From Bradyrhizobium sp. SZCCHNS1050 (GTDB taxonomy: Bacteria; Pseudomonadota; Alphaproteobacteria; Rhizobiales; Xanthobacteraceae), in assembly GCF_032484785.1 (NCBI RefSeq), contig NZ_JAUETR010000003.1, forward strand, positions 1-64,000: a stretch of DNA of 64,000 nucleotides, written 5' to 3'. The translations under genes were made by a program, and so were the position numbers. How positions within the stretch are numbered: the first letter of the stretch is position 1; each line of letters starts with the position of its first letter. Below are positions 1 through 64,000 of this stretch, in pieces. A model generated the notes under the pieces. That model had not been told where the DNA came from and made no database searches. It saw only the letters and a program-made list of their open reading frames with translations.

Positions 1-201
1 GCTGCGCTTCATGCTCTGGTCCTCGTTGGGCCAGAACGAACTTCAAACTGGATTAAGCCCCAGGGGCAAGGTCACCGGCGATGACTCGCGGCGCGACCGA
101 GGGCAGGCTGCGATGCTAGGATGACCACGCCGCATCGGTTCGCCTGTGCGGCCAACGTGATTGAATTGATCGAACGCGGTTGAATCGATCGAGAGGCGCG
201 G

Positions 202-621
202 ATGGAAACGACCTCGGCAGCGCAGCCGCATCGCCTGAGCGCAATTGCGAGCTTTCATGCCCACATCTATTTCGATGATGCCACTCGAGCCGAAGCGGCA
301 CAGCTGCGGCAGTGGATGGCCGACCGCTTCCTCGTGACGCTCGGGCGTTGGCATGACGCGCTGGTCGGGCCTCACGAGCGGCCGATGTATCAAGTTGCCT
401 TCGCGGTCGACGTGTTTCCAGCGCTGGTGCCATGGCTGATGCTCAATCATGGCCGCCCCAGCGTGCTCGTGCATCCGAATACGACGGAGCCGTTGGCCGA
501 TCACACCGCGCACGCGTTGTGGATCGGACCGCCGCTCGGCATCCGCGGTGAGAATCTTCCTTCGCACGGCGAGGCAGAGCTGCCGCGCGAACCGAACAGC
601 ACGCCGACGATCGCCGCCTGA
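202..621 (+). CDS. DOPA 4,5-dioxygenase family protein
   Basis: A 139-residue cytoplasmic protein with the pattern of the small DOPA/aromatic-ring-cleaving dioxygenase family. It has an N-terminal FHAHIYFD segment (residues 18-25), then GPHERPMYQVAF, LNHGRPSVLVHPNT and DHTAHALWIG. The conserved histidines of these segments are the likely metal ligands. Family members cleave catechol-type rings or are annotated only by similarity; the substrate here is unknown. The length fits the family. The start at 202 is preceded by GAGAGG five bases upstream. It faces away from the esterase/desaturase pair and appears to be a single gene. Confidence 0.85.
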   Translation: METTSAAQPHRLSAIASFHAHIYFDDATRAEAAQLRQWMADRFLVTLGRWHDALVGPHERPMYQVAFAVDVFPALVPWLMLNHGRPSVLVHPNTTEPLADHTAHALWIGPPLGIRGENLPSHGEAELPREPNSTPTIAA

Positions 622-683
622 GCTCGCGTGCCCACTGGTGACCGCTCCGTCTCGGCACGCTCGGAGCCTTCAGACTTGCCGGA

Positions 684-1577
684 CTACAGCGTGCGCGCGA
701 GATCGAACGCGCGGAGAATGACCTCGGCGGCATCGATGTCGAAATTGCTCGGGCCGAGCAGGCGCGGCGCCAGCGGGCGGCGGCCGGGCAGGGCATGTCC
801 GCCACCTTCGACGCGATACAGCGACACGCCGCCGATCACCTGACAATCGCGCCAGCTGAGTTGCGTGACGGAGGTGTCGCCGGCGAGATCCCGATGCGGC
901 AGCGCCACGGCCTGCCGTGCGCTGCAACCGTCGCGCCGCGCAAAGAACTCCGCCGTCTTTTCAGCGCTCCACACCCGCCCGCGCCCGCCGCGCAGCCCGA
1001 CCTCGCCGCCGCGATAGGGCACCATGGGATCAGCCGTGCCGTTGATCATCACCACCGGCACCGGCCGCGCGGTGCAGGGCTCGATGCCTTCAGGCATGTT
1101 GGCGATCACCGTGCCGATGCCGGCAAACAGCTCCGGCGCCTTGCAGGCCAGGGTGAAGCTCATCATGCCGCCATTCGAGATGCCGGCGAGATAGATGCGC
1201 CGGGAATCGGCCGTGCCGTCGGCGACGAGCTGCCGGACCAAGTTGCGGATGAAGCCGATATCATCGGGACCGCCGGAGCGGCCGTCGCGGCCGTCATTCC
1301 ATTGCCGGTCGACGCCGTCGGGAAAGACCGCGGCGAAGCCATGGGCTCTCGCGGCTTCGGCAAAGCCTGTCGTGCGGGCGGTGCCGGCGCCGCTGCCGAG
1401 CGCGCCATGGAGCACGATCACGGTCGGCTGTGGCGTCCTGCCCGTGGTCATCACCAGCGCATGACGCGGGCCGTCGCTTGTATCGAGGATGATGCCGCGC
1501 TCGGCGGCGAGCGCCGTGGTCGACACGAGCAGAGCGGCCGCCATGGCGGCCATGAACGATCGGCGATGTGACATCAT
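684..1577 (-). CDS. Secreted PHB-depolymerase/LpqC-type esterase
   Basis: An alpha/beta hydrolase of about 297 residues with a clear signal peptide (MMSHRRSFMAAMAAALL, cleavage near ALA-ERG). It has a lipase box GISNGG for the nucleophilic serine, a likely acid residue in NGTADPMVPY and a catalytic histidine in GGGHALPG near the C-terminus. This is the Esterase_PHB/LpqC group; members hydrolyse polyesters or feruloyl and acetyl esters, and the substrate cannot be told here. The start at 1577 is chosen because AGAAGG lies 6 bases upstream; ATGs at 1583 and 1574 are alternatives. The start overlaps the end of the upstream desaturase gene, so the two are probably translationally coupled. Confidence 0.85.
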   Translation of the reverse strand: MMSHRRSFMAAMAAALLVSTTALAAERGIILDTSDGPRHALVMTTGRTPQPTVIVLHGALGSGAGTARTTGFAEAARAHGFAAVFPDGVDRQWNDGRDGRSGGPDDIGFIRNLVRQLVADGTADSRRIYLAGISNGGMMSFTLACKAPELFAGIGTVIANMPEGIEPCTARPVPVVMINGTADPMVPYRGGEVGLRGGRGRVWSAEKTAEFFARRDGCSARQAVALPHRDLAGDTSVTQLSWRDCQVIGGVSLYRVEGGGHALPGRRPLAPRLLGPSNFDIDAAEVILRAFDLARTL

Positions 1578-2455
1578 GAGCATCCTTCTCGGCTGGCGGG
1601 GGACTCCCCTTGGTGGAGCTTCTCTCCGGGCGCGGCGGTGAGCACGCGCAGCCGCATGGCCCAGCTCCGGGCTGCCGCGAGATCGCGGGCGATCGCAAGC
1701 CATTCGCCAAATGCGATCCGCAACGGATTGACGCTCGGCGCAACGCCGACGAGGCCGTAGCGCAAGGTCTCGCCGGCCGGGGCCTCGGCGAAACTACCGA
1801 ACAGCCGGTCGAAAATGATGAGCATGCCGCCATAATTGCGATCGAGACAGGACGCGTTGGCCGCGTGGTGAACGCGGTGATGTCGCGGCGTGTTCAGCAC
1901 ATATTCGAGCGGACCGAGACGCGGTGCGAGCTCGGTATGGATGAAGAATTGGTAGAGCAGATTGACGCCGAGCATGGCGATGATCGCGAGCGGATGGAAG
2001 CCGAGCAGCGCCAGCGGCAGATAGAACAGAAAATGTCCGGAGATCTCGCTTGTCCAGCCGAGACGAATGGCCGCCGTCAGGTTCAGATGCGTCGAAGAGT
2101 GATGCACGGCATGCGTGGCCCACAGCCAGCGAACCCGATGCGAGGCGCGATGGTGCCAATAATAGACGAACTCACTGGCGAGAAACAATGCGAGCAGGGC
2201 CAGCGGCCGGCTCGGATCGAAATCGAACATCCTGTGGCGATAGGCGATGATGAAGGGAACGGCTGCGACGAGCGCGACCATTGCGCGGATGAGGTGCTGT
2301 CCGACCGCGATGGCGAACGAGGCTGCGGTCTCGCGCAGGTCGTGAGTCTCGCGACCGGCGAGCCGGCCGAGCCCATATTCCAGCGTCATGAAGCCGACCG
2401 CCGTCAGCAGCACGATCATGCGGGTCGATGGGGGCAGGGACGGGAGGATGGGCAT
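1574..2455 (-). CDS. Sterol desaturase / fatty acid hydroxylase superfamily membrane protein
   Basis: A 293-residue integral membrane protein with the histidine clusters of the fatty acid hydroxylase superfamily. YYWHHRASH, THAVHHSSTH and later TPRHHRVHH supply the eight or so histidines that bind the di-iron centre. Hydrophobic segments lie near residues 12-30, 55-75, 85-100 and 140-175. Members hydroxylate or desaturate sterols, hopanoids, carotenoids or lipids; the substrate is not evident. The gene is the first of a two-gene minus-strand unit with the secreted esterase. No strong ribosome site is visible before 2455, so the start is less certain. Confidence 0.85.
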   Translation of the reverse strand: MPILPSLPPSTRMIVLLTAVGFMTLEYGLGRLAGRETHDLRETAASFAIAVGQHLIRAMVALVAAVPFIIAYRHRMFDFDPSRPLALLALFLASEFVYYWHHRASHRVRWLWATHAVHHSSTHLNLTAAIRLGWTSEISGHFLFYLPLALLGFHPLAIIAMLGVNLLYQFFIHTELAPRLGPLEYVLNTPRHHRVHHAANASCLDRNYGGMLIIFDRLFGSFAEAPAGETLRYGLVGVAPSVNPLRIAFGEWLAIARDLAAARSWAMRLRVLTAAPGEKLHQGESPASREGCS

Positions 2456-2573
2456 GGCGCGTGTCCGGCGTCATCGGATGGAGACGGCGTGCCGGTCCGC
2501 TCCGGAACAGCAAGCGGACCGGCGATGTCAATTGCTTCGGGAGGACCACGGCCAGCGGCGCCGCGGCGTCCGC

Positions 2574-2876
2574 TCAGCGCGTGACGGTGCGGCTGTAGCT
2601 GTAGGAATTGCCGCGCGGTCCCGTGCCCTGGCCCTGCCGGGTGCAGCTGCCGTCGCTGCAGCTCGCGGAGCCAGAGCGCGACCAGCTGCGGCCGGCGGGA
2701 CCCGTGCCGCCACCCTGCCAGGCGCAGGCACCCCCGGAGCAACTGCCGGAGCCGCCAAATGAGGTGGTGCCGCGCGGTCCGGTGACCGAGCCGCTGCGGG
2801 TCCAGGCATTCGCGTCGACCGCCGCTGCCGCCGAAAGGACTGCCACGAGCAGAAATGTCGCGATGGATGTCTTCAC
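2574..2876 (-). CDS. Small exported Gly/Ser/Cys-repeat protein
   Basis: A 100-residue protein read from a GTG start at 2876, chosen because GGGAG lies 6 bases upstream and it directly precedes a signal peptide (KTSIATFLLVAVLSAAAA, cleavage near ANA-WTR). The mature part is low-complexity. Three imperfect repeats alternate a G(T/S)GPxG turn with a Ser/Arg/Gly stretch, and repeats 1 and 2 contain CS(G/D)G(A/S)C cysteine pairs. It ends in a Ser/Tyr/Arg tail. It probably acts outside the cytoplasm. I do not recognise a named family; the cysteine pairs could form disulphides or bind metal. It could alternatively begin at an ATG at 2999, but that extension has no signal-peptide logic. Confidence 0.7.
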   Translation of the reverse strand: MKTSIATFLLVAVLSAAAAVDANAWTRSGSVTGPRGTTSFGGSGSCSGGACAWQGGGTGPAGRSWSRSGSASCSDGSCTRQGQGTGPRGNSYSYSRTVTR

Positions 2877-3097
2877 GTCAGTCTCCCAATTCGTTCGCGC
2901 GGGCGATCGTGTCGCCTGCAGAGGGATACTGCGCGTTCGATGTCGCGGCCGGATGCACCGCCGGTGTCGTTTGGTCGCGGCGATTGGCTGGATTGTCACG
3001 GCTTGTCACACGACGGCCGTCCGATGCCGCAACCTTGAGCGGGGCGGACTCCGGCCCGCCGCTCCCGTTCAGGCCGCTACCGGCCCGCCGTTGCGCT

Positions 3098-4426
3098 TCA
3101 CCACCGGGTCTTCGTCGCCGTGTTGACGTTGATCACCGCGGTGGCCGTGTTGGACGTCGTCGTTGCCGTGTTGTTGATCAGGGTCAGAAGCTTGTAGTAG
3201 TCGACGACCTTGGCATTGGCGACGTACATCACGTCCTTGCTGCGCATCTGGAAGCCCGAAGCCAGCAGCATGCCGGAGGGATCGCGCAGGTTGACGTGGT
3301 AGATGGTCGGAATGCGGTCGTAGATGAAGCGGCTGGTATCGATGCCGAGCTTCTGCAGCAGCGGGCGCTCCTCGTAGCGATAGAGGAAGACCTCGGCGGG
3401 ATCCGATTGCTGGTCGTTCAGGCCGCCCGCCTTGCCGATCGCCTGGGCCAGCGTCAGCGTCTCCGTATCGAACGCAATCTCGGAATTGAAGCCGAAGACG
3501 TTCTGGTTGAGGGCGCCGAGGGCCGTAAACGTCGGGGATTCCCGCGTGATGTAGATGACGTCGTTCGGGCGGATGAAGATGTTCTCGCGCGGATCCTGCA
3601 CCACGCGGCTGAGCAGCACGCGCACGCGCTTGCCGTCCCGCTGCAGCGTCACGTAGCTTTCGATCGCCTCGTGCCTCGGGCCGCCCGCACGCGCGATCAC
3701 CGCCAGCAGGCGTTCACCCACGCTGTTGAGGGCCAGCACGCCCGGCGTGTTGACGTCGCCGAGCACGCTGACCACGCTGGAATGCTGCTGGTTCAGGCTG
3801 ACCACGACCTGCGGCTCGAGGGCGCGCTTCTGCAGCCGGAGGACGATCTCCTGCTCGATCTGCGGCAGCGTCCGGCCGGCGGCGGCGATCTCGCCCGCAT
3901 AGGGAACGCGGATATTGCCTTGCTGGTCCACCGCCTGCGCCGGCAGATCCACGAAGTTGCCAGGTCGGGCGCCGGCGGCGGTGGCCGGCGTGAACAGCCC
4001 GCCTGGGGCGGCTTCGAAAATGGACACGTTCAGCACGTCACCGATGCCGGCGAGCTGCACCGGCTTCGGCCGCTTGTCGGGAAACACGCCCTGGAACGTG
4101 ACCATGTTGGGCTGCGACAGGAAGCCGATCGTCTCGGGGCTGACGTCGACCAGCGCATAGGGGAGCGCCGTATTCGACCGCACGCTGGCCGTGGCATTGT
4201 CGCTCACTGCGTCGCTGGTCGGCCCCGTCCCGGGAAGCAGGGAGCAGGCTGGCAGAAGCGCCAGGATCGCCAGAGTTAAGAGCGCGCGCGAGCCACGGCG
4301 AAGGCCACGAAAGCCCTTCGGGCCCGCTGCGCTCTTGCGCACAGCAGCCCCGCCACCGGTCGACCCGGGCGGCTTGAGCAAGGCTTTCAAACGCTTCCCC
4401 AAATACAGCAAAAATACGTTCCCCAC
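3098..4426 (-). CDS. Wza/ExoF-type polysaccharide export outer-membrane lipoprotein
   Basis: A protein of about 442 residues with an N-terminal hydrophobic segment ending in a lipobox (ILALLPACS), so it is a predicted outer-membrane lipoprotein. A Poly_export domain follows (VSPETIGFLSQ to the GEIAAAGRTLPQIEQEI region). SLBB-type repeats come next (VVSVLGDVNTPGVLALN and a later copy near VFLYRYEERPL). Such proteins form the channel that exports exopolysaccharide across the outer membrane and work with a Wzc/ExoP co-polymerase, here encoded at 36.6-39 kb. The GTG start at 4426 has GAGGGAG upstream. The lipobox lies about 60 residues in, so a shorter start is possible. Confidence 0.88.
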   Translation of the reverse strand: MGNVFLLYLGKRLKALLKPPGSTGGGAAVRKSAAGPKGFRGLRRGSRALLTLAILALLPACSLLPGTGPTSDAVSDNATASVRSNTALPYALVDVSPETIGFLSQPNMVTFQGVFPDKRPKPVQLAGIGDVLNVSIFEAAPGGLFTPATAAGARPGNFVDLPAQAVDQQGNIRVPYAGEIAAAGRTLPQIEQEIVLRLQKRALEPQVVVSLNQQHSSVVSVLGDVNTPGVLALNSVGERLLAVIARAGGPRHEAIESYVTLQRDGKRVRVLLSRVVQDPRENIFIRPNDVIYITRESPTFTALGALNQNVFGFNSEIAFDTETLTLAQAIGKAGGLNDQQSDPAEVFLYRYEERPLLQKLGIDTSRFIYDRIPTIYHVNLRDPSGMLLASGFQMRSKDVMYVANAKVVDYYKLLTLINNTATTTSNTATAVINVNTATKTRW

Positions 4427-4661
4427 GCTGCTCCCTCACCAAGAAGGGAGAACGTCCCACTTGTTTCAACCTACCCGGCGGCCATACCGGACGAAAGCGC
4501 ACCGCCATTCCGGTTGGTCCGCTTTTGCCCGGCCGTGCCAATTAGGCCACAGTCTGACATTACCATATTACCACTCAAGGCTGTCAACGCCGCCGGAGGG
4601 TCCCGCGGTGGAGGGATGATCCATTCGACCTAACAGAACCCGAGCAATTTTAAGCACAAAG

Positions 4662-4675
4662 CCGTTGCGCAACGG
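4662..4675. promoter_or_regulatory. 14-bp perfect palindrome in the gap upstream of the wza-like gene
   Basis: CCGTTGCGCAACGG is a perfect inverted repeat without a spacer. It lies in the 494-base gap (4427-4920) between the minus-strand exporter gene and the plus-strand small gene at 4921. The rest of the gap is GC-rich, with a short AT patch near 4558-4575 (CATTACCATATTACC) that may hold the exporter promoter. I see no other gene in it. The palindrome could be an operator; no regulator can be assigned. Confidence 0.35.
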
Positions 4676-4920
4676 TTAGCCTGAGTCGCTTCGCTCGAGC
4701 AGGCGCGACGACCTCGCAGTCCGCGCAGCGCGTCGGTGAGCCGAGGCAGCCGGACAGCCGAGGGAGGCGAACCCGCGCCGCCCAGGCGCCTCTGTAATCG
4801 GCGAGATTCGAAGGCCGTGCGGGCGGCGGGACCGCATGCGGGCGGCCGGTTGTCCTAGGCCGCCGATCAAGTCTATGCTGCTGCGCCAGCCTTTGAGGCT
4901 GTTTGCAACGGAGCACGCAA

Positions 4921-5199
4921 TTGTCGAACGTGATCAGGATCGCCGCAGGCGCTTTCGCGATCGCCCTCACGGGCCTATCCGATCCCGCGTCGGCGCGCGG
5001 CCTCTATCCGCTGACGGAGTGCGGGCCGGATCTCAGCCGACTCTGCCGGCTGCACGGGGCATTCGAGGCCACTCCGTTTCATTACAATCTCGCGATTCAT
5101 CCCGGATGCATTCGGCGCGTCGCCGTCGAGACGCCCCGGGGCGTGCTGTACCGCCGCGCGCTGGTGTGCGGGGCGCCGGCGCGGCCCATGTTGTGGTAA
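4921..5199 (+). CDS. Small secreted cysteine-containing protein of unknown function
   Basis: A 92-residue protein from a TTG start at 4921, chosen because GGAG lies 7 bases upstream; an in-frame TTG at 4903 lacks such a site. A signal peptide (SNVIRIAAGAFAIALTG, cleavage near ASA-RGL) is followed by a compact domain with cysteines in TECGPDLSRLCRLHG, HPGCIRR and LVCG. The even number of cysteines suggests disulphides in the periplasm. I do not recognise the family. It is transcribed away from the polysaccharide exporter gene across a shared intergenic region. Confidence 0.6.
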   Translation: MSNVIRIAAGAFAIALTGLSDPASARGLYPLTECGPDLSRLCRLHGAFEATPFHYNLAIHPGCIRRVAVETPRGVLYRRALVCGAPARPMLW

Positions 5200-5641
5200 C
5201 CTGGGCCCCTTCCTCGACGTCTCCGAACGGCGCTGGACGCTCCGCTCGGCCGAGTCATGGTCAAGCTCGGCGCAAGATGGCGGCCGCGATGGCCGATAAG
5301 GGCGGTGCTCGGCCGGTCCCGCCGCGTTCGGGGAGCGTCGATCATCGCGCAGACGATTAAATGGGCAGCTCCGCACCGTATTCTTACGTAATCTAGAATT
5401 AAATTAATTGTGTAGAGACGATTCTGCACGGTCGGAGACATAAAAGGGTAGACTGAACAAACTAAAGCTTCAATTGTACCGGACGAAAGGTACTTAAAAA
5501 TACCTTTCTGGCAATGCGGTAGCATTTTACTGCAAACCGCAGCGAGCGCTAGAAGTATTTAATGTCTTGATGTCAAATGGTAAATTAACTTGTCGCGAGT
5601 GGTTAATTTAATGCCGAAAATCGAATTCGTGCATCGTTGCG
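5200..5641. other. Non-coding, AT-rich gap with TTAAAT hexamers
   Basis: No convincing gene is seen in this 442-base stretch. From about 5350 the composition shifts to AT-rich, with TTAAAT at 5357-5362 and 5399-5404 and ATTTAA at 5557-5562 and 5606-5611. A 33-codon frame opens at 5611 (MPKIEFVHRCDD) and closes at about 5712, overlapping the next frame; it has no clear ribosome site. The stretch may be regulatory or the edge of acquired DNA. Confidence 0.5.
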
Positions 5642-6049
5642 ATGACGGTTCGGCGGCATTCGGCGAAGAAGCCCTCGAAACTCGCCAACGAGTGGGGTCC
5701 GTCCTTGTGTGACGAGCTTGGTGCCGCGTTGATTGAGGATATTGAGATGGGTGGCGGCGGTAGCGCTTTGAAGGCCGTCCTGAAATCGCTGAATAAAATA
5801 CGCCTTGCCAAATTACGTTTCGGCCGGCCAACGTCGGGCCGTTCGCAGCAATCCGCGCTGCGGTCGCAGATCGAGCTTTGTGATGCCTTGCTCGATGAGA
5901 TCCAATCCATCAGCAGCAGCCTCGGCAAACGCGCGAAGAAGTCCACGGCTTCCAGGCGTCGCCCGATGGCCACGCGGCACGGCCGCGGGACGGCGCACTT
6001 GATTCCGCCCCGGCCGGCGGTGCCGGGTCGAACCAGGCAGCAGAAATAA
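5642..6049 (+). CDS. Hypothetical protein, uncertain
   Basis: A 135-residue basic frame. The central part (residues 40-95, GGGGSALKAVLKSLNKIRL to LCDALLDEIQSISSSL) could form amphipathic helices; the tail is rich in Arg, Pro and Lys. No known motif is seen and there is no clear Shine-Dalgarno site before 5642. Codon choice is mixed (rare ATA and AAA codons near 5795), unlike the neighbouring GC-rich genes. An antisense frame of similar length exists, but the plus-strand translation looks more protein-like. It may be a small orphan gene or not expressed. Confidence 0.35.
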   Translation: MTVRRHSAKKPSKLANEWGPSLCDELGAALIEDIEMGGGGSALKAVLKSLNKIRLAKLRFGRPTSGRSQQSALRSQIELCDALLDEIQSISSSLGKRAKKSTASRRRPMATRHGRGTAHLIPPRPAVPGRTRQQK

Positions 6050-7045
6050 TCGCATCGGAATTTGATCGCCGCGCCGGCCGGCCGTCATGGCCGCGCCGGT
6101 TGCCGGCGCGAGGCGACAGCCGCTCGGCATTGACCCCTGATGACGCATCAGGTCGCCCAGTGCGGCTGTCGGTGGCGCTCGACGGCCGGATGTCATCTGG
6201 ACGTTCTTCAGCCGTCGTGTCCCGCAAGACGGCGCTCCGAGACGGGCCGGAAACCATATCGCGGCGAACCATGCGATGCTGCCGCTTCACCTGGCGCACG
6301 GGCCTCTGACGTAGCCCCCACGAGCGATGACTTTGGACAACGGGTGCCGGGATCGGCCGCCGGGTGTCCGCAGCCGTCCTCAACCTCACGGCCGATCGCA
6401 GCGGCAGTTAGTTCCGCTGCCGATGGTGTGCCCGTCTGACGCCGCGCGCCCCCCGGATGCTGTCGGCGCGACGTGAGCGAGTCTGATTCGCGCGAACGCT
6501 CCTGAAGGGTTCAATATTTGGGGAAGGCGTTTGATTCGCCGGAACAATGTCGGCGGCTTTGCGGCATATTCACGATGGCGTGCTCAATTAAACTCGCTCG
6601 CGACATTTTGTGCGCATGCAAAAATATCTCGGTCCGGGTTATCAGGGTGCTCGCTCGAATAGGTTGTAAGTCCGCCGCGGCAGCTTTGAAAACCATGGCG
6701 TGGGGAGAATATCAGCTATCAAATACGCGCAAGTTCGATCATCGAAACTACGTCACTTTGACGCGGTCTTGCCGTAATATGCTGCGAATTCGTCGCAGAA
6801 TCGTGTTGATTCGGCGACTTCTTCCGGTGTGCAGACGAATGCTGCCGCAATCTCGAAGGCGGCGCGACATCGTTTCGGAAACGGGGTTGCAGGTTGTACT
6901 TTATTTGAGTTACAACCATTTGGCTTGGCCGGGGTGGTATAACTCAAATATTCAGTTTTTCCGACCACGAGCCACTTGCGGAACGAAATACCGAATTATA
7001 TGACGTTAATCCGGCAGGATAGAGATCACAGACAAAGGTCGCTGT
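6050..7045. other. About 1 kb without a supported gene
   Basis: From 6050 to 6480 the DNA is GC-rich but no frame shows recognisable protein character. From 6490 to 7045 it is distinctly AT-richer. Frames on both strands here (plus 6518-7003, minus 6753-6968) lack ribosome sites and family motifs. The minus frame has a mildly protein-like stretch (EIAAAFVCTPEEVAES) that might be a gene remnant. The last 50 bases should hold the promoter of the H-NS-family gene. Confidence 0.45.
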
Positions 7046-7429
7046 ATGTCCACCAAGAAGATCGATTTCGAGGCGATGTCCTTCGATGACCTCTGGTCTC
7101 TCCACGAGCAGATCAGTCAGATCCTCGCCGTGAGGATCACGTCGGAGAAGCGCGAGCTCGAACGTCGACTGGCGGTTCTCAACCGCAGCCGCGGTGCCAT
7201 CGAAGGTGCCGGCAGCGAGAGTGGGCAGTCCTACACCACGAGCGGCAAGGCGCGGCGCAAATATCCCCGCGTGCTGCCGAAGTATCGCAATCCGCAGACC
7301 TCCGAGACCTGGTCCGGCCGAGGCAAGCAGCCGCGTTGGCTGGTGGCGGCGATCAAGACCGGGCATCGGATCGAGGAGTTTGCGATCAATGGGGCTGCCG
7401 CTTCGAAAAGTCGCCGTCAGCGCGCCTGA
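7046..7429 (+). CDS. H-NS/HvrA-family nucleoid-associated protein
   Basis: A 127-residue protein with the layout of the bacterial H-NS family. The N-terminal helical oligomerisation part covers residues 5-50 (FDDLWSLHEQISQILAVRI, then a Lys/Arg/Glu-rich helix). A basic linker follows. The C-terminal DNA-binding motif is YRNPQTSETWSGRGKQPRWL (about residues 83-102), and the tail is Arg-rich. The core TWSGRGKQPRWL is the AT-hook-like loop that inserts into the minor groove of AT-rich DNA. Proteins of this family silence or modulate AT-rich promoters; HvrA-type members in alphaproteobacteria also tune photosynthesis genes. AAAGG precedes the start. It sits next to a polysaccharide locus whose promoters are full of AT islands. 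Confidence 0.92.
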   Translation: MSTKKIDFEAMSFDDLWSLHEQISQILAVRITSEKRELERRLAVLNRSRGAIEGAGSESGQSYTTSGKARRKYPRVLPKYRNPQTSETWSGRGKQPRWLVAAIKTGHRIEEFAINGAAASKSRRQRA

Positions 7430-7636
7430 TCGAGGTAGCTTCAGTCAGGCCCGTTCAGAGTTTGAGCGACGTGCCGCGTCGATGCGGCACCTGATTCGCA
7501 CTGTCTGCATTGGGGAGCGACATGTGAGCGGTCTGACGCCCATGTTGCGATCCGCCGGCCAAAACCCTGAAATCGGTCCGATCTGCCCGCACGGCTCCGC
7601 CGATGGGCTCGCGATCATCATCCGTTGCGAATGCGC

Positions 7637-9109
7637 CTAATAGGCATTGTTGCCGCGGATCAGCTCGATCGGCGTCCTCAGCAGGATCGCGATGTCGAGC
7701 GACAGGCTCCAATTGTCGATGTACCAGAGATCGAATTCGACGCGCTGTTCGATCGACGCACGCGTGGGCGTCGGGCCGCGGCAGCCATGCACCTGCGCCC
7801 AGCCGGTCAGTCCGGGCTTGACGCGGCGACGGAACGCGTAGTTGCGCACGAGCTTGTCGAATTCGTTGTCGTGCGCCAATGCGTGGGGGCGGGGACCGAC
7901 CAGGGACATGCTGCCGTCCAGGACGTTGAGCAGCTGCGGCAGCTCATCGATGCTGGTCCGGCGCAGCCAGGTCCCGAGCCGGGTGAACCGGCTGTCGCCG
8001 ATCTGGGCCTGGACGATCGAAGGCCCGTCCTCGAGAACGGACATCGTGCGAAACTTGTAGATCTGAAAAGATCGGCCGTTGAATCCACAGCGCTGCTGCC
8101 GGAACAGCACTGGCCCGGCCGAGTCGAGCTTGATGGCGATCGCCACCAGCAGCAGCAGCGGCGACATCAATGCCAGCGCGATGCCCGCCAGCATGACATC
8201 CATGAGCCGCTTGGTGGCGTGTTCGAGCGGGCTCAGCAGGCCGCGCTGCAGCTCGATGCAGACCGCATTGCCGAGCTCGCGGCACGGCCGCTTGAAGAGG
8301 TCCGACGCCGTTCCGAGCGGCACGAAACTCACTGGAAACGGCAGGACTCTCAGCTCGGCGCCGAGCGTGCGCAGGTCGGACAAGGGTTCGGGATTGGCGC
8401 CGACGACGATCTCTTCGATGTCGGAGCCGCGCACATAGTCGATCACGCTGGAGACGATCCGCTGTCGCTGATCCGGATCCGCGTCGGGCTCGGGAAGCAG
8501 GAAGTGTCGCTGGACGCGAAAGCCGGTGTCGGTGAGCACCTGGGTCAGTCCAGGGTTGTCCTTGCTGGCTTCATCGGTGATCAGAACGATGTTGCGGCCC
8601 GAAAACCGTCTCTCCGCCAGCCCCTTTGCCAGCAGATAGGCGGTGGTCCGGCGATGCAGGATCAGCGCCACGAGCCCGAGCATCGCGAATACGATGCTGC
8701 TGCCGCGTGAGAATTCGCTCCCGATCTTGAGCGCGAACAGCGCGCCGGCCAACACGAGGAACGCCGTGACCCAGGTCAGGCAGGCCGCGCGGATCTGGCG
8801 CGGCAGGATCAGCAGCTCGGCCGGCCGGTACATCCCGCGGATCTTCATCAGCGAGACGAACAGTGCCGACACGAGGATCGCCAGGCCGAGCGATTTACTG
8901 ACGTCGTTGGCGCCCGCCGCATCCTGCAGGTGATACAGAAACCCGGACAGGACGCTCGACATGGTGATCGTTGCGATGTCCGCCACGATCGCGAAGGGCT
9001 CCACCGAGTCGTAGTGGACGGGCCATTTGCGCCCTTGGAATTGCCGTTCCACGAGGACGGTCGGCATTCCGTTTCGGTCGAGAGTCTCGGGCTGATCCAC
9101 GTAATGCAT
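7637..9109 (-). CDS. Undecaprenyl-phosphate sugar-1-phosphate transferase (WcaJ/ExoY type)
   Basis: A 490-residue initiating enzyme that would transfer a hexose-1-phosphate from a nucleotide sugar to undecaprenyl phosphate at the inner membrane. It has four or five N-terminal membrane segments (roughly residues 40-165). A Rossmann-like CoA_binding_3 region follows (about 175-300, [13 protein letters not shown]). A further membrane hairpin sits near 320 and a C-terminal bacterial sugar transferase domain closes the protein, with [27 protein letters not shown] and [11 protein letters not shown]. The length matches the long WcaJ/PssZ class. It is transcribed alone, divergent from the cytidylyltransferase gene across a 504-base region with AT islands. 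Confidence 0.93.
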
Positions 9110-9133
9110 GGGATGTCGGTGTTCGAAACTCGG

Positions 9134-9179
9134 TTAAATAGCGGTTAGCCGTCATTATATGTTTTGGTATTTAATTTAA
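9134..9179. promoter_or_regulatory. TTAAAT/ATTTAA island upstream of the initiating transferase
   Basis: Three hexamers are seen: TTAAAT at 9134-9139 and ATTTAA at 9169-9174 and 9174-9179. They sit just upstream of the minus-strand transferase start at 9109, inside the 504-base divergent region. The pattern of T-A steps in an otherwise GC-rich genome suits a minor-groove silencer such as H-NS or MucR/Ros. The link to a regulator is inferred. Confidence 0.5.
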
Positions 9180-9217
9180 ACAGTTAAAAATTGCCATTGG
9201 GATTTATTCGCGCCGCC

Positions 9218-9257
9218 GGATTATCTCCCGATACCGCGGATCATCTCCCGATACCGC
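9218..9257. repeat. Tandem 20-bp direct repeat in a divergent promoter region
   Basis: Two head-to-tail copies of GGATYATCTCCCGATACCGC (9218-9237 and 9238-9257) differ at one base only (T in the first copy, C in the second). A 20-bp period is close to two helical turns, so a protein could bind both copies on one face of the DNA. The repeat lies between the sugar transferase gene and the cytidylyltransferase gene. Confidence 0.75.
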
Positions 9258-9394
9258 GACGAGGTCGATGACACCGGAATGGCGGTTCTTGAAGCGCGGA
9301 AACGATGCCGAGCGCGCGCCCTCCAGGCGGTCCCGGCAAATGCCGGTGTGGCGGATTAATGTTCGTGCGGCGGATATTTCAATGCCGGACGCCA

Positions 9395-9440
9395 AGAACG
9401 GCATTTAAAAATAAATATAATTGGATTATTAATCCGGAGC
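9395..9440. promoter_or_regulatory. AT-rich island upstream of the cytidylyltransferase
   Basis: ATTTAA at 9403-9408 is followed by a run of A/T (AAATAAATATAATTGGATTA) ending near 9435. It lies about 180 bases before the start at 9614 and could contain its promoter and a silencer site. Confidence 0.45.
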
Positions 9441-9613
9441 CGGGCGCCCGCGACGCGGGTGACGTCCGCAGCAGACCGAATGCAGGGGAGGTTTTCCTCG
9501 CGCAGTCGGGAGGGCGAAACGGGGGCACGGCGAGCCGTCTCCGAGGCCGGCCGGCGAGATTGGAAGATAATGATGCTCATTTCAACGATCGAGAACCCGA
9601 AGGACGTCGCGCC

Positions 9614-10411
9614 ATGAAGGTCGTATTGTTCTGTGGAGGACTCGGGACGCGGATCCGGGAATACTCCGACAGCATTCCGAAGCCGATGATCCCGATCGGC
9701 CATCAGCCGATCCTCTGGCATGTCATGCAGTATTACAGCCAGTACGGGCACCGGGATTTCGTTCTGTGCCTGGGCTACAAGGCCAATGTGGTGAAGGAGT
9801 ATTTCCTGAACTACAATCAGGCGTCCACCACCGACTGTACGATCTCGCAGTTCGGCAGGAAGGTCGAGCTGCTGGGCGATCGCCCACCGGATTGGCGGGT
9901 CTCGCTGGTGGACACCGGCATCTGGCGCAACATCGGCCAGCGACTGCGGGCCGTCCGGCACATGGTCGAGGGCGAGGAGATCTTTCTCGCCAACTACAGC
10001 GACGGCCTGACGGACGCGCCGCTGCCGGAGATGATCGATCGTTTCAAGCGCAGCGGGAAGATCGGCTGCTTCATCGCCATCCATCCGCCGATCAGCTTCC
10101 ACCTCGCCGAATTCGACGCCGACGGCACCGTGGGCCGCATGGCGGCGAGCAATGATTCCAACATCTGGATCAACGGCGGCTACTTCATCTTCCGCAAGGA
10201 GATCTTCGACTATATCGAGGAGGGGGATGAGCTGGTCGTGCAGCCGTTCAAGCGGCTGATCGACCGCGGCGAGCTGATGGCCTACCGCTACGAAGGGTTC
10301 TGGCGGGCCATGGACACGCTCCGCGACCGCCAGGTGCTCGAGGAGATGATCGAGCGCGGCGACACGCCTTGGCATCTCGGCTCCAGCCTTCCGGCTGTGG
10401 TGAACGGATGA
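9614..10411 (+). CDS. rfbF: Glucose-1-phosphate cytidylyltransferase
   Basis: A 265-residue nucleotidyltransferase that would make CDP-glucose from CTP and glucose-1-phosphate, the entry step to CDP-linked deoxysugars. It has the N-terminal loop MKVVLFCGGLGTRIREYS and the sugar-phosphate motif SIPKPMIPIG. LANYSDGLTD is the metal-binding site, WINGGYFIF follows, and YEGFWRAMDTLRDR is typical of RfbF. The length matches the family. The start at 9614 is chosen over an upstream in-frame codon at 9305 because the family motif begins at once and GAAGGA lies upstream. The stop overlaps the next gene (ATGA), so the two are coupled. Confidence 0.92.
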   Translation: MKVVLFCGGLGTRIREYSDSIPKPMIPIGHQPILWHVMQYYSQYGHRDFVLCLGYKANVVKEYFLNYNQASTTDCTISQFGRKVELLGDRPPDWRVSLVDTGIWRNIGQRLRAVRHMVEGEEIFLANYSDGLTDAPLPEMIDRFKRSGKIGCFIAIHPPISFHLAEFDADGTVGRMAASNDSNIWINGGYFIFRKEIFDYIEEGDELVVQPFKRLIDRGELMAYRYEGFWRAMDTLRDRQVLEEMIERGDTPWHLGSSLPAVVNG

Positions 10412-11061
10412 GGGCGCTGCAGCTCGCCGGTCGCGGCGACCGGCTGTCGGTCCTGTGCCTCGGTGCGCATTCCGACGACATCGAGATCGGCGCCGGAGGC
10501 ACGCTGCTGTCCTGGCTCGACCAGGGCATCCGCCTGGATGTTCATTGGTGCGTGCTCAGCGGCAATGGCGAGCGCGGCGTCGAGGCGCGGGCGTCTGCCG
10601 AGGATTTCCTCGCCGAGGCCGCCGGCCGCAATCTCGAGATCATGCAGTTCCGCGACGGCTTCTTCCCCGAGCAGGGCGAGGAGATCAAGGCCTGGTTCGA
10701 GCAGCTCAAGGGCCGCATCAATCCCGACGTCATCCTCGCCCACCGCCGCGACGACGCCCATCAGGACCATCGGCAGGTCAACCGCCTGGTCTGGAACACG
10801 TTCCGCGATCATCTCGTCCTGGAGTACGAGATTCCGAAATGGGATGGCGATCTCGGACGGCCCAATGTCTACATGCCCGTCTCCGAGCGGATCATGAAGC
10901 GGAAGGTCGCGCTGCTGATGGCGCATTTCGGCAGCCAGCGCTCCAAGCAATGGTTCGACCCGGAAACGTTCATGGGACTGGCGCGGTTGCGGGGCATGGA
11001 ATGCCGCGCCGCCGAGCGCTATGCCGAGGCATTCGTCGCGCGCAAGCTGTCACTGGGGTGA
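10408..11061 (+). CDS. PIG-L/LmbE family deacetylase
   Basis: A 217-residue zinc-dependent N-deacetylase-like protein. The zinc motif LGAHSDDIEIG lies at residues 18-28 (His21, Asp24), and the later motif HRRDDAHQDHRQVN supplies the third ligand. Family members remove acetyl from N-acetylated sugars or act on small metabolites. In this setting it probably deacetylates a nucleotide or lipid-linked amino sugar for the polysaccharide. The start at 10408 overlaps the stop of the cytidylyltransferase gene. This pair is transcribed as a unit and ends facing the cysteine-rich protein gene. Confidence 0.88.
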   Translation: MRALQLAGRGDRLSVLCLGAHSDDIEIGAGGTLLSWLDQGIRLDVHWCVLSGNGERGVEARASAEDFLAEAAGRNLEIMQFRDGFFPEQGEEIKAWFEQLKGRINPDVILAHRRDDAHQDHRQVNRLVWNTFRDHLVLEYEIPKWDGDLGRPNVYMPVSERIMKRKVALLMAHFGSQRSKQWFDPETFMGLARLRGMECRAAERYAEAFVARKLSLG

Positions 11062-11158
11062 ACGGCGGCCGAAGGCGCTCGCCGCGAAGGGCGCATCGAT
11101 ATCCGATCGGCGAGGAGATGATCGGCGCTTGGCCGCGATGCGTCGCTGCGCCCGGCGG

Positions 11159-12259
11159 TCAGCCGGCCGCCCGTCGGGGAAGTTCGACGATCTCCTCTGC
11201 CGGCGGGCGCTCGATTGCGGTGGACGGCACCTTCTCCAGCCAGACCTCGCGCCACCACGCATAGATGCCGCGTGGGCAGAACAACCGGTTCTCGCTGTAG
11301 CGCGACTGGCAATAGACGCCGTCGAGGATGACGGCCGGCGTCTTCATCCGCCGGATGTAGCCGGTGCGTTCGTCGATGAACTTCTCGACCCGCGTTCGCA
11401 CCCGGAACACCTTGCCGCAATAGGGCACCATCTCGGCGTCGAAGCCCATGCCGCGGTTGTTGGTCTGTTTGTCGATGGTGGCCAGGATGTCCTGGTGCGG
11501 GCGCACGCGGACAAGATCACCGGGCTGCAGCCCGAGATCGGCGATCGGCGCGTCCTTGTCCGTTAGGAGATCGCCGCGCTTGCGCGGAAACGGTACGCCG
11601 CCCCACAGCGACTGGACGCGGTCGTAGATCCAACGCGCGGGCCGGCCGAGCCGGGGACGACGCGCCATGGTGGCGCCGACATAGGCGAAGTAGAGGAAGC
11701 CCCGGAACATCTTCGCGAGCGAGACATTGCCGGACGCGATGTCCTCGGCGTATTGCCGGGCGTCCCACCATTTGAGCGGCTGGGTGTAGGTCGGCAGCTC
11801 GGTCGCCTGGCAGGCGTAGCGCGGGCCCTTTCCCGGCTGCTGGTCCGGCGACTTGGTCGCATCCCACACCGCGCGCACCGTGCAGCCGCCGGGCGGCGGA
11901 AGGGGAGCCGCGCGATCCGGGCCGGCCGACGCTGGTTTGGCCGGATCGACCGGGGTGAGCCACGCCTCCTTCCAGAAGATCAGGCAGGCCGCCTGGCAGC
12001 CGCCATAGGCCTCGCCGTCGCAGCGATGCTCGAGATGCACCGCGTCGGGGAGGCGCCGTCCGAGCCACTCTCCGGTGTTGTATCCGGTGACCGTGTCGCA
12101 GGTCTTGTGGGCGCGCTTGTAGACCTGGAAGCGCTGGCCGCACCATTTGAACATCTGCGGCATGAACGGCAACCCTTCGAGGCGTCCGTTGGCATCGAGC
12201 GTCGCCAGGATCTCTTCCTTGCTGCGCACTTCGACCCAGTCGCCGGCGGATAGTGTCAT
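11159..12259 (-). CDS. Duplicated cysteine-rich protein of unknown function
   Basis: A 366-residue soluble protein built from two related units. Unit 1 (about residues 6-101) runs from GDWVEVRSKEEILATLD through FKWCGQRFQVYKR to IFWKEAWL. Unit 2 (about 247-341) runs from GDLVRVRPHQDILATID through VPYCGKVFRVRTR to WWREVWL. Unit 1 carries Cys40, 54, 80, 88 and 92, with CDGEAYGGCQAAC resembling a metal or Fe-S site. Unit 2 keeps Cys281, 317 and 328. The linker has a proline-rich part and Cys126/150. No signal peptide is seen. I do not recognise an assigned function. It is divergent from the epimerase gene and lies within the sugar-modification block. Confidence 0.75.
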   Translation of the reverse strand: MTLSAGDWVEVRSKEEILATLDANGRLEGLPFMPQMFKWCGQRFQVYKRAHKTCDTVTGYNTGEWLGRRLPDAVHLEHRCDGEAYGGCQAACLIFWKEAWLTPVDPAKPASAGPDRAAPLPPPGGCTVRAVWDATKSPDQQPGKGPRYACQATELPTYTQPLKWWDARQYAEDIASGNVSLAKMFRGFLYFAYVGATMARRPRLGRPARWIYDRVQSLWGGVPFPRKRGDLLTDKDAPIADLGLQPGDLVRVRPHQDILATIDKQTNNRGMGFDAEMVPYCGKVFRVRTRVEKFIDERTGYIRRMKTPAVILDGVYCQSRYSENRLFCPRGIYAWWREVWLEKVPSTAIERPPAEEIVELPRRAAG

Positions 12260-12391
12260 GCTCTGTCTTTCAATGCTTCAATCAATGCGTCATCGAGGCG
12301 GGCGGGGCATCCCGCGCGGGACGCCTCATTTGCAGGGATCGAATTAAAGCTGCCGAGGTCTGCGATCAACATTTGTTCGTTTTGCGGCATT

Positions 12392-12603
12392 ATTTAATTG
12401 AGCGAATTAATTAAATCAAGAGGGGGCCTGATGCCGCGCCGGCCGGATGATCGCAACATCAGGCGGGTCGGGGTAAATACACGGGTTTTCCCGGAGTTTT
12501 GTGCGTCGTGCCGGAGAAATCGGCGGGCGGCGTCGCTTGCCGACGGATTCACTGGACGCTGGCTAGAATATTAAATTATAATCCACTACAGGATGATTTA
12601 AAT
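12392..12603. promoter_or_regulatory. Two AT-rich islands in the divergent region 12260-12637
   Basis: Island one has ATTTAA at 12392-12397 and TTAAAT at 12411-12416. Island two has TTAAAT at 12571-12576 and ATTTAAATT covering 12596-12604. The 378-base gap lies between the cysteine-rich protein gene and the epimerase operon and holds no gene. The second island ends about 35 bases before the epimerase start, so it probably overlaps that promoter. Confidence 0.5.
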
Positions 12604-12637
12604 TCTTGTTTTGGCTTGTGGCATAGAGGGTGCGATT

Positions 12638-13675
12638 TTGAAGGTACTGATCACCGGAAACATGGGCTATGTGGGTCCGGTCGTCGCGCGGCATCTGCGG
12701 GCGCAGCGCCCGGATGCGACGCTGCACGGCTTCGACAACGCCTATTTCGCGCACTGCCTGACCGGAGCGCCGGTTGTTCCGGAGCGATGTCTCGACGAGC
12801 AGATCCATGGCGACGTCCGCGACATGTCGCTCGACCTCCGCGGTTATGACGCCGTGGTCCAGTTGGCGGCGATCTCCAACGATCCGATGGGCAATCGCTT
12901 CCAGGATGTGACGCTCGACGTCAACCAGAATGCCACCGTATCGCTCGCCAGGAGGGCTGCGGCGGCCGGCGTGAAGAATTTCGTGTTCGCGTCGAGCTGC
13001 AGCGTCTACGGCATCGCCGACGGACCGCCGCGCAAGGAGAGCGATCCGCTCAATCCCATCACGGCCTACGCCAAGTCGAAGATCGGATCGGAGCAGGAAC
13101 TCGCCGCGATCGACACCGGCATGACCATCACCTGTCTGCGCTTTGCGACGGCCTGCGGCATGTCGGATCGGCTGCGGCTCGACCTCGTCCTCAACGATTT
13201 CGTGGCCTGCGCGCTCACCCGTCGCCAGATCAGCGTGCTCTCCGACGGCACCCCGTGGCGTCCTCTGATCGACGTCGCCGACATGGCGCGGGCGATCGAC
13301 TGGGCCATCGACAGGCCGGCGGCGACGGGCGGCCGCTTCCTCACCGTCAATGCCGGCTCGGACGACCGCAACTACCAGGTCAAGGATCTCGCCAACGCGG
13401 TGGCTGCGCGCGTGCCGGGGACCAGCGTGTCGATCAACACCTCCGCGCCGGTGGACAGCCGCTCCTACAAGGTCGATTTCGGCCTGTACCGCTCCCTCGC
13501 CCCTGATCATCAGCCGCAGGTCACCCTCGACCAGTCGATCCAGAACCTGGTCGATGGTCTCAAGAGAATGCAGTTCAAGGATGCCGAGTTTCGCTCGTCC
13601 GATCTGATCCGTCTCAAGGTCCTGCAGGAACACATGGAGACGGCCAGGATCAACGACAGGTTGCAATGGACGTGA
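12638..13675 (+). CDS. NAD-dependent epimerase/dehydratase (sugar nucleotide)
   Basis: A 345-residue extended short-chain dehydrogenase. It starts with the NAD-binding loop VLITGNMGYVG, and has AAISNDPMGNRF, the SSCSVYG serine region and YAKSK with the catalytic Tyr and Lys. It would act on an NDP-sugar as epimerase, 4,6-dehydratase or 4-ketoreductase; its placement beside the C-methyltransferase and RmlC genes suggests a deoxysugar step. The TTG at 12638 is chosen because GAGGG lies 7 bases upstream and the glycine-rich motif follows directly. It leads a run of same-strand genes up to 19214. No separate CDP-glucose 4,6-dehydratase is recognised nearby. Confidence 0.88.
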   Translation: MKVLITGNMGYVGPVVARHLRAQRPDATLHGFDNAYFAHCLTGAPVVPERCLDEQIHGDVRDMSLDLRGYDAVVQLAAISNDPMGNRFQDVTLDVNQNATVSLARRAAAAGVKNFVFASSCSVYGIADGPPRKESDPLNPITAYAKSKIGSEQELAAIDTGMTITCLRFATACGMSDRLRLDLVLNDFVACALTRRQISVLSDGTPWRPLIDVADMARAIDWAIDRPAATGGRFLTVNAGSDDRNYQVKDLANAVAARVPGTSVSINTSAPVDSRSYKVDFGLYRSLAPDHQPQVTLDQSIQNLVDGLKRMQFKDAEFRSSDLIRLKVLQEHMETARINDRLQWT

Positions 13676-13732
13676 TCGCGCCGGGGCAGACGCTTCGCCT
13701 CAGCCGGCAAAGACAGTAGTGACGGAGACATC

Positions 13733-14995
13733 ATGGAACTGACCCTTCCCACCGCCGTCGGCGTCGCGCCCAAGTGCCGGCACTGCGGCGACGACCTGAC
13801 CCTCAAGCTGATCGACCTCGGCGCCTCGCCGGTTGCGAACGACTACATCGATCCGGCCAACTATATGCGCGCGGAGCCGTTCTATCCGCTGGAGACCTTC
13901 GTCTGCCGCGAGTGCCGTCTGGCGCAGACACGCGACCTCCTGGCCGCGTCCGAGATCTTCCGCGCCGACTATGCCTATTTCTCCTCGCACTCCACCTCGT
14001 GGCTCGAGCACGCGCGGTGCTACGTCGAAGCCATGGCCGATCGCTTCAAGCTCGGTCCGGCCTCGCGGCATGTCGAGATCGCGTCAAATGACGGGTATCT
14101 GCTGCAATACTCCCTCCAGAAGGGGATCGACTGCCTCGGCGTCGAACCCTGCGAAAGCGTTGCGCTGGCCGCGCGCGCCAAGGGCATCGAGACCCGGGTC
14201 GAGTTCTTCGGCCGCGACTATGCGGCCCGCCTCCGGGAGGAGGGCTGGTCGGCCGATCTCCTCACGGCCAACAACGTGCTCGCACATGTTCCCGACATCA
14301 ACGACTTCGTCGGCGGCGTCAAAATCCTGCTGGCCCCCGAGGGCGTCGCGACCTTCGAGGTTCAGCACCTGCTGACCTTGATGCAGCGGCATCAGTTCGA
14401 CACCATCTATCACGAGCATTTCTCCTATCTGTCGCTGATCGCGGGCCTGCGCATCTTCGCCCAAGCGGGCTTGCGGGTGTTCGACGTCGAGCTCCCGGAA
14501 ACGCATGGCGGCTCGATCCGGTTCTTCGTCTGCCACGCGGGCGCCGCTCATGCGGAGAGCCCGAACGTCGCCGATGTTCTGGCACGAGAGCGGGCCTATG
14601 GGCTGCATGACGACGCGATCTACATGGCCTGGAACGAGCAGGTCAAAGAGACGAAGCGGGCGCTGCTCGAGCTGCTGACGGCGCTGAAGCGCGACAACAA
14701 GAAGATCGTCGGTTACGGAGCCCCGGCGAAGGGCGTGACGCTGCTCAATTATTGCGGGATCCGCACCGATTTTCTCGACTTCACGGTCGATCGCGCCCCG
14801 TCCAAGCAGGGCCGCTACATGCCGGGCGTGCGCATTCCGATCCTGCCGCCGGAAGCGATCTTCGAAGCCAGGCCCGACTACGTCCTGATCCTGCCGTGGA
14901 ACATCAAGAGCGAGATCAAGGCGCAGATGGCGGCCATTCGCGATTGGGGCGGCCGCTTCATCGTGCCGGTCCCCAAGGCCACCATCGAGGAGTAG
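13733..14995 (+). CDS. Sugar C-methyltransferase (TylC3/KijD1/NovU type)
   Basis: A 420-residue SAM-dependent methyltransferase of the Methyltransf_13/14 group. The N-terminal zinc domain has Cys15, Cys18, Cys58 and Cys61 (CRHCG, CRECR). The SAM-binding part has HVEIASNDGYLLQ, a motif typical of this family, and GVEPCE. IYHEHFSYLS carries the catalytic His-Glu region seen in KijD1-like enzymes. The C-terminal part has IVGYGAPAKGVTLLNYCGI, a Rossmann-like fold. Known members add a methyl to C-3 of a 4-keto-2,6-dideoxy NDP-sugar, producing branched sugars. With rfbF and the RmlC homologue it points to a C-methylated deoxysugar in the polymer. Confidence 0.9.
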   Translation: MELTLPTAVGVAPKCRHCGDDLTLKLIDLGASPVANDYIDPANYMRAEPFYPLETFVCRECRLAQTRDLLAASEIFRADYAYFSSHSTSWLEHARCYVEAMADRFKLGPASRHVEIASNDGYLLQYSLQKGIDCLGVEPCESVALAARAKGIETRVEFFGRDYAARLREEGWSADLLTANNVLAHVPDINDFVGGVKILLAPEGVATFEVQHLLTLMQRHQFDTIYHEHFSYLSLIAGLRIFAQAGLRVFDVELPETHGGSIRFFVCHAGAAHAESPNVADVLARERAYGLHDDAIYMAWNEQVKETKRALLELLTALKRDNKKIVGYGAPAKGVTLLNYCGIRTDFLDFTVDRAPSKQGRYMPGVRIPILPPEAIFEARPDYVLILPWNIKSEIKAQMAAIRDWGGRFIVPVPKATIEE

Positions 14996-15036
14996 AGCAA
15001 GGCATTGCCGCACGATTGCGCGAAGAGTTTTGAGCC

Positions 15037-15579
15037 ATGAGGTTTGTCCAGCTGGGACGTTCGGATGCGCGGCTGATCGAGCTGACCGTTCGGTCCGACG
15101 AGCGCGGCAGCTTCACGCGAACCTGGTGCGCGAAGACCTTTGCGGAGCAGGGCATCGCGTTTGTCCCGGTGCAGGGCAACAGCTCGGTGACCCGACGCCG
15201 CGGCACCGTCCGCGGAATGCATTTCCAGCGTGCGCCGAAGCCTGACGCCAAGATCGTCCGCTGCAGCGCCGGCTTGATCCACGACGTCATCGTCGACATC
15301 AGGCCGGAGTCTGCGACGCGCGGCGAGGTCTATGCTTGTGAGCTCGGTCCCTCGACGGCGCGGATGCTCTACGTCCCCGCGGGCTTTGCCCACGGATTCC
15401 AGACGCTGACCGACGACGTGACGGTCGAGTATCTGATGGGCGAGGATTATGTCGAGGAGCTCTCGGACGGTTTCCGGCACGACGATCCGATGATCGGCAT
15501 CCGATGGCCGCAGCCGGTGACGGTGTTGTCGGCCAAGGATGCTGCCTGGCCTTCGCTTGCCGAACGGGGGCTGTGGTGA
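15037..15579 (+). CDS. dTDP-4-dehydrorhamnose 3,5-epimerase-like (RmlC family)
   Basis: A 180-residue cupin-fold epimerase. It has DERGSFTRTWC near the start, GTVRGMHFQ with the catalytic His, the DVIVDIRPES strand, YVPAGFAHGFQTL and VEYLMGEDY. The family inverts C-3 and/or C-5 of 4-keto-6-deoxy NDP-sugars. The neighbouring cytidylyltransferase makes the CDP-sugar the more likely substrate, though dTDP remains possible because no dTDP-glucose synthase is seen in the window. It lies 41 bases after the methyltransferase gene in the same operon. Confidence 0.9.
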   Translation: MRFVQLGRSDARLIELTVRSDERGSFTRTWCAKTFAEQGIAFVPVQGNSSVTRRRGTVRGMHFQRAPKPDAKIVRCSAGLIHDVIVDIRPESATRGEVYACELGPSTARMLYVPAGFAHGFQTLTDDVTVEYLMGEDYVEELSDGFRHDDPMIGIRWPQPVTVLSAKDAAWPSLAERGLW

Positions 15580-15682
15580 AGCAGCATGGCGGCGGCGCGG
15601 TGTCTTGGGGGAGGAATCTGGCGGCTCCGGAGCGGCCCGATCGCCTCGAAGGTTCTGACGATTTGTCGAGGAGGATCACGGA

Positions 15683-16651
15683 ATGACGAACATTTTCGTT
15701 GATGCCATCATGCCCGATGACGAGCGGCGCCAGAAACTGTACGAGGGTGCGCTGTTCCTGTACTCGCCGACGCCTTCGCTCGATGCGCTGGTGGCGTTCG
15801 CCAGGGAGCTGATCGAGGAGGCGTTTCATCCTTACGATCCGCGGACGGCGCAATTCGAGCTTCCTGTCGAGCGCTACGTCGAGATTCTCGTCAGGCTGAA
15901 GCCATTCTTCATTCATCACGCCCGGTCGAAGGAGCTGGTGCAGGGAGCGCTCCGCGAGCTTGGCTGCGACCCCGAGCTGACCTATTTCGACGTGCCGCGG
16001 CTGCGGTCGGCAACGAGCGACGACTATCTCACCACCGGGATCGCATTCGCATTCCACCCTCATCGCGACACCTGGTACTCGGCGCCGCCGTGCCAGCTCA
16101 ATTGGTGGCTGCCGGTGTATGACATTGCGCCGGACAACGGCCTTGCATTCCACCCGCGCTATTTCGACGAAGCGATCAAGAACGGCTCCAGAAACTATAA
16201 CTATTACGAGTGGAACCGGACCTCACGCGCATCGGCGGCGCGGCACATCAAGACTGATACACGGGTGCAGCCGAAGCCGGAGCAGGAGATTGCACTGGAT
16301 CCACAGATACGGGTGATCGCGCCGAGCGGCGGCGTCACGATCTTCTCCGGAGCGCATCTGCATTCGTCGGTGCCGAACACCTCGGGCGTGACGCGGTTCA
16401 GCATCGATTTCCGCACCGTGCATTTTGCCGACGTCAGCGGCCGGCGCGGCGCCATCAACGTCGATTCGGAGTCGACAGGCACGAGCCTGCGCGACTTCCT
16501 GCGGGTGACCGATCTTGCGCGGCTGCCTGAGGAGGTCGTCGCGCCATACGATCAGGTGGAAGCTCCCGCGGAGTATCTGGTCTACCAGCCGACGATCGTG
16601 CCGCTGCCGACCGGCGATCTCGCAGCCGATGCCGCCCAGGCGTCGGCCTGA
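15683..16651 (+). CDS. Fe(II)/2-oxoglutarate-dependent oxygenase-like protein
   Basis: A 322-residue protein with the metal site of phytanoyl-CoA-dioxygenase-like enzymes. An HxD pair lies in FHPHRDTWYS (His127, Asp129), and a distal histidine sits in FSGAHLHSSVPN (His225 or His227). A basic residue that would bind 2-oxoglutarate lies in TRFSIDFRTVHF. The QLNWWLPVYDI strand and NGLAFHPRYF fit the double-stranded beta-helix fold. It probably hydroxylates or oxidises a sugar intermediate or its acyl/amino decoration; the substrate is unknown. AGGAGG lies 13 to 8 bases before the start. It sits between the RmlC homologue and the DUF4910 gene. Confidence 0.82.
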   Translation: MTNIFVDAIMPDDERRQKLYEGALFLYSPTPSLDALVAFARELIEEAFHPYDPRTAQFELPVERYVEILVRLKPFFIHHARSKELVQGALRELGCDPELTYFDVPRLRSATSDDYLTTGIAFAFHPHRDTWYSAPPCQLNWWLPVYDIAPDNGLAFHPRYFDEAIKNGSRNYNYYEWNRTSRASAARHIKTDTRVQPKPEQEIALDPQIRVIAPSGGVTIFSGAHLHSSVPNTSGVTRFSIDFRTVHFADVSGRRGAINVDSESTGTSLRDFLRVTDLARLPEEVVAPYDQVEAPAEYLVYQPTIVPLPTGDLAADAAQASA

Positions 16652-16675
16652 ATGATGGTGTAGGGTCGACGCGCC

Positions 16676-17995
16676 ATGTTGGACATCCTCAAATCCACGG
16701 CTGGTCCGAGAATGCCGGCGATCGATCTCCACGATCTGGTCGCTGAGCTGTTTCCGATCAATCGCAGCCTCACCGGGGCGGGTGTCCGGCAGACGCTCGG
16801 CATTGTCGCGCGTCATGTGGGTCTTACGATTCACGAGGTACCCTCCGGGACGCCCGTCCTGGACTGGCATGTGCCGGCGGAGTGGAACATTCGTCGCGCG
16901 ACGATCTCGACCCTGTCGGGTCGCGTTCTCGTCGACTTCGCCGACAACAATCTGCACGTGATGGGCTACAGCAAGCCGGTCCAGGCAGTGCTCAGCCGTG
17001 CCGAGCTTGCCAAGCACGTCCATAGCTTGCCGGATCAGCCTGATCTCATTCCATACCGGACCGGCTACTATGCCGACGATTGGGGCTTCTGCCTGCCGGA
17101 CCGTCTGTGGCGGGAAATGACGGAGGACAGCTACCGCGTCGAGATCGACAGCGAGCTCTCGCAGGGATCGTTGACCTATGGCGAATTCGTCGTCCCTGGA
17201 CGGACGGACAAGGAAGTCCTGATCACCTGTCACATCTGTCACCCGAGTCTCGCCAACGACAATCTCTCAGGGATTGCCGTCATGACGGCGCTGGCGATGC
17301 GGCAGGCGCAGCGGACACACCGGCTCGGGTACCGATTTCTGTTCCTGCCGGCAACGATCGGCGCGCTCGCATGGCTCGACCGCAACGAGCGGAATCTCGG
17401 CCATGTCGAACACGGCCTCGTCCTCACCTGTCTCGGCGATCCCAGTGGATTTCACTACAAGCAGAGCCGGAGCGGAGCGAGCATCGATCGCGCCGTCGCC
17501 CATGTCCTGAAGCACGCCGGCCATCCGCATGAGATTCTGCCATTCAGCCCCTATGGATATGACGAGCGGCAGTTCTGCTCACCGGGATTCGATCTGCCGG
17601 TCGGGTGCCTGATGCGCGGCGTGCACGGCACGTTCCCCGAATATCACACCTCGGCCGACAATCTGAATTTCGTCAAGCCGGACTGTCTCGACCAATCCTA
17701 CGCGGTCATCGAGGAGGTGCTGGATCTGCTCGATCGCGACTGCATCTATGAGCGCGTCGATGGGCGAGGGGAGCCGCAACTGGGACGGCGCGGCCTGTAT
17801 CGCGCGATTGCCGGCCAGCGCGAGGCAGGCGGTGCGACGCAGATGGACCTCCTGTGGGTCCTCAACCTTGCGGATGGCAAGCATAGCCTGCTCGACATGG
17901 CGGTCCGGGCCGACGTTCCGTTCGCGCGCATCGATGCCGCCGCACGGATCGCGCTGGACGCGGGTCTCATCCAAACGCCGGTTTCATCGTCGTGA
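16676..17995 (+). CDS. DUF4910/aminopeptidase-like protein of polysaccharide loci
   Basis: A 439-residue protein of the DUF4910/DUF2172 group. The N-terminal part has ELFPINRSLTGAGVRQTL. An M28-peptidase-like core follows with CHICHPSLANDNLSG and PEYHTSADN, which hold the likely zinc ligands, and PATIGALAWL. The C-terminal 90 residues look like a winged-helix domain (MDLLWVLNLADGKHSLLDMA). The family is common in O-antigen and capsule loci and is annotated as aminopeptidase-like; its true reaction, perhaps hydrolysing or forming an amide on an amino sugar, is not settled. It starts 24 bases after the oxygenase gene in the same operon. Confidence 0.85.
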   Translation: MLDILKSTAGPRMPAIDLHDLVAELFPINRSLTGAGVRQTLGIVARHVGLTIHEVPSGTPVLDWHVPAEWNIRRATISTLSGRVLVDFADNNLHVMGYSKPVQAVLSRAELAKHVHSLPDQPDLIPYRTGYYADDWGFCLPDRLWREMTEDSYRVEIDSELSQGSLTYGEFVVPGRTDKEVLITCHICHPSLANDNLSGIAVMTALAMRQAQRTHRLGYRFLFLPATIGALAWLDRNERNLGHVEHGLVLTCLGDPSGFHYKQSRSGASIDRAVAHVLKHAGHPHEILPFSPYGYDERQFCSPGFDLPVGCLMRGVHGTFPEYHTSADNLNFVKPDCLDQSYAVIEEVLDLLDRDCIYERVDGRGEPQLGRRGLYRAIAGQREAGGATQMDLLWVLNLADGKHSLLDMAVRADVPFARIDAAARIALDAGLIQTPVSSS

Positions 17996-18056
17996 CGTCG
18001 CCGCCTTCTCCGCACAGCACCGTGCAAGTGATCCAACAACACCAGAGCGAGGCGTC

Positions 18057-19214
18057 ATGAGTTCGCAGCCGGCCAAGCCCCGCATCGCCGTCTTCTCACT
18101 CCGAAACATCTTCGGCAAAGCCCTCAATCGCGGTCCTCACGTCGAGTTCGAGGACATCATCTGCGAGGTCGATTCAGCCGAGATGTTTGCACCCGTGCTC
18201 GACCCGTCGAGCCGACGGGCGAGCTTCGCCACCCGGCTGGGCTACCACGCGCCCGTGCTGTTGAATCCCGGGCTGGCGCGGATCGAGCCGCAACAGCAAT
18301 ACGACGTTCTGTTCGCGATCTGCGGATTCCCGCAGGACCTGATCATGTTCAATGCGATCGAGGATCTGAGAGGCGCGTGCAGGACCTCGGTGTGTCTGCT
18401 GGACGAGCTCTGGGTGAAGGAGATCGCCAAGCACCGGCATTTCCTGAAGATCCTCGCCAAGTTCGACGTCGTGATGCCGTTCCAGATCAGTACGGTGAAG
18501 CCGCTCAGCGAGGAGATCGGCAAGGCATGCGTGCATCTTCCGCTCGCCATCGATGCGATCCGGTTTTGTCCCTATCCCGATCCGCCCGCAAGGGTCATCG
18601 ACGTCTTCAGCATGGGGCGCCGCTCCCGTGTCACGCACCAATCACTGCTCGCGATGGCGCGGGACAGCGGCCTGTTCTATCTCCACGACACGATCGGCGG
18701 CAGCCAGGCCATCGATCTCCGGGAGCACCGGACGCAGATGGCAAACCTCGCCAAGAGGAGCAGGTATTTTCTGGTCAATCCCGGCAAGTTCGACGAGCCG
18801 CAGGAGACCGGGCGGCAGGTCGAGTTCGGCTATCGGTATTTCGAGGGCGCGGCGGCGGGAGCCATCATGCTCGGCGAGCGTCCCGACAACGAGCTGTTTC
18901 CGCGGCTGTTCGATTGGCCCGAGGTGATGATCGACGTGCCGCATACATCGCCCGACATCGACCGGGTCATCAGGGAGCTGGACGACGATCCGGTCCGCCA
19001 GGACCGGATGCGGCGAACCGGCATGGCCCAGACGTTGATGCGGCATGACTGGGTGTATCGGTGGGAGACGATCTTGGAGGCCACGGGTCTGCAGCCGATG
19101 CCGGGCCTCGCTGCCCGCAAGGATCGGCTGAAGAGGCTGGCCGCGATGGCGGCCGGTCCGGCGATCACGCGCGAGCAGGAGTTAAATCGCAAGCCGGTAT
19201 TGTTGGCGCAGTGA
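18057..19214 (+). CDS. CgeB-like glycosyltransferase
   Basis: A 385-residue GT-B-type protein. The N-terminal half (YDVLFAICGFPQDL, TSVCLLDELWVKEI) resembles the CgeB/Glyco_trans_1_2 group. The C-terminal half has FGYRYFEGAAAGAIMLGE, where the FEG-AAG segment contains the acidic residue that contacts the nucleotide sugar, followed by a glycosyltransferase-like helical tail (HDWVYRWETIL). It probably adds one sugar of the repeat unit on the cytoplasmic face. The ATG at 18057 follows GAGG by six bases; a longer in-frame extension overlaps the DUF4910 gene and is rejected. It ends the operon that begins at 12638. Confidence 0.85.
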   Translation: MSSQPAKPRIAVFSLRNIFGKALNRGPHVEFEDIICEVDSAEMFAPVLDPSSRRASFATRLGYHAPVLLNPGLARIEPQQQYDVLFAICGFPQDLIMFNAIEDLRGACRTSVCLLDELWVKEIAKHRHFLKILAKFDVVMPFQISTVKPLSEEIGKACVHLPLAIDAIRFCPYPDPPARVIDVFSMGRRSRVTHQSLLAMARDSGLFYLHDTIGGSQAIDLREHRTQMANLAKRSRYFLVNPGKFDEPQETGRQVEFGYRYFEGAAAGAIMLGERPDNELFPRLFDWPEVMIDVPHTSPDIDRVIRELDDDPVRQDRMRRTGMAQTLMRHDWVYRWETILEATGLQPMPGLAARKDRLKRLAAMAAGPAITREQELNRKPVLLAQ

Positions 19215-19399
19215 CGTTTCAATCCTTTTCTCCGCCACAAGGAGACGTCATCGCTCCCCGCGGCCTCCGATCTCGGCCGCGAACGATTCTATACCGGCTG
19301 CATTTTCGATGGTCGGATTTTCATGGCCCTGGACGGATCTGTTTGGCCCGTGACTGGGAATCGGAAGGTTGGTTACGATGATTGAAAGCGATTGAACGG

Positions 19400-20899
19400 A
19401 TGTCGGAAGCCGTCGCCGCCTATTTCGAGGAACATCGGGAGTCGAGCGATCTCGGACGCCGCGCGCTGCGCGGCGGCCTGATTTCCATCGTCATCCAATA
19501 CGGCAATTCCGTGCTTCAGATCGGAGCGGCCATCGTTCTGGCCCGGCTGCTTGCGCCGGAGGATTTCGGGCTCGTCGCCATCGTCACCGTGCTGACGAGC
19601 TTCGCGCCGCTGCTGATCGACTTCGGCCTGCTCGATGCCACCGCCCAGCGCAGCAGGATCACTCCGGCCCAGGTCAGCGGTCTGTTCTGGGTCAGCACCG
19701 GCATCGGCGTTGCGGTGGCGATCGTCGTCGCGGCATCCAGCCCACTGATTGCCTGGATCTACGGTGATCCGCGACTGGAGCCGATCGCGCTCTGCGTCGC
19801 GATCACCTTCGTGCTGTCCGGGCTGACCAACCAGCACATGGCGCTGCTCCGGCGCACGCTGCAGTTCGGCCGCATCGGCCGGATCCAGCTGTTCGGCACG
19901 CTGGCCGGGACGGTTGCCGCCGTGGCCATGGCGTTCGAGGGCTACGGCTATTGGGCGCTGGTCATTCGCCCCGTCGTGACATCGATTTGCGTCGTGGTCG
20001 CCGCGTGGTCGGCCTGCCGTTGGCGGCCCAGCGCGCCGGTGTTCGACGCCGAGGTGCGATCGATGGTGCGTTTTGGCCTCCACGTCGTCGGATTCACGGT
20101 GGCCTATACGTTGTCGCGGGCGGTGGACCGGATCGCGCTCGGTCTGCTCTACCGGCCCGATCAGGTCGGGTACTACCAGAATGCGATGAACCTCTACGAC
20201 AACTCGATCTATGCGGCGCTCAATCAGACGCATGCGGTGGGAAGCTCGGCGCTGAGCAAGTTCCAGGCAAATCCGGCCGCGCTTCGGCAGAAGTATGAGG
20301 CGGCACTGTCGATCCTGGCCTTCTTCCTGATGCCGGCGGCGGCGATCCTCTCCGTCACGGCGGAGGACCTCACCGTCGTGCTGTTGGGGCAGAAGTGGCA
20401 GGCTGCGGGAGCGCTGCTCAGCATCATCGCGCTGCGCGGCATTTCGCACGTCGTCGAGGGCTCGCAGGGCTGGCTGCATCTGTCGCTCGGGAGGGCGGAC
20501 CGCTGGCAGACCTGGGGCATCATCTCTCTGGTCGCGCAGGTCGTCGCGGTGCTGGCCGGGCTGCCGTTTGGTCCGGTCGGCGTGGCCTGGGGCGTCGTGG
20601 CCGGATACTCGCTGATCGCTTTGCCGTCGGTGATGTATGCCGGACGTCCGATCGGGATCGGTGCGGAGCTCGTGGTCCGGGCCGTCGGAGCGCAGACCAT
20701 CGGCGCCGTCGCGACCGCAGCGACCGGCTGGTGGCTGCAAGCGACGTTTCTCGGAGCCTACCCCGCGCTCGTGCGCATGATCCTGTCCGGCTGCTTCTGC
20801 GGCTGTCTCTATCTCGCGATCGTCGTCGGCGTGTTCCGGGTCCGCGAGCCGCTCAGGATCGCAGGTACGATCGTCCGGGACTTCATCGGCAAGCGTTGA
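19400..20899 (+). CDS. Wzx-type polysaccharide flippase
   Basis: A 499-residue MATE/MOP-superfamily membrane protein with about twelve to fourteen transmembrane segments. The N-terminal motif LRGGLISIVIQYGNSVLQIG and the following ARLLAPEDFGLVAIVTVLT are typical of the RfbX/ExoT/WzxC flippases. It would turn undecaprenyl-linked repeat units across the inner membrane. The ATG at 19400 is taken as start; a TTG at 19382 with GGAAGG 13 bases upstream is an alternative. The gap of 185 bases from the preceding gene may hold its own promoter. Confidence 0.9.
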   Translation: MSEAVAAYFEEHRESSDLGRRALRGGLISIVIQYGNSVLQIGAAIVLARLLAPEDFGLVAIVTVLTSFAPLLIDFGLLDATAQRSRITPAQVSGLFWVSTGIGVAVAIVVAASSPLIAWIYGDPRLEPIALCVAITFVLSGLTNQHMALLRRTLQFGRIGRIQLFGTLAGTVAAVAMAFEGYGYWALVIRPVVTSICVVVAAWSACRWRPSAPVFDAEVRSMVRFGLHVVGFTVAYTLSRAVDRIALGLLYRPDQVGYYQNAMNLYDNSIYAALNQTHAVGSSALSKFQANPAALRQKYEAALSILAFFLMPAAAILSVTAEDLTVVLLGQKWQAAGALLSIIALRGISHVVEGSQGWLHLSLGRADRWQTWGIISLVAQVVAVLAGLPFGPVGVAWGVVAGYSLIALPSVMYAGRPIGIGAELVVRAVGAQTIGAVATAATGWWLQATFLGAYPALVRMILSGCFCGCLYLAIVVGVFRVREPLRIAGTIVRDFIGKR

Positions 20900-20957
20900 G
20901 AGGGAGCGAAAGGAGCCCGGAACCCCGCCCTCGTGCCGCGATTAACTATCGCGATCG

Positions 20958-21002
20958 TTAAATGTTACATATAAAATATCCCGTGATTTAAATGTTTTAA
21001 AT
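20958..21002. promoter_or_regulatory. AT-rich island overlapping the next start codon
   Basis: TTAAAT occurs at 20958-20963 and 20997-21002 and ATTTAAAT at 20986-20993, with ACATATAAAATAT between. The last hexamer runs into the ATG at 21001. A protein bound here would cover both the promoter and the translation start of the following operon. Confidence 0.5.
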
Positions 21003-22341
21003 GGTCATGACCAGCGACAACCACCCAGGCTTGGATGTGATGGAGGCGGAGCCTGCGCCGTCGGCGCAGCGCGACCCCGAATGGTCCGCGTCCGGTTTCG
21101 CCGATCGCCGGCGGCTCAGCATCCTCAGCGTCTCGCACATGCCGGCGAGCCCGCCGCGGTTCGGGGCACAGGCGCGCATGCACGGGCTGATGACCCAGCT
21201 CGCGCGCCGCCACGACCTCACGGCGGTGATGATGGTCGATGACGCCTTCGACATCGAGGAGTGCCGGCGGGCCATGCAGGCCTATTGCCGCGACGTGGTG
21301 CTCGTGCCGAACCCTTACGGCCGTGACGGTCTTGCGAAGCGGCTGCTGCAACTGCGCTCGCTGGTCTCGGTGCGGAGCTTCGACCGGCTGCGCGTGGCCC
21401 TGCCGGAATTGCAGCGGGTGCTGGATCGGGTGCTGCGGACCACGCGGTTCGACGTCGTCAATCTCGAATTTCCCTATCTGGGCCACTGCCTGTTCCGTCA
21501 GGCGCCGGCCGGCGCGATGCCGCCGCGGCTGATCATCGACTCGCATGAGATCGCCTACGATCTGGCGCGGCAGTTCGCCGCCACGGGCGCAAGCCTGGGC
21601 CGTCGGCTCTACGCCGGTGCGAACTGGCGCAAGCTGCGCCGCGAGGAGATCGCGGCCTATCGAAAAGCCGATGGCGTCTATCTCTGCAGCGCGGACGACG
21701 AGAAGCGTCTGCATGACGACATTCCGAACGCCCGCACTGCGGTCATCCCCAACGCCGCCGATGTCGAGTTCTATCAGCCGCGCAGCACCGACCCCGCGCC
21801 CGACGGCCGTACGCTGGTCTATTTCGGCCTGCTGTCGACGGTGCCCAACATCGATGCGGTCACGCATTTCGTACACGACATCTGGCCTCGTATCGCCGCC
21901 CGGCACCCGGATGCGCGCTGCAAGATCATCGGCGGCCGGCCGCCGCCGGCGTTGACGGCGCTGGCCGGGCCGCGGATCGAACTGACCGGCTTCGTGCCGG
22001 ACCTGCGGCCGCACCTCGCCGCGGCAGCGGCGGTGATCGTCCCGCTGCGGCTCGGTGGCGGCACGCGGCTGAAGATCGTCGAGGCCATGGCGATGGGCAA
22101 GGCGATCGTCTCGACCAGCCTGGGTGCCGAGGGCATCGAGGCGATGCCCGGACGCGACATCCTCATCGCAGACGAGCCCGACGCCTTTGCAGATGCGGTC
22201 AACGGGCTGCTCGCCGAGCCCGATCTTGCGGTGCGGATCGGCGGCGCGGCGCGGCAGGTCGCGGTCGAGAAATATGCCTGGAGCGCGGCCGCACAAGCGC
22301 TCGAAGACTTCTATTGCGAGATCCTGGAGACCCGTTCGTGA
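21001..22341 (+). CDS. GT4-family glycosyltransferase
   Basis: A 446-residue GT-B glycosyltransferase. After a variable N-terminal tail of about 35 residues, the first Rossmann domain begins at LSILSVSHMPASPPRFGAQ. The donor domain has VYFGLLSTVPNIDAV, RIELTGFVPDLRPHLA, VPLRLGGGTRLKIVEAMAMG with the catalytic-type Glu, and TSLGAEGIE. It resembles the sugar transferases of exosortase/EpsH-linked loci. No ribosome site is seen before 21001, where the ATG lies in an AT island, so a leaderless or later start is possible. The TGA overlaps the next ATG, giving coupling to the oxidoreductase gene. Confidence 0.88.
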   Translation: MVMTSDNHPGLDVMEAEPAPSAQRDPEWSASGFADRRRLSILSVSHMPASPPRFGAQARMHGLMTQLARRHDLTAVMMVDDAFDIEECRRAMQAYCRDVVLVPNPYGRDGLAKRLLQLRSLVSVRSFDRLRVALPELQRVLDRVLRTTRFDVVNLEFPYLGHCLFRQAPAGAMPPRLIIDSHEIAYDLARQFAATGASLGRRLYAGANWRKLRREEIAAYRKADGVYLCSADDEKRLHDDIPNARTAVIPNAADVEFYQPRSTDPAPDGRTLVYFGLLSTVPNIDAVTHFVHDIWPRIAARHPDARCKIIGGRPPPALTALAGPRIELTGFVPDLRPHLAAAAAVIVPLRLGGGTRLKIVEAMAMGKAIVSTSLGAEGIEAMPGRDILIADEPDAFADAVNGLLAEPDLAVRIGGAARQVAVEKYAWSAAAQALEDFYCEILETRS

Positions 22342-23399
22342 TGAAGGCCGTGCTCATCGGGGCAGGGCAGATCGCCCGCCAGCATCTCGCCTGCCTCAAC
22401 ACCTTGCCGGGCGTTCAACTGGCCGGCATCTGCGACCTGTCGCCGGCAACGGCGGAGGCCGCGGCCGAGCGTTACGCGATCCCGTCCTGGTTCACCGATC
22501 ATCGCACGATGCTGCAGACGGTGCGGCCCGATGTGGTGCACGTGACGACGCCACCGACCTCGCATTTTCGACTCGCGATGGACGCGCTCGAGGCCGGCGC
22601 GCATGTGATCGTCGAGAAGCCCGCGACCTCGACCTTCGACGAGCTGCAGACCCTGACCTTGCGCGCCAAGCAGACCGGCCGCCATGTCGTCGAGGACTAC
22701 AACTACGTCTTCAACCGGGCGCCGCAGGAGATACTCCGTCGCATCGAGACCGGCGAGTTCGGTGCCGTGACCCATGTCGACGTGCTGATCTGCCTCGACA
22801 TCCTCGGCCCCGACGGCTTTGCCGATCCGAATTCGCCGCATCCGGCGCTCAAATTGGCGGGTGGTGCGATCGCCGACTTCCTGCCGCATCTCGCCTCGCT
22901 GTCGCATGCCTTCGTCGGCCCACACCGCAAGGCGGAGACGGTCTGGAGCAAGCGCAAGGCCTCGCCGCTGCCGTTCGACGAGTTTCGCTGTGTGGTCGAG
23001 GCCGAGCGCGGCACGGCGACGCTCGGCTTCAGCGCGAGCGCGCAGCCCGATGCGTTCTGGCTGCGGGTCTATGGCGAGCGGATGCAGGCGACCGCCAATC
23101 TGTTCGAAACGCGGTTGACCTTCGATGGCCCGCGCAACGTGCCGAAGCCGCTGCGCCCGTTCTTCAGCGGACTGGAGGAGGGCCGCGACATCCGCCGCGC
23201 GGCGCTTTCGACCTTGCTGCGCAAGTTCAAGGGCCCAGGCGCCTATGAGGGGCTGTGGGAGTGCCTGGCGCGCACCTATCAGGCGCTCGGCTCGGGAACG
23301 GCCTTGCCGATCACGATCGAGGACGTCCTGGCCGTCAATCGGATGGTCGAAGCGATGAAGCCGACGGAGCAGGCGGACATGAGGAAGCTGGCGATATGA
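22341..23399 (+). CDS. Gfo/Idh/MocA-family NAD(P)-dependent oxidoreductase
   Basis: A 352-residue oxidoreductase. The dinucleotide loop is KAVLIGAGQIARQHL, and VHVTTPPTSHFRLAMDAL and HVIVEKPATSTFDEL carry the EKP motif with the catalytic Lys. The C-terminal alpha/beta domain binds the substrate. Family members oxidise or reduce sugar hydroxyls, often C-3 of an NDP-sugar or uronic acid. Its ATGA overlaps with genes on both sides indicate a coupled operon with the glycosyltransferase and the epimerase, so it probably prepares a sugar for this polymer. Confidence 0.9.
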   Translation: MKAVLIGAGQIARQHLACLNTLPGVQLAGICDLSPATAEAAAERYAIPSWFTDHRTMLQTVRPDVVHVTTPPTSHFRLAMDALEAGAHVIVEKPATSTFDELQTLTLRAKQTGRHVVEDYNYVFNRAPQEILRRIETGEFGAVTHVDVLICLDILGPDGFADPNSPHPALKLAGGAIADFLPHLASLSHAFVGPHRKAETVWSKRKASPLPFDEFRCVVEAERGTATLGFSASAQPDAFWLRVYGERMQATANLFETRLTFDGPRNVPKPLRPFFSGLEEGRDIRRAALSTLLRKFKGPGAYEGLWECLARTYQALGSGTALPITIEDVLAVNRMVEAMKPTEQADMRKLAI

Positions 23400-24427
23400 A
23401 AGCCCTGGTCACTGGCGCCAACGGGTTTCTCGGCCGGCATGTCGTCGATGCGCTGCTGGCCCGCGGCATCGAGGTTCGCGCCATGGTGCGTCCGGCGACG
23501 CGCGTTGACGCCCTTGGCTGGCCGTCGTCGGTCGACATCGTCAGGGCCGACCTGCGCACCTCGCGCGACCTTGCTCGCGCGTTCGAGAATGTGGATGTGC
23601 TGATCCATCTGGCGGCCGTGGTCGCCGGCGGCGAGGACGCGCAATTCGCCGGCACGGTAGGCGGCACCGAGCGGCTGCTCGAGGCGATGGCAGGCAGCGC
23701 CTGTCGCAGGCTCGTGCTGTGCAGCAGCTTCTCGGTCTACGACTACACTGCGACCCGCGACGTCCTCGACGAAAGCGCGCCGCTGCAGCAGACGCCCGAC
23801 GTCTACACCCGTGGCGGCTACACCGTCGCCAAATGGTGGCAGGAGCGGGTGACGCGCCGCTACGTCGAGAAGAACGGCTGGGATCTCACCGTGCTGCGTC
23901 CCGGCTTCATCTGGGGACGCGGCCACGGCTATCTCGCCGCGCTCGGCCAGCAGATCGGACGCCACCACGTCGTCATCGGGCCGCTGACCCGCATCCCCAT
24001 GACCCATGTCGAGAACTGCGCCGACGTCTTCGCGCTGGCGGCGACGGATTCGCGGGCGATCGGCCAGACGCTGAACATCGTCGACGGTCCCGGCGAGCGG
24101 GTCTGGACTTATCTGTCGGACTACATGCGCGGCACCGGCGAGCGCGGCCTCCGGTTGCCCATCCCGCATTGGCTCGCCAGCAGCATCGTACGGCTGGCGT
24201 TTGCGACCGTGTTCAGGCGGGCGACCAAAGTGCCGGCGATCCTGACGCCCAAGAAGTTCGACGCGATGCTCAAGCCGCTGCGCTTCGACAACCGCAAGCT
24301 GAGGGAGACGCTTGGCTGGACGCCGCCGCTCGACTACGAACAATGCCTGGCGCGGACCTACGGTCCGCTGCCGGCTGCGGCGCCAGCGCCGGCGTCCTGG
24401 TCGTCCGGAACGGCTGCTTCCATTTGA
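23396..24427 (+). CDS. NAD-dependent epimerase/dehydratase
   Basis: A 343-residue extended SDR. It has ALVTGANGFLGRHV at the N-terminus, HLAAVVAGGED, a serine region CSSFSVYDY, and YTVAKWWQE holding the Tyr and Lys of the active site (spacing YxxxK). RIPMTHVENCADVFALA lies in the C-terminal lobe. It is likely to act on a sugar nucleotide or lipid-linked sugar; the precise reaction cannot be told. The ATG at 23396 overlaps the stop of the Gfo/Idh/MocA gene. Confidence 0.87.
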   Translation: MKALVTGANGFLGRHVVDALLARGIEVRAMVRPATRVDALGWPSSVDIVRADLRTSRDLARAFENVDVLIHLAAVVAGGEDAQFAGTVGGTERLLEAMAGSACRRLVLCSSFSVYDYTATRDVLDESAPLQQTPDVYTRGGYTVAKWWQERVTRRYVEKNGWDLTVLRPGFIWGRGHGYLAALGQQIGRHHVVIGPLTRIPMTHVENCADVFALAATDSRAIGQTLNIVDGPGERVWTYLSDYMRGTGERGLRLPIPHWLASSIVRLAFATVFRRATKVPAILTPKKFDAMLKPLRFDNRKLRETLGWTPPLDYEQCLARTYGPLPAAAPAPASWSSGTAASI

Positions 24428-24539
24428 GGGCCGAGATGGTCCTGCGATGCCCGAGGTCTGGTCGCACGCGATCTCGCGCGCGAGGCCGTTCCGTGTCGTC
24501 GGTCATTTTGACGTCGCGCGTCTCAAACGGAATGTTCTG

Positions 24540-26480
24540 ATGTGTGGCATCGCTGGGATCATCGGACGGGTTGACGACCACAACCGCGCAGCGCTGCAGC
24601 GGATGAACGATGCCATGCTCCATCGCGGTCCGGATGCCGGGGGAGTCTGGACCTCGCCCGCGGACGAGCGTGGCTGGGGCGCGCTGCTGGCGCACCGCCG
24701 GCTCGCGATCCTCGATCTGTCGCCCGCCGGTGTGCAGCCGATGACCGATCCGGTCACCGGGCATGTCATCGTCTTCAACGGCGAGATCTACAATTTTGCC
24801 GACCTGCGGCAGCGCCTCGTCGCCGGCGGCCAGCAGTTCAGCTCGACCGGCGATACGGCGGTGATGCTGCGCGCGCTCGGCCTGCATGGGCCGGAGGCGG
24901 TGGCATGGTTGCGCGGCATGTTCGCGTTCGCCTGCTGGGATCCGAAGGAGCGCCGGCTGCTGCTGGCGCGCGATCCCCTCGGCATCAAGCCGCTGTACGT
25001 CGCCCGCGCGTCGAAACCCGACGCGGGCTGGTCGGTGGCCTTCGCATCCGAGCTGCGTGCTCTCCTGGCATCCGGCCTTCTGGGCAGGGCCCAGCTCGAT
25101 CCGCAGGCCGTCGCCAGCGGCGTCTGGAACGGCTTCGTGGTCGGTCCCGGCACGGCGGTGAAGGGCGTCGAACTGCTGCCTCCAGGCCATCTCACCACGT
25201 TCGACGGCGTCGGCAACATCATCCGCGATGAGGATTTCTGGTCGATCCCGGAGCGGGCTCCGGACCCGACGATGGACGAGGATCATCTTGCCGAGATCCT
25301 CGAGGAGGGGCTGAGGCTGCATCTCGCCAGCGACGTGCCGCTCGCAGTGTTTCTCTCGGGCGGCATCGATTCCTCGGTCATGGCCAATCTGGCGCAGCGC
25401 GCGGCCACGGGTCCGATCCACACCTTCACGCTTGCTTTCGAGGAGCAGGAGCTGAACGAGGGGCCGATCGCGCGCCAGATCGCCGCCGCCATCGGCACCG
25501 AGCATCACGAGGTGGTGCTGACGGAGCAGCACTTCGTCGACAACCTCGATGCCGCGCTCGACAGCCTGGACCAGCCGACCTTCGACGGCCTGAACTCATA
25601 CTTCATGTCGCACGCCATCCGCGGCGCAGGCTTCACGGTGGCACTGTCGGGGACCGGCGGCGACGAGCTGTTCGGCGGCTATACGTCGTTTCGCGACCTG
25701 CCGATCCTGCAGCGATGGTCGGAGCGCACGGCCTGGGTGCCGGCCGGCGTCAAAGCCGCTGCGGCGAAGCTGGCCGCGCAGATGCTGTCGCCGTCGCGCG
25801 GAACGGTGGCGCCGCAGACGCGCTGGGCCAAGCTTCCGGAGATGGTTCGACGCGGCGACGATCTTCTGGCGCTCTACCAGATGGCCTATGCGCTGTTCCT
25901 GCCCGGTTTTCAGCGCGAGCTGCTCGCGCCTGATCTCGTCGATACGCTGACAGATGGGCTGCCGGCCGCGATGAGAGCGAAGATCACCGCGGAGACGCGC
26001 GCGCGCACTCCGCTGTCGGCGATCAGCGTCATGGAGCAGCGCCTGTTTCTCGGCGAGCGCCTGCTGCGCGACAATGACGTGGCGAGCATGGCGGCCTCGC
26101 TGGAGCAGCGGGTGCCGCTGGTCGATCAGGTGCTGTTCGAAAGCGTCGACCGGCTGCCCGATGCGACGCGCTACGCGCCGCTGCGAAGCAAGGCGATGCT
26201 CAGGCGGATCGGCCTGCGTGGCCTCGATCCGTCGCTGTTCGACCGGCCGAAGAGCGGCTTCGTGCTGCCGCTCGATCGCTGGATTCGGCGCGGCCTGCAG
26301 GATGCAATGGACCGGACCCTGCGGGACCCGCAGGCCGTTGCGCCGGTGGGGCTGGACCCCACGGCCGTGGAGCGCCTCTGGCGCGCCTTCCTCGATGGGG
26401 CGCCGGGGATCTATTGGTCGCGCATATGGTCGATCTACGTGTTCGTGCGTTGGTGCCACCGTCATCGCGTCTTCCGCTGA
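24540..26480 (+). CDS. Asparagine-synthase-like glutamine amidotransferase
   Basis: A 646-residue protein that begins MCGIAGIIG, so removal of Met exposes the Cys nucleophile of a class II glutaminase. Further glutaminase motifs are MLHRGPDAGG, VFNGEIYN and STGDTAV. The synthetase half has the pyrophosphate loop VFLSGGIDSS and LSGTGGDELFGGY. All key residues look intact. In polysaccharide loci such AsnB homologues are thought to amidate a uronic acid or a related carboxyl group rather than make free asparagine; that role is inferred. The ATG at 24540 is fixed by the MCGI motif. It ends the plus-strand operon that starts at 21001. Confidence 0.9.
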   Translation: MCGIAGIIGRVDDHNRAALQRMNDAMLHRGPDAGGVWTSPADERGWGALLAHRRLAILDLSPAGVQPMTDPVTGHVIVFNGEIYNFADLRQRLVAGGQQFSSTGDTAVMLRALGLHGPEAVAWLRGMFAFACWDPKERRLLLARDPLGIKPLYVARASKPDAGWSVAFASELRALLASGLLGRAQLDPQAVASGVWNGFVVGPGTAVKGVELLPPGHLTTFDGVGNIIRDEDFWSIPERAPDPTMDEDHLAEILEEGLRLHLASDVPLAVFLSGGIDSSVMANLAQRAATGPIHTFTLAFEEQELNEGPIARQIAAAIGTEHHEVVLTEQHFVDNLDAALDSLDQPTFDGLNSYFMSHAIRGAGFTVALSGTGGDELFGGYTSFRDLPILQRWSERTAWVPAGVKAAAAKLAAQMLSPSRGTVAPQTRWAKLPEMVRRGDDLLALYQMAYALFLPGFQRELLAPDLVDTLTDGLPAAMRAKITAETRARTPLSAISVMEQRLFLGERLLRDNDVASMAASLEQRVPLVDQVLFESVDRLPDATRYAPLRSKAMLRRIGLRGLDPSLFDRPKSGFVLPLDRWIRRGLQDAMDRTLRDPQAVAPVGLDPTAVERLWRAFLDGAPGIYWSRIWSIYVFVRWCHRHRVFR

Positions 26481-26526
26481 CGCGCGATCGACATCACGAG
26501 AATCGGCCGCATCGAGGCGCGCGTGC

Positions 26527-27408
26527 TCAGGCCTCCGGCATGACGACTCCGCCGCACACCGGCACGCGAACGCCGGTCACGAAACCGGCGAGGTCCGAGG
26601 CCAGAAACGCGATCATGTTGGCGACGTCCTGATCGTAGCCGCGCCGTCCGAGCGGCACGGACCGCTCGTAGAGCGGCTGCACCTCGTCACGGTCACGACG
26701 GTCCTTGTCGGAGACGACCCAGCCCGGGGCGACCTGATTGACCGTGATGCCATGCGGTCCGAGCTCCCGCGCCAGGGACCGCAGCATGCCGTCCATGGCG
26801 CATTTGGCCGCCGTGTAGGGCGCGCGATTGGGCAAGGCCAGGCTCGTCATCTCCGTGCCGAGAGAAATCAGGCGTCCCCATTTTCGCTCGATCATCGGGC
26901 CGGAAAACACCCGCGCGGTCGCCCAGGCCTGCAGGACCGAGGAGCGAAACACCTTGTCGAACTGGTCGGGCGTCTGCTCGACGACGGGACGTTCGTCGTA
27001 CCATGTCACCGCATTGTTCACGACGATGTCGACGGGGCCGAGCACACCCTCGGTGACGCGGCGCATGGCCTGCACATCCTCGAGCTCGGCAACGTCACCC
27101 GAAATGGTGCAGGCGTGCTGCGGCTGGAGCTCGTTCAGCTCCTCGCACAGCCTCTCCGCAGCAGCGCGCGCCGTCAGATAATGGATGGCGACCTTTGCAC
27201 CACAGGCCGCCAGTGTCCGGGCGATCGGGCGGCCGAGCTCTCCCGCCGCTCCCGTGACCAGCGCGACCTTGCCCGAGAGATTGATCTGGAGCGGGGACCT
27301 CAACGGTCGCAGTGCCGGATCGTCCGGCAGGGGACCGAGCGTATGTCGTCGAATTCGTCGTGCAACTGCGCTCGCGATCCGCATCCACCCGTCCCCGAAA
27401 GTATTCAT
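26527..27408 (-). CDS. Short-chain dehydrogenase/reductase
   Basis: A 293-residue classical SDR with an N-terminal extension of about 45 basic residues before the NAD(P) loop ALVTGAAGELGRPIA. NNAVTWYDE is the NNAG-type motif, and PYTAAKCAMDG is the active-site YxxxK segment. NQVAPGWVVSDKD follows. The serine region is LISLGTEMTSLA. It would reduce a keto group on a sugar or small acyl substrate. It is convergent with the amidotransferase gene, and its upstream region holds a TTAAAT island. Confidence 0.88.
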   Translation of the reverse strand: MNTFGDGWMRIASAVARRIRRHTLGPLPDDPALRPLRSPLQINLSGKVALVTGAAGELGRPIARTLAACGAKVAIHYLTARAAAERLCEELNELQPQHACTISGDVAELEDVQAMRRVTEGVLGPVDIVVNNAVTWYDERPVVEQTPDQFDKVFRSSVLQAWATARVFSGPMIERKWGRLISLGTEMTSLALPNRAPYTAAKCAMDGMLRSLARELGPHGITVNQVAPGWVVSDKDRRDRDEVQPLYERSVPLGRRGYDQDVANMIAFLASDLAGFVTGVRVPVCGGVVMPEA

Positions 27409-27425
27409 TGGTCGGGGTCGCAGTA

Positions 27426-27449
27426 TTAAATGCGGGACTAATTATTTAA
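27426..27449. promoter_or_regulatory. TTAAAT/ATTTAA island upstream of the SDR gene
   Basis: TTAAAT at 27426-27431 and ATTTAA at 27444-27449 lie 18 to 41 bases before the SDR start at 27408, where its promoter should be. Confidence 0.5.
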
Positions 27450-27510
27450 ACTGCACAATTTGACGCATTTGTGCAGCAGGCGATGGAGCGGTGAAGGGGT
27501 GCCGATGCGC

Positions 27511-28782
27511 TCAGGATGCGCGCGGCGTCGGACTCTCGGCGAGACGGTTGCCGAGCCGCCAGTCTGCGCCGGACGCGTCCTGCGCTGCTCTCGCAGCAGG
27601 CGCCGGCCTGAACTTGCGCCGGAGCTGTCTGAAATACGGCTCGATGAAGCGCTCGATCGCCGCCGCGTAGATGACAGAGATCAGGAGCGCGAGCGGAAAC
27701 AGCAGATAGGGCTTGGCAGCGATCGCGGGCAGGTTCTTGTCGATCGTCCGGATCACGACGTTGTGGATCAGATAGATCGCATAGGAATAGGTGCCGAGCG
27801 TCATCACCCAGGAGCGGTTGAGATGACGAAACAGCGGCGCGTCGGCGAAGCGGACTGCGAAGTAGAACAACGGCATCAGCGCCAGCCCCTGAAGGCTGTA
27901 GCGGGCGGTCTCCCGGAACACCGCATCACGGTAGACGAGCGAGACCAGCAGCGCCGCCGCGGCGACGGCCAGCAGCGCCCATTGCGCCGCCGACATCCGC
28001 CCCGAGGCAGAGCGCTGCCGCACCGGGTTCATGACCAGCGCCAGAATGCAGCCATAGGCGATCGAGTCGATGCGGGTGTCCGAGGCGTAATAGGTGCGGT
28101 CGGAGAAGAACCCAGGGGCATGCACGAGATGGATGCGCCAGGCGAGGACGCCGAGGCAGACGAGCCCGAGCAGCGCGCCGATGGTGCGCGGCCGCAGCGC
28201 CGATCCGAGCAGCAGCGTCATCAGCAGGGGATAGACGATGTAGAAGTGCTCCTCGACCGCGAGCGACCAGAGAATGCCGGTGCCGTCGGGCACCGTATTG
28301 CCGGGATCGAAGAACAGACCGTAATAGTTGGCGAAATACAGCACCTGGGCCGCCAGGCCCTTGACGGTCATTCCGCCGTCCAGCAGGCCGGCGGCGGTGA
28401 GGCCGTAGGCGATCGCCAACGACAGCAGCAGAGGCGGCATCAGCCGGAACACGCGCCGCGCATAGAAGCTGGGAACGTCGAGCGCGCCGGTGCGCTGATG
28501 CTCGGCCAGCATCAGCGTGGAGATCAGGAAGCCGCTCAGGAAGAAGAAGATGGTGACGCCGAAGCCGCCGGGGACCATGGCCTGAAGCCCGGAATGGCCC
28601 AGGACCACGATCAGCACCGACAGCGCGCGGATGCCGTCGAGTGATGGAATGAGCGGGGATGCGCTGCCATGGGCGTTCGTGCTGCGGGACGCTGCCGGCG
28701 CGGTCGCCTCGCCGCCAGGCGCCGTTATCGGCGGCACGGCGGAAGCGGCACGAAAGCGGCTGAGCTCGAGAATCTTGGCCAT
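27511..28782 (-). CDS. OafA/YrhL-type membrane acyltransferase
   Basis: A 423-residue acyltransferase-3 protein with about ten membrane segments. It begins with a cytoplasmic tail of 45 residues, then IPSLDGIRALSVLIVVLGHSG, which holds the catalytic His of the family, and FFFLSGFLISTLML. The later WSLAVEEHFYIVYPLL motif is also typical. It would acetylate or otherwise acylate a sugar of the polymer in the inner membrane. The ATG at 28782 is chosen because the upstream extension to 28959 overlaps the next gene and has no protein-like character. It follows the GT2 gene on the same strand. Confidence 0.9.
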   Translation of the reverse strand: MAKILELSRFRAASAVPPITAPGGEATAPAASRSTNAHGSASPLIPSLDGIRALSVLIVVLGHSGLQAMVPGGFGVTIFFFLSGFLISTLMLAEHQRTGALDVPSFYARRVFRLMPPLLLSLAIAYGLTAAGLLDGGMTVKGLAAQVLYFANYYGLFFDPGNTVPDGTGILWSLAVEEHFYIVYPLLMTLLLGSALRPRTIGALLGLVCLGVLAWRIHLVHAPGFFSDRTYYASDTRIDSIAYGCILALVMNPVRQRSASGRMSAAQWALLAVAAAALLVSLVYRDAVFRETARYSLQGLALMPLFYFAVRFADAPLFRHLNRSWVMTLGTYSYAIYLIHNVVIRTIDKNLPAIAAKPYLLFPLALLISVIYAAAIERFIEPYFRQLRRKFRPAPAARAAQDASGADWRLGNRLAESPTPRAS

Positions 28783-28858
28783 GTTGTCCAGACGGGGTCG
28801 GAGAAACACGTAGCTTCGTCGTCGTCGTGTCAATGCCGCGGCGATCGGCCGCCGAGCG

Positions 28859-29809
28859 TCATCGCGTGTCGGCCGCGGCGTGGCTGGCGCGCCAGAGTTG
28901 GGCCCGCTCCGCGTTGATCCGGGCCGTGGCGGCGCGCTTGCCCAGGCGCAGGCAGGCATGCTGATAGGCGCGGAGGAAGCGGCGGAATTCGAGATCGTCG
29001 TAGCGCGGCAGGCCCGTCAGCCAGCTCCGGAAATAGCCCCACAGCATCGCGGTGCTGCCGATCAGGGCGGGATAGGCCGGCAGGTGATAGACCGCCACCG
29101 CGAGCTGATACAGCGGCGACGTTCCCATGAAGTACTGGCCGAAACCCTTGCGCAGCCGTCCGGTCCAGATGCCCTTGTGACTGGCGCCCTGCGGCCGCAA
29201 ATGGATGAAGCGCAGCGCTTCGGTGTCGATGCTCTCGGCGATCCAGCCGAGCATGCGGCAGCGGTGGCAGTCGATGCCGTCCCACATGACCTGGCGCACG
29301 AAGCCGCCGATCTCCTGGAAGCAGGCGACGCGGTAGAACTTGGTCATCCCGACCGACATCTCGTCGCCGCAGACCTCCGGCTCCAAGGCGCCGGTCTGCG
29401 GGTGGACGAACCACGGCTTGCCCGAGGTGGTCCCGACCCGCGGATCGCTCTCCATCCGCTCCATCAGCAGCTCGAAGTAGCGCGCGGGCAGATCGAGGTC
29501 CATGTCGAGCTTGCAGAGATAGTCGAAATCCTCCAGCCGCACGCTCTCCAGGCCGGCATAGAATGCCTCGATCACGCCGGGTCCGACCTTGCGTCCGCCG
29601 CGGTCGGCGCGGCGGATCACGCGCAGATAGGGCAGGCGCTGGGCGTACTCGTCGAGAATGGCCGGGGTGTCATCGGTCGATCCGTCATCCACCACGATCC
29701 ACAGCGCCGGCGGCACCGATTGCGCAGCGACGCTGTCGAGAGTCCGGCGGAGATATTGGGCCTCGTCCCGGCAGGGCGAGATGAGCAGGTAGCGGCGCGA
29801 TGGCGTCAC
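28859..29809 (-). CDS. Family 2 glycosyltransferase
   Basis: A 316-residue GT-A enzyme. It has YLLISPCRDEAQYLRRTLDS at the N-terminus, VVDDGSTDDTP, the metal site YLCKLDMDLDLP (DxD type) and VMWDGIDCHRCRM in the acceptor region. A hydrophobic segment near residues 235-265 may anchor it in the membrane. It probably adds a sugar to the lipid-linked repeat unit. It is the first gene of a two-gene unit with the acyltransferase and is divergent from the beta-helix protein gene. Confidence 0.9.
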   Translation of the reverse strand: MTPSRRYLLISPCRDEAQYLRRTLDSVAAQSVPPALWIVVDDGSTDDTPAILDEYAQRLPYLRVIRRADRGGRKVGPGVIEAFYAGLESVRLEDFDYLCKLDMDLDLPARYFELLMERMESDPRVGTTSGKPWFVHPQTGALEPEVCGDEMSVGMTKFYRVACFQEIGGFVRQVMWDGIDCHRCRMLGWIAESIDTEALRFIHLRPQGASHKGIWTGRLRKGFGQYFMGTSPLYQLAVAVYHLPAYPALIGSTAMLWGYFRSWLTGLPRYDDLEFRRFLRAYQHACLRLGKRAATARINAERAQLWRASHAAADTR

Positions 29810-29888
29810 GTATCAAATCCCTTGCCGAAGGCGGAAGATTGGGACGAAGCTCTGCCGAGCAGGGCGTCGCCGGCCGCCTTTCAATAAA

Positions 29889-29946
29889 TTAAATCGTGAT
29901 TTAATATTATGTCATGGCGCGTGTCAAAGTCATGGTGTTTTTAAAT
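29889..29946. promoter_or_regulatory. AT-rich island in a divergent promoter region
   Basis: TTAAAT occurs at 29889-29894 and 29941-29946, and ATTTAA at 29899-29904. The island fills much of the 181-base gap between the GT2 gene and the beta-helix protein gene, so it can affect both promoters. Confidence 0.5.
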
Positions 29947-29990
29947 CGGCGCCCGTTTTGGCTGTGTGACCGGTCCTGCGAGAGGTTCTC

Positions 29991-32042
29991 ATGGATGACA
30001 TCGGCCTCGTGATCCCCGGCTGCACCCAGGCTTCGTCCCGGCCGGTCGCGCGCGTGACGCGCCGGATCGACGCCGCCTGCATCCGTGCGCTGTTCACGGC
30101 AGCGCTTGCCCTGCTGTTCCTTCGCGGCGTTGCCGCGGCCGCCGAGCCGACCGCGTCCACCGGGCCGTCACTGGCCGGCAATCTGCTGCCGGTGGAGCGT
30201 CTCGCCGCCTGGAATCCCGGGCTGATGTCAGCCGGCGGTATTCCGAACCGGACCATCATTTACCGCACGCTGTCTCCGAGTGGGAGAGACGACAGCAGCG
30301 CGATTCAGGCTGCCTTGACCGCTGCACCCGCCGGCCAGGTGGTGATGCTCGGCCCCGGGACGTTCATCGTCAACGAGCCGCTCCTGATCAGCCGGCCAGT
30401 GACGCTGCGCGGCGCCGGCGCAGGCGCGACCAGGCTGGTGAAAACCAACGGTGCGCGGGCACGAACGCCGGTCGTGATTGCCGGCACCAAGGGAATCCTG
30501 ACGCCGGTCGACCCGAGCTCGTACAGCTACGACGCCAAGCCTGTCATCATCGTCGGACCTTCGCGCTGGAACAATGGCCCCGACAGCAGCGCGTCGCAGG
30601 ACCTGTTGGCGGACGGCGATCAGGGGACGTCGACCGTCGCCCTCGCCAGTGCCGCGGCCTTGAAGCCGGGCGATTTCGTTCTGCTCGACGAGGTCTCAGG
30701 CGCATCGTGGCAGGCGACGCCGGCGGGTTTTCCAGCGGGAGCGAAGGTCTGGCAAGGCGACCGCGTCGCCTGGAACATGCACTATCCGGTTCAGCCGGGC
30801 GACGACAATGCCGGTGCCAATGCCGGAGGTCCCTATGACCAGGCTCCCGGCGTGTTGCCGAAGTCGATGTCGTGGTTTGCCCGGACCGACCGGGCGACCG
30901 CCGAGATCAAGGAGATCGCCTCGGTGACCGGCAGCACGGTGACATTCACCTCGCCGCTCACGATCAGCTATCGCCGGGATCACCAAGCGCAGCTCACGCC
31001 TTATAGCACCGACCCGAACAGCGGTCGCCACGCCGCCAACAATCGCGACATCCACGTTGCCAAGGTGGGCGTCGAAGATCTGAGCATCGTCGGCGGGGCG
31101 GACGGCGCGTTGCGGTTCGAAGCCGCTGCTTATTCCTGGGCCAGATCCGTCGAGGTGACGCAATGGCTCGGCGAGGGCGTGGCGATCGACAATTCGTTCC
31201 GGGTCGAGCTCCGCGACTCCTACATCCACGCCGGCTCGTGGCCGCAGCCGGGCGGCGCCGGATACGCGATCAGCCTGGCGACGGGCTCCTCGGAGGTCCT
31301 GATCGAGAACAACATCCTCGTCGACGTCTGCAAGAACATGGTGTTCCGGTCGTCCGGCGCCGGCAGCGTCGTCGGCTATAACTATGCCGACGACTCGTTC
31401 GATTTCGACAATCCCGGCTGGGTCGAGGTCGGCATCAACGCGTCGCACATGGCCGGCGCCCATCACGTCCTGTTCGAAGGCAATCTGTCCCACAATGCCG
31501 ACAGCGACTACACCCATGGCAACGCGATCTATCTGACCTTTTTCCGCAACCATCTCACCGGCCAGCGCCAGCGCTTCGTCGATCGTTCGGGCGTTCGAGC
31601 CGTCGGTCTCGCCTATGGCTCGTGGTGGGATTCGTTCGCCGGCAATGTGCTGGGCCGACCTGGACGCATGAGCGGTTGGAGCTACGACGATCCATCGATG
31701 CGGGCCGGAACGGCGGTTTGGGGGCAGGGCGGTGTCGGCAACGTCTGGGTGCTTGGCTACGACCCGGAGCGATGGACCATGGCGCCTGATCCGAAGACGC
31801 TGGCCACGGTGATCCGCGGCGGCAATTTCGACTATCTCACCGGCAAGGTGGTCTGGACGGACGCTCTCGCGGCGCAGCCGCTGCCGGCGTCGCTGTATCT
31901 GAGAGCCAAGCCCGGCTTTTTCGGCAGTCATCCGTGGCCCTGGGTGGACCCAACCGGGGATACCAAGCTGCATACGTTACCGGCCAAGGCGAGATTCGAT
32001 GCGGGCGCGCCATTCGCGGCGGCGCCGGGATCAACGCAATAG
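29991..32042 (+). CDS. Exported beta-helix protein, pectate-lyase-3 type
   Basis: A 683-residue exported protein. A long signal region (hydrophobic core FTAALALLFLRGVAAA, cleavage near AAA-EPT) precedes a right-handed beta-helix domain. The start of the helix is recognisable from GRDDSSAIQAALTAAPAG, GTFIVNEPLLISRPVTLRG and AGATRLVKT, the pattern of the Pectate_lyase_3/GH28 group. Later rungs carry INNNIL-like and HNADSDYTHGN stretches. It probably cleaves or epimerises the exopolysaccharide, or trims it in the periplasm. The catalytic residues cannot be named from sequence alone. It is convergent with the polymerase gene. Confidence 0.8.
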   Translation: MDDIGLVIPGCTQASSRPVARVTRRIDAACIRALFTAALALLFLRGVAAAAEPTASTGPSLAGNLLPVERLAAWNPGLMSAGGIPNRTIIYRTLSPSGRDDSSAIQAALTAAPAGQVVMLGPGTFIVNEPLLISRPVTLRGAGAGATRLVKTNGARARTPVVIAGTKGILTPVDPSSYSYDAKPVIIVGPSRWNNGPDSSASQDLLADGDQGTSTVALASAAALKPGDFVLLDEVSGASWQATPAGFPAGAKVWQGDRVAWNMHYPVQPGDDNAGANAGGPYDQAPGVLPKSMSWFARTDRATAEIKEIASVTGSTVTFTSPLTISYRRDHQAQLTPYSTDPNSGRHAANNRDIHVAKVGVEDLSIVGGADGALRFEAAAYSWARSVEVTQWLGEGVAIDNSFRVELRDSYIHAGSWPQPGGAGYAISLATGSSEVLIENNILVDVCKNMVFRSSGAGSVVGYNYADDSFDFDNPGWVEVGINASHMAGAHHVLFEGNLSHNADSDYTHGNAIYLTFFRNHLTGQRQRFVDRSGVRAVGLAYGSWWDSFAGNVLGRPGRMSGWSYDDPSMRAGTAVWGQGGVGNVWVLGYDPERWTMAPDPKTLATVIRGGNFDYLTGKVVWTDALAAQPLPASLYLRAKPGFFGSHPWPWVDPTGDTKLHTLPAKARFDAGAPFAAAPGSTQ

Positions 32043-32072
32043 CGCTGGCGTGACGCTTCAACGGGCCTCCCG

Positions 32073-33464
32073 TCAGGTGCGGACGCCGAGCCGTGGCCGC
32101 CAAGCCGGCCGTGTACGGCTCCAACGAGCCGACCGCCTGTTCGCCGGCTGAGCGGCGGGCATGCTCTGTTGCGACCTCCGCCAGTATCGCGCGGCCTCGA
32201 CCGTGACGAGCACGAATACCACCCAGGTCACGTCGAACGCGCGCAGCCACAGGGTTTCGAGCAGGTTATAGAGCATGACGAACAGCGCGACGGACAGCAG
32301 GATCCACGCCCGCTTGTAGTCGTGCTTCATCACGCGGCCGATGACGTGAACGGTGGCCGCCAGAAACACGAGGAGAAAGGCAAAACCGACATAGCCAAGT
32401 TCCAGCATCGCATCGTAGTAGCCGTTGTGGGAGTTCGGCATGGCCTTCACCCAGCCGGGTGCATCGGTGATGCTTGGTGCGTCGGCACCGACCAGCCAGA
32501 AGCTCTGATAGCCCCATCCCAGGAGCGGCCTCTTCGCGATCTCCAAGTTAGAGAAGGCCCATATGGTGGTTCGGCCGGTGAAGCTGGAATCACCCGTCAG
32601 CAGATAGGCGATGCGGCTGGTCGTGAAGCCCGCGAGCTCGCCGACCACGAAGTAGCCGAGGATGATCGCCACCAGGATCAGAAGCGGTGCAACCCGCAGC
32701 GTTCTCGCAAGCGCCAGCGTCAGGATGGCCAGGATCGGGGCGACCAGAGCGAGGCCGAGCGCGGTCTTCGAGCTCGAGAAGAAGATCAGGACGATGGCAC
32801 CGACGGCAACGACGATCCCGAGCGCGCGGCGCGTTCCGGGATAGAGCAACTCGTGAACCGAGAGCAGGAACGCAATGGCGGCAAACTCGCCCAGCAGGTT
32901 CTTGCCCGAGAAGTAGCCCTGGTAACCGATGTCGACCAGCGCGTTGCCGTACTGCGCGTAGGTCGCGTAACCGCCGGGGATCAGCAGAACATTGAGGATC
33001 ACCCCTGCTGCAAAGCAGAGGAACACGCCGCGCAGGATGTCGGCGCTCGGCCTCGATAGCAGGGCGGGCAGCACGATGGCGGTGAGGACCATCGCTTCCT
33101 GGACGAAACGGACGAAGGCGAATTCGGGTTTGAATGCCCACGCGATGCTGGCGCCGGCCAATCCAAAATAGACGCAGAGACTGATGATGTTGGGCGCAGC
33201 GGCAAGCCGCTCGCCGCGGGCGAGGCGTTGCATCGCAACGACGATGGCGATGGCCGCGAGGACAGGCCAGAAGATCCGGTTCTCGATCCGGCTCTCGAGC
33301 AGGCCCTGGAGCCCGGGCGACGGCGGGAAGCCAAAATAGATCAGCGGCTGAATGAGGGACGAGTAGGCGAAGGCGAGGACCGGAATCAGCGCGCAGACAT
33401 CGAACGTCCCCGCGGAGGCGCGCGGCCCGGCCGACATCGACGTCGTCGCTGAAATTCTCGGCAT
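32073..33464 (-). CDS. Wzy/O-antigen-ligase-type polymerase
   Basis: A 463-residue membrane protein with about ten to twelve segments. It has a large loop holding GDSSFTGRTTIWAF and AMPNSHNGYYDAMLELG, the Wzy_C/O-antigen ligase signature region, and FFSSSKTALGLALVAP. In this locus it is the best candidate for the enzyme that joins lipid-linked repeat units into polymer in the periplasm. The ATG at 33464 is chosen because GGTGAG lies just upstream; an in-frame start at 33614 would add 50 atypical residues. No other Wzy-like protein is seen in the window. Confidence 0.85.
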   Translation of the reverse strand: MPRISATTSMSAGPRASAGTFDVCALIPVLAFAYSSLIQPLIYFGFPPSPGLQGLLESRIENRIFWPVLAAIAIVVAMQRLARGERLAAAPNIISLCVYFGLAGASIAWAFKPEFAFVRFVQEAMVLTAIVLPALLSRPSADILRGVFLCFAAGVILNVLLIPGGYATYAQYGNALVDIGYQGYFSGKNLLGEFAAIAFLLSVHELLYPGTRRALGIVVAVGAIVLIFFSSSKTALGLALVAPILAILTLALARTLRVAPLLILVAIILGYFVVGELAGFTTSRIAYLLTGDSSFTGRTTIWAFSNLEIAKRPLLGWGYQSFWLVGADAPSITDAPGWVKAMPNSHNGYYDAMLELGYVGFAFLLVFLAATVHVIGRVMKHDYKRAWILLSVALFVMLYNLLETLWLRAFDVTWVVFVLVTVEAARYWRRSQQSMPAAQPANRRSARWSRTRPAWRPRLGVRT

Positions 33465-33544
33465 CGATCTCACCAGGATATTCGAACGGCGCGGCCCCGG
33501 CAGCCGCCGGGAATACCGTCCGTGAACATTATCCGGAGATGCAA

Positions 33545-33660
33545 TTAAATAAAAGGACTTCGACGTGCGCCGGGAAGATATTGCTGCAGCCGCGCCGCAA
33601 ATCTGCCCTGGCATTTACAAATAAACCGTATTAAATAAATGGTATGATTTAAAATTAAAT
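33545..33660. promoter_or_regulatory. AT-rich island between polymerase and WecB-STAS genes
   Basis: TTAAAT at 33545-33550, 33631-33636 and 33655-33660 and ATTTAA at 33647-33652 lie in the 294-base divergent region. The 33620-33660 part is almost entirely A/T. It is one of the densest islands in the window. Confidence 0.5.
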
Positions 33661-33758
33661 GGTGGCTTTTGGGTCGCACGTTATTCGGTCGGGGAGGTGC
33701 GGCAGGGATCCGCAACCCGGAATCCTCGTGCGGCGGGCAGATTGAGGGAGAGCGGCGG

Positions 33759-34967
33759 ATGCTGACCACGCATGAATTGCAGGAGCCGGGATCCCCCCTT
33801 TATCGCGTGGGGCGCTCCGGGGCGGGTCGCGATCGGCCGGAGGTCGATGCTGCCGCCCTGGCCGACGCCGCGATTCCCGACGACCTCGCGCGCGACGTCT
33901 ATTGCGTCCTCGGAATACCGGTCGATGCCATCGGCATGCGCGGCGTACTGCGCCGCATCCGCGACGCTGCCCGACGCAGGAGCCGGCTTCTCATCTCGAC
34001 TCCCAATCTCAACTTCCTGGTCGCCAGCCAGTCGAACAGGAGCTTCAGGGAGTCGCTGATCCTGAGCGATCTTTGCACGGTGGACGGCATGCCGGTGGTC
34101 TGGATCGCTAGGCTGCTTGGGATTCCGATCAAGAGCCGGACGGCCGGCGCCGATATCTTCGACGCGCTGAAGTCGGAGGCCGCGCCGGCAAACGCGCTGA
34201 AGCTCTTTCTTTTCGGTGGCCCGGAGGGGGCCGCCGAACGGGCCGCCCGGACGCTGAACGGCCAGTCGGCGGGATTGCAGTGCGTGGGCTGGTTGAACCC
34301 CGGCTATTTGTCGGCCGAGGAGTTGAGCCGGGATCACATCATCGACGAGATCAATGCCAGCGGGGCGGACTTCCTGGTTGCCTCGCTCAGCAGCGTGAAG
34401 GGACAATCATGGCTGCAGCGCAATCATGAGTGCCTCGAGATTCCAGTTCGCGCCCACCTCGGCGCCGCGCTCAACTTCCAGGCCGGGACGGTGAAGCGCG
34501 CACCGGCGATCCTGCGCCAATCAGGCTTCGAGTGGCTGTGGCGCATCAAGGAGGAGCCCTATCTCTGGCGCCGCTATTGGAACGATGGCACGGCGATGCT
34601 CGGCCTCATGCTCACCCACGTGTTGCCGTTCGTGGTGTGGACCTGGTGGATGCGCCGCACGCATGAGCGGGGTGAGGCGCTGACCATCACGCAGGACTAT
34701 GGGACGCGCGCGGTCACGCTCAGCCTGTCGGGGCCCGCCGATGCGCGCCACGTAGACCGGGCCATTCCGGTGTTCCGCGCCGCTTCGGCGTCCCGCAAGC
34801 CGGTCACGATCGATTTCTCGAACGTCTGCGCCATGGATGCGCGCTTCCTCGGATTGCTGCTGATGCTGAGGAAGCAATTGGAAGCCCAGGGCTGTACCGC
34901 GACCTTCGTGGGCGTTTCGCCGCTGATGGCCCGCATCTTCCGCTTCGGCGGTCTGGACCAGCAATGA
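33759..34967 (+). CDS. WecB/TagA/CpsF glycosyltransferase fused to a STAS domain
   Basis: A 402-residue two-domain protein. Residues about 55-240 form a GT26 (WecB/TagA/CpsF) domain with TPNLNFLVASQSNRSF, DLCTVDGMPVVWIARLLG, KLFLFGGPEGAAERAA, a conserved WLNPGYLS loop and RAHLGAALNFQAGT. Residues about 305-400 form a STAS domain (VTLSLSGPADARHVDRAI, TIDFSNVCAMDARFLGLLL, FRFGGLD). In SpoIIAA-type domains the phosphorylated Ser follows the Asp of the MD-S motif; here that site is Ala361 (MDAR), so phosphoregulation is unlikely. GAGGGAG lies 8 bases before the ATG. The enzyme would add a sugar such as ManNAcA or GlcA to a lipid-linked acceptor. Confidence 0.88.
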   Translation: MLTTHELQEPGSPLYRVGRSGAGRDRPEVDAAALADAAIPDDLARDVYCVLGIPVDAIGMRGVLRRIRDAARRRSRLLISTPNLNFLVASQSNRSFRESLILSDLCTVDGMPVVWIARLLGIPIKSRTAGADIFDALKSEAAPANALKLFLFGGPEGAAERAARTLNGQSAGLQCVGWLNPGYLSAEELSRDHIIDEINASGADFLVASLSSVKGQSWLQRNHECLEIPVRAHLGAALNFQAGTVKRAPAILRQSGFEWLWRIKEEPYLWRRYWNDGTAMLGLMLTHVLPFVVWTWWMRRTHERGEALTITQDYGTRAVTLSLSGPADARHVDRAIPVFRAASASRKPVTIDFSNVCAMDARFLGLLLMLRKQLEAQGCTATFVGVSPLMARIFRFGGLDQQ

Positions 34968-35135
34968 GAGGGGGAGGCCTGTCATCGGTCGCATCACGGC
35001 TTCAGCAGTCGGTGGTTCGATGATCGCCGCCGCGACGCTTGCCCGCGTTGCGAAGGATTGCCTGAGCCGTCAGTCCGACCGGCGCCCATCGGCTGACCGT
35101 CGCCCATGGAGCGACGTGTATTCGGAGATTGAGCG

Positions 35136-36170
35136 GTGAGCGCAGCAGGCCAGAAGAGGCGCGAGCTTCTGATCGACTTCTATCGAAGCTGCGCGATGTT
35201 GTTCGTATTCTATCATCACACGGCCAACGTCTTTCCGGACTCCGTCGATCTGTTCACGAAATTCAACCCCTTCGCCGAACTGTTCGTCGTGATCTCGGGG
35301 TTCATGGTCGGGTACGTCTATCTGCACAAGGAGAGGCACGGAGAGCTCCTCGCCCGCGGCTTGAAGGTGCTCGCCGCCTATTTCGTCATCTCGGTGCCGG
35401 TCGCGGTCGGCATGGCTGTTCTGGGGAACAAGCGAGAGCCGGTGGGGCAGGCGATTTTCGACGTGCTGACGTTTCAGTCCGAGCCGACCGCCATCACAAT
35501 CCTCAAGTTCTACGGGCTGATGTTCCTGCTGCTGCCGGTGATCCTGCCGATGTTCAAGCGCGGCAGGCTCCTGGTGCTCGCGTCGTCGGCTGCGATCTTC
35601 GTGGCCTCCACCTGGTTCAGCAACACGAGCACGGCAGCCAAGCTCGAGAGTCCCGCCATCATTCTGTTGCTGTTCTCGCTCCAAGCGCAGATGTTCTTCG
35701 TGATCGGTATCTGGCTCGGAGATCTCCATCGGTCCAACCGCTTGATCGGACCCGCGTTCTATACGGCGCTGGCGGGGATCTTCACCTTCGGGCTGCTGCT
35801 CGATTACAGCCTCGGCTTTCCCAGCAACGGCGAAAAATACCCCTATCGGTTCGACAAGCTCCTCAACCTGCTTTGGACATTGCCGCTGCTGTTGGCGCTG
35901 CTGTGGGCGGTGTTCGCGCGCACCCGGCGATCGCCGGCGGTCTCGCTCATCCTCAACGTCGGCCAGAACTCGCTGATCGCGTTCCTCGGGTCGGAGGTGG
36001 TGCGGCAATCGGTCAAGCTCGCGCTCCTCCTGGGCGGCGTCCACCCGCAGGTTTACGGCCAGACCGTGATGGGCCTGTTCGATGTCGTCCTGGTCACCGC
36101 GGTGCTTTGGCTCTACCGGGCGCACTGGCTGAACCGCCAGACAATGCTGCACCCGCTCAGCGGGCCGTAG
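35136..36170 (+). CDS. OpgC-like membrane acyltransferase
   Basis: A 344-residue integral membrane protein with about ten segments. The N-terminal ELLIDFYRSCAMLFVFYHHT and FNPFAELFVVISGFMVGYVY match the OpgC/acyltransferase-3 pattern, with His residues in the first segment. OpgC-type proteins attach succinyl or other acyl groups to periplasmic glucans; here the target may be the exopolysaccharide. The start is GTG at 35136 with GGAG upstream. It follows the WecB-STAS gene after 168 bases and is on the same strand. Confidence 0.8.
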   Translation: MSAAGQKRRELLIDFYRSCAMLFVFYHHTANVFPDSVDLFTKFNPFAELFVVISGFMVGYVYLHKERHGELLARGLKVLAAYFVISVPVAVGMAVLGNKREPVGQAIFDVLTFQSEPTAITILKFYGLMFLLLPVILPMFKRGRLLVLASSAAIFVASTWFSNTSTAAKLESPAIILLLFSLQAQMFFVIGIWLGDLHRSNRLIGPAFYTALAGIFTFGLLLDYSLGFPSNGEKYPYRFDKLLNLLWTLPLLLALLWAVFARTRRSPAVSLILNVGQNSLIAFLGSEVVRQSVKLALLLGGVHPQVYGQTVMGLFDVVLVTAVLWLYRAHWLNRQTMLHPLSGP

Positions 36171-36289
36171 CCGCATCTTTCGCCTGAAAGTGTTGCCCTG
36201 ATGCGCTTGTTCGAATCCTCCCGGGCGGCTTAGCTCATCGCTAACCAATGGCCGCTAGCCTCTCGAAACGCCCGAGGAGGCATGAACTG

Positions 36290-36550
36290 ATGTGGGTGAT
36301 CGCGCTTCATTTTACAGCCGGGGTGGTTGCCGGGACGATGTTCACGGTTCGCACGCTGCTGGCGCTCGCCGCGATCGTCTTCATGGAGTGCATCGCGGCG
36401 TCGATCATCAGCGGGCTGCCGGCCGTGCTCTATGCCGGCGCCGGTCTGATTGCAGTCCAGGTGGGCTATCTCTCGGGCGTCTATGTCCGCAGCGCTCTGG
36501 AGCGTGCCGGCATCGCCCATCCCTCCATTCGCCCCGAGCACCAGCGCTGA
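36290..36550 (+). CDS. Small two- or three-helix membrane protein
   Basis: An 86-residue protein with hydrophobic segments at about residues 3-20, 25-45 and 47-65 (MWVIALHFTAGVVAGTMF, LLALAAIVFMECIAA, VLYAGAGLIAVQVGYLSGVY). The start at 36290 is chosen because the strong site GAGGAGG ends 9 bases upstream; a longer start at 36248 lacks one. It ends 66 bases from the convergent wzc-like gene. I do not recognise a function; small membrane proteins in such loci may assist export. Confidence 0.65.
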   Translation: MWVIALHFTAGVVAGTMFTVRTLLALAAIVFMECIAASIISGLPAVLYAGAGLIAVQVGYLSGVYVRSALERAGIAHPSIRPEHQR

Positions 36551-36616
36551 CCGTCGATCGATTTCCGTTGCCGGCCGCGGCCCATGGCGCGCACCGGCCG
36601 GCGCGCGCTGATCGAC

Positions 36617-38983
36617 CTACTCGGCCATCACGCTCCCGTAACGGGCGTAATATTTGTGGTTGTAGTAGTCGCCGAAATGATTGGCGTAGCGCTTCAGCGC
36701 CTTCATGTTCGTCTTGTTGAGCACGACGCCGAACAGAGCATCGTAGACGTTGGGAGCCGTGTTCAGCGCGTGCTCGACCACCTCGGCCGGCGTGCGCCCC
36801 CATTCCACGACGAGGACGAAGCTGTCGAGCAGCGCGGAGATGGCGCGCGCGTCGACAACGGGCGCGAGCGGCGGAAGATCGACGATGACGTAGTCATAGG
36901 CTGCCCGCAGCTGCTCGAACAGCTTGCGCATCTGCTCGTTGCCGAGGATGTCGCTGGTGTCGCGCTGCATGGCACCCGTTCCCGGCAGGAAATCCAGGCG
37001 CGTCAGCGGGTCGGTCCAGACTGCGTCTGCGAGCTGGCATCCTCCCAGGACGATGTCGGCGATCCCAGTGCTGGCATCGGGGGCCAGCATGGCGGAAAGC
37101 GACGGATTCCTGAGGTCGCAATCGACCACGATCACACGCTTGCCTGAATTTGCGATGAGCTGAGCCAGCGACGCGGCGATGATCGACTTGCCTTCGTTGG
37201 GCAGGGCGGACGTCAGTCCGAAGACCTTCCGCGACGTCGGGCTTGGATCCTGGTCGATGGCGACTTTCAACGAGCGGATGGATTCGGCGAAGCGCGATGT
37301 GGGCATGGCGGATGCGGCCCAGCAGGTTCCGGGGCCTCTCGTCACCATTCGCGGGCTGGAATCGGGTTCGACCTTGGAAACGGCGTTGACTGTCGCCTTC
37401 TTGGTGAACCGGTCGACCTCGCCTCGTTTGAGCAGAGGGACGACCGAGAGGCAGGGCAGGCGCAGGCGATCCTCGACCTGGTCGGTCGTCCGAAAGCTGC
37501 GGTCCTTGACTTCTGCGAGCAGGCCGAGGCCGCCGCCGAGCGCCAGGCCCCCGAACAGGCCGAGCGCCATCAGCACGATGGACTTCGGCTTGATCTTCTT
37601 CTTCGGCGGCGTGGCCGCTGAGATCACCCGCGCCTTCGCAATCGGGAAGGAGCCCTGCTGGACTGAGCCCATGTAGCGCTGAAGAAAGGTGTCGTAGAGC
37701 GTGCGATAGCTCTTGGCGCTGGTCTCCAGCTCGCGGAGGCTGAGCTCGGCCGCCCTGGTATCCTGCGACCGGACAACGGCCTGTGCAAGCTGCTTCTCGA
37801 TCTCCTGCTGCTGCTGCTTGGACTCCTCGTAATCGTGCTTGGCGACGTCGGCAAGGCGCCGCACCTCGTCGACGATAGCCTGGCGGATGCTCTTCATCGT
37901 CGCGCGAATATTGACGACCGCGATATGATCCTTGCCATATTTGGCGGAATACTCGTACTCGCGCTTGGCGTTATCGAGGTATTGCTGACGCAAGCTGTTG
38001 ATGATGAGCGTGCTGTTCGAATTGCTCAAGGAGAGACCGTCGGGCGGATTGACATTGCCGCTGAGCTCTGCCGGGGAGAAGTCGGAGACCGCGGCTACGC
38101 GGTCGATCGTCATATCGGCACTGCTCGTCGCGAGCATGTCGTCGAACCGATTGAGCCGGGTCATCAGCGAGGCGGTACGCGTGCGCACTGCCACCAGACG
38201 GTTGGTGAGCTCGGTGACCTGCTGCTGGTCCATGAACCTGCCGTCGGCCGAGACGATGTTGTACCGGCTTTTCAGCTCGTTCACGGAACGTTCGGTCGCG
38301 GTCGCGTCGTTGCCGAGATCCTGCAGGCGGTCGTGAAGCCAGGCGGTGATTGTGCGGTGCTCGTTCGCGTCCGCCTTCAACTGCTGATCGAAATACTCCT
38401 TGACGATGGCGTTGGCGATCATCGCCGCCCGATTGGGGTCGCTGGCGCTGAAATCGACCTCGACGACCGTGCTCGTGCCAATTCTGAAGGCGTTCATTCT
38501 GCGCTGGAATTCGTCGAGGAGATCGTCCATCGAGGGCGCGTTCGGCTGCGGCGCCGAACCCACGAGACGGCGAACCGCATCAACCGCACCATGCAGCGGG
38601 CTGGCTTTGCCGTTGAAGTCGGGATCGTCCGCCAGATTGAGCTTGTCGATGACCGCTGTCGCGATCGACTTCGATTTGAGAATCTCGATCTGCGATTCCA
38701 TGTCGAGCGGCGGCTCGTCCTGAACGGGCGGTTGCGGCTGGACGACTGCGGCCTTCGAGGTGGTGCCCAGCATGATCTTGACGTCGGCCGAGTAGGTGGG
38801 CGGCAGGATTTTCAGCAGGGCGAAGCTCGCCAGGAGCGAAAGCACGGTGGTGATCGCAATCACCAGATAGTGCCGGCGCAGGAATCCCAGCGCCATGTCG
38901 AACGGTCCGGGTCCGCTACGTTCCCAACCTTGCTCCTGTGGGGAGGGGTAGGTAACCGTGCTCGCGTTGGGATTGTGCAGCAT
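36617..38983 (-). CDS. Wzc/ExoP-type polysaccharide co-polymerase and tyrosine kinase
   Basis: A 788-residue inner-membrane protein. The first membrane segment (HYLVIAITTVLSLLASFALL) is near residue 40, followed by a Wzz domain, a long coiled-coil periplasmic region (about 200-430), a GNVR segment and a second membrane helix near 480. The cytoplasmic BY-kinase domain has Walker A SALPNEGKSIIAASLAQL, Walker A' RVIVVDCDLRNPSLS and Walker B YVIVDLPPL. The last 25 residues hold a tyrosine cluster (FGDYYNHKYYARYG), the autophosphorylation tail. It would control chain length and couple polymerisation to export through the Wza-like protein. No partner phosphatase is seen in the window. Confidence 0.93.
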   Translation of the reverse strand: MLHNPNASTVTYPSPQEQGWERSGPGPFDMALGFLRRHYLVIAITTVLSLLASFALLKILPPTYSADVKIMLGTTSKAAVVQPQPPVQDEPPLDMESQIEILKSKSIATAVIDKLNLADDPDFNGKASPLHGAVDAVRRLVGSAPQPNAPSMDDLLDEFQRRMNAFRIGTSTVVEVDFSASDPNRAAMIANAIVKEYFDQQLKADANEHRTITAWLHDRLQDLGNDATATERSVNELKSRYNIVSADGRFMDQQQVTELTNRLVAVRTRTASLMTRLNRFDDMLATSSADMTIDRVAAVSDFSPAELSGNVNPPDGLSLSNSNSTLIINSLRQQYLDNAKREYEYSAKYGKDHIAVVNIRATMKSIRQAIVDEVRRLADVAKHDYEESKQQQQEIEKQLAQAVVRSQDTRAAELSLRELETSAKSYRTLYDTFLQRYMGSVQQGSFPIAKARVISAATPPKKKIKPKSIVLMALGLFGGLALGGGLGLLAEVKDRSFRTTDQVEDRLRLPCLSVVPLLKRGEVDRFTKKATVNAVSKVEPDSSPRMVTRGPGTCWAASAMPTSRFAESIRSLKVAIDQDPSPTSRKVFGLTSALPNEGKSIIAASLAQLIANSGKRVIVVDCDLRNPSLSAMLAPDASTGIADIVLGGCQLADAVWTDPLTRLDFLPGTGAMQRDTSDILGNEQMRKLFEQLRAAYDYVIVDLPPLAPVVDARAISALLDSFVLVVEWGRTPAEVVEHALNTAPNVYDALFGVVLNKTNMKALKRYANHFGDYYNHKYYARYGSVMAE

Positions 38984-39065
38984 GTTTGTGGGGCTTTTCA
39001 GTTGCGCTTCGGACGTCAGAGCCGCCCGGTTTGCCTGCGAGAACGAGGATCTTGTTTTATAACCA

Positions 39066-39145
39066 TTAAATGATCTGGGAGTGCCGCGCGATTTAATTTA
39101 TATTAAATCTGATTTTGCTCAGCAAGTGGCTCTGCAAAATTAAAT
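39066..39145. promoter_or_regulatory. AT-rich island in the wzc/response-regulator divergent region
   Basis: The 327-base gap 38984-39310 has TTAAAT at 39066-39071, 39103-39108 and 39140-39145 and ATTTAA at 39091-39096. It is the rightmost such island in the window. No gene is seen in the gap. Confidence 0.5.
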
Positions 39146-39243
39146 GTCGCCGGCGTGCAGGACATGCCTTGCGCCTGCGGCGGCCTTCTCGGCCGGCCAA
39201 TGCCGGCGCCGCGGTCGGCCGCATACCGGTATTTAGCTGCCGC

Positions 39244-39258
39244 GTAACGGCTTGTAAC
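39244..39258. promoter_or_regulatory. GTAAC direct repeat, possible OmpR-type site
   Basis: GTAAC occurs at 39244-39248 and 39254-39258, a 10-bp period, about 55 bases before the response regulator start. OmpR/PhoB-type proteins bind direct repeats of about this spacing, so it could be an autoregulatory site or govern the divergent wzc-like gene. It is short and may be chance. Confidence 0.3.
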
Positions 39259-39310
39259 AGTCGCTCCCGGCCCATTGCCAAGCTACGGGTTTTGGGCATC
39301 AGTCCTGGCG

Positions 39311-40033
39311 ATGAGCATGCCTGCGGCCACGCTTTTGATGGTGGAGGACGACCCGGAGATCAGCCGGCTCGTCAGCGATTTCATGCGCCGGGAAGGGTTC
39401 GAGATCGAGGTCGCCGCCACGGCGCCGGCGATGGATGCCGTGCTGCGGCGGCTGCGGCCCGATCTCATCATTCTCGACCTGATGCTGCCGGGAGAGGACG
39501 GGCTTTCGATCTGCCGCCGGCTGCGGCAGAGCGACGACATTCCCATCCTGATGCTGTCGGCCAAGAGCGACGAGATCGATCGCGTGGTCGGGCTGGAGCT
39601 CGGCGCCGATGATTACATGGTCAAGCCGTTCGGGCCGCGCGAGCTATTGGCCCGCGTTCGGGCGCTGCTGCGGCGCACCCAGGCGAGCCCACCGCGTGAC
39701 GCGAGCCGGCGTTTCGGTTTCGACCGGTTCGTACTCGACGTCGATGCCCGCAGCATCGAGATCGTGGATGCGCAGGCCGCGCCGGTCCAGCTGACCTCGG
39801 CGGAGTTCGACCTGCTCGCCTGCTTCGTGCAGCGGCCACGGCGGGTGTTGAGCCGCGACCAGATCCTGGACTGGACGCGCGGCCGCTCCGCCGAGCCGTT
39901 CGACCGCACCGTCGACATGCTGATCTCGCGGCTGCGGCGCAAGCTCGATGCCGCAAGCCCGGGAACGAACCTGATCACCACCGTCCGCAACGGCGGATAC
40001 CTGTTCACGGCGACGGTGAGGCCGGTGGCGTGA
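39311..40033 (+). CDS. OmpR/PhoB-family response regulator
   Basis: A 240-residue response regulator. The receiver has the acidic pair in MVEDDPEI, phospho-acceptor Asp in LIILDLMLPGEDG, LSAKSDE with the conserved Ser and GADDYMVKPFGPREL with Lys. The C-terminal winged helix has LTSAEFDLLACFVQRPRRVLSR and the recognition part FDRTVDMLISRLRRKL. It would activate or repress genes after phosphorylation by the following kinase. The ATG at 39311 is preferred over one at 39275. Its position next to wzc suggests control of polysaccharide genes, but that is inference. Confidence 0.92.
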   Translation: MSMPAATLLMVEDDPEISRLVSDFMRREGFEIEVAATAPAMDAVLRRLRPDLIILDLMLPGEDGLSICRRLRQSDDIPILMLSAKSDEIDRVVGLELGADDYMVKPFGPRELLARVRALLRRTQASPPRDASRRFGFDRFVLDVDARSIEIVDAQAAPVQLTSAEFDLLACFVQRPRRVLSRDQILDWTRGRSAEPFDRTVDMLISRLRRKLDAASPGTNLITTVRNGGYLFTATVRPVA

Positions 40034-41412
40034 TGATGCGGCTGACGCTTGCGATGCGTATCGGCCTCATCGTCATCATTGGTCTGCTCGCGATCTGGAT
40101 CGTCACCCTGGCGCGATTCTACCGCGCCCGGACCGCGGACCTCGAAGGCGCGACGCCGCCGCCGACGCGGCTGGCCGCGCTCGCCGAACTGATCGAACGA
40201 ACACCCGGGGCTGAGCGGGGCAGGGTCGTCGATGCCGTGTCCTCTGACCGCTTCGAGGTCCGGCTGGTCGGACCCGACGCGGCGGTCCGCCTTCCGCGCA
40301 CCGAGCCCGCGCCGGTCCGGTCCGGATTGCGCGACGCCTATGCCGGTGCGCTCGGTGCGCGCCCGCTGACAATCACCTTCGTGCCGGAGCCGGAGGGACG
40401 GTGGTTGCCCAGGCTCGCGCGGACGCCGCAGAATGCCCTGGAGTTTCGCATTGGCCTGAACGGCGGCGATGTTCTCGTCGTGGACTCGCGCGCGTCGCTG
40501 GTGCTGACCCAGCAGGGGCTGCCGATCGGCTTCGGCGCGGGCCTGTTCGGTACGCTGGTCGCGCTGTTTGCGCTCCTGATCATGCAGCGTGAGACGCGGC
40601 CGCTGGCGCGCTTGGCGGCCGCCGTCGACCGGGTCGACCCCGGCGGGGCGGCGGTGCCGCTGCCGGACGTTCGCCGCAATGCGCCCGAGGTTCGCGCCGT
40701 GGTGACGGCGTTCGGGCGACTGCAGGACCGGCTTGCCGATCTGATGCAGGCGCGCATGGCGCTGGTCGGCGGCATTGCTCACGACGTTCGCACCTTTGCC
40801 ACGCGGCTGCGGCTGCGCGTCGACCAGATCCCGGATGACGCCGAGCGGCAGCGCGCCGTGATCGATATCTCCGACATGATCCGCCTGCTCGACGACGCGC
40901 TGCTTGCGAGCCGGGCGGGTGCCGGCGAACTGCCGCAGGAGCTCGTTGCCTTCGACGAACTGGTGCGCGCGGAGGTCGAGGATCGCCGCGCGCATCAGGC
41001 GCGGGTGCGCTTCGACCATGCAGGCGACGGGCGCGAGCAGCTGATGCTGGGCGACCGCGTCGCGCTGCGTCGTATCGTCGCCAACATCATCGACAACGCG
41101 CTCAAATATGGCGAGGCGGCGCATGTCTCGCTGCAACGCCAGCCGGAGCACGCCGTGCTGACGGTCGACGACGAAGGGCCGGGGATTCCCCGCGACCAGC
41201 GCAAGGCCATGCTGGAGCCGTTCACGCGCCTGGACACGTCGCGCAATCGCGGCACCGGCGGAGCCGGGCTCGGACTGGCGGTGGTGCGGACGCTGGTGGA
41301 GGCCCATCGCGGCAGCATCGCGATCACCGACGCGCCGCGCGGCGCCCGCATCGTCGTGCGGCTGCCGCTGTTTCTCGACGGGCCCGGCGACGTGCATTCC
41401 GATCTGACGTGA
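40033..41412 (+). CDS. Membrane sensor histidine kinase
   Basis: A 459-residue kinase. A first membrane helix (about residues 8-28) and a periplasmic part of some 140 residues precede a second helix (GFGAGLFGTLVALFALLIM), then HAMP, a HisKA region with His in GGIAHDVRTFATRLRLR, and a HATPase_c domain (NIIDNALKYGE, DDEGPGIP, GGAGLGLAVV). The H-box is HDVRT rather than HELRT, a common variant in this subgroup. The ATG at 40033 overlaps the stop of the regulator gene by one base, so the pair is translationally coupled. The signal is unknown. Confidence 0.92.
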   Translation: MMRLTLAMRIGLIVIIGLLAIWIVTLARFYRARTADLEGATPPPTRLAALAELIERTPGAERGRVVDAVSSDRFEVRLVGPDAAVRLPRTEPAPVRSGLRDAYAGALGARPLTITFVPEPEGRWLPRLARTPQNALEFRIGLNGGDVLVVDSRASLVLTQQGLPIGFGAGLFGTLVALFALLIMQRETRPLARLAAAVDRVDPGGAAVPLPDVRRNAPEVRAVVTAFGRLQDRLADLMQARMALVGGIAHDVRTFATRLRLRVDQIPDDAERQRAVIDISDMIRLLDDALLASRAGAGELPQELVAFDELVRAEVEDRRAHQARVRFDHAGDGREQLMLGDRVALRRIVANIIDNALKYGEAAHVSLQRQPEHAVLTVDDEGPGIPRDQRKAMLEPFTRLDTSRNRGTGGAGLGLAVVRTLVEAHRGSIAITDAPRGARIVVRLPLFLDGPGDVHSDLT

Positions 41413-41769
41413 TCGACGGCAGCGTCGCGATCGGGGCGCTGTCTTTAAGCGGTGGCAGCCCGTCGTTCTTCTCGTAAAAGTTGAGACGACGACGTAGCCG
41501 GTGGGAACGATGCGGCGGCCTCGTCTTCGCCTGACGCGATGTCGACGATGCGCCCGCTTGATGATCGCGTGGAGATTGTGATAGGTATTCGATGCATCCT
41601 CATTCCATCGCCACGCGGATTGAACTGGGCGTGGCGCCGATTTTGTAAACCCATAGTACCGAATGTCATTCAACCGCACGGGCCGCGCGGATCGCGGACC
41701 CGTGCGCCGATGGACGACGTCGTTCCGGCTCGCCCGGGCGAGAACGTCCGAGGTCAGGGGATCATCGAC
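41413..41769. other. Non-coding gap upstream of the FAD/ADC fusion gene
   Basis: A 357-base stretch without a supported gene. A segment near 41622-41655 (TTGAAC, then TTGTAAAC about 17 bases later) could be a weak sigma-70-like promoter. A long in-frame extension from 41539 into the fusion gene is open but not protein-like and has no ribosome site. Confidence 0.4.
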
Positions 41770-44700
41770 ATGGCAGCAACAAAGACCCGCGTGGCGATAT
41801 TGGGCGGCGGCATCGGCGCGTTGAGCGCGGCCTTCGCCTTGAGCGAGATCGATCCGCGCGGCGAGCGCTACGAGATCACTCTCTATCAGCTCGGTTGGCG
41901 TCTCGGGGGCAAGACCGCCAGCGGACGCAACGCCAAGCAGGGCCAGCGCATCGAGGAGCACGGACTGCATATCTGGGCCGGCTTCTACGAGAATGCCTTC
42001 ACCATCCTGCGTGCCGCGCTGAAGGCACTCGATGCACCGCCGAGCGATCCGATCAGGACGATCGATGATGCGTTCAAGCGGCAGAACGAGATCTTCTACG
42101 CCGAGTATACCGACGGCCAATGGCTGCCCTGGCCGTTCTGGTTTCAGCCGGATGTCGATGAATCGGTCTATCCCGGCAGGGATAGCCTGTGGGCGCCCGC
42201 CGACAACATCGTGCCACCGCTCTCGACCCTGCTGCTGCGGACCATCGCGAGCATCATCTTCAACCTGAACTACTATCTCGAGGACTGGCCGGGCGACCAG
42301 AATGCCGAACTGGCGAAGGCGATCGCCGCCATGCCCGCCGAGCGGCGGGCCCGGCTGGCGGCCGTCTCGCCTGATGGCAAGGGCCATCCGCTGCTGCTGC
42401 TGGCCCACCGCGTCGGCGAGAAGCTGCACAGTGACGTCGAAGCGATCCGCCGCGATGCCCAGGGCGACATGGCGGCGCTGCTCCATGCGTTCCGCGGCAT
42501 CGTCAAGGAGCACCAGACGATCGACGGCCTCGAGGAAGGCCTGCGCCGGCTGTTGATCCTCGCCAATCTTGGCATCTGCATGCTGCTCGGCATCATCGAG
42601 AACGACTGCCTGACGGACGGGCTGGAGGTTCTCGACAGATACGAATTCCGCAGCTTTCTGGCGCAGCAGGATGAAGAGGCCGCCAACAACGCCATCGTGA
42701 CCGCTCTCTATGAATACATCTTCGCCTTTCGCAACGGCTCCCGCGAGCCGTCGCAGCAGCAGGTGTCGGCCTGCTCGGCCGTTCAGGGACTGCTGCGGCT
42801 GTTCTTCACCTACAAGGGGGCGTTCTTCTATAAATCCGTCGTTGGAATGGGGGATACGATCTGCACGCCGATCTACCAGCTCCTGGCGCGGCGCGGCGTG
42901 AACTTCAAGTTCTTTCACAAGGTCACGAGTCTCGAGCCGACCGAGGACGGCAGCAACATCGCGACCATCCACATCGACAAGCAGGTCGAGTTCGTCGATG
43001 GCAGATATGATCCGCTGGTCCTGGTGAAGGACTACTGGTGCTGGCCGTCCGAGCCCAAATGGCAGGAGATCGAGAATGGCGAGTACTACGCGCTGAAGGG
43101 CTACAATTTCGAGAACGCCTATGGTCCCCCCAACCCGCCGCAGCCGCCCCCGGCGGCCCGGCTCAGCCTGCAGCTCGGCGAGGATTTCGACCAGGTGGTC
43201 CTCGGCATCTCGGTCGGCGCGCTCGATGAGATCTGCCGGCCATTGATGCAGCAGAAGCCGGCCTGGGCCGACATGGTCGGCAATCTCCCCACCGTGCGCA
43301 CGATGGCGCTGCAGCTCTGGCTCGACTGCGCGGTCGGAGATCTCGGAGGTCCCTATGTGGCGCCTGGACCGTCGCTCGAGACGATGGGACCGATCGTCAC
43401 CACCTGCAAGCCGCCGCTCGACACCTATTCCGACATGTCGCAATTGCTGCCGGCCGAGGACTGGCCGGCGCCGGGGCCACGTTCGATCGCTTATTACTGC
43501 GCCATCATGAGTGACGACAGCGCGCCGAACGACGAGCAGCTTGCCGCGGACTATGTGAAGAACGCATCCAAGGACTGGATGACGTCCTGGCTCGATACGC
43601 TGTGGACCAACATCGGCAGCGGCAGCACGTTCCGCTGGGATCTCCTGCACGCGCCGAGCGACATCAGCGGATCGGCGCGGCTCGACTTCCAGTTCTGGCG
43701 TGCCAACATCAATCCGAGCGAGCGCTATGTGCTGAGCCTGCCGGGCACGCTGCGGCATCGCATGGAGCCCGGCAAGTCCGGCTACGACAATCTCTTCCTC
43801 GCCGGCGACTGGACCCGTGTGCCCGAGATCAACGCCGGATGCGTGGAGGTCGCGGCGATGTCCGGCCTTGCCGCCGCCTCGGCGCTGTCCGGCGTCTACA
43901 TTCCGATCGTCTCGACCAGCCCCGAGCCGTACATCACCAACGCCTACGTCAACTACGCCGGATGGATCACGCTTCCGCCAGCGCCCTATATCTGCAACGA
44001 CTCCACCTTTTACGGCTTCGCCGTGCCGGCCGACCTCGGCGCCTGCCAGCGATTCCTCGACCGCTCCTTCAACCGCGTCGCGGGCCGCGACCAGTTCCGC
44101 GTGATGCTGGACATGGCCTTCGTCAACGTCATCCAGGTGCGCAAGAGCCAGGCGGCCACGCCGCCGTTCGCGGAGCAGGGCACCATGTCCGAGACCGATG
44201 TCGGGCTGTGGCTCCTGGTCGGCAGCTATGAGCGCGGCGCGGTGCTGCCGAAAACGATCGGCTTCGTGCCGGCCTATCTGTTCGTCGACAATGCCTGGTC
44301 GGTCGTTGCGGGGCAGGAGGTCTGGGGCTTTCCCAAATATCACGCGACGATCGCCCAGCCCGGCAGCGCGCCATCGAACGATCCGTTCGACGTCTCGGGA
44401 CTGGCGATTGCCTGCTACGGGCCGGAGGCCCATGCCTCCCAGCAGCGCATCATCCGAATCGAAGGCACGGCGGGATCGACCCCCACCGCGGCGGGCTCTC
44501 CGGCGGATGCATTCCGGCAGCTCTGTGCCGGGGCCGACCAAGAGCGAATGAAGCAGCTCACGACCGGGCCGGGCATGGCGTCGTTCCTGGGCGGCGTCTG
44601 GGGCCTGCCGATCCCCGTGTTCTATCTCAAGCAGGCGCGGTCGGCGGACAGTCTCACCGCGGCGAGCTACAAGACGCTGTTGAACGGCGCGCTCGACCTG

Positions 44701-44889
44701 ACGGGGCTGCGCAGCTGGCAATTGCAGTCGGGCAACTGGTCGATCGAGATGAGCGCGCTCGATAGCCTGCCGTTCATTCGCGATCTCGGGCTCGGCACGC
44801 CCGTCGACGGCAAGCTCGTCCTGACCGCGACCACGCGCATCTGGGCCGAGATCGATTTCACCGTCGCCAGGGCCTGCCCCATGGCCTGA
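41770..44889 (+). CDS. FAD-dependent oxidoreductase fused to an acetoacetate-decarboxylase-like domain
   Basis: A 1039-residue two-domain protein. Residues 1 to about 700 form an amine-oxidase/phytoene-desaturase-like flavoprotein. It has the dinucleotide loop VAILGGGIGALSAAFAL, LYQLGWRLGGKTASGRN, EEHGLHIWAGFYENAF and a C-terminal FAD motif LFLAGDWTRVPEINAGCVEV. From about residue 718 an acetoacetate-decarboxylase-like fold follows (YVNYAGWITLPPAPYIC, GFVPAYLFVDNAWSVVAG, EVWGFPKYHATI). Lys856 in GFPK matches the Schiff-base lysine of that family, but the next residue is Tyr rather than the second Lys of the clostridial enzyme. AGGGG lies 9 bases before the start. The substrate is unknown; a coupled oxidation and decarboxylation is one possibility. 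Confidence 0.85.
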   Translation: MAATKTRVAILGGGIGALSAAFALSEIDPRGERYEITLYQLGWRLGGKTASGRNAKQGQRIEEHGLHIWAGFYENAFTILRAALKALDAPPSDPIRTIDDAFKRQNEIFYAEYTDGQWLPWPFWFQPDVDESVYPGRDSLWAPADNIVPPLSTLLLRTIASIIFNLNYYLEDWPGDQNAELAKAIAAMPAERRARLAAVSPDGKGHPLLLLAHRVGEKLHSDVEAIRRDAQGDMAALLHAFRGIVKEHQTIDGLEEGLRRLLILANLGICMLLGIIENDCLTDGLEVLDRYEFRSFLAQQDEEAANNAIVTALYEYIFAFRNGSREPSQQQVSACSAVQGLLRLFFTYKGAFFYKSVVGMGDTICTPIYQLLARRGVNFKFFHKVTSLEPTEDGSNIATIHIDKQVEFVDGRYDPLVLVKDYWCWPSEPKWQEIENGEYYALKGYNFENAYGPPNPPQPPPAARLSLQLGEDFDQVVLGISVGALDEICRPLMQQKPAWADMVGNLPTVRTMALQLWLDCAVGDLGGPYVAPGPSLETMGPIVTTCKPPLDTYSDMSQLLPAEDWPAPGPRSIAYYCAIMSDDSAPNDEQLAADYVKNASKDWMTSWLDTLWTNIGSGSTFRWDLLHAPSDISGSARLDFQFWRANINPSERYVLSLPGTLRHRMEPGKSGYDNLFLAGDWTRVPEINAGCVEVAAMSGLAAASALSGVYIPIVSTSPEPYITNAYVNYAGWITLPPAPYICNDSTFYGFAVPADLGACQRFLDRSFNRVAGRDQFRVMLDMAFVNVIQVRKSQAATPPFAEQGTMSETDVGLWLLVGSYERGAVLPKTIGFVPAYLFVDNAWSVVAGQEVWGFPKYHATIAQPGSAPSNDPFDVSGLAIACYGPEAHASQQRIIRIEGTAGSTPTAAGSPADAFRQLCAGADQERMKQLTTGPGMASFLGGVWGLPIPVFYLKQARSADSLTAASYKTLLNGALDLTGLRSWQLQSGNWSIEMSALDSLPFIRDLGLGTPVDGKLVLTATTRIWAEIDFTVARACPMA

Positions 44890-44897
44890 GCAGGTCG

Positions 44898-47800
44898 TCA
44901 CGCCGATTGTCGCCTCGGCGCGTCATCGTCGATGGCGGCGAGCCGCGCCGCCGCGCGGCGCAGGAACGCCGACGCGCCCTGCGCCTCGGCGACCGCGACG
45001 GCCTCGCGTAGCGCGGCCGTCACCTGGCCCGGTGCGGTGTCGGGGAGGGCGGCCAGGATCTCGGCGCGCCGCCGATGCAGCGGCGACAGGAAATAGCCGT
45101 CGCCATAGCGCCGCGCGGCGTCGATCGCCGCGTCGATCGTCTGCATCGCTTCGGCCGTCTTGCCGACGATCAGTTGCAGACCGGCGACCTCGCCGAGATA
45201 GAAGCAGGAGAAATGCATCATGCCGAGCGTCTGGAACGCCGGCAACGCCTCAGATGCCGCCGCCAGCGCCTCGTCTGGAGTCCTGCCGAGATGGCCGCGG
45301 GCATGCGCCTGCAGGCTGCCCGCCACCAGCTGATAGAGCGGATAGCCATGGTCACGGCAGATGCGCAGGGCCTCCTCGGTGGCGAGGAGGACATCCTCGT
45401 AGTCGCCGCGTGCGAGCTGATAGAAGGCGAGCCACGACAGCGCCCAGGCGAGGTCGAACGGACGTCCGAGCCGGCGCGCATGTGCGATGAGATCGCTGGC
45501 GACGGCGGCCGCGCCGGCATCGTCGCCCATCGCATGCAGCACCTGCAGCAGCGAGGCCTGGCCGGCGACCAGCGGATCCTGAGAGGACAGTTGCGGCAGC
45601 CGCGCGCCGTCCGATGCCTGATAGAGCTGCACCGCGGCGGCCAGCAGCCGGCGCGCGGCGGGGAGGTCGCCTCTGGCGAAGAGAATGTAGCCCAACGCAA
45701 CGCCGCTCTCGATGCGATGCTCGGGAAGGCCGGTCTGCTCGCCGATTCCCAGGCACAGATGCGCCATCTCCTCGGCACCATCGAGATCGCCCGCGATGAT
45801 CAGGAAACTGCAGATGCCGCGCAGCACGGCGAACAGGCCGGCGGTGTTGCCGAGTGCGTCGCAAATCGCCCGTGCCTCGGACAGCGCCTTGCCGACCTCG
45901 GGCACGGTGTAGCCGCGCGAGGCGGCGAGGCTGACGGCAAGCCCGATCAGGAGCTCGAGCTCCAAGTCGGCGCGCTCGCCGTCGGCGGATTGATGACGCA
46001 GCAGGTCGAGCGCCGTTTGCAGATGTCGCGCCGCTTCGACATGCGCGGCGCGCGAGGCGGCACGCCGGCCCGCGTCCGCCCATAGCGGGATGGCTTCGGC
46101 GATCGCGCCACTCTCGGTGAAATGGTAGGCCAGCAACTCCGGCTCGGTGTCCCGCGTCTCGGGAAAGCGATCGCGCAGCACCGCGGCGATCCTGCCGTGC
46201 AATGTCTGGCGTTCGCGCCGGAGCAGGGACTCGTAGGCGGCGTCGCGGATCAACGCGTGCTTGAACGTGTAGAGGCTGTCGGGCGGTGCGCCGCTGCTCT
46301 CCACGAGGCCGGACTTGACGAGCTGATCCAGGCTCTCGCCGAGCCTGGCTTCGGGCTCCGCCACGATGGCCGACAACAGATCGTAGCTGAAGCGGCGGCC
46401 GATGGCGGCACCGAGATTGGCAATCCGGCGTGCCGGCCCCAACCGGTCGAGCCGCGCAACCAGGGAGTCCTGCAGCGAGGCAGGAATGGCCACGCTCGCA
46501 TGGCCGTCCCGTGCGGGCGCCGCGGAGGCTTCGACGACGTACTTCGCCAGCTCTTCCAGGAACAGCGGAATGCCTTCGCCCCGGTTGACGATCTGGCGTA
46601 GCGTCGCTGCCGGCAGCGCGGCCGAGGCGGCCACATGGGTGCAGATCCGCTCGGCGTCGCCGTGACTCAATCGCCCGAGCGGGAGCCGCGTGACCTTCGG
46701 GCTCGCGGCCCAGGGCGGCTCATATTCGAGCCGGGCCGTGACCACGATCAGCCAGCGGCGTTGCGCGGCGCGCTGGATCGCCCGATCGAGCAGCTCGAGC
46801 GTGGTCGTGTCGCTCCAATGCGCGTCTTCCAGCACCAGCAGCGCAGGCCCGGTCGGCACCATCATGTCGATCAGCCGGAGCAGCGTCTCCCGCGTGACCT
46901 CCGAGCGCTTCTCGACGGTCATCGTCTGCAGCGGATTGTCCGGTTCGGGCGCGACGCCAAGGACGTCGGCGAGCACGGCGCGCGCGGTGGTGTCGGTGAC
47001 GCCGTGCGCGTTCATGAAGCGATCGAGCTTGTCGCGGCGCGTCGCCGCGCCGTCGGTGCGGTCGAAGCCGGCGATGAGCGCGAGCTGTTCCGAGATCGGA
47101 TACAGCACGCTGTCACAACGGGTGGGGCTGCAGTGCCAGATCATCTGCAGCTGGGAGACGTCGGCCACGCGCCGCCGCAGCTCCTCGACCAGCCGCGACT
47201 TGCCGATGCCCGGCTCGCCATGGAGCAGCACCACCTGTCCGCTGCCGAACCGCGCCGCCGCCCAGCAATCGAACAGACGCGCCAGCTCCTGGTCGCGCCC
47301 GACCAGGGGGGAGCTTTCGCCGCGGATGCGGGCGTGGAAACGGCTCGCGACGGCGGCTTCTTCCAGCACCTCGAACGCCTCGACCGGTGCGGCGAAGCCC
47401 TTCAGCGCGAACGTGCCGAGATCGCGGAAGTCGAACATGCCGCGCGCGATGCGCTCGGTCGTCCGGGCCACGACGATGCTGTCGGGGGCGGCGATCGATT
47501 GCAGCCGCGCCGCGAGATTCGGCGTCTCGCCGACGATGTCGACCGGGCGGCCGTCGGCGCGGGGCATGAGGTCGCTGACCACGACGAGGCCGGTGGCAAT
47601 GCCGATGCGCAGACGCAGTGGCTGGCCTTGCGGGGCATCGAGCCGGCCGACGGCGTCGCGCAGCGCGATGGCGGCGCGGATCGCGGTGGCCGCATCGTCT
47701 TCCCCCGCACGCGGATAGCCGAAATAAGCGAGCACGCCGTCGCCGGCATATTGCGTGATGGCGCCGCCATGCCGGCCGATGACGTTTTCGCAGGTCGTCA

Positions 47801-48032
47801 GGAAGGCGTCGATGACGCTGGTCATATCTTCCGGATCGAGCCTGACGGTGAGCGAGACGGAGCCGACGAGATCGCAGATCAGCGCCGTCACCTGCCGCCG
47901 CTCGGCGCGATGCATGCCGAGCAGGCGCGAACTCGTCGTCGTATCGGATGACGGTTGTCGCAACACCCCGCCACACCCGCCGCAGACATCCGAGCCCGGT
48001 GGATTGGGCCGGCCACAGGTTTCACAATCCAT
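44898..48032 (-). CDS. Zinc-ribbon class III nucleotide cyclase with ATPase and TPR domains
   Basis: A 1044-residue protein. The N-terminal zinc ribbon has Cys3, Cys6, Cys17 and Cys20. A class III adenylate/guanylate cyclase domain (about 42-215) has ICDLVGSVSL and YAGDGVLAYFGYP with the two metal aspartates, and GETPNLAARLQ with the transition-state Asn and Arg, so it looks active. A DUF2791/AAA_16-type ATPase follows with Walker A LLHGEPGIGKSRLVEEL and a Walker B-like LVLEDAHWSD. The C-terminal 400 residues are helical TPR-like repeats. Proteins of this layout are large signalling regulators. It is convergent with the FAD/ADC gene, with only 8 bases between the stops. Confidence 0.9.
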   Translation of the reverse strand: MDCETCGRPNPPGSDVCGGCGGVLRQPSSDTTTSSRLLGMHRAERRQVTALICDLVGSVSLTVRLDPEDMTSVIDAFLTTCENVIGRHGGAITQYAGDGVLAYFGYPRAGEDDAATAIRAAIALRDAVGRLDAPQGQPLRLRIGIATGLVVVSDLMPRADGRPVDIVGETPNLAARLQSIAAPDSIVVARTTERIARGMFDFRDLGTFALKGFAAPVEAFEVLEEAAVASRFHARIRGESSPLVGRDQELARLFDCWAAARFGSGQVVLLHGEPGIGKSRLVEELRRRVADVSQLQMIWHCSPTRCDSVLYPISEQLALIAGFDRTDGAATRRDKLDRFMNAHGVTDTTARAVLADVLGVAPEPDNPLQTMTVEKRSEVTRETLLRLIDMMVPTGPALLVLEDAHWSDTTTLELLDRAIQRAAQRRWLIVVTARLEYEPPWAASPKVTRLPLGRLSHGDAERICTHVAASAALPAATLRQIVNRGEGIPLFLEELAKYVVEASAAPARDGHASVAIPASLQDSLVARLDRLGPARRIANLGAAIGRRFSYDLLSAIVAEPEARLGESLDQLVKSGLVESSGAPPDSLYTFKHALIRDAAYESLLRRERQTLHGRIAAVLRDRFPETRDTEPELLAYHFTESGAIAEAIPLWADAGRRAASRAAHVEAARHLQTALDLLRHQSADGERADLELELLIGLAVSLAASRGYTVPEVGKALSEARAICDALGNTAGLFAVLRGICSFLIIAGDLDGAEEMAHLCLGIGEQTGLPEHRIESGVALGYILFARGDLPAARRLLAAAVQLYQASDGARLPQLSSQDPLVAGQASLLQVLHAMGDDAGAAAVASDLIAHARRLGRPFDLAWALSWLAFYQLARGDYEDVLLATEEALRICRDHGYPLYQLVAGSLQAHARGHLGRTPDEALAAASEALPAFQTLGMMHFSCFYLGEVAGLQLIVGKTAEAMQTIDAAIDAARRYGDGYFLSPLHRRRAEILAALPDTAPGQVTAALREAVAVAEAQGASAFLRRAAARLAAIDDDAPRRQSA

Positions 48033-48359
48033 CTGCGTTCGGGCTCCCGGACACGGCTACGGAATGCGAATGAGCGCGAAGCGCGGAGCTGGCGATGCGG
48101 GCGCGATCGCGGCGCCCGTATCGACCGACGTCGCGCGCCGAGCGCGAAGCATCGGTTTGCGGTACTGGCATTTCGCGTGCGACCAGGACCGGCTGATCAT
48201 ACTCAACTCATAGCGCATTCGTGGCAGGGTAGCAACGGTGCCGCCATACTCGCGATGGCTCCGGGGAGCGGGGACGATATCGGACGGCTCCCCCGGGTGT
48301 CCTCGATGCTGGCGGGACCGTTCAAGCCTGCGACGATTTGACATCAATGTGAAACATCA

Positions 48360-48780
48360 GGTTGCCTCCCCTGCGGACAGGCGCGCGTGATCGCGCCATC
48401 CCGCGGCGGGCGACCCGTCCGGGTGATGCATCGTGAAGCCCTCGCGAAGCGTGAGGGCGCAGGGAGAGCCGGACCTCGACTGAGGCCCGTGGCCCGCCTG
48501 CGAAAAAAATGCAGGCGGCAGGTACCACAGGTCAGCCGGAAACCCGGCCCTCCCTGCGCGATGGCTTTAACGGCTGCTTCGCGTTCTCCCTGGTGCGCCG
48601 GGCTTTCTGGCCACCATCCCCACGCGAAGCGAAGCCTCAACGTGAGTTGATATCAGCATCGGGATATCAGGACCGCGCGACTTGACCGTGCGTGGCGAAT
48701 TGTTCGTCGGCGCGAGCAACCCGCGCTGCAATCCACCACGCCCACCGCTCCCCGCCTCGCGTCTCGTGACGACCGCGATA
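48360..48780. repeat. Structured intergenic repeat element, Bradyrhizobium type
   Basis: Within the 996-base gap 48033-49028 several stem-loops lie close together. One is GCCCTC/GAGGGC at 48438-48443 and 48453-48458. A larger inverted repeat (48458-48472 with 48544-48558, one mismatch of 15) encloses the perfect 8-bp stem CCGCCTGC/GCAGGCGG (48494-48501 and 48511-48518). The stretch has no protein-like frame. Its wording resembles intergenic repeats I recall as scattered in Bradyrhizobium genomes; copy number cannot be checked from one window. The flank 48781-49028 holds an AT-rich hairpin (48825-48853) and nothing else supported. Confidence 0.6.
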
Positions 48781-49028
48781 CGCCCCTCATCTCGAGACGG
48801 GATGCGGGAATAGAACCATGATTTCCGAAAAAACGAAAGAGAAATATTTTCGGCGCGGGGACTGGACAGGCCAAATCAGCTTGATCGCGCAGCGGAAATC
48901 AGTTTCCCGGCGCATTGAGCATCCAGGGTTGCGCCGCCCGTGCGAACTCGGGATTTGCTGGTCCGACGCTGACACGTCGTCCTGGACTGACAAAGAGGAC
49001 GACCGAGGCATTTGGCTGCGCCGCGCCG

Positions 49029-50000
49029 TCACGGCCAGTCGGCGAAGTTGAGCATGGTCCGTGACTGGCCTTTGGTCCGCTGCGACGAAACACCCTTGCG
49101 CCAGGCGCCCGGTGATTGACCGGTGTGCCTGACGAAGAAGCGGTTGAAATAGGCGCTGTCCTTGAAGCCGAGCGCGAAGGCGATCTGCTTGATCGTCGCG
49201 GTGGTGGTTTCGAGCCGGGTCGCCGCCTCCTGAATGACGCGCTGCTGAATCAGCGCGCTCGGTGACCGTTGCAGCACCCGGGTGCACAGCGCGTGCAGGC
49301 GATCCGGCGTGACGCCGAGCAACGCAGCATAGTCGGCGACCCGCAACTGCTGATGCAAGCGTTCCTCGACGAGCCGGCGAAAGCGGCTCAGGATCTCGGC
49401 GCTGGAGCCTTGTGCCTCGCCGGCGCTCTCGTCGGCAAACAGCCGCCAGAAGCGCAGCACGCACAGGGTCAGCTCCGATGACATGATCGAGGCCGCGCCG
49501 CGCCGTGAGGGATTTTCGATCTCCGCTGCAATCGCCGCCATCGAGCGCGCGATGACCGCGGCGAACTCAGCCGTGACGGAGAAGGCCAGGACGGCCTCGG
49601 TGCCTGCGAGGTCGAGATAGGCGGGCTCGGCCGAGGAGGGCAGGTGGCGGTGCCAGAGCCCGGAGCGCAGCCGCAGGAGATGCCCGGCGGAACCTGCCGC
49701 GACGTCGAGATGCTCGGCCCCTCCCGCCGGTACCCAGACCAGCGCCGCACCGGCCCAGATCTGGATTTCGTCTTCGGCGAAGCGCACCGAGGCCGTTCCG
49801 GCGGTCAGGCAGAGCAGGTGGACGAACGGCCGCGCGGCATCCGAGCGCAGGGCCCAGCGCCGTGCCTCGAAATGCGAGGGAATGGCTTCGGCCCCGAGCG
49901 CTGCCGGGGTGGCACGGGCCGCCGGCGGCAGCGTTCGAGGCGCGGCATTACGCGCGGTCGTCGCCCCAGAAAAGTGCACTCTTTTACCGGAACTGTCCAT
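49029..50000 (-). CDS. AraC-family transcriptional regulator
   Basis: A 323-residue regulator. An N-terminal cupin-like sensor (about residues 40-130; ALVWVPAGGAEHLDVAAG) precedes the AraC double helix-turn-helix. The first helix-turn-helix is in LRVADYAALLGVTPDRLHAL and the second in TIKQIAFALGFKDSAYFNRFF, followed by HTGQSPGAWRKG, the family signature. The ATG at 50000 is chosen; an in-frame TTG at 50051 is the alternative. It is divergent from the transporter operon across 141 bases and is the likely local regulator, with the transported compound or a breakdown product as inducer. Confidence 0.9.
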   Translation of the reverse strand: MDSSGKRVHFSGATTARNAAPRTLPPAARATPAALGAEAIPSHFEARRWALRSDAARPFVHLLCLTAGTASVRFAEDEIQIWAGAALVWVPAGGAEHLDVAAGSAGHLLRLRSGLWHRHLPSSAEPAYLDLAGTEAVLAFSVTAEFAAVIARSMAAIAAEIENPSRRGAASIMSSELTLCVLRFWRLFADESAGEAQGSSAEILSRFRRLVEERLHQQLRVADYAALLGVTPDRLHALCTRVLQRSPSALIQQRVIQEAATRLETTTATIKQIAFALGFKDSAYFNRFFVRHTGQSPGAWRKGVSSQRTKGQSRTMLNFADWP

Positions 50001-50141
50001 TGCGCCACCCAAGCCTGCGGTGTTTCCCTCGTCAAGTCCCGACGACCGCAAACAAAAAACCGCGGACGACGCCGGGGCAGAGGAACGTCACCGATTCACC
50101 CGCGCGGTCCGCGCGCGTGAACATGGGAGGAGGACAGAGAG

Positions 50142-51356
50142 ATGACTTCGACCAACCGTCGTCAGGTGTTGCGGATCGCGGGGGCGGCGATCGCAGCCGG
50201 CTTTGCCGTATCGGCCGCCCAGGCCCAGCAGGACAAGATCCGCATCGGTTATGCGATCTCGAAGACCGGCCCCTATGCCGGCGGCGCCGGCATCACGACG
50301 CTGCCCAACTATCAGCTCTGGGTGAAGGACGTGAACGCGGCCGGTGGCATCAAGCTCGGCGACAAGCGGCTGCCGATCGAGATCGTCGAATATGACGACC
50401 GCAGCTCGTCGGAAGAGGCGGTGAAGGCGATCGAGCGCCTCGCCAACCAGGACAAGGTCGACTTCATCCTGCCGCCCTGGGGCACCGGTCTCAACCTTGC
50501 GGTCGGTCCGACCTTGAACCGGCTCGGCTATCCGCATCTCGCGGTGACGTCGGTGACCGACAAGGCGCCAGAACTCGCCAAGCGCTGGGCCAATGCCACC
50601 TTCTGGCTCGGCACGTCGGCGCAGATCTCCAATGGGCTCGCCGAACTGCTCGGCAAGCTGAAGAGCGAAGGCAAGATCGGCGGCACCGTCGCGATGGTCA
50701 GCGTGGCCGACCAGTTCGGCATCGAGCTGGCCGCCGCCGGGCGCGAGGCTTTCAAGAAGGCCGGACTGACCGTCGCCTACGACAAGACCTATCCGATGGG
50801 CTCGCAGGACCTGCAGCCGCTGCTCAAGGATGCGATCGCGAGCAAAGCCGATGCCTTCGTCGCCTTCAGCTATCCGCCGGATACGATCGGGCTGACCGAG
50901 CAGGCGCAACTGCTCAAGTACAATCCGAAGGTCTTCTATGTCGGCGTCGGCACGGCGTTCCCGCTGTTCAAGGGCAAGTTCGGCGCAGGCAGCGACGGCG
51001 TGATGGGCATCGGCGGCTGGAACGCCGACTCGCCCGCGCTCAAGGACTATCTCGCCCGCCACATGGCGGCGACCGGGCAGGAGCCGGATCGCTGGGCGAG
51101 CCCGATCACCTATGCCAGCCTGCAGGTGCTGCAGCAGGCGATCGAGAAGGTCGGCAAGGTCGACCGTGCCGCGGTCGCCAAGGAGATCCGCGAGGGCTCT
51201 TTCGACACCATCATCGGCAAGGTGAAGCTGAAGGACGGCCTGCTGCAGGAGGTCTGGAGCGTCGGCCAGTGGCAGAACGGCGAGTTCTATGCCGTGGCGC
51301 CGGCCTCGCTGCCCGGCGCACGCGCCGCGGTCGTGCCGAAGCCCGAGTGGAAATAG
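50142..51356 (+). CDS. Liv-type ABC transporter substrate-binding protein
   Basis: A 404-residue periplasmic binding protein. A signal region NRRQVLRIAGAAIAAGFAV, with a twin arginine, is cleaved near AQA-QQD. The mature type I fold starts IRIGYAISKTGPYAGG, the usual opening of LivJ/LivK/AmiC-like proteins, and continues with KAIERLANQDKVDFILPPWG and a second lobe around YNPKVFYVGVGTAFP. It would bind an amino acid or, judging by the aldehyde dehydrogenase downstream, an aromatic or organic acid. GGAGGAGG precedes the ATG. First gene of the operon ending at 56175. Confidence 0.9.
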   Translation: MTSTNRRQVLRIAGAAIAAGFAVSAAQAQQDKIRIGYAISKTGPYAGGAGITTLPNYQLWVKDVNAAGGIKLGDKRLPIEIVEYDDRSSSEEAVKAIERLANQDKVDFILPPWGTGLNLAVGPTLNRLGYPHLAVTSVTDKAPELAKRWANATFWLGTSAQISNGLAELLGKLKSEGKIGGTVAMVSVADQFGIELAAAGREAFKKAGLTVAYDKTYPMGSQDLQPLLKDAIASKADAFVAFSYPPDTIGLTEQAQLLKYNPKVFYVGVGTAFPLFKGKFGAGSDGVMGIGGWNADSPALKDYLARHMAATGQEPDRWASPITYASLQVLQQAIEKVGKVDRAAVAKEIREGSFDTIIGKVKLKDGLLQEVWSVGQWQNGEFYAVAPASLPGARAAVVPKPEWK

Positions 51357-51433
51357 CCGGAACGAGGTCGTGAGCTTGCGGACGCGCGTCAAGGCGCGCG
51401 CGTCCGCGGGCCTCGCGCAAGAGGCACCATCCC

Positions 51434-52309
51434 ATGCTGCTGTTCGACATCCTGCTGCCCGGTCTGGTGCTGGGGGGCATGTATGCCCTGATCGCGCTCG
51501 GCCTGACGCTGCAATATGGCGTGGCGCGCATCATGAACCTGTCCTATGGCGAGTCGCTGGTCGCGGCCGCGTTCGGCACGCTGTCGCTCTATTCCGGGCT
51601 TCAACTGAGTCCGCTGCTGGCGCTGCTGCTCGCGATGCCCGCCGCGGGACTGCTGAACTGGCTGCTCTACAGGCTGTTGCTGCAGCGCCTGATCCGCCGC
51701 GGCAAGGACGCCGGCGCCCAGGAGGTCGACAGCATACTCGTCACCTTCGGCGTGCTGTTCGTGATCCAGGGCATCATGCTGGTCGCTTTCGGCGGGCAGT
51801 ATTACAGCTACAGCTATCTCTCCATTCCCGTGACAGTGCTCGGCTCGACGCTCGCGGTGAACCGGCTGGTCGCGCTTGGTTTCGCCGCACTGATCGGCAC
51901 CGGCGTCTATCTCGCGCTGACGCGGACAAGGATCGGCACGGCCGTGCGCGCCGTCGCGGTCGATGCCAATGCCGCGCGGCTGGTCGGCATCGATGTCGCT
52001 TGGCTCGCAGGACTGGCGTTTGCGTTCGGCGGCGGCCTGGTCGCGGCCGGCGGCGTGCTCGTCAGCATGTTCCTCACCTTCAACGCCTCGATGGGCGTCG
52101 TATTCACGATGAAGGCGCTGGTGGTCGTGATCATGGGGGGCGTCGGCAACGTCATGGGCGCGCTCGCCGCAGGGCTGCTGCTCGGCGTCGTCGAGACCGC
52201 GGTGGCGCGGCTGGTCGATCCCGGGCTGACCTTGGCCGCGACGTTTGCGATGTTTCTCGCCGTGCTGCTGATCCGGCCGACCGGACTGTTCGGAAAGGCG
52301 GCGTCGTGA
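51434..52309 (+). CDS. LivH-type ABC transporter permease
   Basis: A 291-residue inner-membrane permease with about eight segments. It has LPGLVLGGMYALIALGLTLQ and IMNLSYGE near the N-terminus, and GTAVRAVAVDANAARLVGID, the EAA-like loop that contacts the ATPase. It forms one half of the channel with the permease part of the next gene. It begins 77 bases after the binding protein gene, and its TGA overlaps a GTG start of the next gene. Confidence 0.92.
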   Translation: MLLFDILLPGLVLGGMYALIALGLTLQYGVARIMNLSYGESLVAAAFGTLSLYSGLQLSPLLALLLAMPAAGLLNWLLYRLLLQRLIRRGKDAGAQEVDSILVTFGVLFVIQGIMLVAFGGQYYSYSYLSIPVTVLGSTLAVNRLVALGFAALIGTGVYLALTRTRIGTAVRAVAVDANAARLVGIDVAWLAGLAFAFGGGLVAAGGVLVSMFLTFNASMGVVFTMKALVVVIMGGVGNVMGALAAGLLLGVVETAVARLVDPGLTLAATFAMFLAVLLIRPTGLFGKAAS

Positions 52310-53973
52310 TCAGCCCCGGCAAGATTCTCGCCTGGTGCATCGGGCTCGTCGGCGTTGCCGCGGCGGTCACGCTGCCGCTCTATGCCAACGGCTACTATCT
52401 CGCGCTCGGCATCAGCATTCTCTATTTCACCGTGCTGGCAACCGCCTGGGCCATGTTCTCCGGGCCGACCCGCTACGTCTCGCTGGCGACGGCTGCGTTC
52501 TTCGGCATCGGCGCCTATACGGCGGCGGTGACCGGCGAGACGCTGAGCTGGCCGCTGCAACTGATGACCGCTGCGGGTGTCGGCGCTGTCGTCGCGGCCA
52601 TCACCGGCCTGTCGACGCTGCGGCTGTCCGGCATCTACTTCATCATCTTCTCGTTCGGCCTGGCCGAGCTGATCCGCCAGCTCGTGATCTGGTACGAGGT
52701 CAACATCCACAAATCGGTCGGCCGCTATCTGTTCAGCGACATCACCCAGGAGATGCTGTACTGGCAACTCTGCGCGCTGACGGCGCTGGTCTTCCTCGCC
52801 GGCTTTCTGCTGACGCGCTCGCGCTATGGCCTCGCGCTGCGCGCGATCGGCGCCGACGAGACCGCCGCGCGCCATTCCGGCATCGATGCGACCGCGGTGA
52901 AGCTCGGGGTCTTCATCCTCAGCGCGGTGTTCATGTCGGTGACCGGCGCGATCATGGCGCCGCGCTGGACCTATATCGATCCGGCGATCGCGTTCAACCC
53001 GATGATCTCGTTCCAGGTCGTGATCATGGCGCTGCTCGGCGGTGCCGGCTCGCTGATCGGCCCGGTGCTCGGCGTCATCCCGCTTGTGCTGCTGTTCGAG
53101 GTGCTGACAGCCGCGCTGCCCAACCATTTCAGCATCGTGCTCGGCCTCATCTTCATCGGCATCGTGATGGTGCTGCCGAGGGGCGTGATCGGGTTGGTCG
53201 ATCGGGTCTGGCGGCGCGAGCCCAAGGTGGTCGGCGCCAAACCGGAGCAGGGCGGAACGCTGCTCACGGCCGAGACCGTCGGCAAATCCTTCGGCGGCCT
53301 GCGCGCCGTCGACAAGGTCAGCCTGGACGTCCGCGCCGGCGAGATCCTCGGCGTCATCGGCCCCAACGGCTCCGGCAAGACGACGCTGCTCAACATGCTC
53401 TCGGGCGCGCTCGTGCCCTCGGCCGGCACGATCCGCTTCGGCGGCACCGTCATCAGCGGCCTCGCGGCGCACCGGATCGCGCGGCTCGGGCTTGCCCGCA
53501 CCTTCCAGTTGGTGCGGGTGATGCCGGACCTGACGGTTGCCGAGAATGTCGCGGCGGCGGCGTTGTTCCGCATGCGCCAGACCGGTGCGGCCGCAGAAAC
53601 GATCCATGAGCTGCTCGCCCTGGTCGGCCTCGATGGCATGGCGGAGATGCCGGCGGGCGATCTCACTTACATCGACCAGAAGCGGCTGGAGCTCGCCCGC
53701 GCGCTGGCGCTGCATCCGCGGCTTGTGCTGCTCGACGAATGGCTGGCTGGGCTCAATCCGACCGAGCTGGAGACCGGCATCAGGCTGATCGCCTCGCTGC
53801 GCGACCGCGGCATCACCATCGTGATGGTCGAGCATGTGATGGATGCGATCCGCGCGCTGTGCGACCGCTGCGTGGTCATGAGCGCGGGCGTCGTGATCGC
53901 GCGCGGCACGCCGGACGAGGTGCTCGCCGATCCCGCGGTGATCACAGCCTATCTCGGAGAGCCCGATGCTTGA
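52306..53973 (+). CDS. Fused LivM permease and LivG ATPase
   Basis: A 555-residue fusion. Residues 1 to about 305 are a LivM permease with about nine segments (GYYLALGISILYFTVLATAW, SGIYFIIFSFGLAEL, ALRAIGADETAARHSGID). Residues about 320-555 are a LivG ATPase (Walker A GPNGSGKTTLLNML, Walker B LVLLDEWLAGLNPTE). The signature motif reads DLTYIDQKRLELARAL instead of LSYGQQ, a variant. The GTG start at 52306 overlaps the stop of the LivH gene (GTGA). The gene overlaps the LivF gene by 8 bases. Permease-ATPase fusions of this kind are known in rhizobia. Confidence 0.9.
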   Translation: MISPGKILAWCIGLVGVAAAVTLPLYANGYYLALGISILYFTVLATAWAMFSGPTRYVSLATAAFFGIGAYTAAVTGETLSWPLQLMTAAGVGAVVAAITGLSTLRLSGIYFIIFSFGLAELIRQLVIWYEVNIHKSVGRYLFSDITQEMLYWQLCALTALVFLAGFLLTRSRYGLALRAIGADETAARHSGIDATAVKLGVFILSAVFMSVTGAIMAPRWTYIDPAIAFNPMISFQVVIMALLGGAGSLIGPVLGVIPLVLLFEVLTAALPNHFSIVLGLIFIGIVMVLPRGVIGLVDRVWRREPKVVGAKPEQGGTLLTAETVGKSFGGLRAVDKVSLDVRAGEILGVIGPNGSGKTTLLNMLSGALVPSAGTIRFGGTVISGLAAHRIARLGLARTFQLVRVMPDLTVAENVAAAALFRMRQTGAAAETIHELLALVGLDGMAEMPAGDLTYIDQKRLELARALALHPRLVLLDEWLAGLNPTELETGIRLIASLRDRGITIVMVEHVMDAIRALCDRCVVMSAGVVIARGTPDEVLADPAVITAYLGEPDA

Positions 53974-54715
53974 GATCAAGCGGCTGTCGCACGCCTATGG
54001 CAAGCACCAGGCGCTCACCGATGTCGCGCTCGAGGTCGCGCGCGGCGAGATCGTCGCCATCCTCGGCGCCAATGGCGCCGGCAAGTCGACGTTGCTGAAG
54101 GCGATCGCGGGACTGATCCAGCCGTCGCCCGGAGCCGTGATCCGGCTCGGCGGGACGGACATCGGCTCGCTCGCGCCGCATCTGATCGTCGAGCGCGGCA
54201 TCGCGCTGGTGCCAGAAGGCCGCGGCGTGTTCGGCGATCTCACCGTCGCCGAGAACCTCCAGCTCGGCGCCTATCCTTCGCGCGCCCGCGACGGCGAGGC
54301 CGCGCGGCTGGCGCACGTGCTCGCGCTGTTTCCGCGTCTCACCGAGCGCATGGGGCAGGCGGTGCGCACCATGAGCGGCGGCGAGCAGCAGATGGTCGCG
54401 ATCGGCCGCGCGCTGATGTCGCGGCCCGACCTGCTGCTGCTCGACGAGCCGTCGCTCGGCCTGTCGCCGCTCTTGAGCCGCGAGGTGTTCCGGGCGCTGA
54501 GGACGATCCGCGGCGACGGCGTCGGCATCCTGATGGTCGAGCAGAACGCCCGCGCCAGCCTCGACATCGCCGACCGCGTCTACCTGATCGAGCAGGGACG
54601 CAATGCCGGCGAGGGGCCGGCGCCCGAGATGAAGAACAATCCCGACATCCAGCGCGCCTATCTCGGCCAGTCGCGCGCCCCGGCTTCCGCAACCGCAACA
54701 ACCCCATCGACCTAG
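53966..54715 (+). CDS. LivF-type ABC transporter ATPase
   Basis: A 249-residue ATPase with Walker A GANGAGKSTLLKAIAG, the signature MSGGEQQM, Walker B LLLLDEPSLGLSPLL, and a switch His region VEQNARASLDIA. It pairs with the LivG half of the fused protein to power import. It starts 8 bases before the end of the upstream gene, so the two are translationally coupled. Confidence 0.93.
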   Translation: MLEIKRLSHAYGKHQALTDVALEVARGEIVAILGANGAGKSTLLKAIAGLIQPSPGAVIRLGGTDIGSLAPHLIVERGIALVPEGRGVFGDLTVAENLQLGAYPSRARDGEAARLAHVLALFPRLTERMGQAVRTMSGGEQQMVAIGRALMSRPDLLLLDEPSLGLSPLLSREVFRALRTIRGDGVGILMVEQNARASLDIADRVYLIEQGRNAGEGPAPEMKNNPDIQRAYLGQSRAPASATATTPST

Positions 54716-54723
54716 GAGCGCCC

Positions 54724-56175
54724 ATGAACGCGATCAATCTCCTGATTGGCGGCAAGGACCAGTCCGCCACCAATCAGCGCACCTTCCAGCGGCTCAATCC
54801 GATCAGCGGCGAGATCGCAACCATCGTTGCGGCGGCGTCGATCGACGACGCGCTGCGCGCCGCCGATGCCGCCGCGGCGGCGTTTCCGGCGTGGTCCCGG
54901 CTCGGCCCGGGCGAGCGCCGCAAGCGGCTCAATGCGGCTGCGGATGCGCTGGCGCGCAACGCCCCGGAGTTCATCGCGCTGATGATGGCCGAGACCGGCG
55001 CCACCGCGGGCTGGGCCGGCTTCAACGTGCATCTCGCCGAGGGCATGCTGCGCGAGGCCGCGGCGATGACGACGCAGATCGCGGGCGAGGTGATCCCGAC
55101 CGACGTGCCCGACAACATTGCGCTGGCGCATCGCCAGCCGGTCGGCGTCGTGCTCGGCATCGCGCCGTGGAATGCGCCGGTCATCCTCGGTGTCCGCTCG
55201 GTGGCGATGCCGCTCGCCTGCGGCAACACCGTGGTGCTGAAGGCCTCGGAGATGAGCCCTGGGGTGCACCGGCTGATCGGCGCGTGCCTGGCCGAAGGCG
55301 GTCTCGGTGACGGCGTCGTCAATGTCGTGACCAACGCGCCCGAGGATGCGCAGGCCGTGGTCGAGGCGCTGATCGCCCATCCCGCGATCCGGCGCGTCAA
55401 CTTCACCGGCTCGACCCGCGTCGGCCGTCTCATCGCCATGGCCTGTGCCAGGCAATTGAAGCGCGCGCTGCTCGAGCTCGGCGGCAAGGCGCCGCTGGTC
55501 ATTCTCGACGATGCCGATCTCGACGCCGCGGTGAATGCCGCCGCGTTCGGCGCCTTCATGAACCAGGGCCAGATCTGCATGTCGACCGAGCGCATCGTGG
55601 TCGACGACAAGGTGGCGGATGAATTCGTCGCAAAGTTCGCGGCCAAGGCCAACAGCCTGCCTTACGGAGATCCGCGCAAGGGCGATGTGGTGCTGGGCTC
55701 GCTGGTCAGCGCCGCCGCCTGCGACCGTGTCGGCGGCCTGATCGAGGACGCGGTGGCCAAGGGTGCCGTGTTGGCCGCCGGCGGCCGCGGCAGCGGGACG
55801 ATCATGCCCGCGACCATCGTCGATCACGTCACGCCGGCGATGCGCATCTATGGCGAGGAGAGCTTCGGTCCCGTCGTCACCATCGTGCGCGTCAGCGGCG
55901 TCGACGAAGCCGTGCGCGTCGCCAACGACACCGAATATGGCCTGTCGTCGGCGGTGTTCGGCCGCGACATCGCCCGCGCGCTCGCTGTCGCCAAGCGAAT
56001 CGAGTCCGGCATCTGCCACGTCAACGCGCCGACGGTGCATGATGAGCCGCAGATGCCGTTCGGCGGCGTCAAGGCCTCGGGCTATGGCCGCTTCGGCGGC
56101 AAGGCCGCGATCGACGAGTTCACCGAGCTGCGCTGGATCACGGTGCAGACCGGCGAACGGCACTATCCATTCTGA
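54724..56175 (+). CDS. NAD(P)-dependent aldehyde dehydrogenase (aromatic aldehyde type)
   Basis: A 483-residue aldehyde dehydrogenase. It has the substrate/cofactor motifs GIAPWNAPVILGVRS and VNFTGSTRVG, the general base in LLELGGKAPLVILDDAD (Glu), the catalytic Cys in MNQGQICMSTERIVVD, and GEESFGPV. The NQGQICMSTERIVVD form and the PFGGVKASGYGRFGG ending resemble vanillin and salicylaldehyde dehydrogenases. It would oxidise an aldehyde to its acid. It lies 8 bases after the LivF gene, so uptake and oxidation are probably linked and controlled by the AraC regulator. Confidence 0.9.
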   Translation: MNAINLLIGGKDQSATNQRTFQRLNPISGEIATIVAAASIDDALRAADAAAAAFPAWSRLGPGERRKRLNAAADALARNAPEFIALMMAETGATAGWAGFNVHLAEGMLREAAAMTTQIAGEVIPTDVPDNIALAHRQPVGVVLGIAPWNAPVILGVRSVAMPLACGNTVVLKASEMSPGVHRLIGACLAEGGLGDGVVNVVTNAPEDAQAVVEALIAHPAIRRVNFTGSTRVGRLIAMACARQLKRALLELGGKAPLVILDDADLDAAVNAAAFGAFMNQGQICMSTERIVVDDKVADEFVAKFAAKANSLPYGDPRKGDVVLGSLVSAAACDRVGGLIEDAVAKGAVLAAGGRGSGTIMPATIVDHVTPAMRIYGEESFGPVVTIVRVSGVDEAVRVANDTEYGLSSAVFGRDIARALAVAKRIESGICHVNAPTVHDEPQMPFGGVKASGYGRFGGKAAIDEFTELRWITVQTGERHYPF

Positions 56176-56491
56176 GACGGCGTTTGCGGCCCGGCACTGG
56201 CGCATCGTCGGATGCAGCCAGAGCCGGTCGTATTCCGCGCGGCCACGCGGAAGCGATTCCATATGTATCCGGAGCATCGCGCAAGGGCGACTTCGGCGCG
56301 CGCCCTCACGGCGGCGACACGCGCCGTCCGTGAGCACCGACGGTGCGAGGTGCGATCGAAATTCACGTTGCAGCTCCGCTGGTTGCGGCGGACAGGCGCG
56401 CTACCTTAAAGAAATTCCAACGGCTTTAGATCGATTCAGTTTGCTGCGGCCCTTCTCTTGCCGGACGTTCGGCTCATCACGTGCAACGTCG
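56176..56491. other. Intergenic region, nothing supported
   Basis: A 316-base gap between the dehydrogenase gene and the PepSY gene. No gene, strong terminator or clear repeat is seen. An AT patch at 56405-56430 (TTAAAGAAATTCC) may belong to the promoter of the PepSY gene. Confidence 0.4.
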
Positions 56492-57646
56492 ATGACGAAG
56501 GGTGGGTTCGGGCGCATGCGGCTGTGGGTTCAGGTTCACACGTGGACGTCGCTGATCAGCATGATCTTTCTGCTGATGCTGTGCCTGACCGGGCTTCCGC
56601 TGATCTTCCATGAGGAGATCGATCATCTCTTCGAGGATGAGATCGCCGCGCCGGCGATGCCGGCCGACACGCCGCTGCTGCCGCTCGACCGCCTGATCGC
56701 GGCGGCCAGGCAGCAATTGCCGGAGCAGCATGCGCTGTTCGTGAGCCTGAAGCAGGCGGAGCCGCTGATCGTGGTCGCGATGTCGCCGACCGCCATTCCG
56801 GTGCCTGGGCAGTTTCATCGGCTCACCGTGGATGCGCGCACCGGCGTCGTTCTCGGCGAGGAAGCGCCGCATCAGGACGTCATGGACGTGATCCTGCGCA
56901 TCCACCGCGACATGTTCACCGGCCTGCCGGGCGAGCTCTTTCTCGGACTGATGGGACTGGTGTTCGCAGCGTCCATCGTCTCGGGCGTCGTCGTATACTG
57001 GCCGTTCATGCGTCGCCTGCAGTTCGGCACGGTGCGGGATCGCTCGGCGCGGCTCAAATGGCTCGACCTGCACAATCTGCTCGGTATCGTCACGGTGAGC
57101 TGGGCGCTCGCGGTCGGCTTGACCGGCACCATCAACACGCTGGCGGTGCCGCTGTTCGACCTTTGGCGCGCGAAGACCATGCCGGCACTGCTCGCGCCCT
57201 ATCAGGGCAAGCCGCTGGCGGAAGCGAAATCGGTCGAGGCCGCCGTCGGCGCCGTCCGCACCGCGTTTCCGGACCGGCTGGTGACGTCCATCACCCTGCC
57301 GACGACGACGCGGTTCGGCAGCCCGCAGCATTTGATGATCTGGACCAAGGGCCGCACGCCGTTTACTGCGCGCATGTTCAAGCCGGTCCTGGTCGATGCC
57401 CAGGACAGCAGCAAGATGGTCGCGCCCGAGCTCGCCTGGTATCTCACCGCATTGCAGGTATCGCGGCCGCTGCATTTCGGTGACTACGGCGGGTTGCCGC
57501 TGAAGATCATCTGGGCCGTTCTCGATCTCATCACGATCGTCGTGCTGTGCAGCGGACTCTATCTGTGGGCCGCCAAGCGCTGGGGCGTCCGCAGGAAGGT
57601 GTCCGGCGTCGTGACATCGGCAGCGCCTGCGGTGGTGTCGCCATGA
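56492..57646 (+). CDS. PepSY-associated membrane protein, siderophore-linked
   Basis: A 384-residue inner-membrane protein of the PepSY_TM family with about four membrane helices. The first is RLWVQVHTWTSLISMIFLLM, with His residues, and GLPLIFHEEIDHLF follows it. FLGLMGLVFAASIVSGVVVYWP, LLGIVTVSWALAVGLTGTI and LKIIWAVLDLITIVVLCSGL come later. Family members beside TonB receptors are thought to reduce ferric siderophores to release iron. The start at 56492 has a weak upstream site; 56516 is an alternative. It is coupled to the next small gene. Confidence 0.85.
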   Translation: MTKGGFGRMRLWVQVHTWTSLISMIFLLMLCLTGLPLIFHEEIDHLFEDEIAAPAMPADTPLLPLDRLIAAARQQLPEQHALFVSLKQAEPLIVVAMSPTAIPVPGQFHRLTVDARTGVVLGEEAPHQDVMDVILRIHRDMFTGLPGELFLGLMGLVFAASIVSGVVVYWPFMRRLQFGTVRDRSARLKWLDLHNLLGIVTVSWALAVGLTGTINTLAVPLFDLWRAKTMPALLAPYQGKPLAEAKSVEAAVGAVRTAFPDRLVTSITLPTTTRFGSPQHLMIWTKGRTPFTARMFKPVLVDAQDSSKMVAPELAWYLTALQVSRPLHFGDYGGLPLKIIWAVLDLITIVVLCSGLYLWAAKRWGVRRKVSGVVTSAAPAVVSP

Positions 57647-57912
57647 GCTCCTCGGCCGCATCGGCGACGCCATCTGCCCGCGTCGCGCAACTCTCGACCT
57701 GGCAGGTGTTTCGTGCGCCGCTGCTGATCGGCCTGGTTGCCGCAGCCGGGCTCGCCTTCGGACTGTTCGGCGACGGGCTCTGGGACGGCCTGTGCTGGCT
57801 CGGGCTGTCGATTCCGATTCTGCTGTCGCTCGCCTACGGGACGAGACGGAGCCGCGGCGCGAAGGCCGAAGCGCAAGGCGCTCGGGCCGGGACGCAGGAT
57901 AGGCCGCTCTGA
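57643..57912 (+). CDS. Small two-helix membrane protein coupled to PepSY protein
   Basis: An 89-residue protein with two hydrophobic segments, APLLIGLVAAAGLAFGLFG and GLCWLGLSIPILLSLAYG, and a basic C-terminal tail. Its ATG overlaps the stop of the PepSY gene (ATGA), which indicates co-translation. It is probably an accessory subunit of the iron-release membrane protein; the family is not recognised. Confidence 0.7.
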   Translation: MSSSAASATPSARVAQLSTWQVFRAPLLIGLVAAAGLAFGLFGDGLWDGLCWLGLSIPILLSLAYGTRRSRGAKAEAQGARAGTQDRPL

Positions 57913-58558
57913 GCGCTGACGTCCGCCGCCGGTGGGCGGAAGATAGCCCGCATCATTGATCTCGATCCGCGCTGCTGGACTACGCGCTCGGCGCGATGAC
58001 CCTGATGCGCTCGGCCGGCCAACGATCCCACATCTCTTGTCTTACGTGTCTTCTCTCGCGCGACGCGTCATCGCGATGGCAGCACGCTGCGTCGGCGGCG
58101 CGTGATCGGTCTCGCGCAGCGAGCGCCGACGCGAGCGGCGTTGCTCCGGCCTGGAAACAAGCAGATACAAATGTCTCGATGCCTTCTCCGATCTGCGCGT
58201 GGCGCGGCGGAGATGTGGCGCATTTGAAAGCAAAGATTGATTCAAAAGTGGCAATGTGATTAGTTATCATCGTACGATTGATCGAAATTGTTTCGATGAG
58301 TTCGAGACGATCGGTGTCGTGAGTTGTATCAGCCGACGCGATCGCATCGCTCTTCCCCGCGACATGCGCTTCTTTTGAAGGCTTCAAAGAAGCGGAGGGA
58401 AAAGAATCTCGTAGTAGCGACAATCTGTTGAGTCGATCGATTCGGCGAAGCTGTCGCTCGTTAGACGAGTTCTACGTCGCGCGGCGCCATCCTCAAATAC
58501 CTGTGTGTTAGGACCACCGACGAGCCGAGTTGGAACTTGGAATGATCGGGGTGTCAGG
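57913..58558. other. Intergenic region upstream of the TonB receptor
   Basis: No gene is supported in this 646-base gap. A short stem TCCGCC/GGCGGA (57922-57927 and 57935-57940) lies just after the small membrane protein gene but lacks a T-tract. At 58250-58275 a TTATCA-containing AT patch (GATTAGTTATCATCG) is a loose match to a Fur-type operator. Frames on either strand here have no family character. Confidence 0.4.
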
Positions 58559-60877
58559 ATGGTCTGTCGCATTTGGGATAAAGACGTTGGATTGACGATG
58601 TCGTTGGGACTTGTGAGCTCATTGGCGCTCACGCTGAATGTCGGAGGCGTTCAATCGGCCTTTGCGCAGACCAAGCTCCCCGATGTGACCGTCGACGCGC
58701 CGAAGCCGAAAGTCCGGCAGACCGCCTCGAGACCGCAGACGACCGCGACGCGGACCGCTCAGCAGCGCCGCGTCGCTCCGCGCAACCTGCCGCCGACCGC
58801 CCCGGTGGCCTATGTGACGCCGTCGACGGGAACGGTCGGTGCGCCGCCGTCGCCCTATGCCGGCGGCCAGGTCGCGAGCGGCGGCGGCCTCGGACTCCTC
58901 GGCAACCGCGGCGTCATGAACACGCCCTTCAACCAGACGAGCTTCACCTCGCAGCTGATCCAGAACCAGCAGGCGCGCACGATCCGCGACGTGCTGATCA
59001 ATGATCCCTCGGTGCGCACGATCCAAGCCGCCGGCGGCGGCGCCGACAGCCTGTTCATCCGCGGCTTCTACTACGACAGCGGCGACTACGCCCTGAACGG
59101 GCTGGCCGGAATCGCGCCATATTATTCGACGGGCGCCAATTTCATCGAACGGGTCGAATTGCTGAAGGGGCCGGCGGCTCTGCTCAACGGCATGACGGTC
59201 GGCGGCACTGGCGCCTCAAGCGGCGGCGCGGTCGGCGGCAGCGTCAATCTCGTCACCAAGCACGCGCTCGACACCGACATCACGCAGCTAACGGCGACCT
59301 ATGCGTCCAAGACGCAATTCGGCGAGCAGATCGACGTCGGCCGCCGCTATGGCGAGCACAAGGAGTGGGGCGTACGGCTGAACAGCAAGTATTCGAACGG
59401 CGATACACCCTGGAACCGGCAGACCGACGAGTTCGGCAACGCCCATCTCGCCGTCGACTATCATGGCGAGAATGTCCGAATCGACGCCGATGTCGGCTAT
59501 CAGGCGGACAAGCTGAATCCGCCGCTGCGATTCTTCGGCGTGGGTACTGCTGTCACCAGCATTCCGTCGCCACCGTCGTCCGGCACCAATTTCCAGGTGC
59601 CGTGGGCGTATTATGCGCCGACCGATTTCTTCTCGACGGTGAAAGGCGAAGTCGATCTCAACGATCGTATCACCGCCTATGCCGGATTCGGCTATCACGA
59701 CAGCAACATCAACTACCGTTATCCGTCGCCGGTGCTCTCGAGCAACGCCGGCCTGTTGTCCGGGACTCCTGGAACGGGAAGCGAGACGTACAAGACGTAC
59801 GCCGGGGAGGCTGGCCTGCGCATGACCGCCGATACCGGCCCGATCAACCATGCCGTCAATGTCGGCTATTCCATCACCGACCGCACCTATACCCAGCAGG
59901 TGGTCTCCGGCAAGATGCCCAACTGGAGCCTTTACAGCGAGCCGACCAACATCGCGTTGCCAAGCTTTCCGACGCTCCAGGCCAATCAGACCGTCGGCGC
60001 AAATCTCTGGAGCATCGGCGTCTCCGACACGATGTCGCTGCTGAACAAGCGGATTCAACTGACCGTCGGTGTGCGCAGACAAACGGCGGGAACGGAAGTC
60101 ACGAATCTCGTTACTCCAGCATCGAGCCGCCCGTTCGAGGACACCTCGGTGTGGACGCCAGCCTATGCGCTCGTGGTCAAGCCCGTCGAGTTTGTGTCGC
60201 TGTATGCCAATTACATCGAGGGCCTGCAGACCCCGACCGTCGTTGCCGCCGGCTATGCCAACAGCGGCACGGTCTTCCCGCCAGGGCAGACCAAGCAGGT
60301 CGAGACCGGCATCAAGGTCGACTTCGGCCGAATCACGACCACGGTCAGCGCATTCGATATCTCACGCCCAAGCGTGATTACCACGAGTTCAGGGGGAGTG
60401 CTGACTCAAGAGCTGAATGGCCGGCAGCGCAATACGGGCGCCGAGTTCAACGTATTCGGCGAGGTCACGCCGACGCTGCGGCTGTTGGGGGGCGCGGCGT
60501 ATATTCACGGCGTACAGGAGAAGACTTCGGGCGGCCTGACGGACGGCAAGCGGGCGATCGGCGTGCCCGAGCTCACCGTGAATCTCGGCGCCGAGTGGGA
60601 TACACCCTTCGTGCGGGATCTGACGCTCACGGGGCGAGTCGTCTACACCGGTGCACAATATGTCGACGCGGCCAACAAACTCTCGCTGCCGGATTGGACG
60701 CGCGTCGATCTGGGCGCCCGCTACACCTTCACCTCGCCCTGGAACGGCAAGCCGATCGTGCTGCGGGCGAGCGTCGAGAATGTATTCGACAAGGCCTATT
60801 GGGCGTCGGCCTATAGCGGTGTGATCACCCTGGGGGCGCCGCGCACCTATCTCGTGTCCACGACGTTCAATTTCTAG
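58559..60877 (+). CDS. TonB-dependent siderophore receptor
   Basis: A 772-residue outer-membrane receptor. A signal segment (MSLGLVSSLALTLNVGG, cleavage near AFA-QTK) is followed by a TonB-box-like LPDVTVDAP. The plug domain has TIRDVLINDPSVRTIQ, LFIRGFYYDSGDYALNG and RVELLKGPAALLNGM, and the beta barrel ends in Phe (VSTTFNF), typical of outer-membrane proteins. There is no STN domain, so it is not a FecA-type signalling receptor. The ATG at 58559 has GGGG 7 bases upstream; 58598 is an alternative. Position beside a PepSY gene and an NRPS operon suggests uptake of the siderophore made here. Confidence 0.93.
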   Translation: MVCRIWDKDVGLTMSLGLVSSLALTLNVGGVQSAFAQTKLPDVTVDAPKPKVRQTASRPQTTATRTAQQRRVAPRNLPPTAPVAYVTPSTGTVGAPPSPYAGGQVASGGGLGLLGNRGVMNTPFNQTSFTSQLIQNQQARTIRDVLINDPSVRTIQAAGGGADSLFIRGFYYDSGDYALNGLAGIAPYYSTGANFIERVELLKGPAALLNGMTVGGTGASSGGAVGGSVNLVTKHALDTDITQLTATYASKTQFGEQIDVGRRYGEHKEWGVRLNSKYSNGDTPWNRQTDEFGNAHLAVDYHGENVRIDADVGYQADKLNPPLRFFGVGTAVTSIPSPPSSGTNFQVPWAYYAPTDFFSTVKGEVDLNDRITAYAGFGYHDSNINYRYPSPVLSSNAGLLSGTPGTGSETYKTYAGEAGLRMTADTGPINHAVNVGYSITDRTYTQQVVSGKMPNWSLYSEPTNIALPSFPTLQANQTVGANLWSIGVSDTMSLLNKRIQLTVGVRRQTAGTEVTNLVTPASSRPFEDTSVWTPAYALVVKPVEFVSLYANYIEGLQTPTVVAAGYANSGTVFPPGQTKQVETGIKVDFGRITTTVSAFDISRPSVITTSSGGVLTQELNGRQRNTGAEFNVFGEVTPTLRLLGGAAYIHGVQEKTSGGLTDGKRAIGVPELTVNLGAEWDTPFVRDLTLTGRVVYTGAQYVDAANKLSLPDWTRVDLGARYTFTSPWNGKPIVLRASVENVFDKAYWASAYSGVITLGAPRTYLVSTTFNF

Positions 60878-60904
60878 GACGTCGATACGCGTTGGCGATG
60901 ATGA

Positions 60905-60933
60905 GGCCGCCGCACGGCCATTGTGCGGCGGCC
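60905..60933 (+). terminator. Rho-independent-type terminator after the receptor gene
   Basis: A perfect 11-bp stem GGCCGCCGCAC/GTGCGGCGGCC (60905-60915 and 60923-60933) with a 7-base loop is followed by TTGTTAGT. It begins 28 bases after the receptor stop. The T-tract is short, but the stem is strong. Confidence 0.7.
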
Positions 60934-61143
60934 TTGTTAGTCTGCGCGATGCGGACGGCGTTCAATTCCAATCTGATAAAGATTTGCGTAACTCATCGAT
61001 CGCGTTGAGGCGTGATCATCTCCGCGGTGACAACGCGATCGGGTCAGCAAATCATCTCGTTGGAGCCGATGCATCCTGATGTTGAATCGTCACCTACGTG
61101 TCACCTTGGAGAGATTAAAAACTTCGATCGGCGGTATCCTTTT

Positions 61144-61166
61144 GACTGTCATTATCAACTGCATTA
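61144..61166. promoter_or_regulatory. AT-rich promoter region of the mbtH operon
   Basis: The gap 60934-61209 between the terminator and mbtH holds no gene. The AT-richest part includes GTCATTATCAACTGCATTA (61148-61166), a partial match to half of a Fur box. With the putative site before the receptor it hints at iron control, but neither match is strong. Confidence 0.25.
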
Positions 61167-61209
61167 CTCGTAGTTCATCAACGTCGTTTGTTAGTAGGAG
61201 TAGCCGGGC

Positions 61210-61440
61210 ATGATGGTCTTCGACAGAGATGACGTCACCTTCACCGTCGTCGTGAATCACGAAGAACAATATTCGATCTGGCCGACGTTCAAGGACATCC
61301 CGAACGGGTGGACGGCCGTCGGCGTGACCGGGAGCAAGAAGGAGTGTCTGGACCATATCGAACAGGTGTGGACCGACATGCGGCCGCTCTCGCTGCGGAA
61401 ATTCATGCAGGAGAACGCCCAGGCCTCTGCCGAATCCTGA
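61210..61440 (+). CDS. MbtH-like protein
   Basis: A 76-residue MbtH protein with the family signature [37 protein letters not shown]. MbtH proteins bind NRPS adenylation domains and are needed for their folding or activity, so a peptide synthetase is expected downstream, as found. AGGAG lies 9 bases before the ATG. It opens the operon that continues beyond the right edge. Confidence 0.95.
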
Positions 61441-61460
61441 AGCGAAGGAGGCTGGCTGCC

Positions 61461-62189
61461 ATGCGGCTGATCTGTTTGCCATATGCCGGCGGCAGCGCCA
61501 TGGTCTATGCGCGCTGGAGGAGAGCTCTTCCGTCCTGGATCGAAATCGTGCCGCTGGAGCTGCCCGGACGGGGCGCGCGGATGGACGAGCCGCTGCAAAC
61601 GGACGCGGCAGCATTGGCCGATCAGCTCGCGTCCGAACTGATCGGGACGCCGTTGGCGGAGCCTTACGTCCTGTTCGGGCACAGCCTCGGCGGCTTGCTC
61701 GCCTTCGAGCTGGCGCACAGGCTGCTCGCGCTCGGCGCGCCAAAGCCGCAGATGCTGCTCGTGTCCGGAACGGAGGCGCCGGCCGTGCGCGACGGCAGCC
61801 GCTGGCGCGAGCCGCTCGGTGACGACGCATTGCGCGAGGAGCTTCTCAGGCTGAACGGCACGCCGCCGGAGGCGTTGCAGAGCATGGAGATCATGCGCGG
61901 CACGCTGCCGATCCTGCGAGCCGATTTCCTGATGTGCGGAAACTACGTCTATCGGCGGCGCCGGCCCTTGCCGTGTCCGCTGCACGTGTTCGGCGGAGAT
62001 CTCGACGAGACGCGTGCCGAGGCACTGGAGGCGTGGCGGGCCGAGACCTCCGGCGCGTTCGGTCGCGACATGCTGCCGGGCGACCACTTCTTCATCCATA
62101 GCCGACAGGCGGATCTGCTGAAGCTCGTTGCCGCATTGCTGGCACGTGGGGCATGGCCGGGACTCGCCGTTGCTCGCGCGGGGCCTTGA
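61461..62189 (+). CDS. Type II thioesterase of NRPS systems
   Basis: A 242-residue alpha/beta hydrolase of the GrsT/SrfAD group. It has ICLPYAGGSAMVYARW at the N-terminus, the nucleophile in FGHSLGGLLAFELA, Asp in VFGGDLDET and His in LPGDHFFIH. Such enzymes remove wrong or stalled acyl groups from carrier proteins. GAAGGAGG precedes the ATG, and it lies 20 bases after mbtH. Confidence 0.93.
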   Translation: MRLICLPYAGGSAMVYARWRRALPSWIEIVPLELPGRGARMDEPLQTDAAALADQLASELIGTPLAEPYVLFGHSLGGLLAFELAHRLLALGAPKPQMLLVSGTEAPAVRDGSRWREPLGDDALREELLRLNGTPPEALQSMEIMRGTLPILRADFLMCGNYVYRRRRPLPCPLHVFGGDLDETRAEALEAWRAETSGAFGRDMLPGDHFFIHSRQADLLKLVAALLARGAWPGLAVARAGP

Positions 62190-62210
62190 GCGGCGTGCCG
62201 AAAGCAGGAC

Positions 62211-62230
62211 CCAGCCGGGAAGCCGGCTGG
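62211..62230 (+). other. Intercistronic stem-loop
   Basis: A perfect 8-bp stem CCAGCCGG/CCGGCTGG with loop GAAG lies in the 86-base gap between the thioesterase and hydroxylase genes, with no T-tract after it. It may tune the relative expression of the operon or stabilise the message. Confidence 0.5.
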
Positions 62231-62275
62231 TGAAGAGACTTCGATGCTGAAATCGACGGAAGAGGGGGAGGAGTC

Positions 62276-63238
62276 ATGTTCGCGACGCAATCTAAAATAG
62301 AACAGGAATCGCTGCCGTTCCTTCTGCGGGCCAGCCGCACGCAGCAGCCGCTGATGGAGGCCGTGAGCGAGGTCCGCGACATGATCGAGCGCCAGCTATA
62401 TGCGTGCGGCGGAATTCTCTTCCGTGGCTTCCATCTCGACGGCGCCGAGGCGTTCAGGAGCTTCGCCGCGAGCTTCGGCCATCCGCTGCTGTCCTATGAA
62501 TTCGGCTCGACGCCCCGATCGCAGGTCAGCGCCGGCGTCTACACCTCGACCGAATATCCGCCGCACCAGAGCATCCCGCTGCACAACGAGCAGGCCTATA
62601 CGCGCGACTGGCCGATGAAGATCTGGTTCTATTGCCAGCAGGCGGCACAGCAGGGCGGTGAGACGCCGGTCGCCGACAGCCGGTCGATCCATCGCGACAT
62701 GCCGGCCGCGATCCGTAACCGCTTCGCCGAGCGGGGCGTCATGTATGTCCGCAACTACGGCAGTGGACTCGATGTCGACTGGCGACAGGTGTTCGGCACG
62801 GAGTCGAAGGCCGAGGTCGAGGCCTATTGCGCCTCCCATGCAATCGCCTGCGAATGGAAGGATGGCGACGAGCTACGGACGCGGCAGGTCTGCCAGGGGA
62901 CGGCGGTGCATCCCGTGACCGGGGACATGGTGTGGTTCAATCAGGCGCATCTGTTCCACGTCTCCAGCCTCGCGCCCGAGGTTCGGGAAAGTCTTCTCGA
63001 CATCGTCGGCGATCCGCTCGAGCTGCCGCGCAATGCGTTCTACGGCGACGGCGCGCCGATCGAGGACGAGACGCTGGCCACGGTCAGAGCCGTGCTCGAC
63101 CGGCACAAGATCGTCTTTCCCTGGCAGACCGGCGACGTCGTCATGCTCGACAACATGCTGACGGCGCACGCGCGCGAGCCGTTCAAGGGGCCGCGCAGGG
63201 TGATCGTCGCGATGGCGCAAGCCCATCGCGTCAATTGA
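62276..63238 (+). CDS. TauD/SyrP-type Fe(II)/2-oxoglutarate hydroxylase
   Basis: A 320-residue non-haem iron oxygenase. The metal motif is HNEQAYTRDWPMKIWFYC (His and Glu), and the distal His and the 2-oxoglutarate Arg are in LTAHAREPFKGPRRV. PVADSRSIHRDMP is typical of the SyrP group, which hydroxylates aspartate or another residue while it is bound to an NRPS. In siderophores this makes beta-hydroxyaspartate, an iron ligand. Strong ribosome site GAGGGGGAGGAG upstream. The context with MbtH and a fatty-acyl-AMP ligase supports the role; the amino acid substrate is inferred. Confidence 0.88.
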   Translation: MFATQSKIEQESLPFLLRASRTQQPLMEAVSEVRDMIERQLYACGGILFRGFHLDGAEAFRSFAASFGHPLLSYEFGSTPRSQVSAGVYTSTEYPPHQSIPLHNEQAYTRDWPMKIWFYCQQAAQQGGETPVADSRSIHRDMPAAIRNRFAERGVMYVRNYGSGLDVDWRQVFGTESKAEVEAYCASHAIACEWKDGDELRTRQVCQGTAVHPVTGDMVWFNQAHLFHVSSLAPEVRESLLDIVGDPLELPRNAFYGDGAPIEDETLATVRAVLDRHKIVFPWQTGDVVMLDNMLTAHAREPFKGPRRVIVAMAQAHRVN

Positions 63239-63281
63239 ATCCGCGCAGTCGACCAGCAGCCGCTATCGGACCCTTCGCAAG

Positions 63282-64000
<719 letters not shown>

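Follow-up and report, generated by a model that had tools for sequence, protein, structure and literature searches.

Clustered TTAAAT hexamers at the promoters of a Bradyrhizobium surface-polysaccharide locus as candidate operators of the H-NS protein encoded within it

Introduction

The surface-polysaccharide locus described here raises the question of why so many of its promoters carry the same short A/T word, and which protein might read it. Surface polysaccharides are important in rhizobial symbiosis and in contact with phages, and H-NS proteins are generally seen as global silencers that prefer AT-rich DNA only loosely. The locus occupies 3.1-39.1 kb of the window, the name used here for the whole stretch of 64,000 bases that was analysed, which is the start of a 352,489-base contig in the 7.62 Mb genome of Bradyrhizobium sp. 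SZCCHNS1050. It encodes a Wza-type export protein, an H-NS protein, a WcaJ-type transferase, sugar-nucleotide enzymes, glycosyltransferases, Wzx, Wzy and Wzc. An original prediction, made from the letters alone, placed about 27 copies of TTAAAT or its complement in about ten AT islands and attributed them to one silencer, of the H-NS or the MucR/Ros type, acting on the whole locus. Four genes are central to the argument:

3098..4426, minus strand: Wza-type polysaccharide export protein (PF02563, PF22461)
7046..7429, plus strand: H-NS-family protein of 127 amino acids (PF00816, E 5e-17), the candidate reader of the islands
7637..9109, minus strand: WcaJ-type undecaprenyl-phosphate glucose phosphotransferase (TIGR03023, above cut-off), the conserved partner beside H-NS
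36617..38983, minus strand: Wzc-type chain-length determinant/kinase (PF02706, PF13614), with a candidate target promoter

The Hexamer in the Window and in the Genome

Counting both TTAAAT and ATTTAA, the window holds 31 copies, and every island named in the prediction is present. The first copy starts at 5357 and the last lies at 39140-39145, with none in 1-5356 or 39146-64000 of the window, in keeping with the predicted lack of islands at 40-64 kb. In 100 dinucleotide shuffles of the window the mean was 2.68 copies and the maximum 7, and TTAAAT is the commonest of its all-A/T hexamers (31 against 2.5 expected; the runner-up, ATTAAA, has 21).

With the minus-strand ORF 35070-36248 taken as coding, where an OpgC-like ORF on the plus strand (35136-36170) is probably the real gene, 28 of the 31 copies fall outside called genes, non-coding DNA making up 5136 of the 34,848 bases of 4427-39274. 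The non-coding blocks hold 27 copies, as compared with 3.1 in dinucleotide shuffles (maximum 11 in 1000). The hexamers had been said to be confined to promoters, which describes most of them; three lie inside called genes, at 9403, 19182 and 33545. The copy at 19182 is a lone extra within a glycosyltransferase ORF, and that at 9403 is probably upstream of the true start, because the nucleotidyltransferase domain of its ORF (9305-10411) begins only at residue 104. Sixteen non-coding blocks longer than 40 bp were sorted by gap type, with orientations assigned by hand from the gene calls. All six divergent gaps have at least three copies, as the claim of islands in every main divergent region required, the largest of these blocks (4427-7045) including short ORFs of doubtful standing. 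Two of the six tandem gaps have 2-3 copies (20900-21000 and 27409-27510), and these are the islands foreseen before the 21 kb operon and the SDR gene. The four convergent gaps have none.

A genome-wide count, over coding and intergenic DNA together, agrees with this picture. The whole genome (7,620,657 bases) has 157 copies of TTAAAT, fewer than the 229 of the reversed control word, and 31 of the 157 lie in the window, which is 0.84% of the genome; the other 288 kb of the same contig have six. When 100-bp segments of 45-65% AT were compared, the locus had 7-10 times the shuffled expectation, as against 0.7-0.8 times in a sample of the same genome (20 stretches, 400 kb). The single sampled segment above 65% AT contains a cluster on contig C1, in a stretch picked for that cluster.

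Contig C1 has 94 TTAAAT, and this cluster (4489553-4489576) is its sole group of more than two within 300 bp, contigs C2 and C4-C6 having been left out of the own-genome cluster search. Its four copies stand 37-60 bp upstream of an acyltransferase gene:

C1:4488260-4489576 (L020 8257-9576): Acyl_transf_3 gene with its upstream cluster

Among 22 other genomes only a relative, G089, has a close homologue of this acyltransferase (87%; the next is 35%), with hexamers 46 and 55 bp upstream that align with two of the four. Its nearest relative in its own genome is the acyltransferase inside the window locus (34%). The cluster suggests that the C1 gene is an unlinked member of the same regulon, which would be acted upon in trans.

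Conservation of the Hexamers

G089 also has a syntenic counterpart of the locus (window 3.1-39.1 kb), at 72-86% nucleotide identity by match. In this one pair of genomes, 27 of the 31 hexamers align and 20 of those are identical, while 17 of 51 other all-A/T six-mers are. Identity is 94.1% at hexamer bases, 66.9% in the 8-bp flanks, 70.0% in other non-coding DNA and 83.4% in coding DNA, the coding set including the doubtful ORF 35070-36248 and an ORF taken as 10455-11264 for which 10369-11061 fits better. Because the hexamers are more conserved than their flanks, other non-coding and coding bases, the sites look selected, which argues against a mutational or compositional origin; together with the 31 copies against 2.7 in shuffles, this upholds the earlier view that chance or mutation is the less likely source. 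The islands and their state in G089 are as follows:

5357..5611: island 1, four hexamers, in the region from which the Wza-type export gene and the ORFs leading to H-NS diverge; two of four alignable, both identical
9134..9179: island 2, three hexamers, 25-70 bp upstream of the WcaJ-type transferase start; three of three identical
9403..9408: single hexamer, upstream of the nucleotidyltransferase domain; differs
12392..12603: island 3, five hexamers, divergent gap 12260-12610, before the 12.6-20.9 kb genes; two unaligned and three non-identical, with other copies close by in G089
20958..21002: island 4, four hexamers including the palindrome ATTTAAAT, before the 21.0-26.5 kb genes; two of four identical
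27426..27449: island 5, two hexamers, before the SDR gene (26527-27408, minus strand); one of two identical
29889..29946: island 6, three hexamers, divergent gap between a GT2 gene and a beta-helix gene; three of three identical
33545..33660: island 7, four hexamers, within or next to the divergent gap that separates Wzy from a WecG-STAS gene; four of four identical
39066..39145: island 8, four hexamers, upstream of Wzc at the right edge of the syntenic locus; four of four identical

The match to G089 breaks at 39145 and restarts at 49028. The roughly 10 kb between (39146-49027) are absent at the matching place in G089, carry no TTAAAT and include an OmpR-type response regulator and a histidine kinase (39275-41412), which are at most a local addition, since the DNA there is missing from G089. 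A stretch at 34958-36188 with an OpgC/acyltransferase-like gene is likewise unmatched in the syntenic locus of G089 and free of TTAAAT.

The Hexamer and H-NS across Bradyrhizobium

An H-NS gene is present in 88 of 146 genomes of the genus, and in at least 57 of those 88 (15 from the discovery searches, the present genome included, and 42 from the held-out set) it is found no more than about 2 kb from a transferase homologue. In the discovery set, TTAAAT was found upstream of the transferase at 16 of 17 loci linked to H-NS, the window included, the miss being G014, scored from L107 in place of a locus cut around its linked transferase. It was found at none of 14 unlinked loci, three of which come from genomes with H-NS elsewhere (G008, G014, G017). 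Two loci with the transferase at a contig edge (L060, L067) were left out of this table.

The same tendency is seen in the density of the word, which is at least five times that of the genome in 12 of 14 linked loci of relatives, G030 being counted on two TTAAAT in 7.6 kb. The linked locus of G025 reaches only 2.7-fold, and that of G014 has no copy in its first 20 kb and 11 further along the contig. Twelve unlinked transferase loci range from 0 to 2.5-fold. Another 20 loci surround H-NS genes that have no transferase beside them, four of these genes sitting at the distal end of a type-1 locus; here TTAAAT is enriched by a factor of two or more in 19 cases and of four or more in 14. A control A/T word goes up as well, by 1.7-6.1-fold in 13 linked loci, with zero in one (about 3-fold overall), and 0.7-7.1-fold at the 20 other H-NS loci, where it equals or exceeds TTAAAT in five, four from G025; part of the TTAAAT signal is therefore AT richness. 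Across the 146 genomes, with kinship ignored, the count of the eight-mer AATTAAAT follows H-NS copy number with a rho of 0.82, compared to 0.59 for the control word and 0.56 for the ratio, which is 1.52 in genomes with one H-NS gene and about the same, 1.53, in those with none.

A prediction for the transferase promoter was then fixed before a held-out test, with a preset pass share of 80%, the AATTAAAT places in G089, G141, G074, G076, G163 and G159 being already visible at that point. Thirty loci were drawn from 67 H-NS genomes and 30 from 43 H-NS-less genomes, and 12 type-2 loci and eight paralogues were hand-picked by H-NS adjacency or its lack, with hexamers disregarded. Pooled, 38 of 42 linked loci have the hexamer, above the preset share. 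Twenty-nine of the 30 type-1 loci have it upstream of the transferase (G152 has none), although, being orthologous, these are not independent trials. The type-2 loci gave nine of 12 (75%), below the preset 80%, and one of the nine has it only at +14. No hexamer was found at any of the 30 loci of H-NS-less genomes, nor at the eight paralogues that lie apart from H-NS in genomes which carry it; for one held-out locus, L246, the upstream sequence was limited to 469 bases. Mean AT over the 300 bp upstream was 0.486 for type-1, 0.478 for type-2, 0.470 for H-NS-less loci and 0.456 for unlinked paralogues. The transferases of type-1 loci show 55-89% identity and belong to a different subfamily from the unlinked ones (38-46%), and the type-2 ones show 37-41%, so that only the type-2 loci break the confounding of linkage with transferase subfamily.

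Gene content was compared over stretches of 7.6-60 kb per locus, beyond which genes were scored absent. Of the genes of the window that were tested, H-NS and the transferase alone are shared by all linked loci (16 of 16 each), the transferase being also in all 12 unlinked loci, and most of the window's sugar-cassette genes are missing from some linked loci within the stretches fetched. With H-NS and the transferase constant and most cassette genes not, TTAAAT evidently goes with different cassettes. The three nearest relatives of the transferase among named records are from Bradyrhizobium (55-62% identity), and matches of 57-66% occur in genomes of its own genus.

The Word Found de novo and the Layout of Its Sites

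The word also emerges when it is not specified beforehand. In a comparison of 14 linked with 12 unlinked loci, the window excluded, TTAAAT was the top of 2,080 six-mers (185 versus 16), ATTAAAT the top seven-mer (99 versus 3) and AATTAAAT the top eight-mer (47 versus 0). When the H-NS loci were split into type-1, type-2 and the remainder, TTAAAT came top of about 2,080 six-mers in each group, and next to top in a smaller subset of the remainder; among seven-mers, ATTAAAT took the 1st, 3rd, 4th and 19th places in these four sets. Simple AT richness was rejected as the source, as AT-matched segments remain enriched in linked and not in unlinked loci: at 55-65% AT, TTAAAT stands at 5.3 times the shuffled expectation versus 0.8 times, and at 45-55% AT at 2.1 versus 0.3 times; for all segments of at least 55% AT, the linked loci show 5.3-6.4 times. 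TATATA is enriched as well in linked loci (20 versus 2), with none in the window.

Pairs of sites 7-60 bp apart occur in every orientation (RF 51, FF 46, RR 35, FR 34). No fixed spacing was seen besides the 2-bp overlap that makes ATTTAAAT (31 cases), nor any helical spacing, the strongest of ten periods tried over 166 pairs scoring 0.12, at 11.5 bp. With mixed orientation and no fixed half-site spacing, a classical dimeric operator was rejected; such loose clusters suit a polymerising protein that nucleates on high-affinity words more than they suit a dimeric operator.

The H-NS Protein of the Locus

The H-NS/HvrA-type gene predicted at 7046 is there, its PF00816 C-terminal DNA-binding domain (residues 78-114) scoring 61.8 bits against a curated cut-off of 25.6, and a search of the genome found this one H-NS gene only, in the polysaccharide locus. 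An AlphaFold model (mean pLDDT 78.5, pTM 0.36) has a long N-terminal helix at 13-53, a low-confidence linker at 56-64, and short strands and a helix at the C-terminus; at this moderate confidence, the protein appears to have the H-NS layout of N-terminal helix, linker and small C-terminal domain. Its DNA loop reads TWSGRGK (7307-7327), and of 27 aligned H-NS proteins of the genus 25 have RGK there and two have RGR. The known loop of H-NS, which enters the minor groove in the manner of an AT-hook, is RGR or QGR. The best PDB sequence match is 2l92 (E 8e-7), an H-NS family protein that we take to be Bv3F of Burkholderia vietnamiensis; the TWSGRG stretch is common to both, and the loop is RGR there and RGK here.

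In a tree, the protein groups with the transferase-linked H-NS1 of other Bradyrhizobium, at a support of 85/83 that is below the starred level. Its own promoter has no TTAAAT in the 300 bp upstream, and 23 of 47 H-NS genes have one within 300 bp. In ten type-1 loci (L083, L084, L087, L089, L091, L093, L095, L162, L163 and L164) two divergent H-NS genes adjoin each other, and the window has one member only of the divergent pair seen in type-1 loci of other species.

A Proposed Mechanism and Its Alternatives

The sites are real, conserved beyond their surroundings and mostly upstream of genes, and they track H-NS genes across the genus. The reading preferred here, with a probability of about three in four, is that the islands are operators of the locus-borne H-NS, which would nucleate at TTAAAT clusters and silence the polysaccharide promoters, the binding being argued from comparison among genomes and the silencing from what the family does. 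The 127-residue protein would oligomerise through its long N-terminal helix, and its TWSGRGK loop would enter the minor groove of A/T DNA at TTAAAT, with ATTAAAT and ATTTAAAT as fuller forms. The nucleation sites would be loose clusters of two to five copies in either orientation and at no fixed spacing, from which the protein probably coats or bridges the promoter DNA, and it probably holds the locus off until a relieving signal arrives. Since the word is usual at H-NS-carrying sugar-coat clusters and absent from the comparable H-NS-less ones examined, TTAAAT looks like an address label of the locus-borne H-NS.

The original prediction of one silencer for the whole locus left room for a MucR homologue, and on that point it has to be narrowed: the conservation, held-out, de novo and copy-number results favour an H-NS-type reader, and MucR is disfavoured. 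A Ros/MucR protein that reads the islands beside a bystander H-NS gene would be an attractive idea in that MucR is described as binding AT-rich DNA with T-A steps and regulating exopolysaccharide genes (PMC8857273, PMC9779718, PMC10572780), and the genome has one MucR match, on another contig. Yet every one of the 36 Bradyrhizobium genomes checked has MucR, and 15 of them lack H-NS, which means that having MucR is not enough to account for the pattern. The 14 island-free rows of the discovery set include 11 of these 15 genomes, and the other three, G008, G014 and G017, have MucR too. With no islands at any of these 14 unlinked transferase promoters, all from MucR-bearing genomes, MucR was rejected as the discriminating factor; the 30 island-free H-NS-less loci of the held-out set come from genomes other than the 36. 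Moreover, the reported MucR core AAATA (PMC5693944) is enriched only 1.6-fold in linked loci as against 4.2-fold for TTAAA, and a MucR reader is accordingly quite improbable. Somewhat less so, and still unlikely, is that H-NS binds the islands as a counter-silencer, displacing a protein such as MucR and switching the locus on, as Ler does in LEE. Ler is an H-NS relative reported to relieve silencing (PMC4466236) and the second of the two PDB matches of the window protein, and an H-NS promoter free of TTAAAT means that H-NS need not be shut off itself. Against this, no second H-NS that a counter-silencer might oppose was found in the genome, and the Ler loop is given as VGR (PMC4466236), while the RGK found here is nearer the RGR of the best PDB match.

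TTAAAT is a narrower word than the preferences described for H-NS in the cited papers, and this could point to some other sequence-specific transcription factor that merely co-occurs with H-NS. Such a factor is very improbable, as no window gene tested besides the transferase and H-NS is in all 16 linked loci, the clusters have mixed orientation and no helical spacing, and the same word recurs at other H-NS loci. Hardly credible is a by-product of AT-rich, horizontally acquired DNA: the linked loci are indeed rich in AT and a second A/T word is about 3-fold enriched in them, but the enrichment persists in AT-matched segments (5.3-6.4 times at 55% AT or more in linked loci, 0.8 times at 55-65% in unlinked ones), and the hexamers are more conserved against G089 than their own flanks and coding DNA.

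Beyond the window, the operator reading leads to a tentative proposal, given slightly less than even odds, that the H-NS proteins of Bradyrhizobium are hexamer-specific silencers in portable modules, in which H-NS and the WcaJ-type transferase would stay while cassettes swap, incoming promoters would gain TTAAAT and genes of other replicons could be recruited. Under this proposal, H-NS and TTAAAT would work together as an operator system complete in itself. One branch of H-NS seems to go with a single defined hexamer and a single kind of gene cluster. The natural contrasts of presence and absence within the genus make it directly testable how silencers locate their targets and gain control of new genes.

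Comparison with Known Systems

Searches of the open-access literature for the literal hexamers returned nothing relevant among the matches listed. Among the matches listed for H-NS with Bradyrhizobium, HvrA or alphaproteobacteria, judged by titles and the starts of abstracts, there was no study of a Bradyrhizobium H-NS, and the pairing of a polysaccharide locus, an adjoining H-NS gene and one promoter hexamer across a genus was likewise not among the matches listed. It is already known that H-NS paralogues occur on mobile loci and that H-NS controls capsule and exopolysaccharide (PMC7074111, PMC8231446).

H-NS is reported to prefer multiple TpA steps such as TATATATA (PMC4466236), and TTAAAT differs from the sequences given there in being a specific hexamer with one TpA step. 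The zinc-finger Ros/MucR proteins resemble the present case in an H-NS-like silencing of AT-rich promoters, polysaccharide genes included, and differ from it in having, by these accounts, little or no sequence consensus (PMC8857273, PMC10746212, PMC10572780) and in being present with or without islands. The cepacian locus of Burkholderia multivorans comes close, since raising the level of an H-NS-like protein is reported to lower expression of an exopolysaccharide locus with AT-rich promoters; these are described in the part consulted as low-GC with AT-rich stretches, with no defined hexamer (PMC8231446), in contrast to the TTAAAT of the window locus. Like Hfp/H-NSB, H-NST, Sfh and Ler, the first of which is reported to affect a capsule, the window protein belongs to the H-NS relatives whose genes lie on loci that move horizontally (PMC7074111). 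Those proteins act beside a chromosomal H-NS, whereas in this genome no H-NS other than that of the locus was found, and a promoter word accompanies it.
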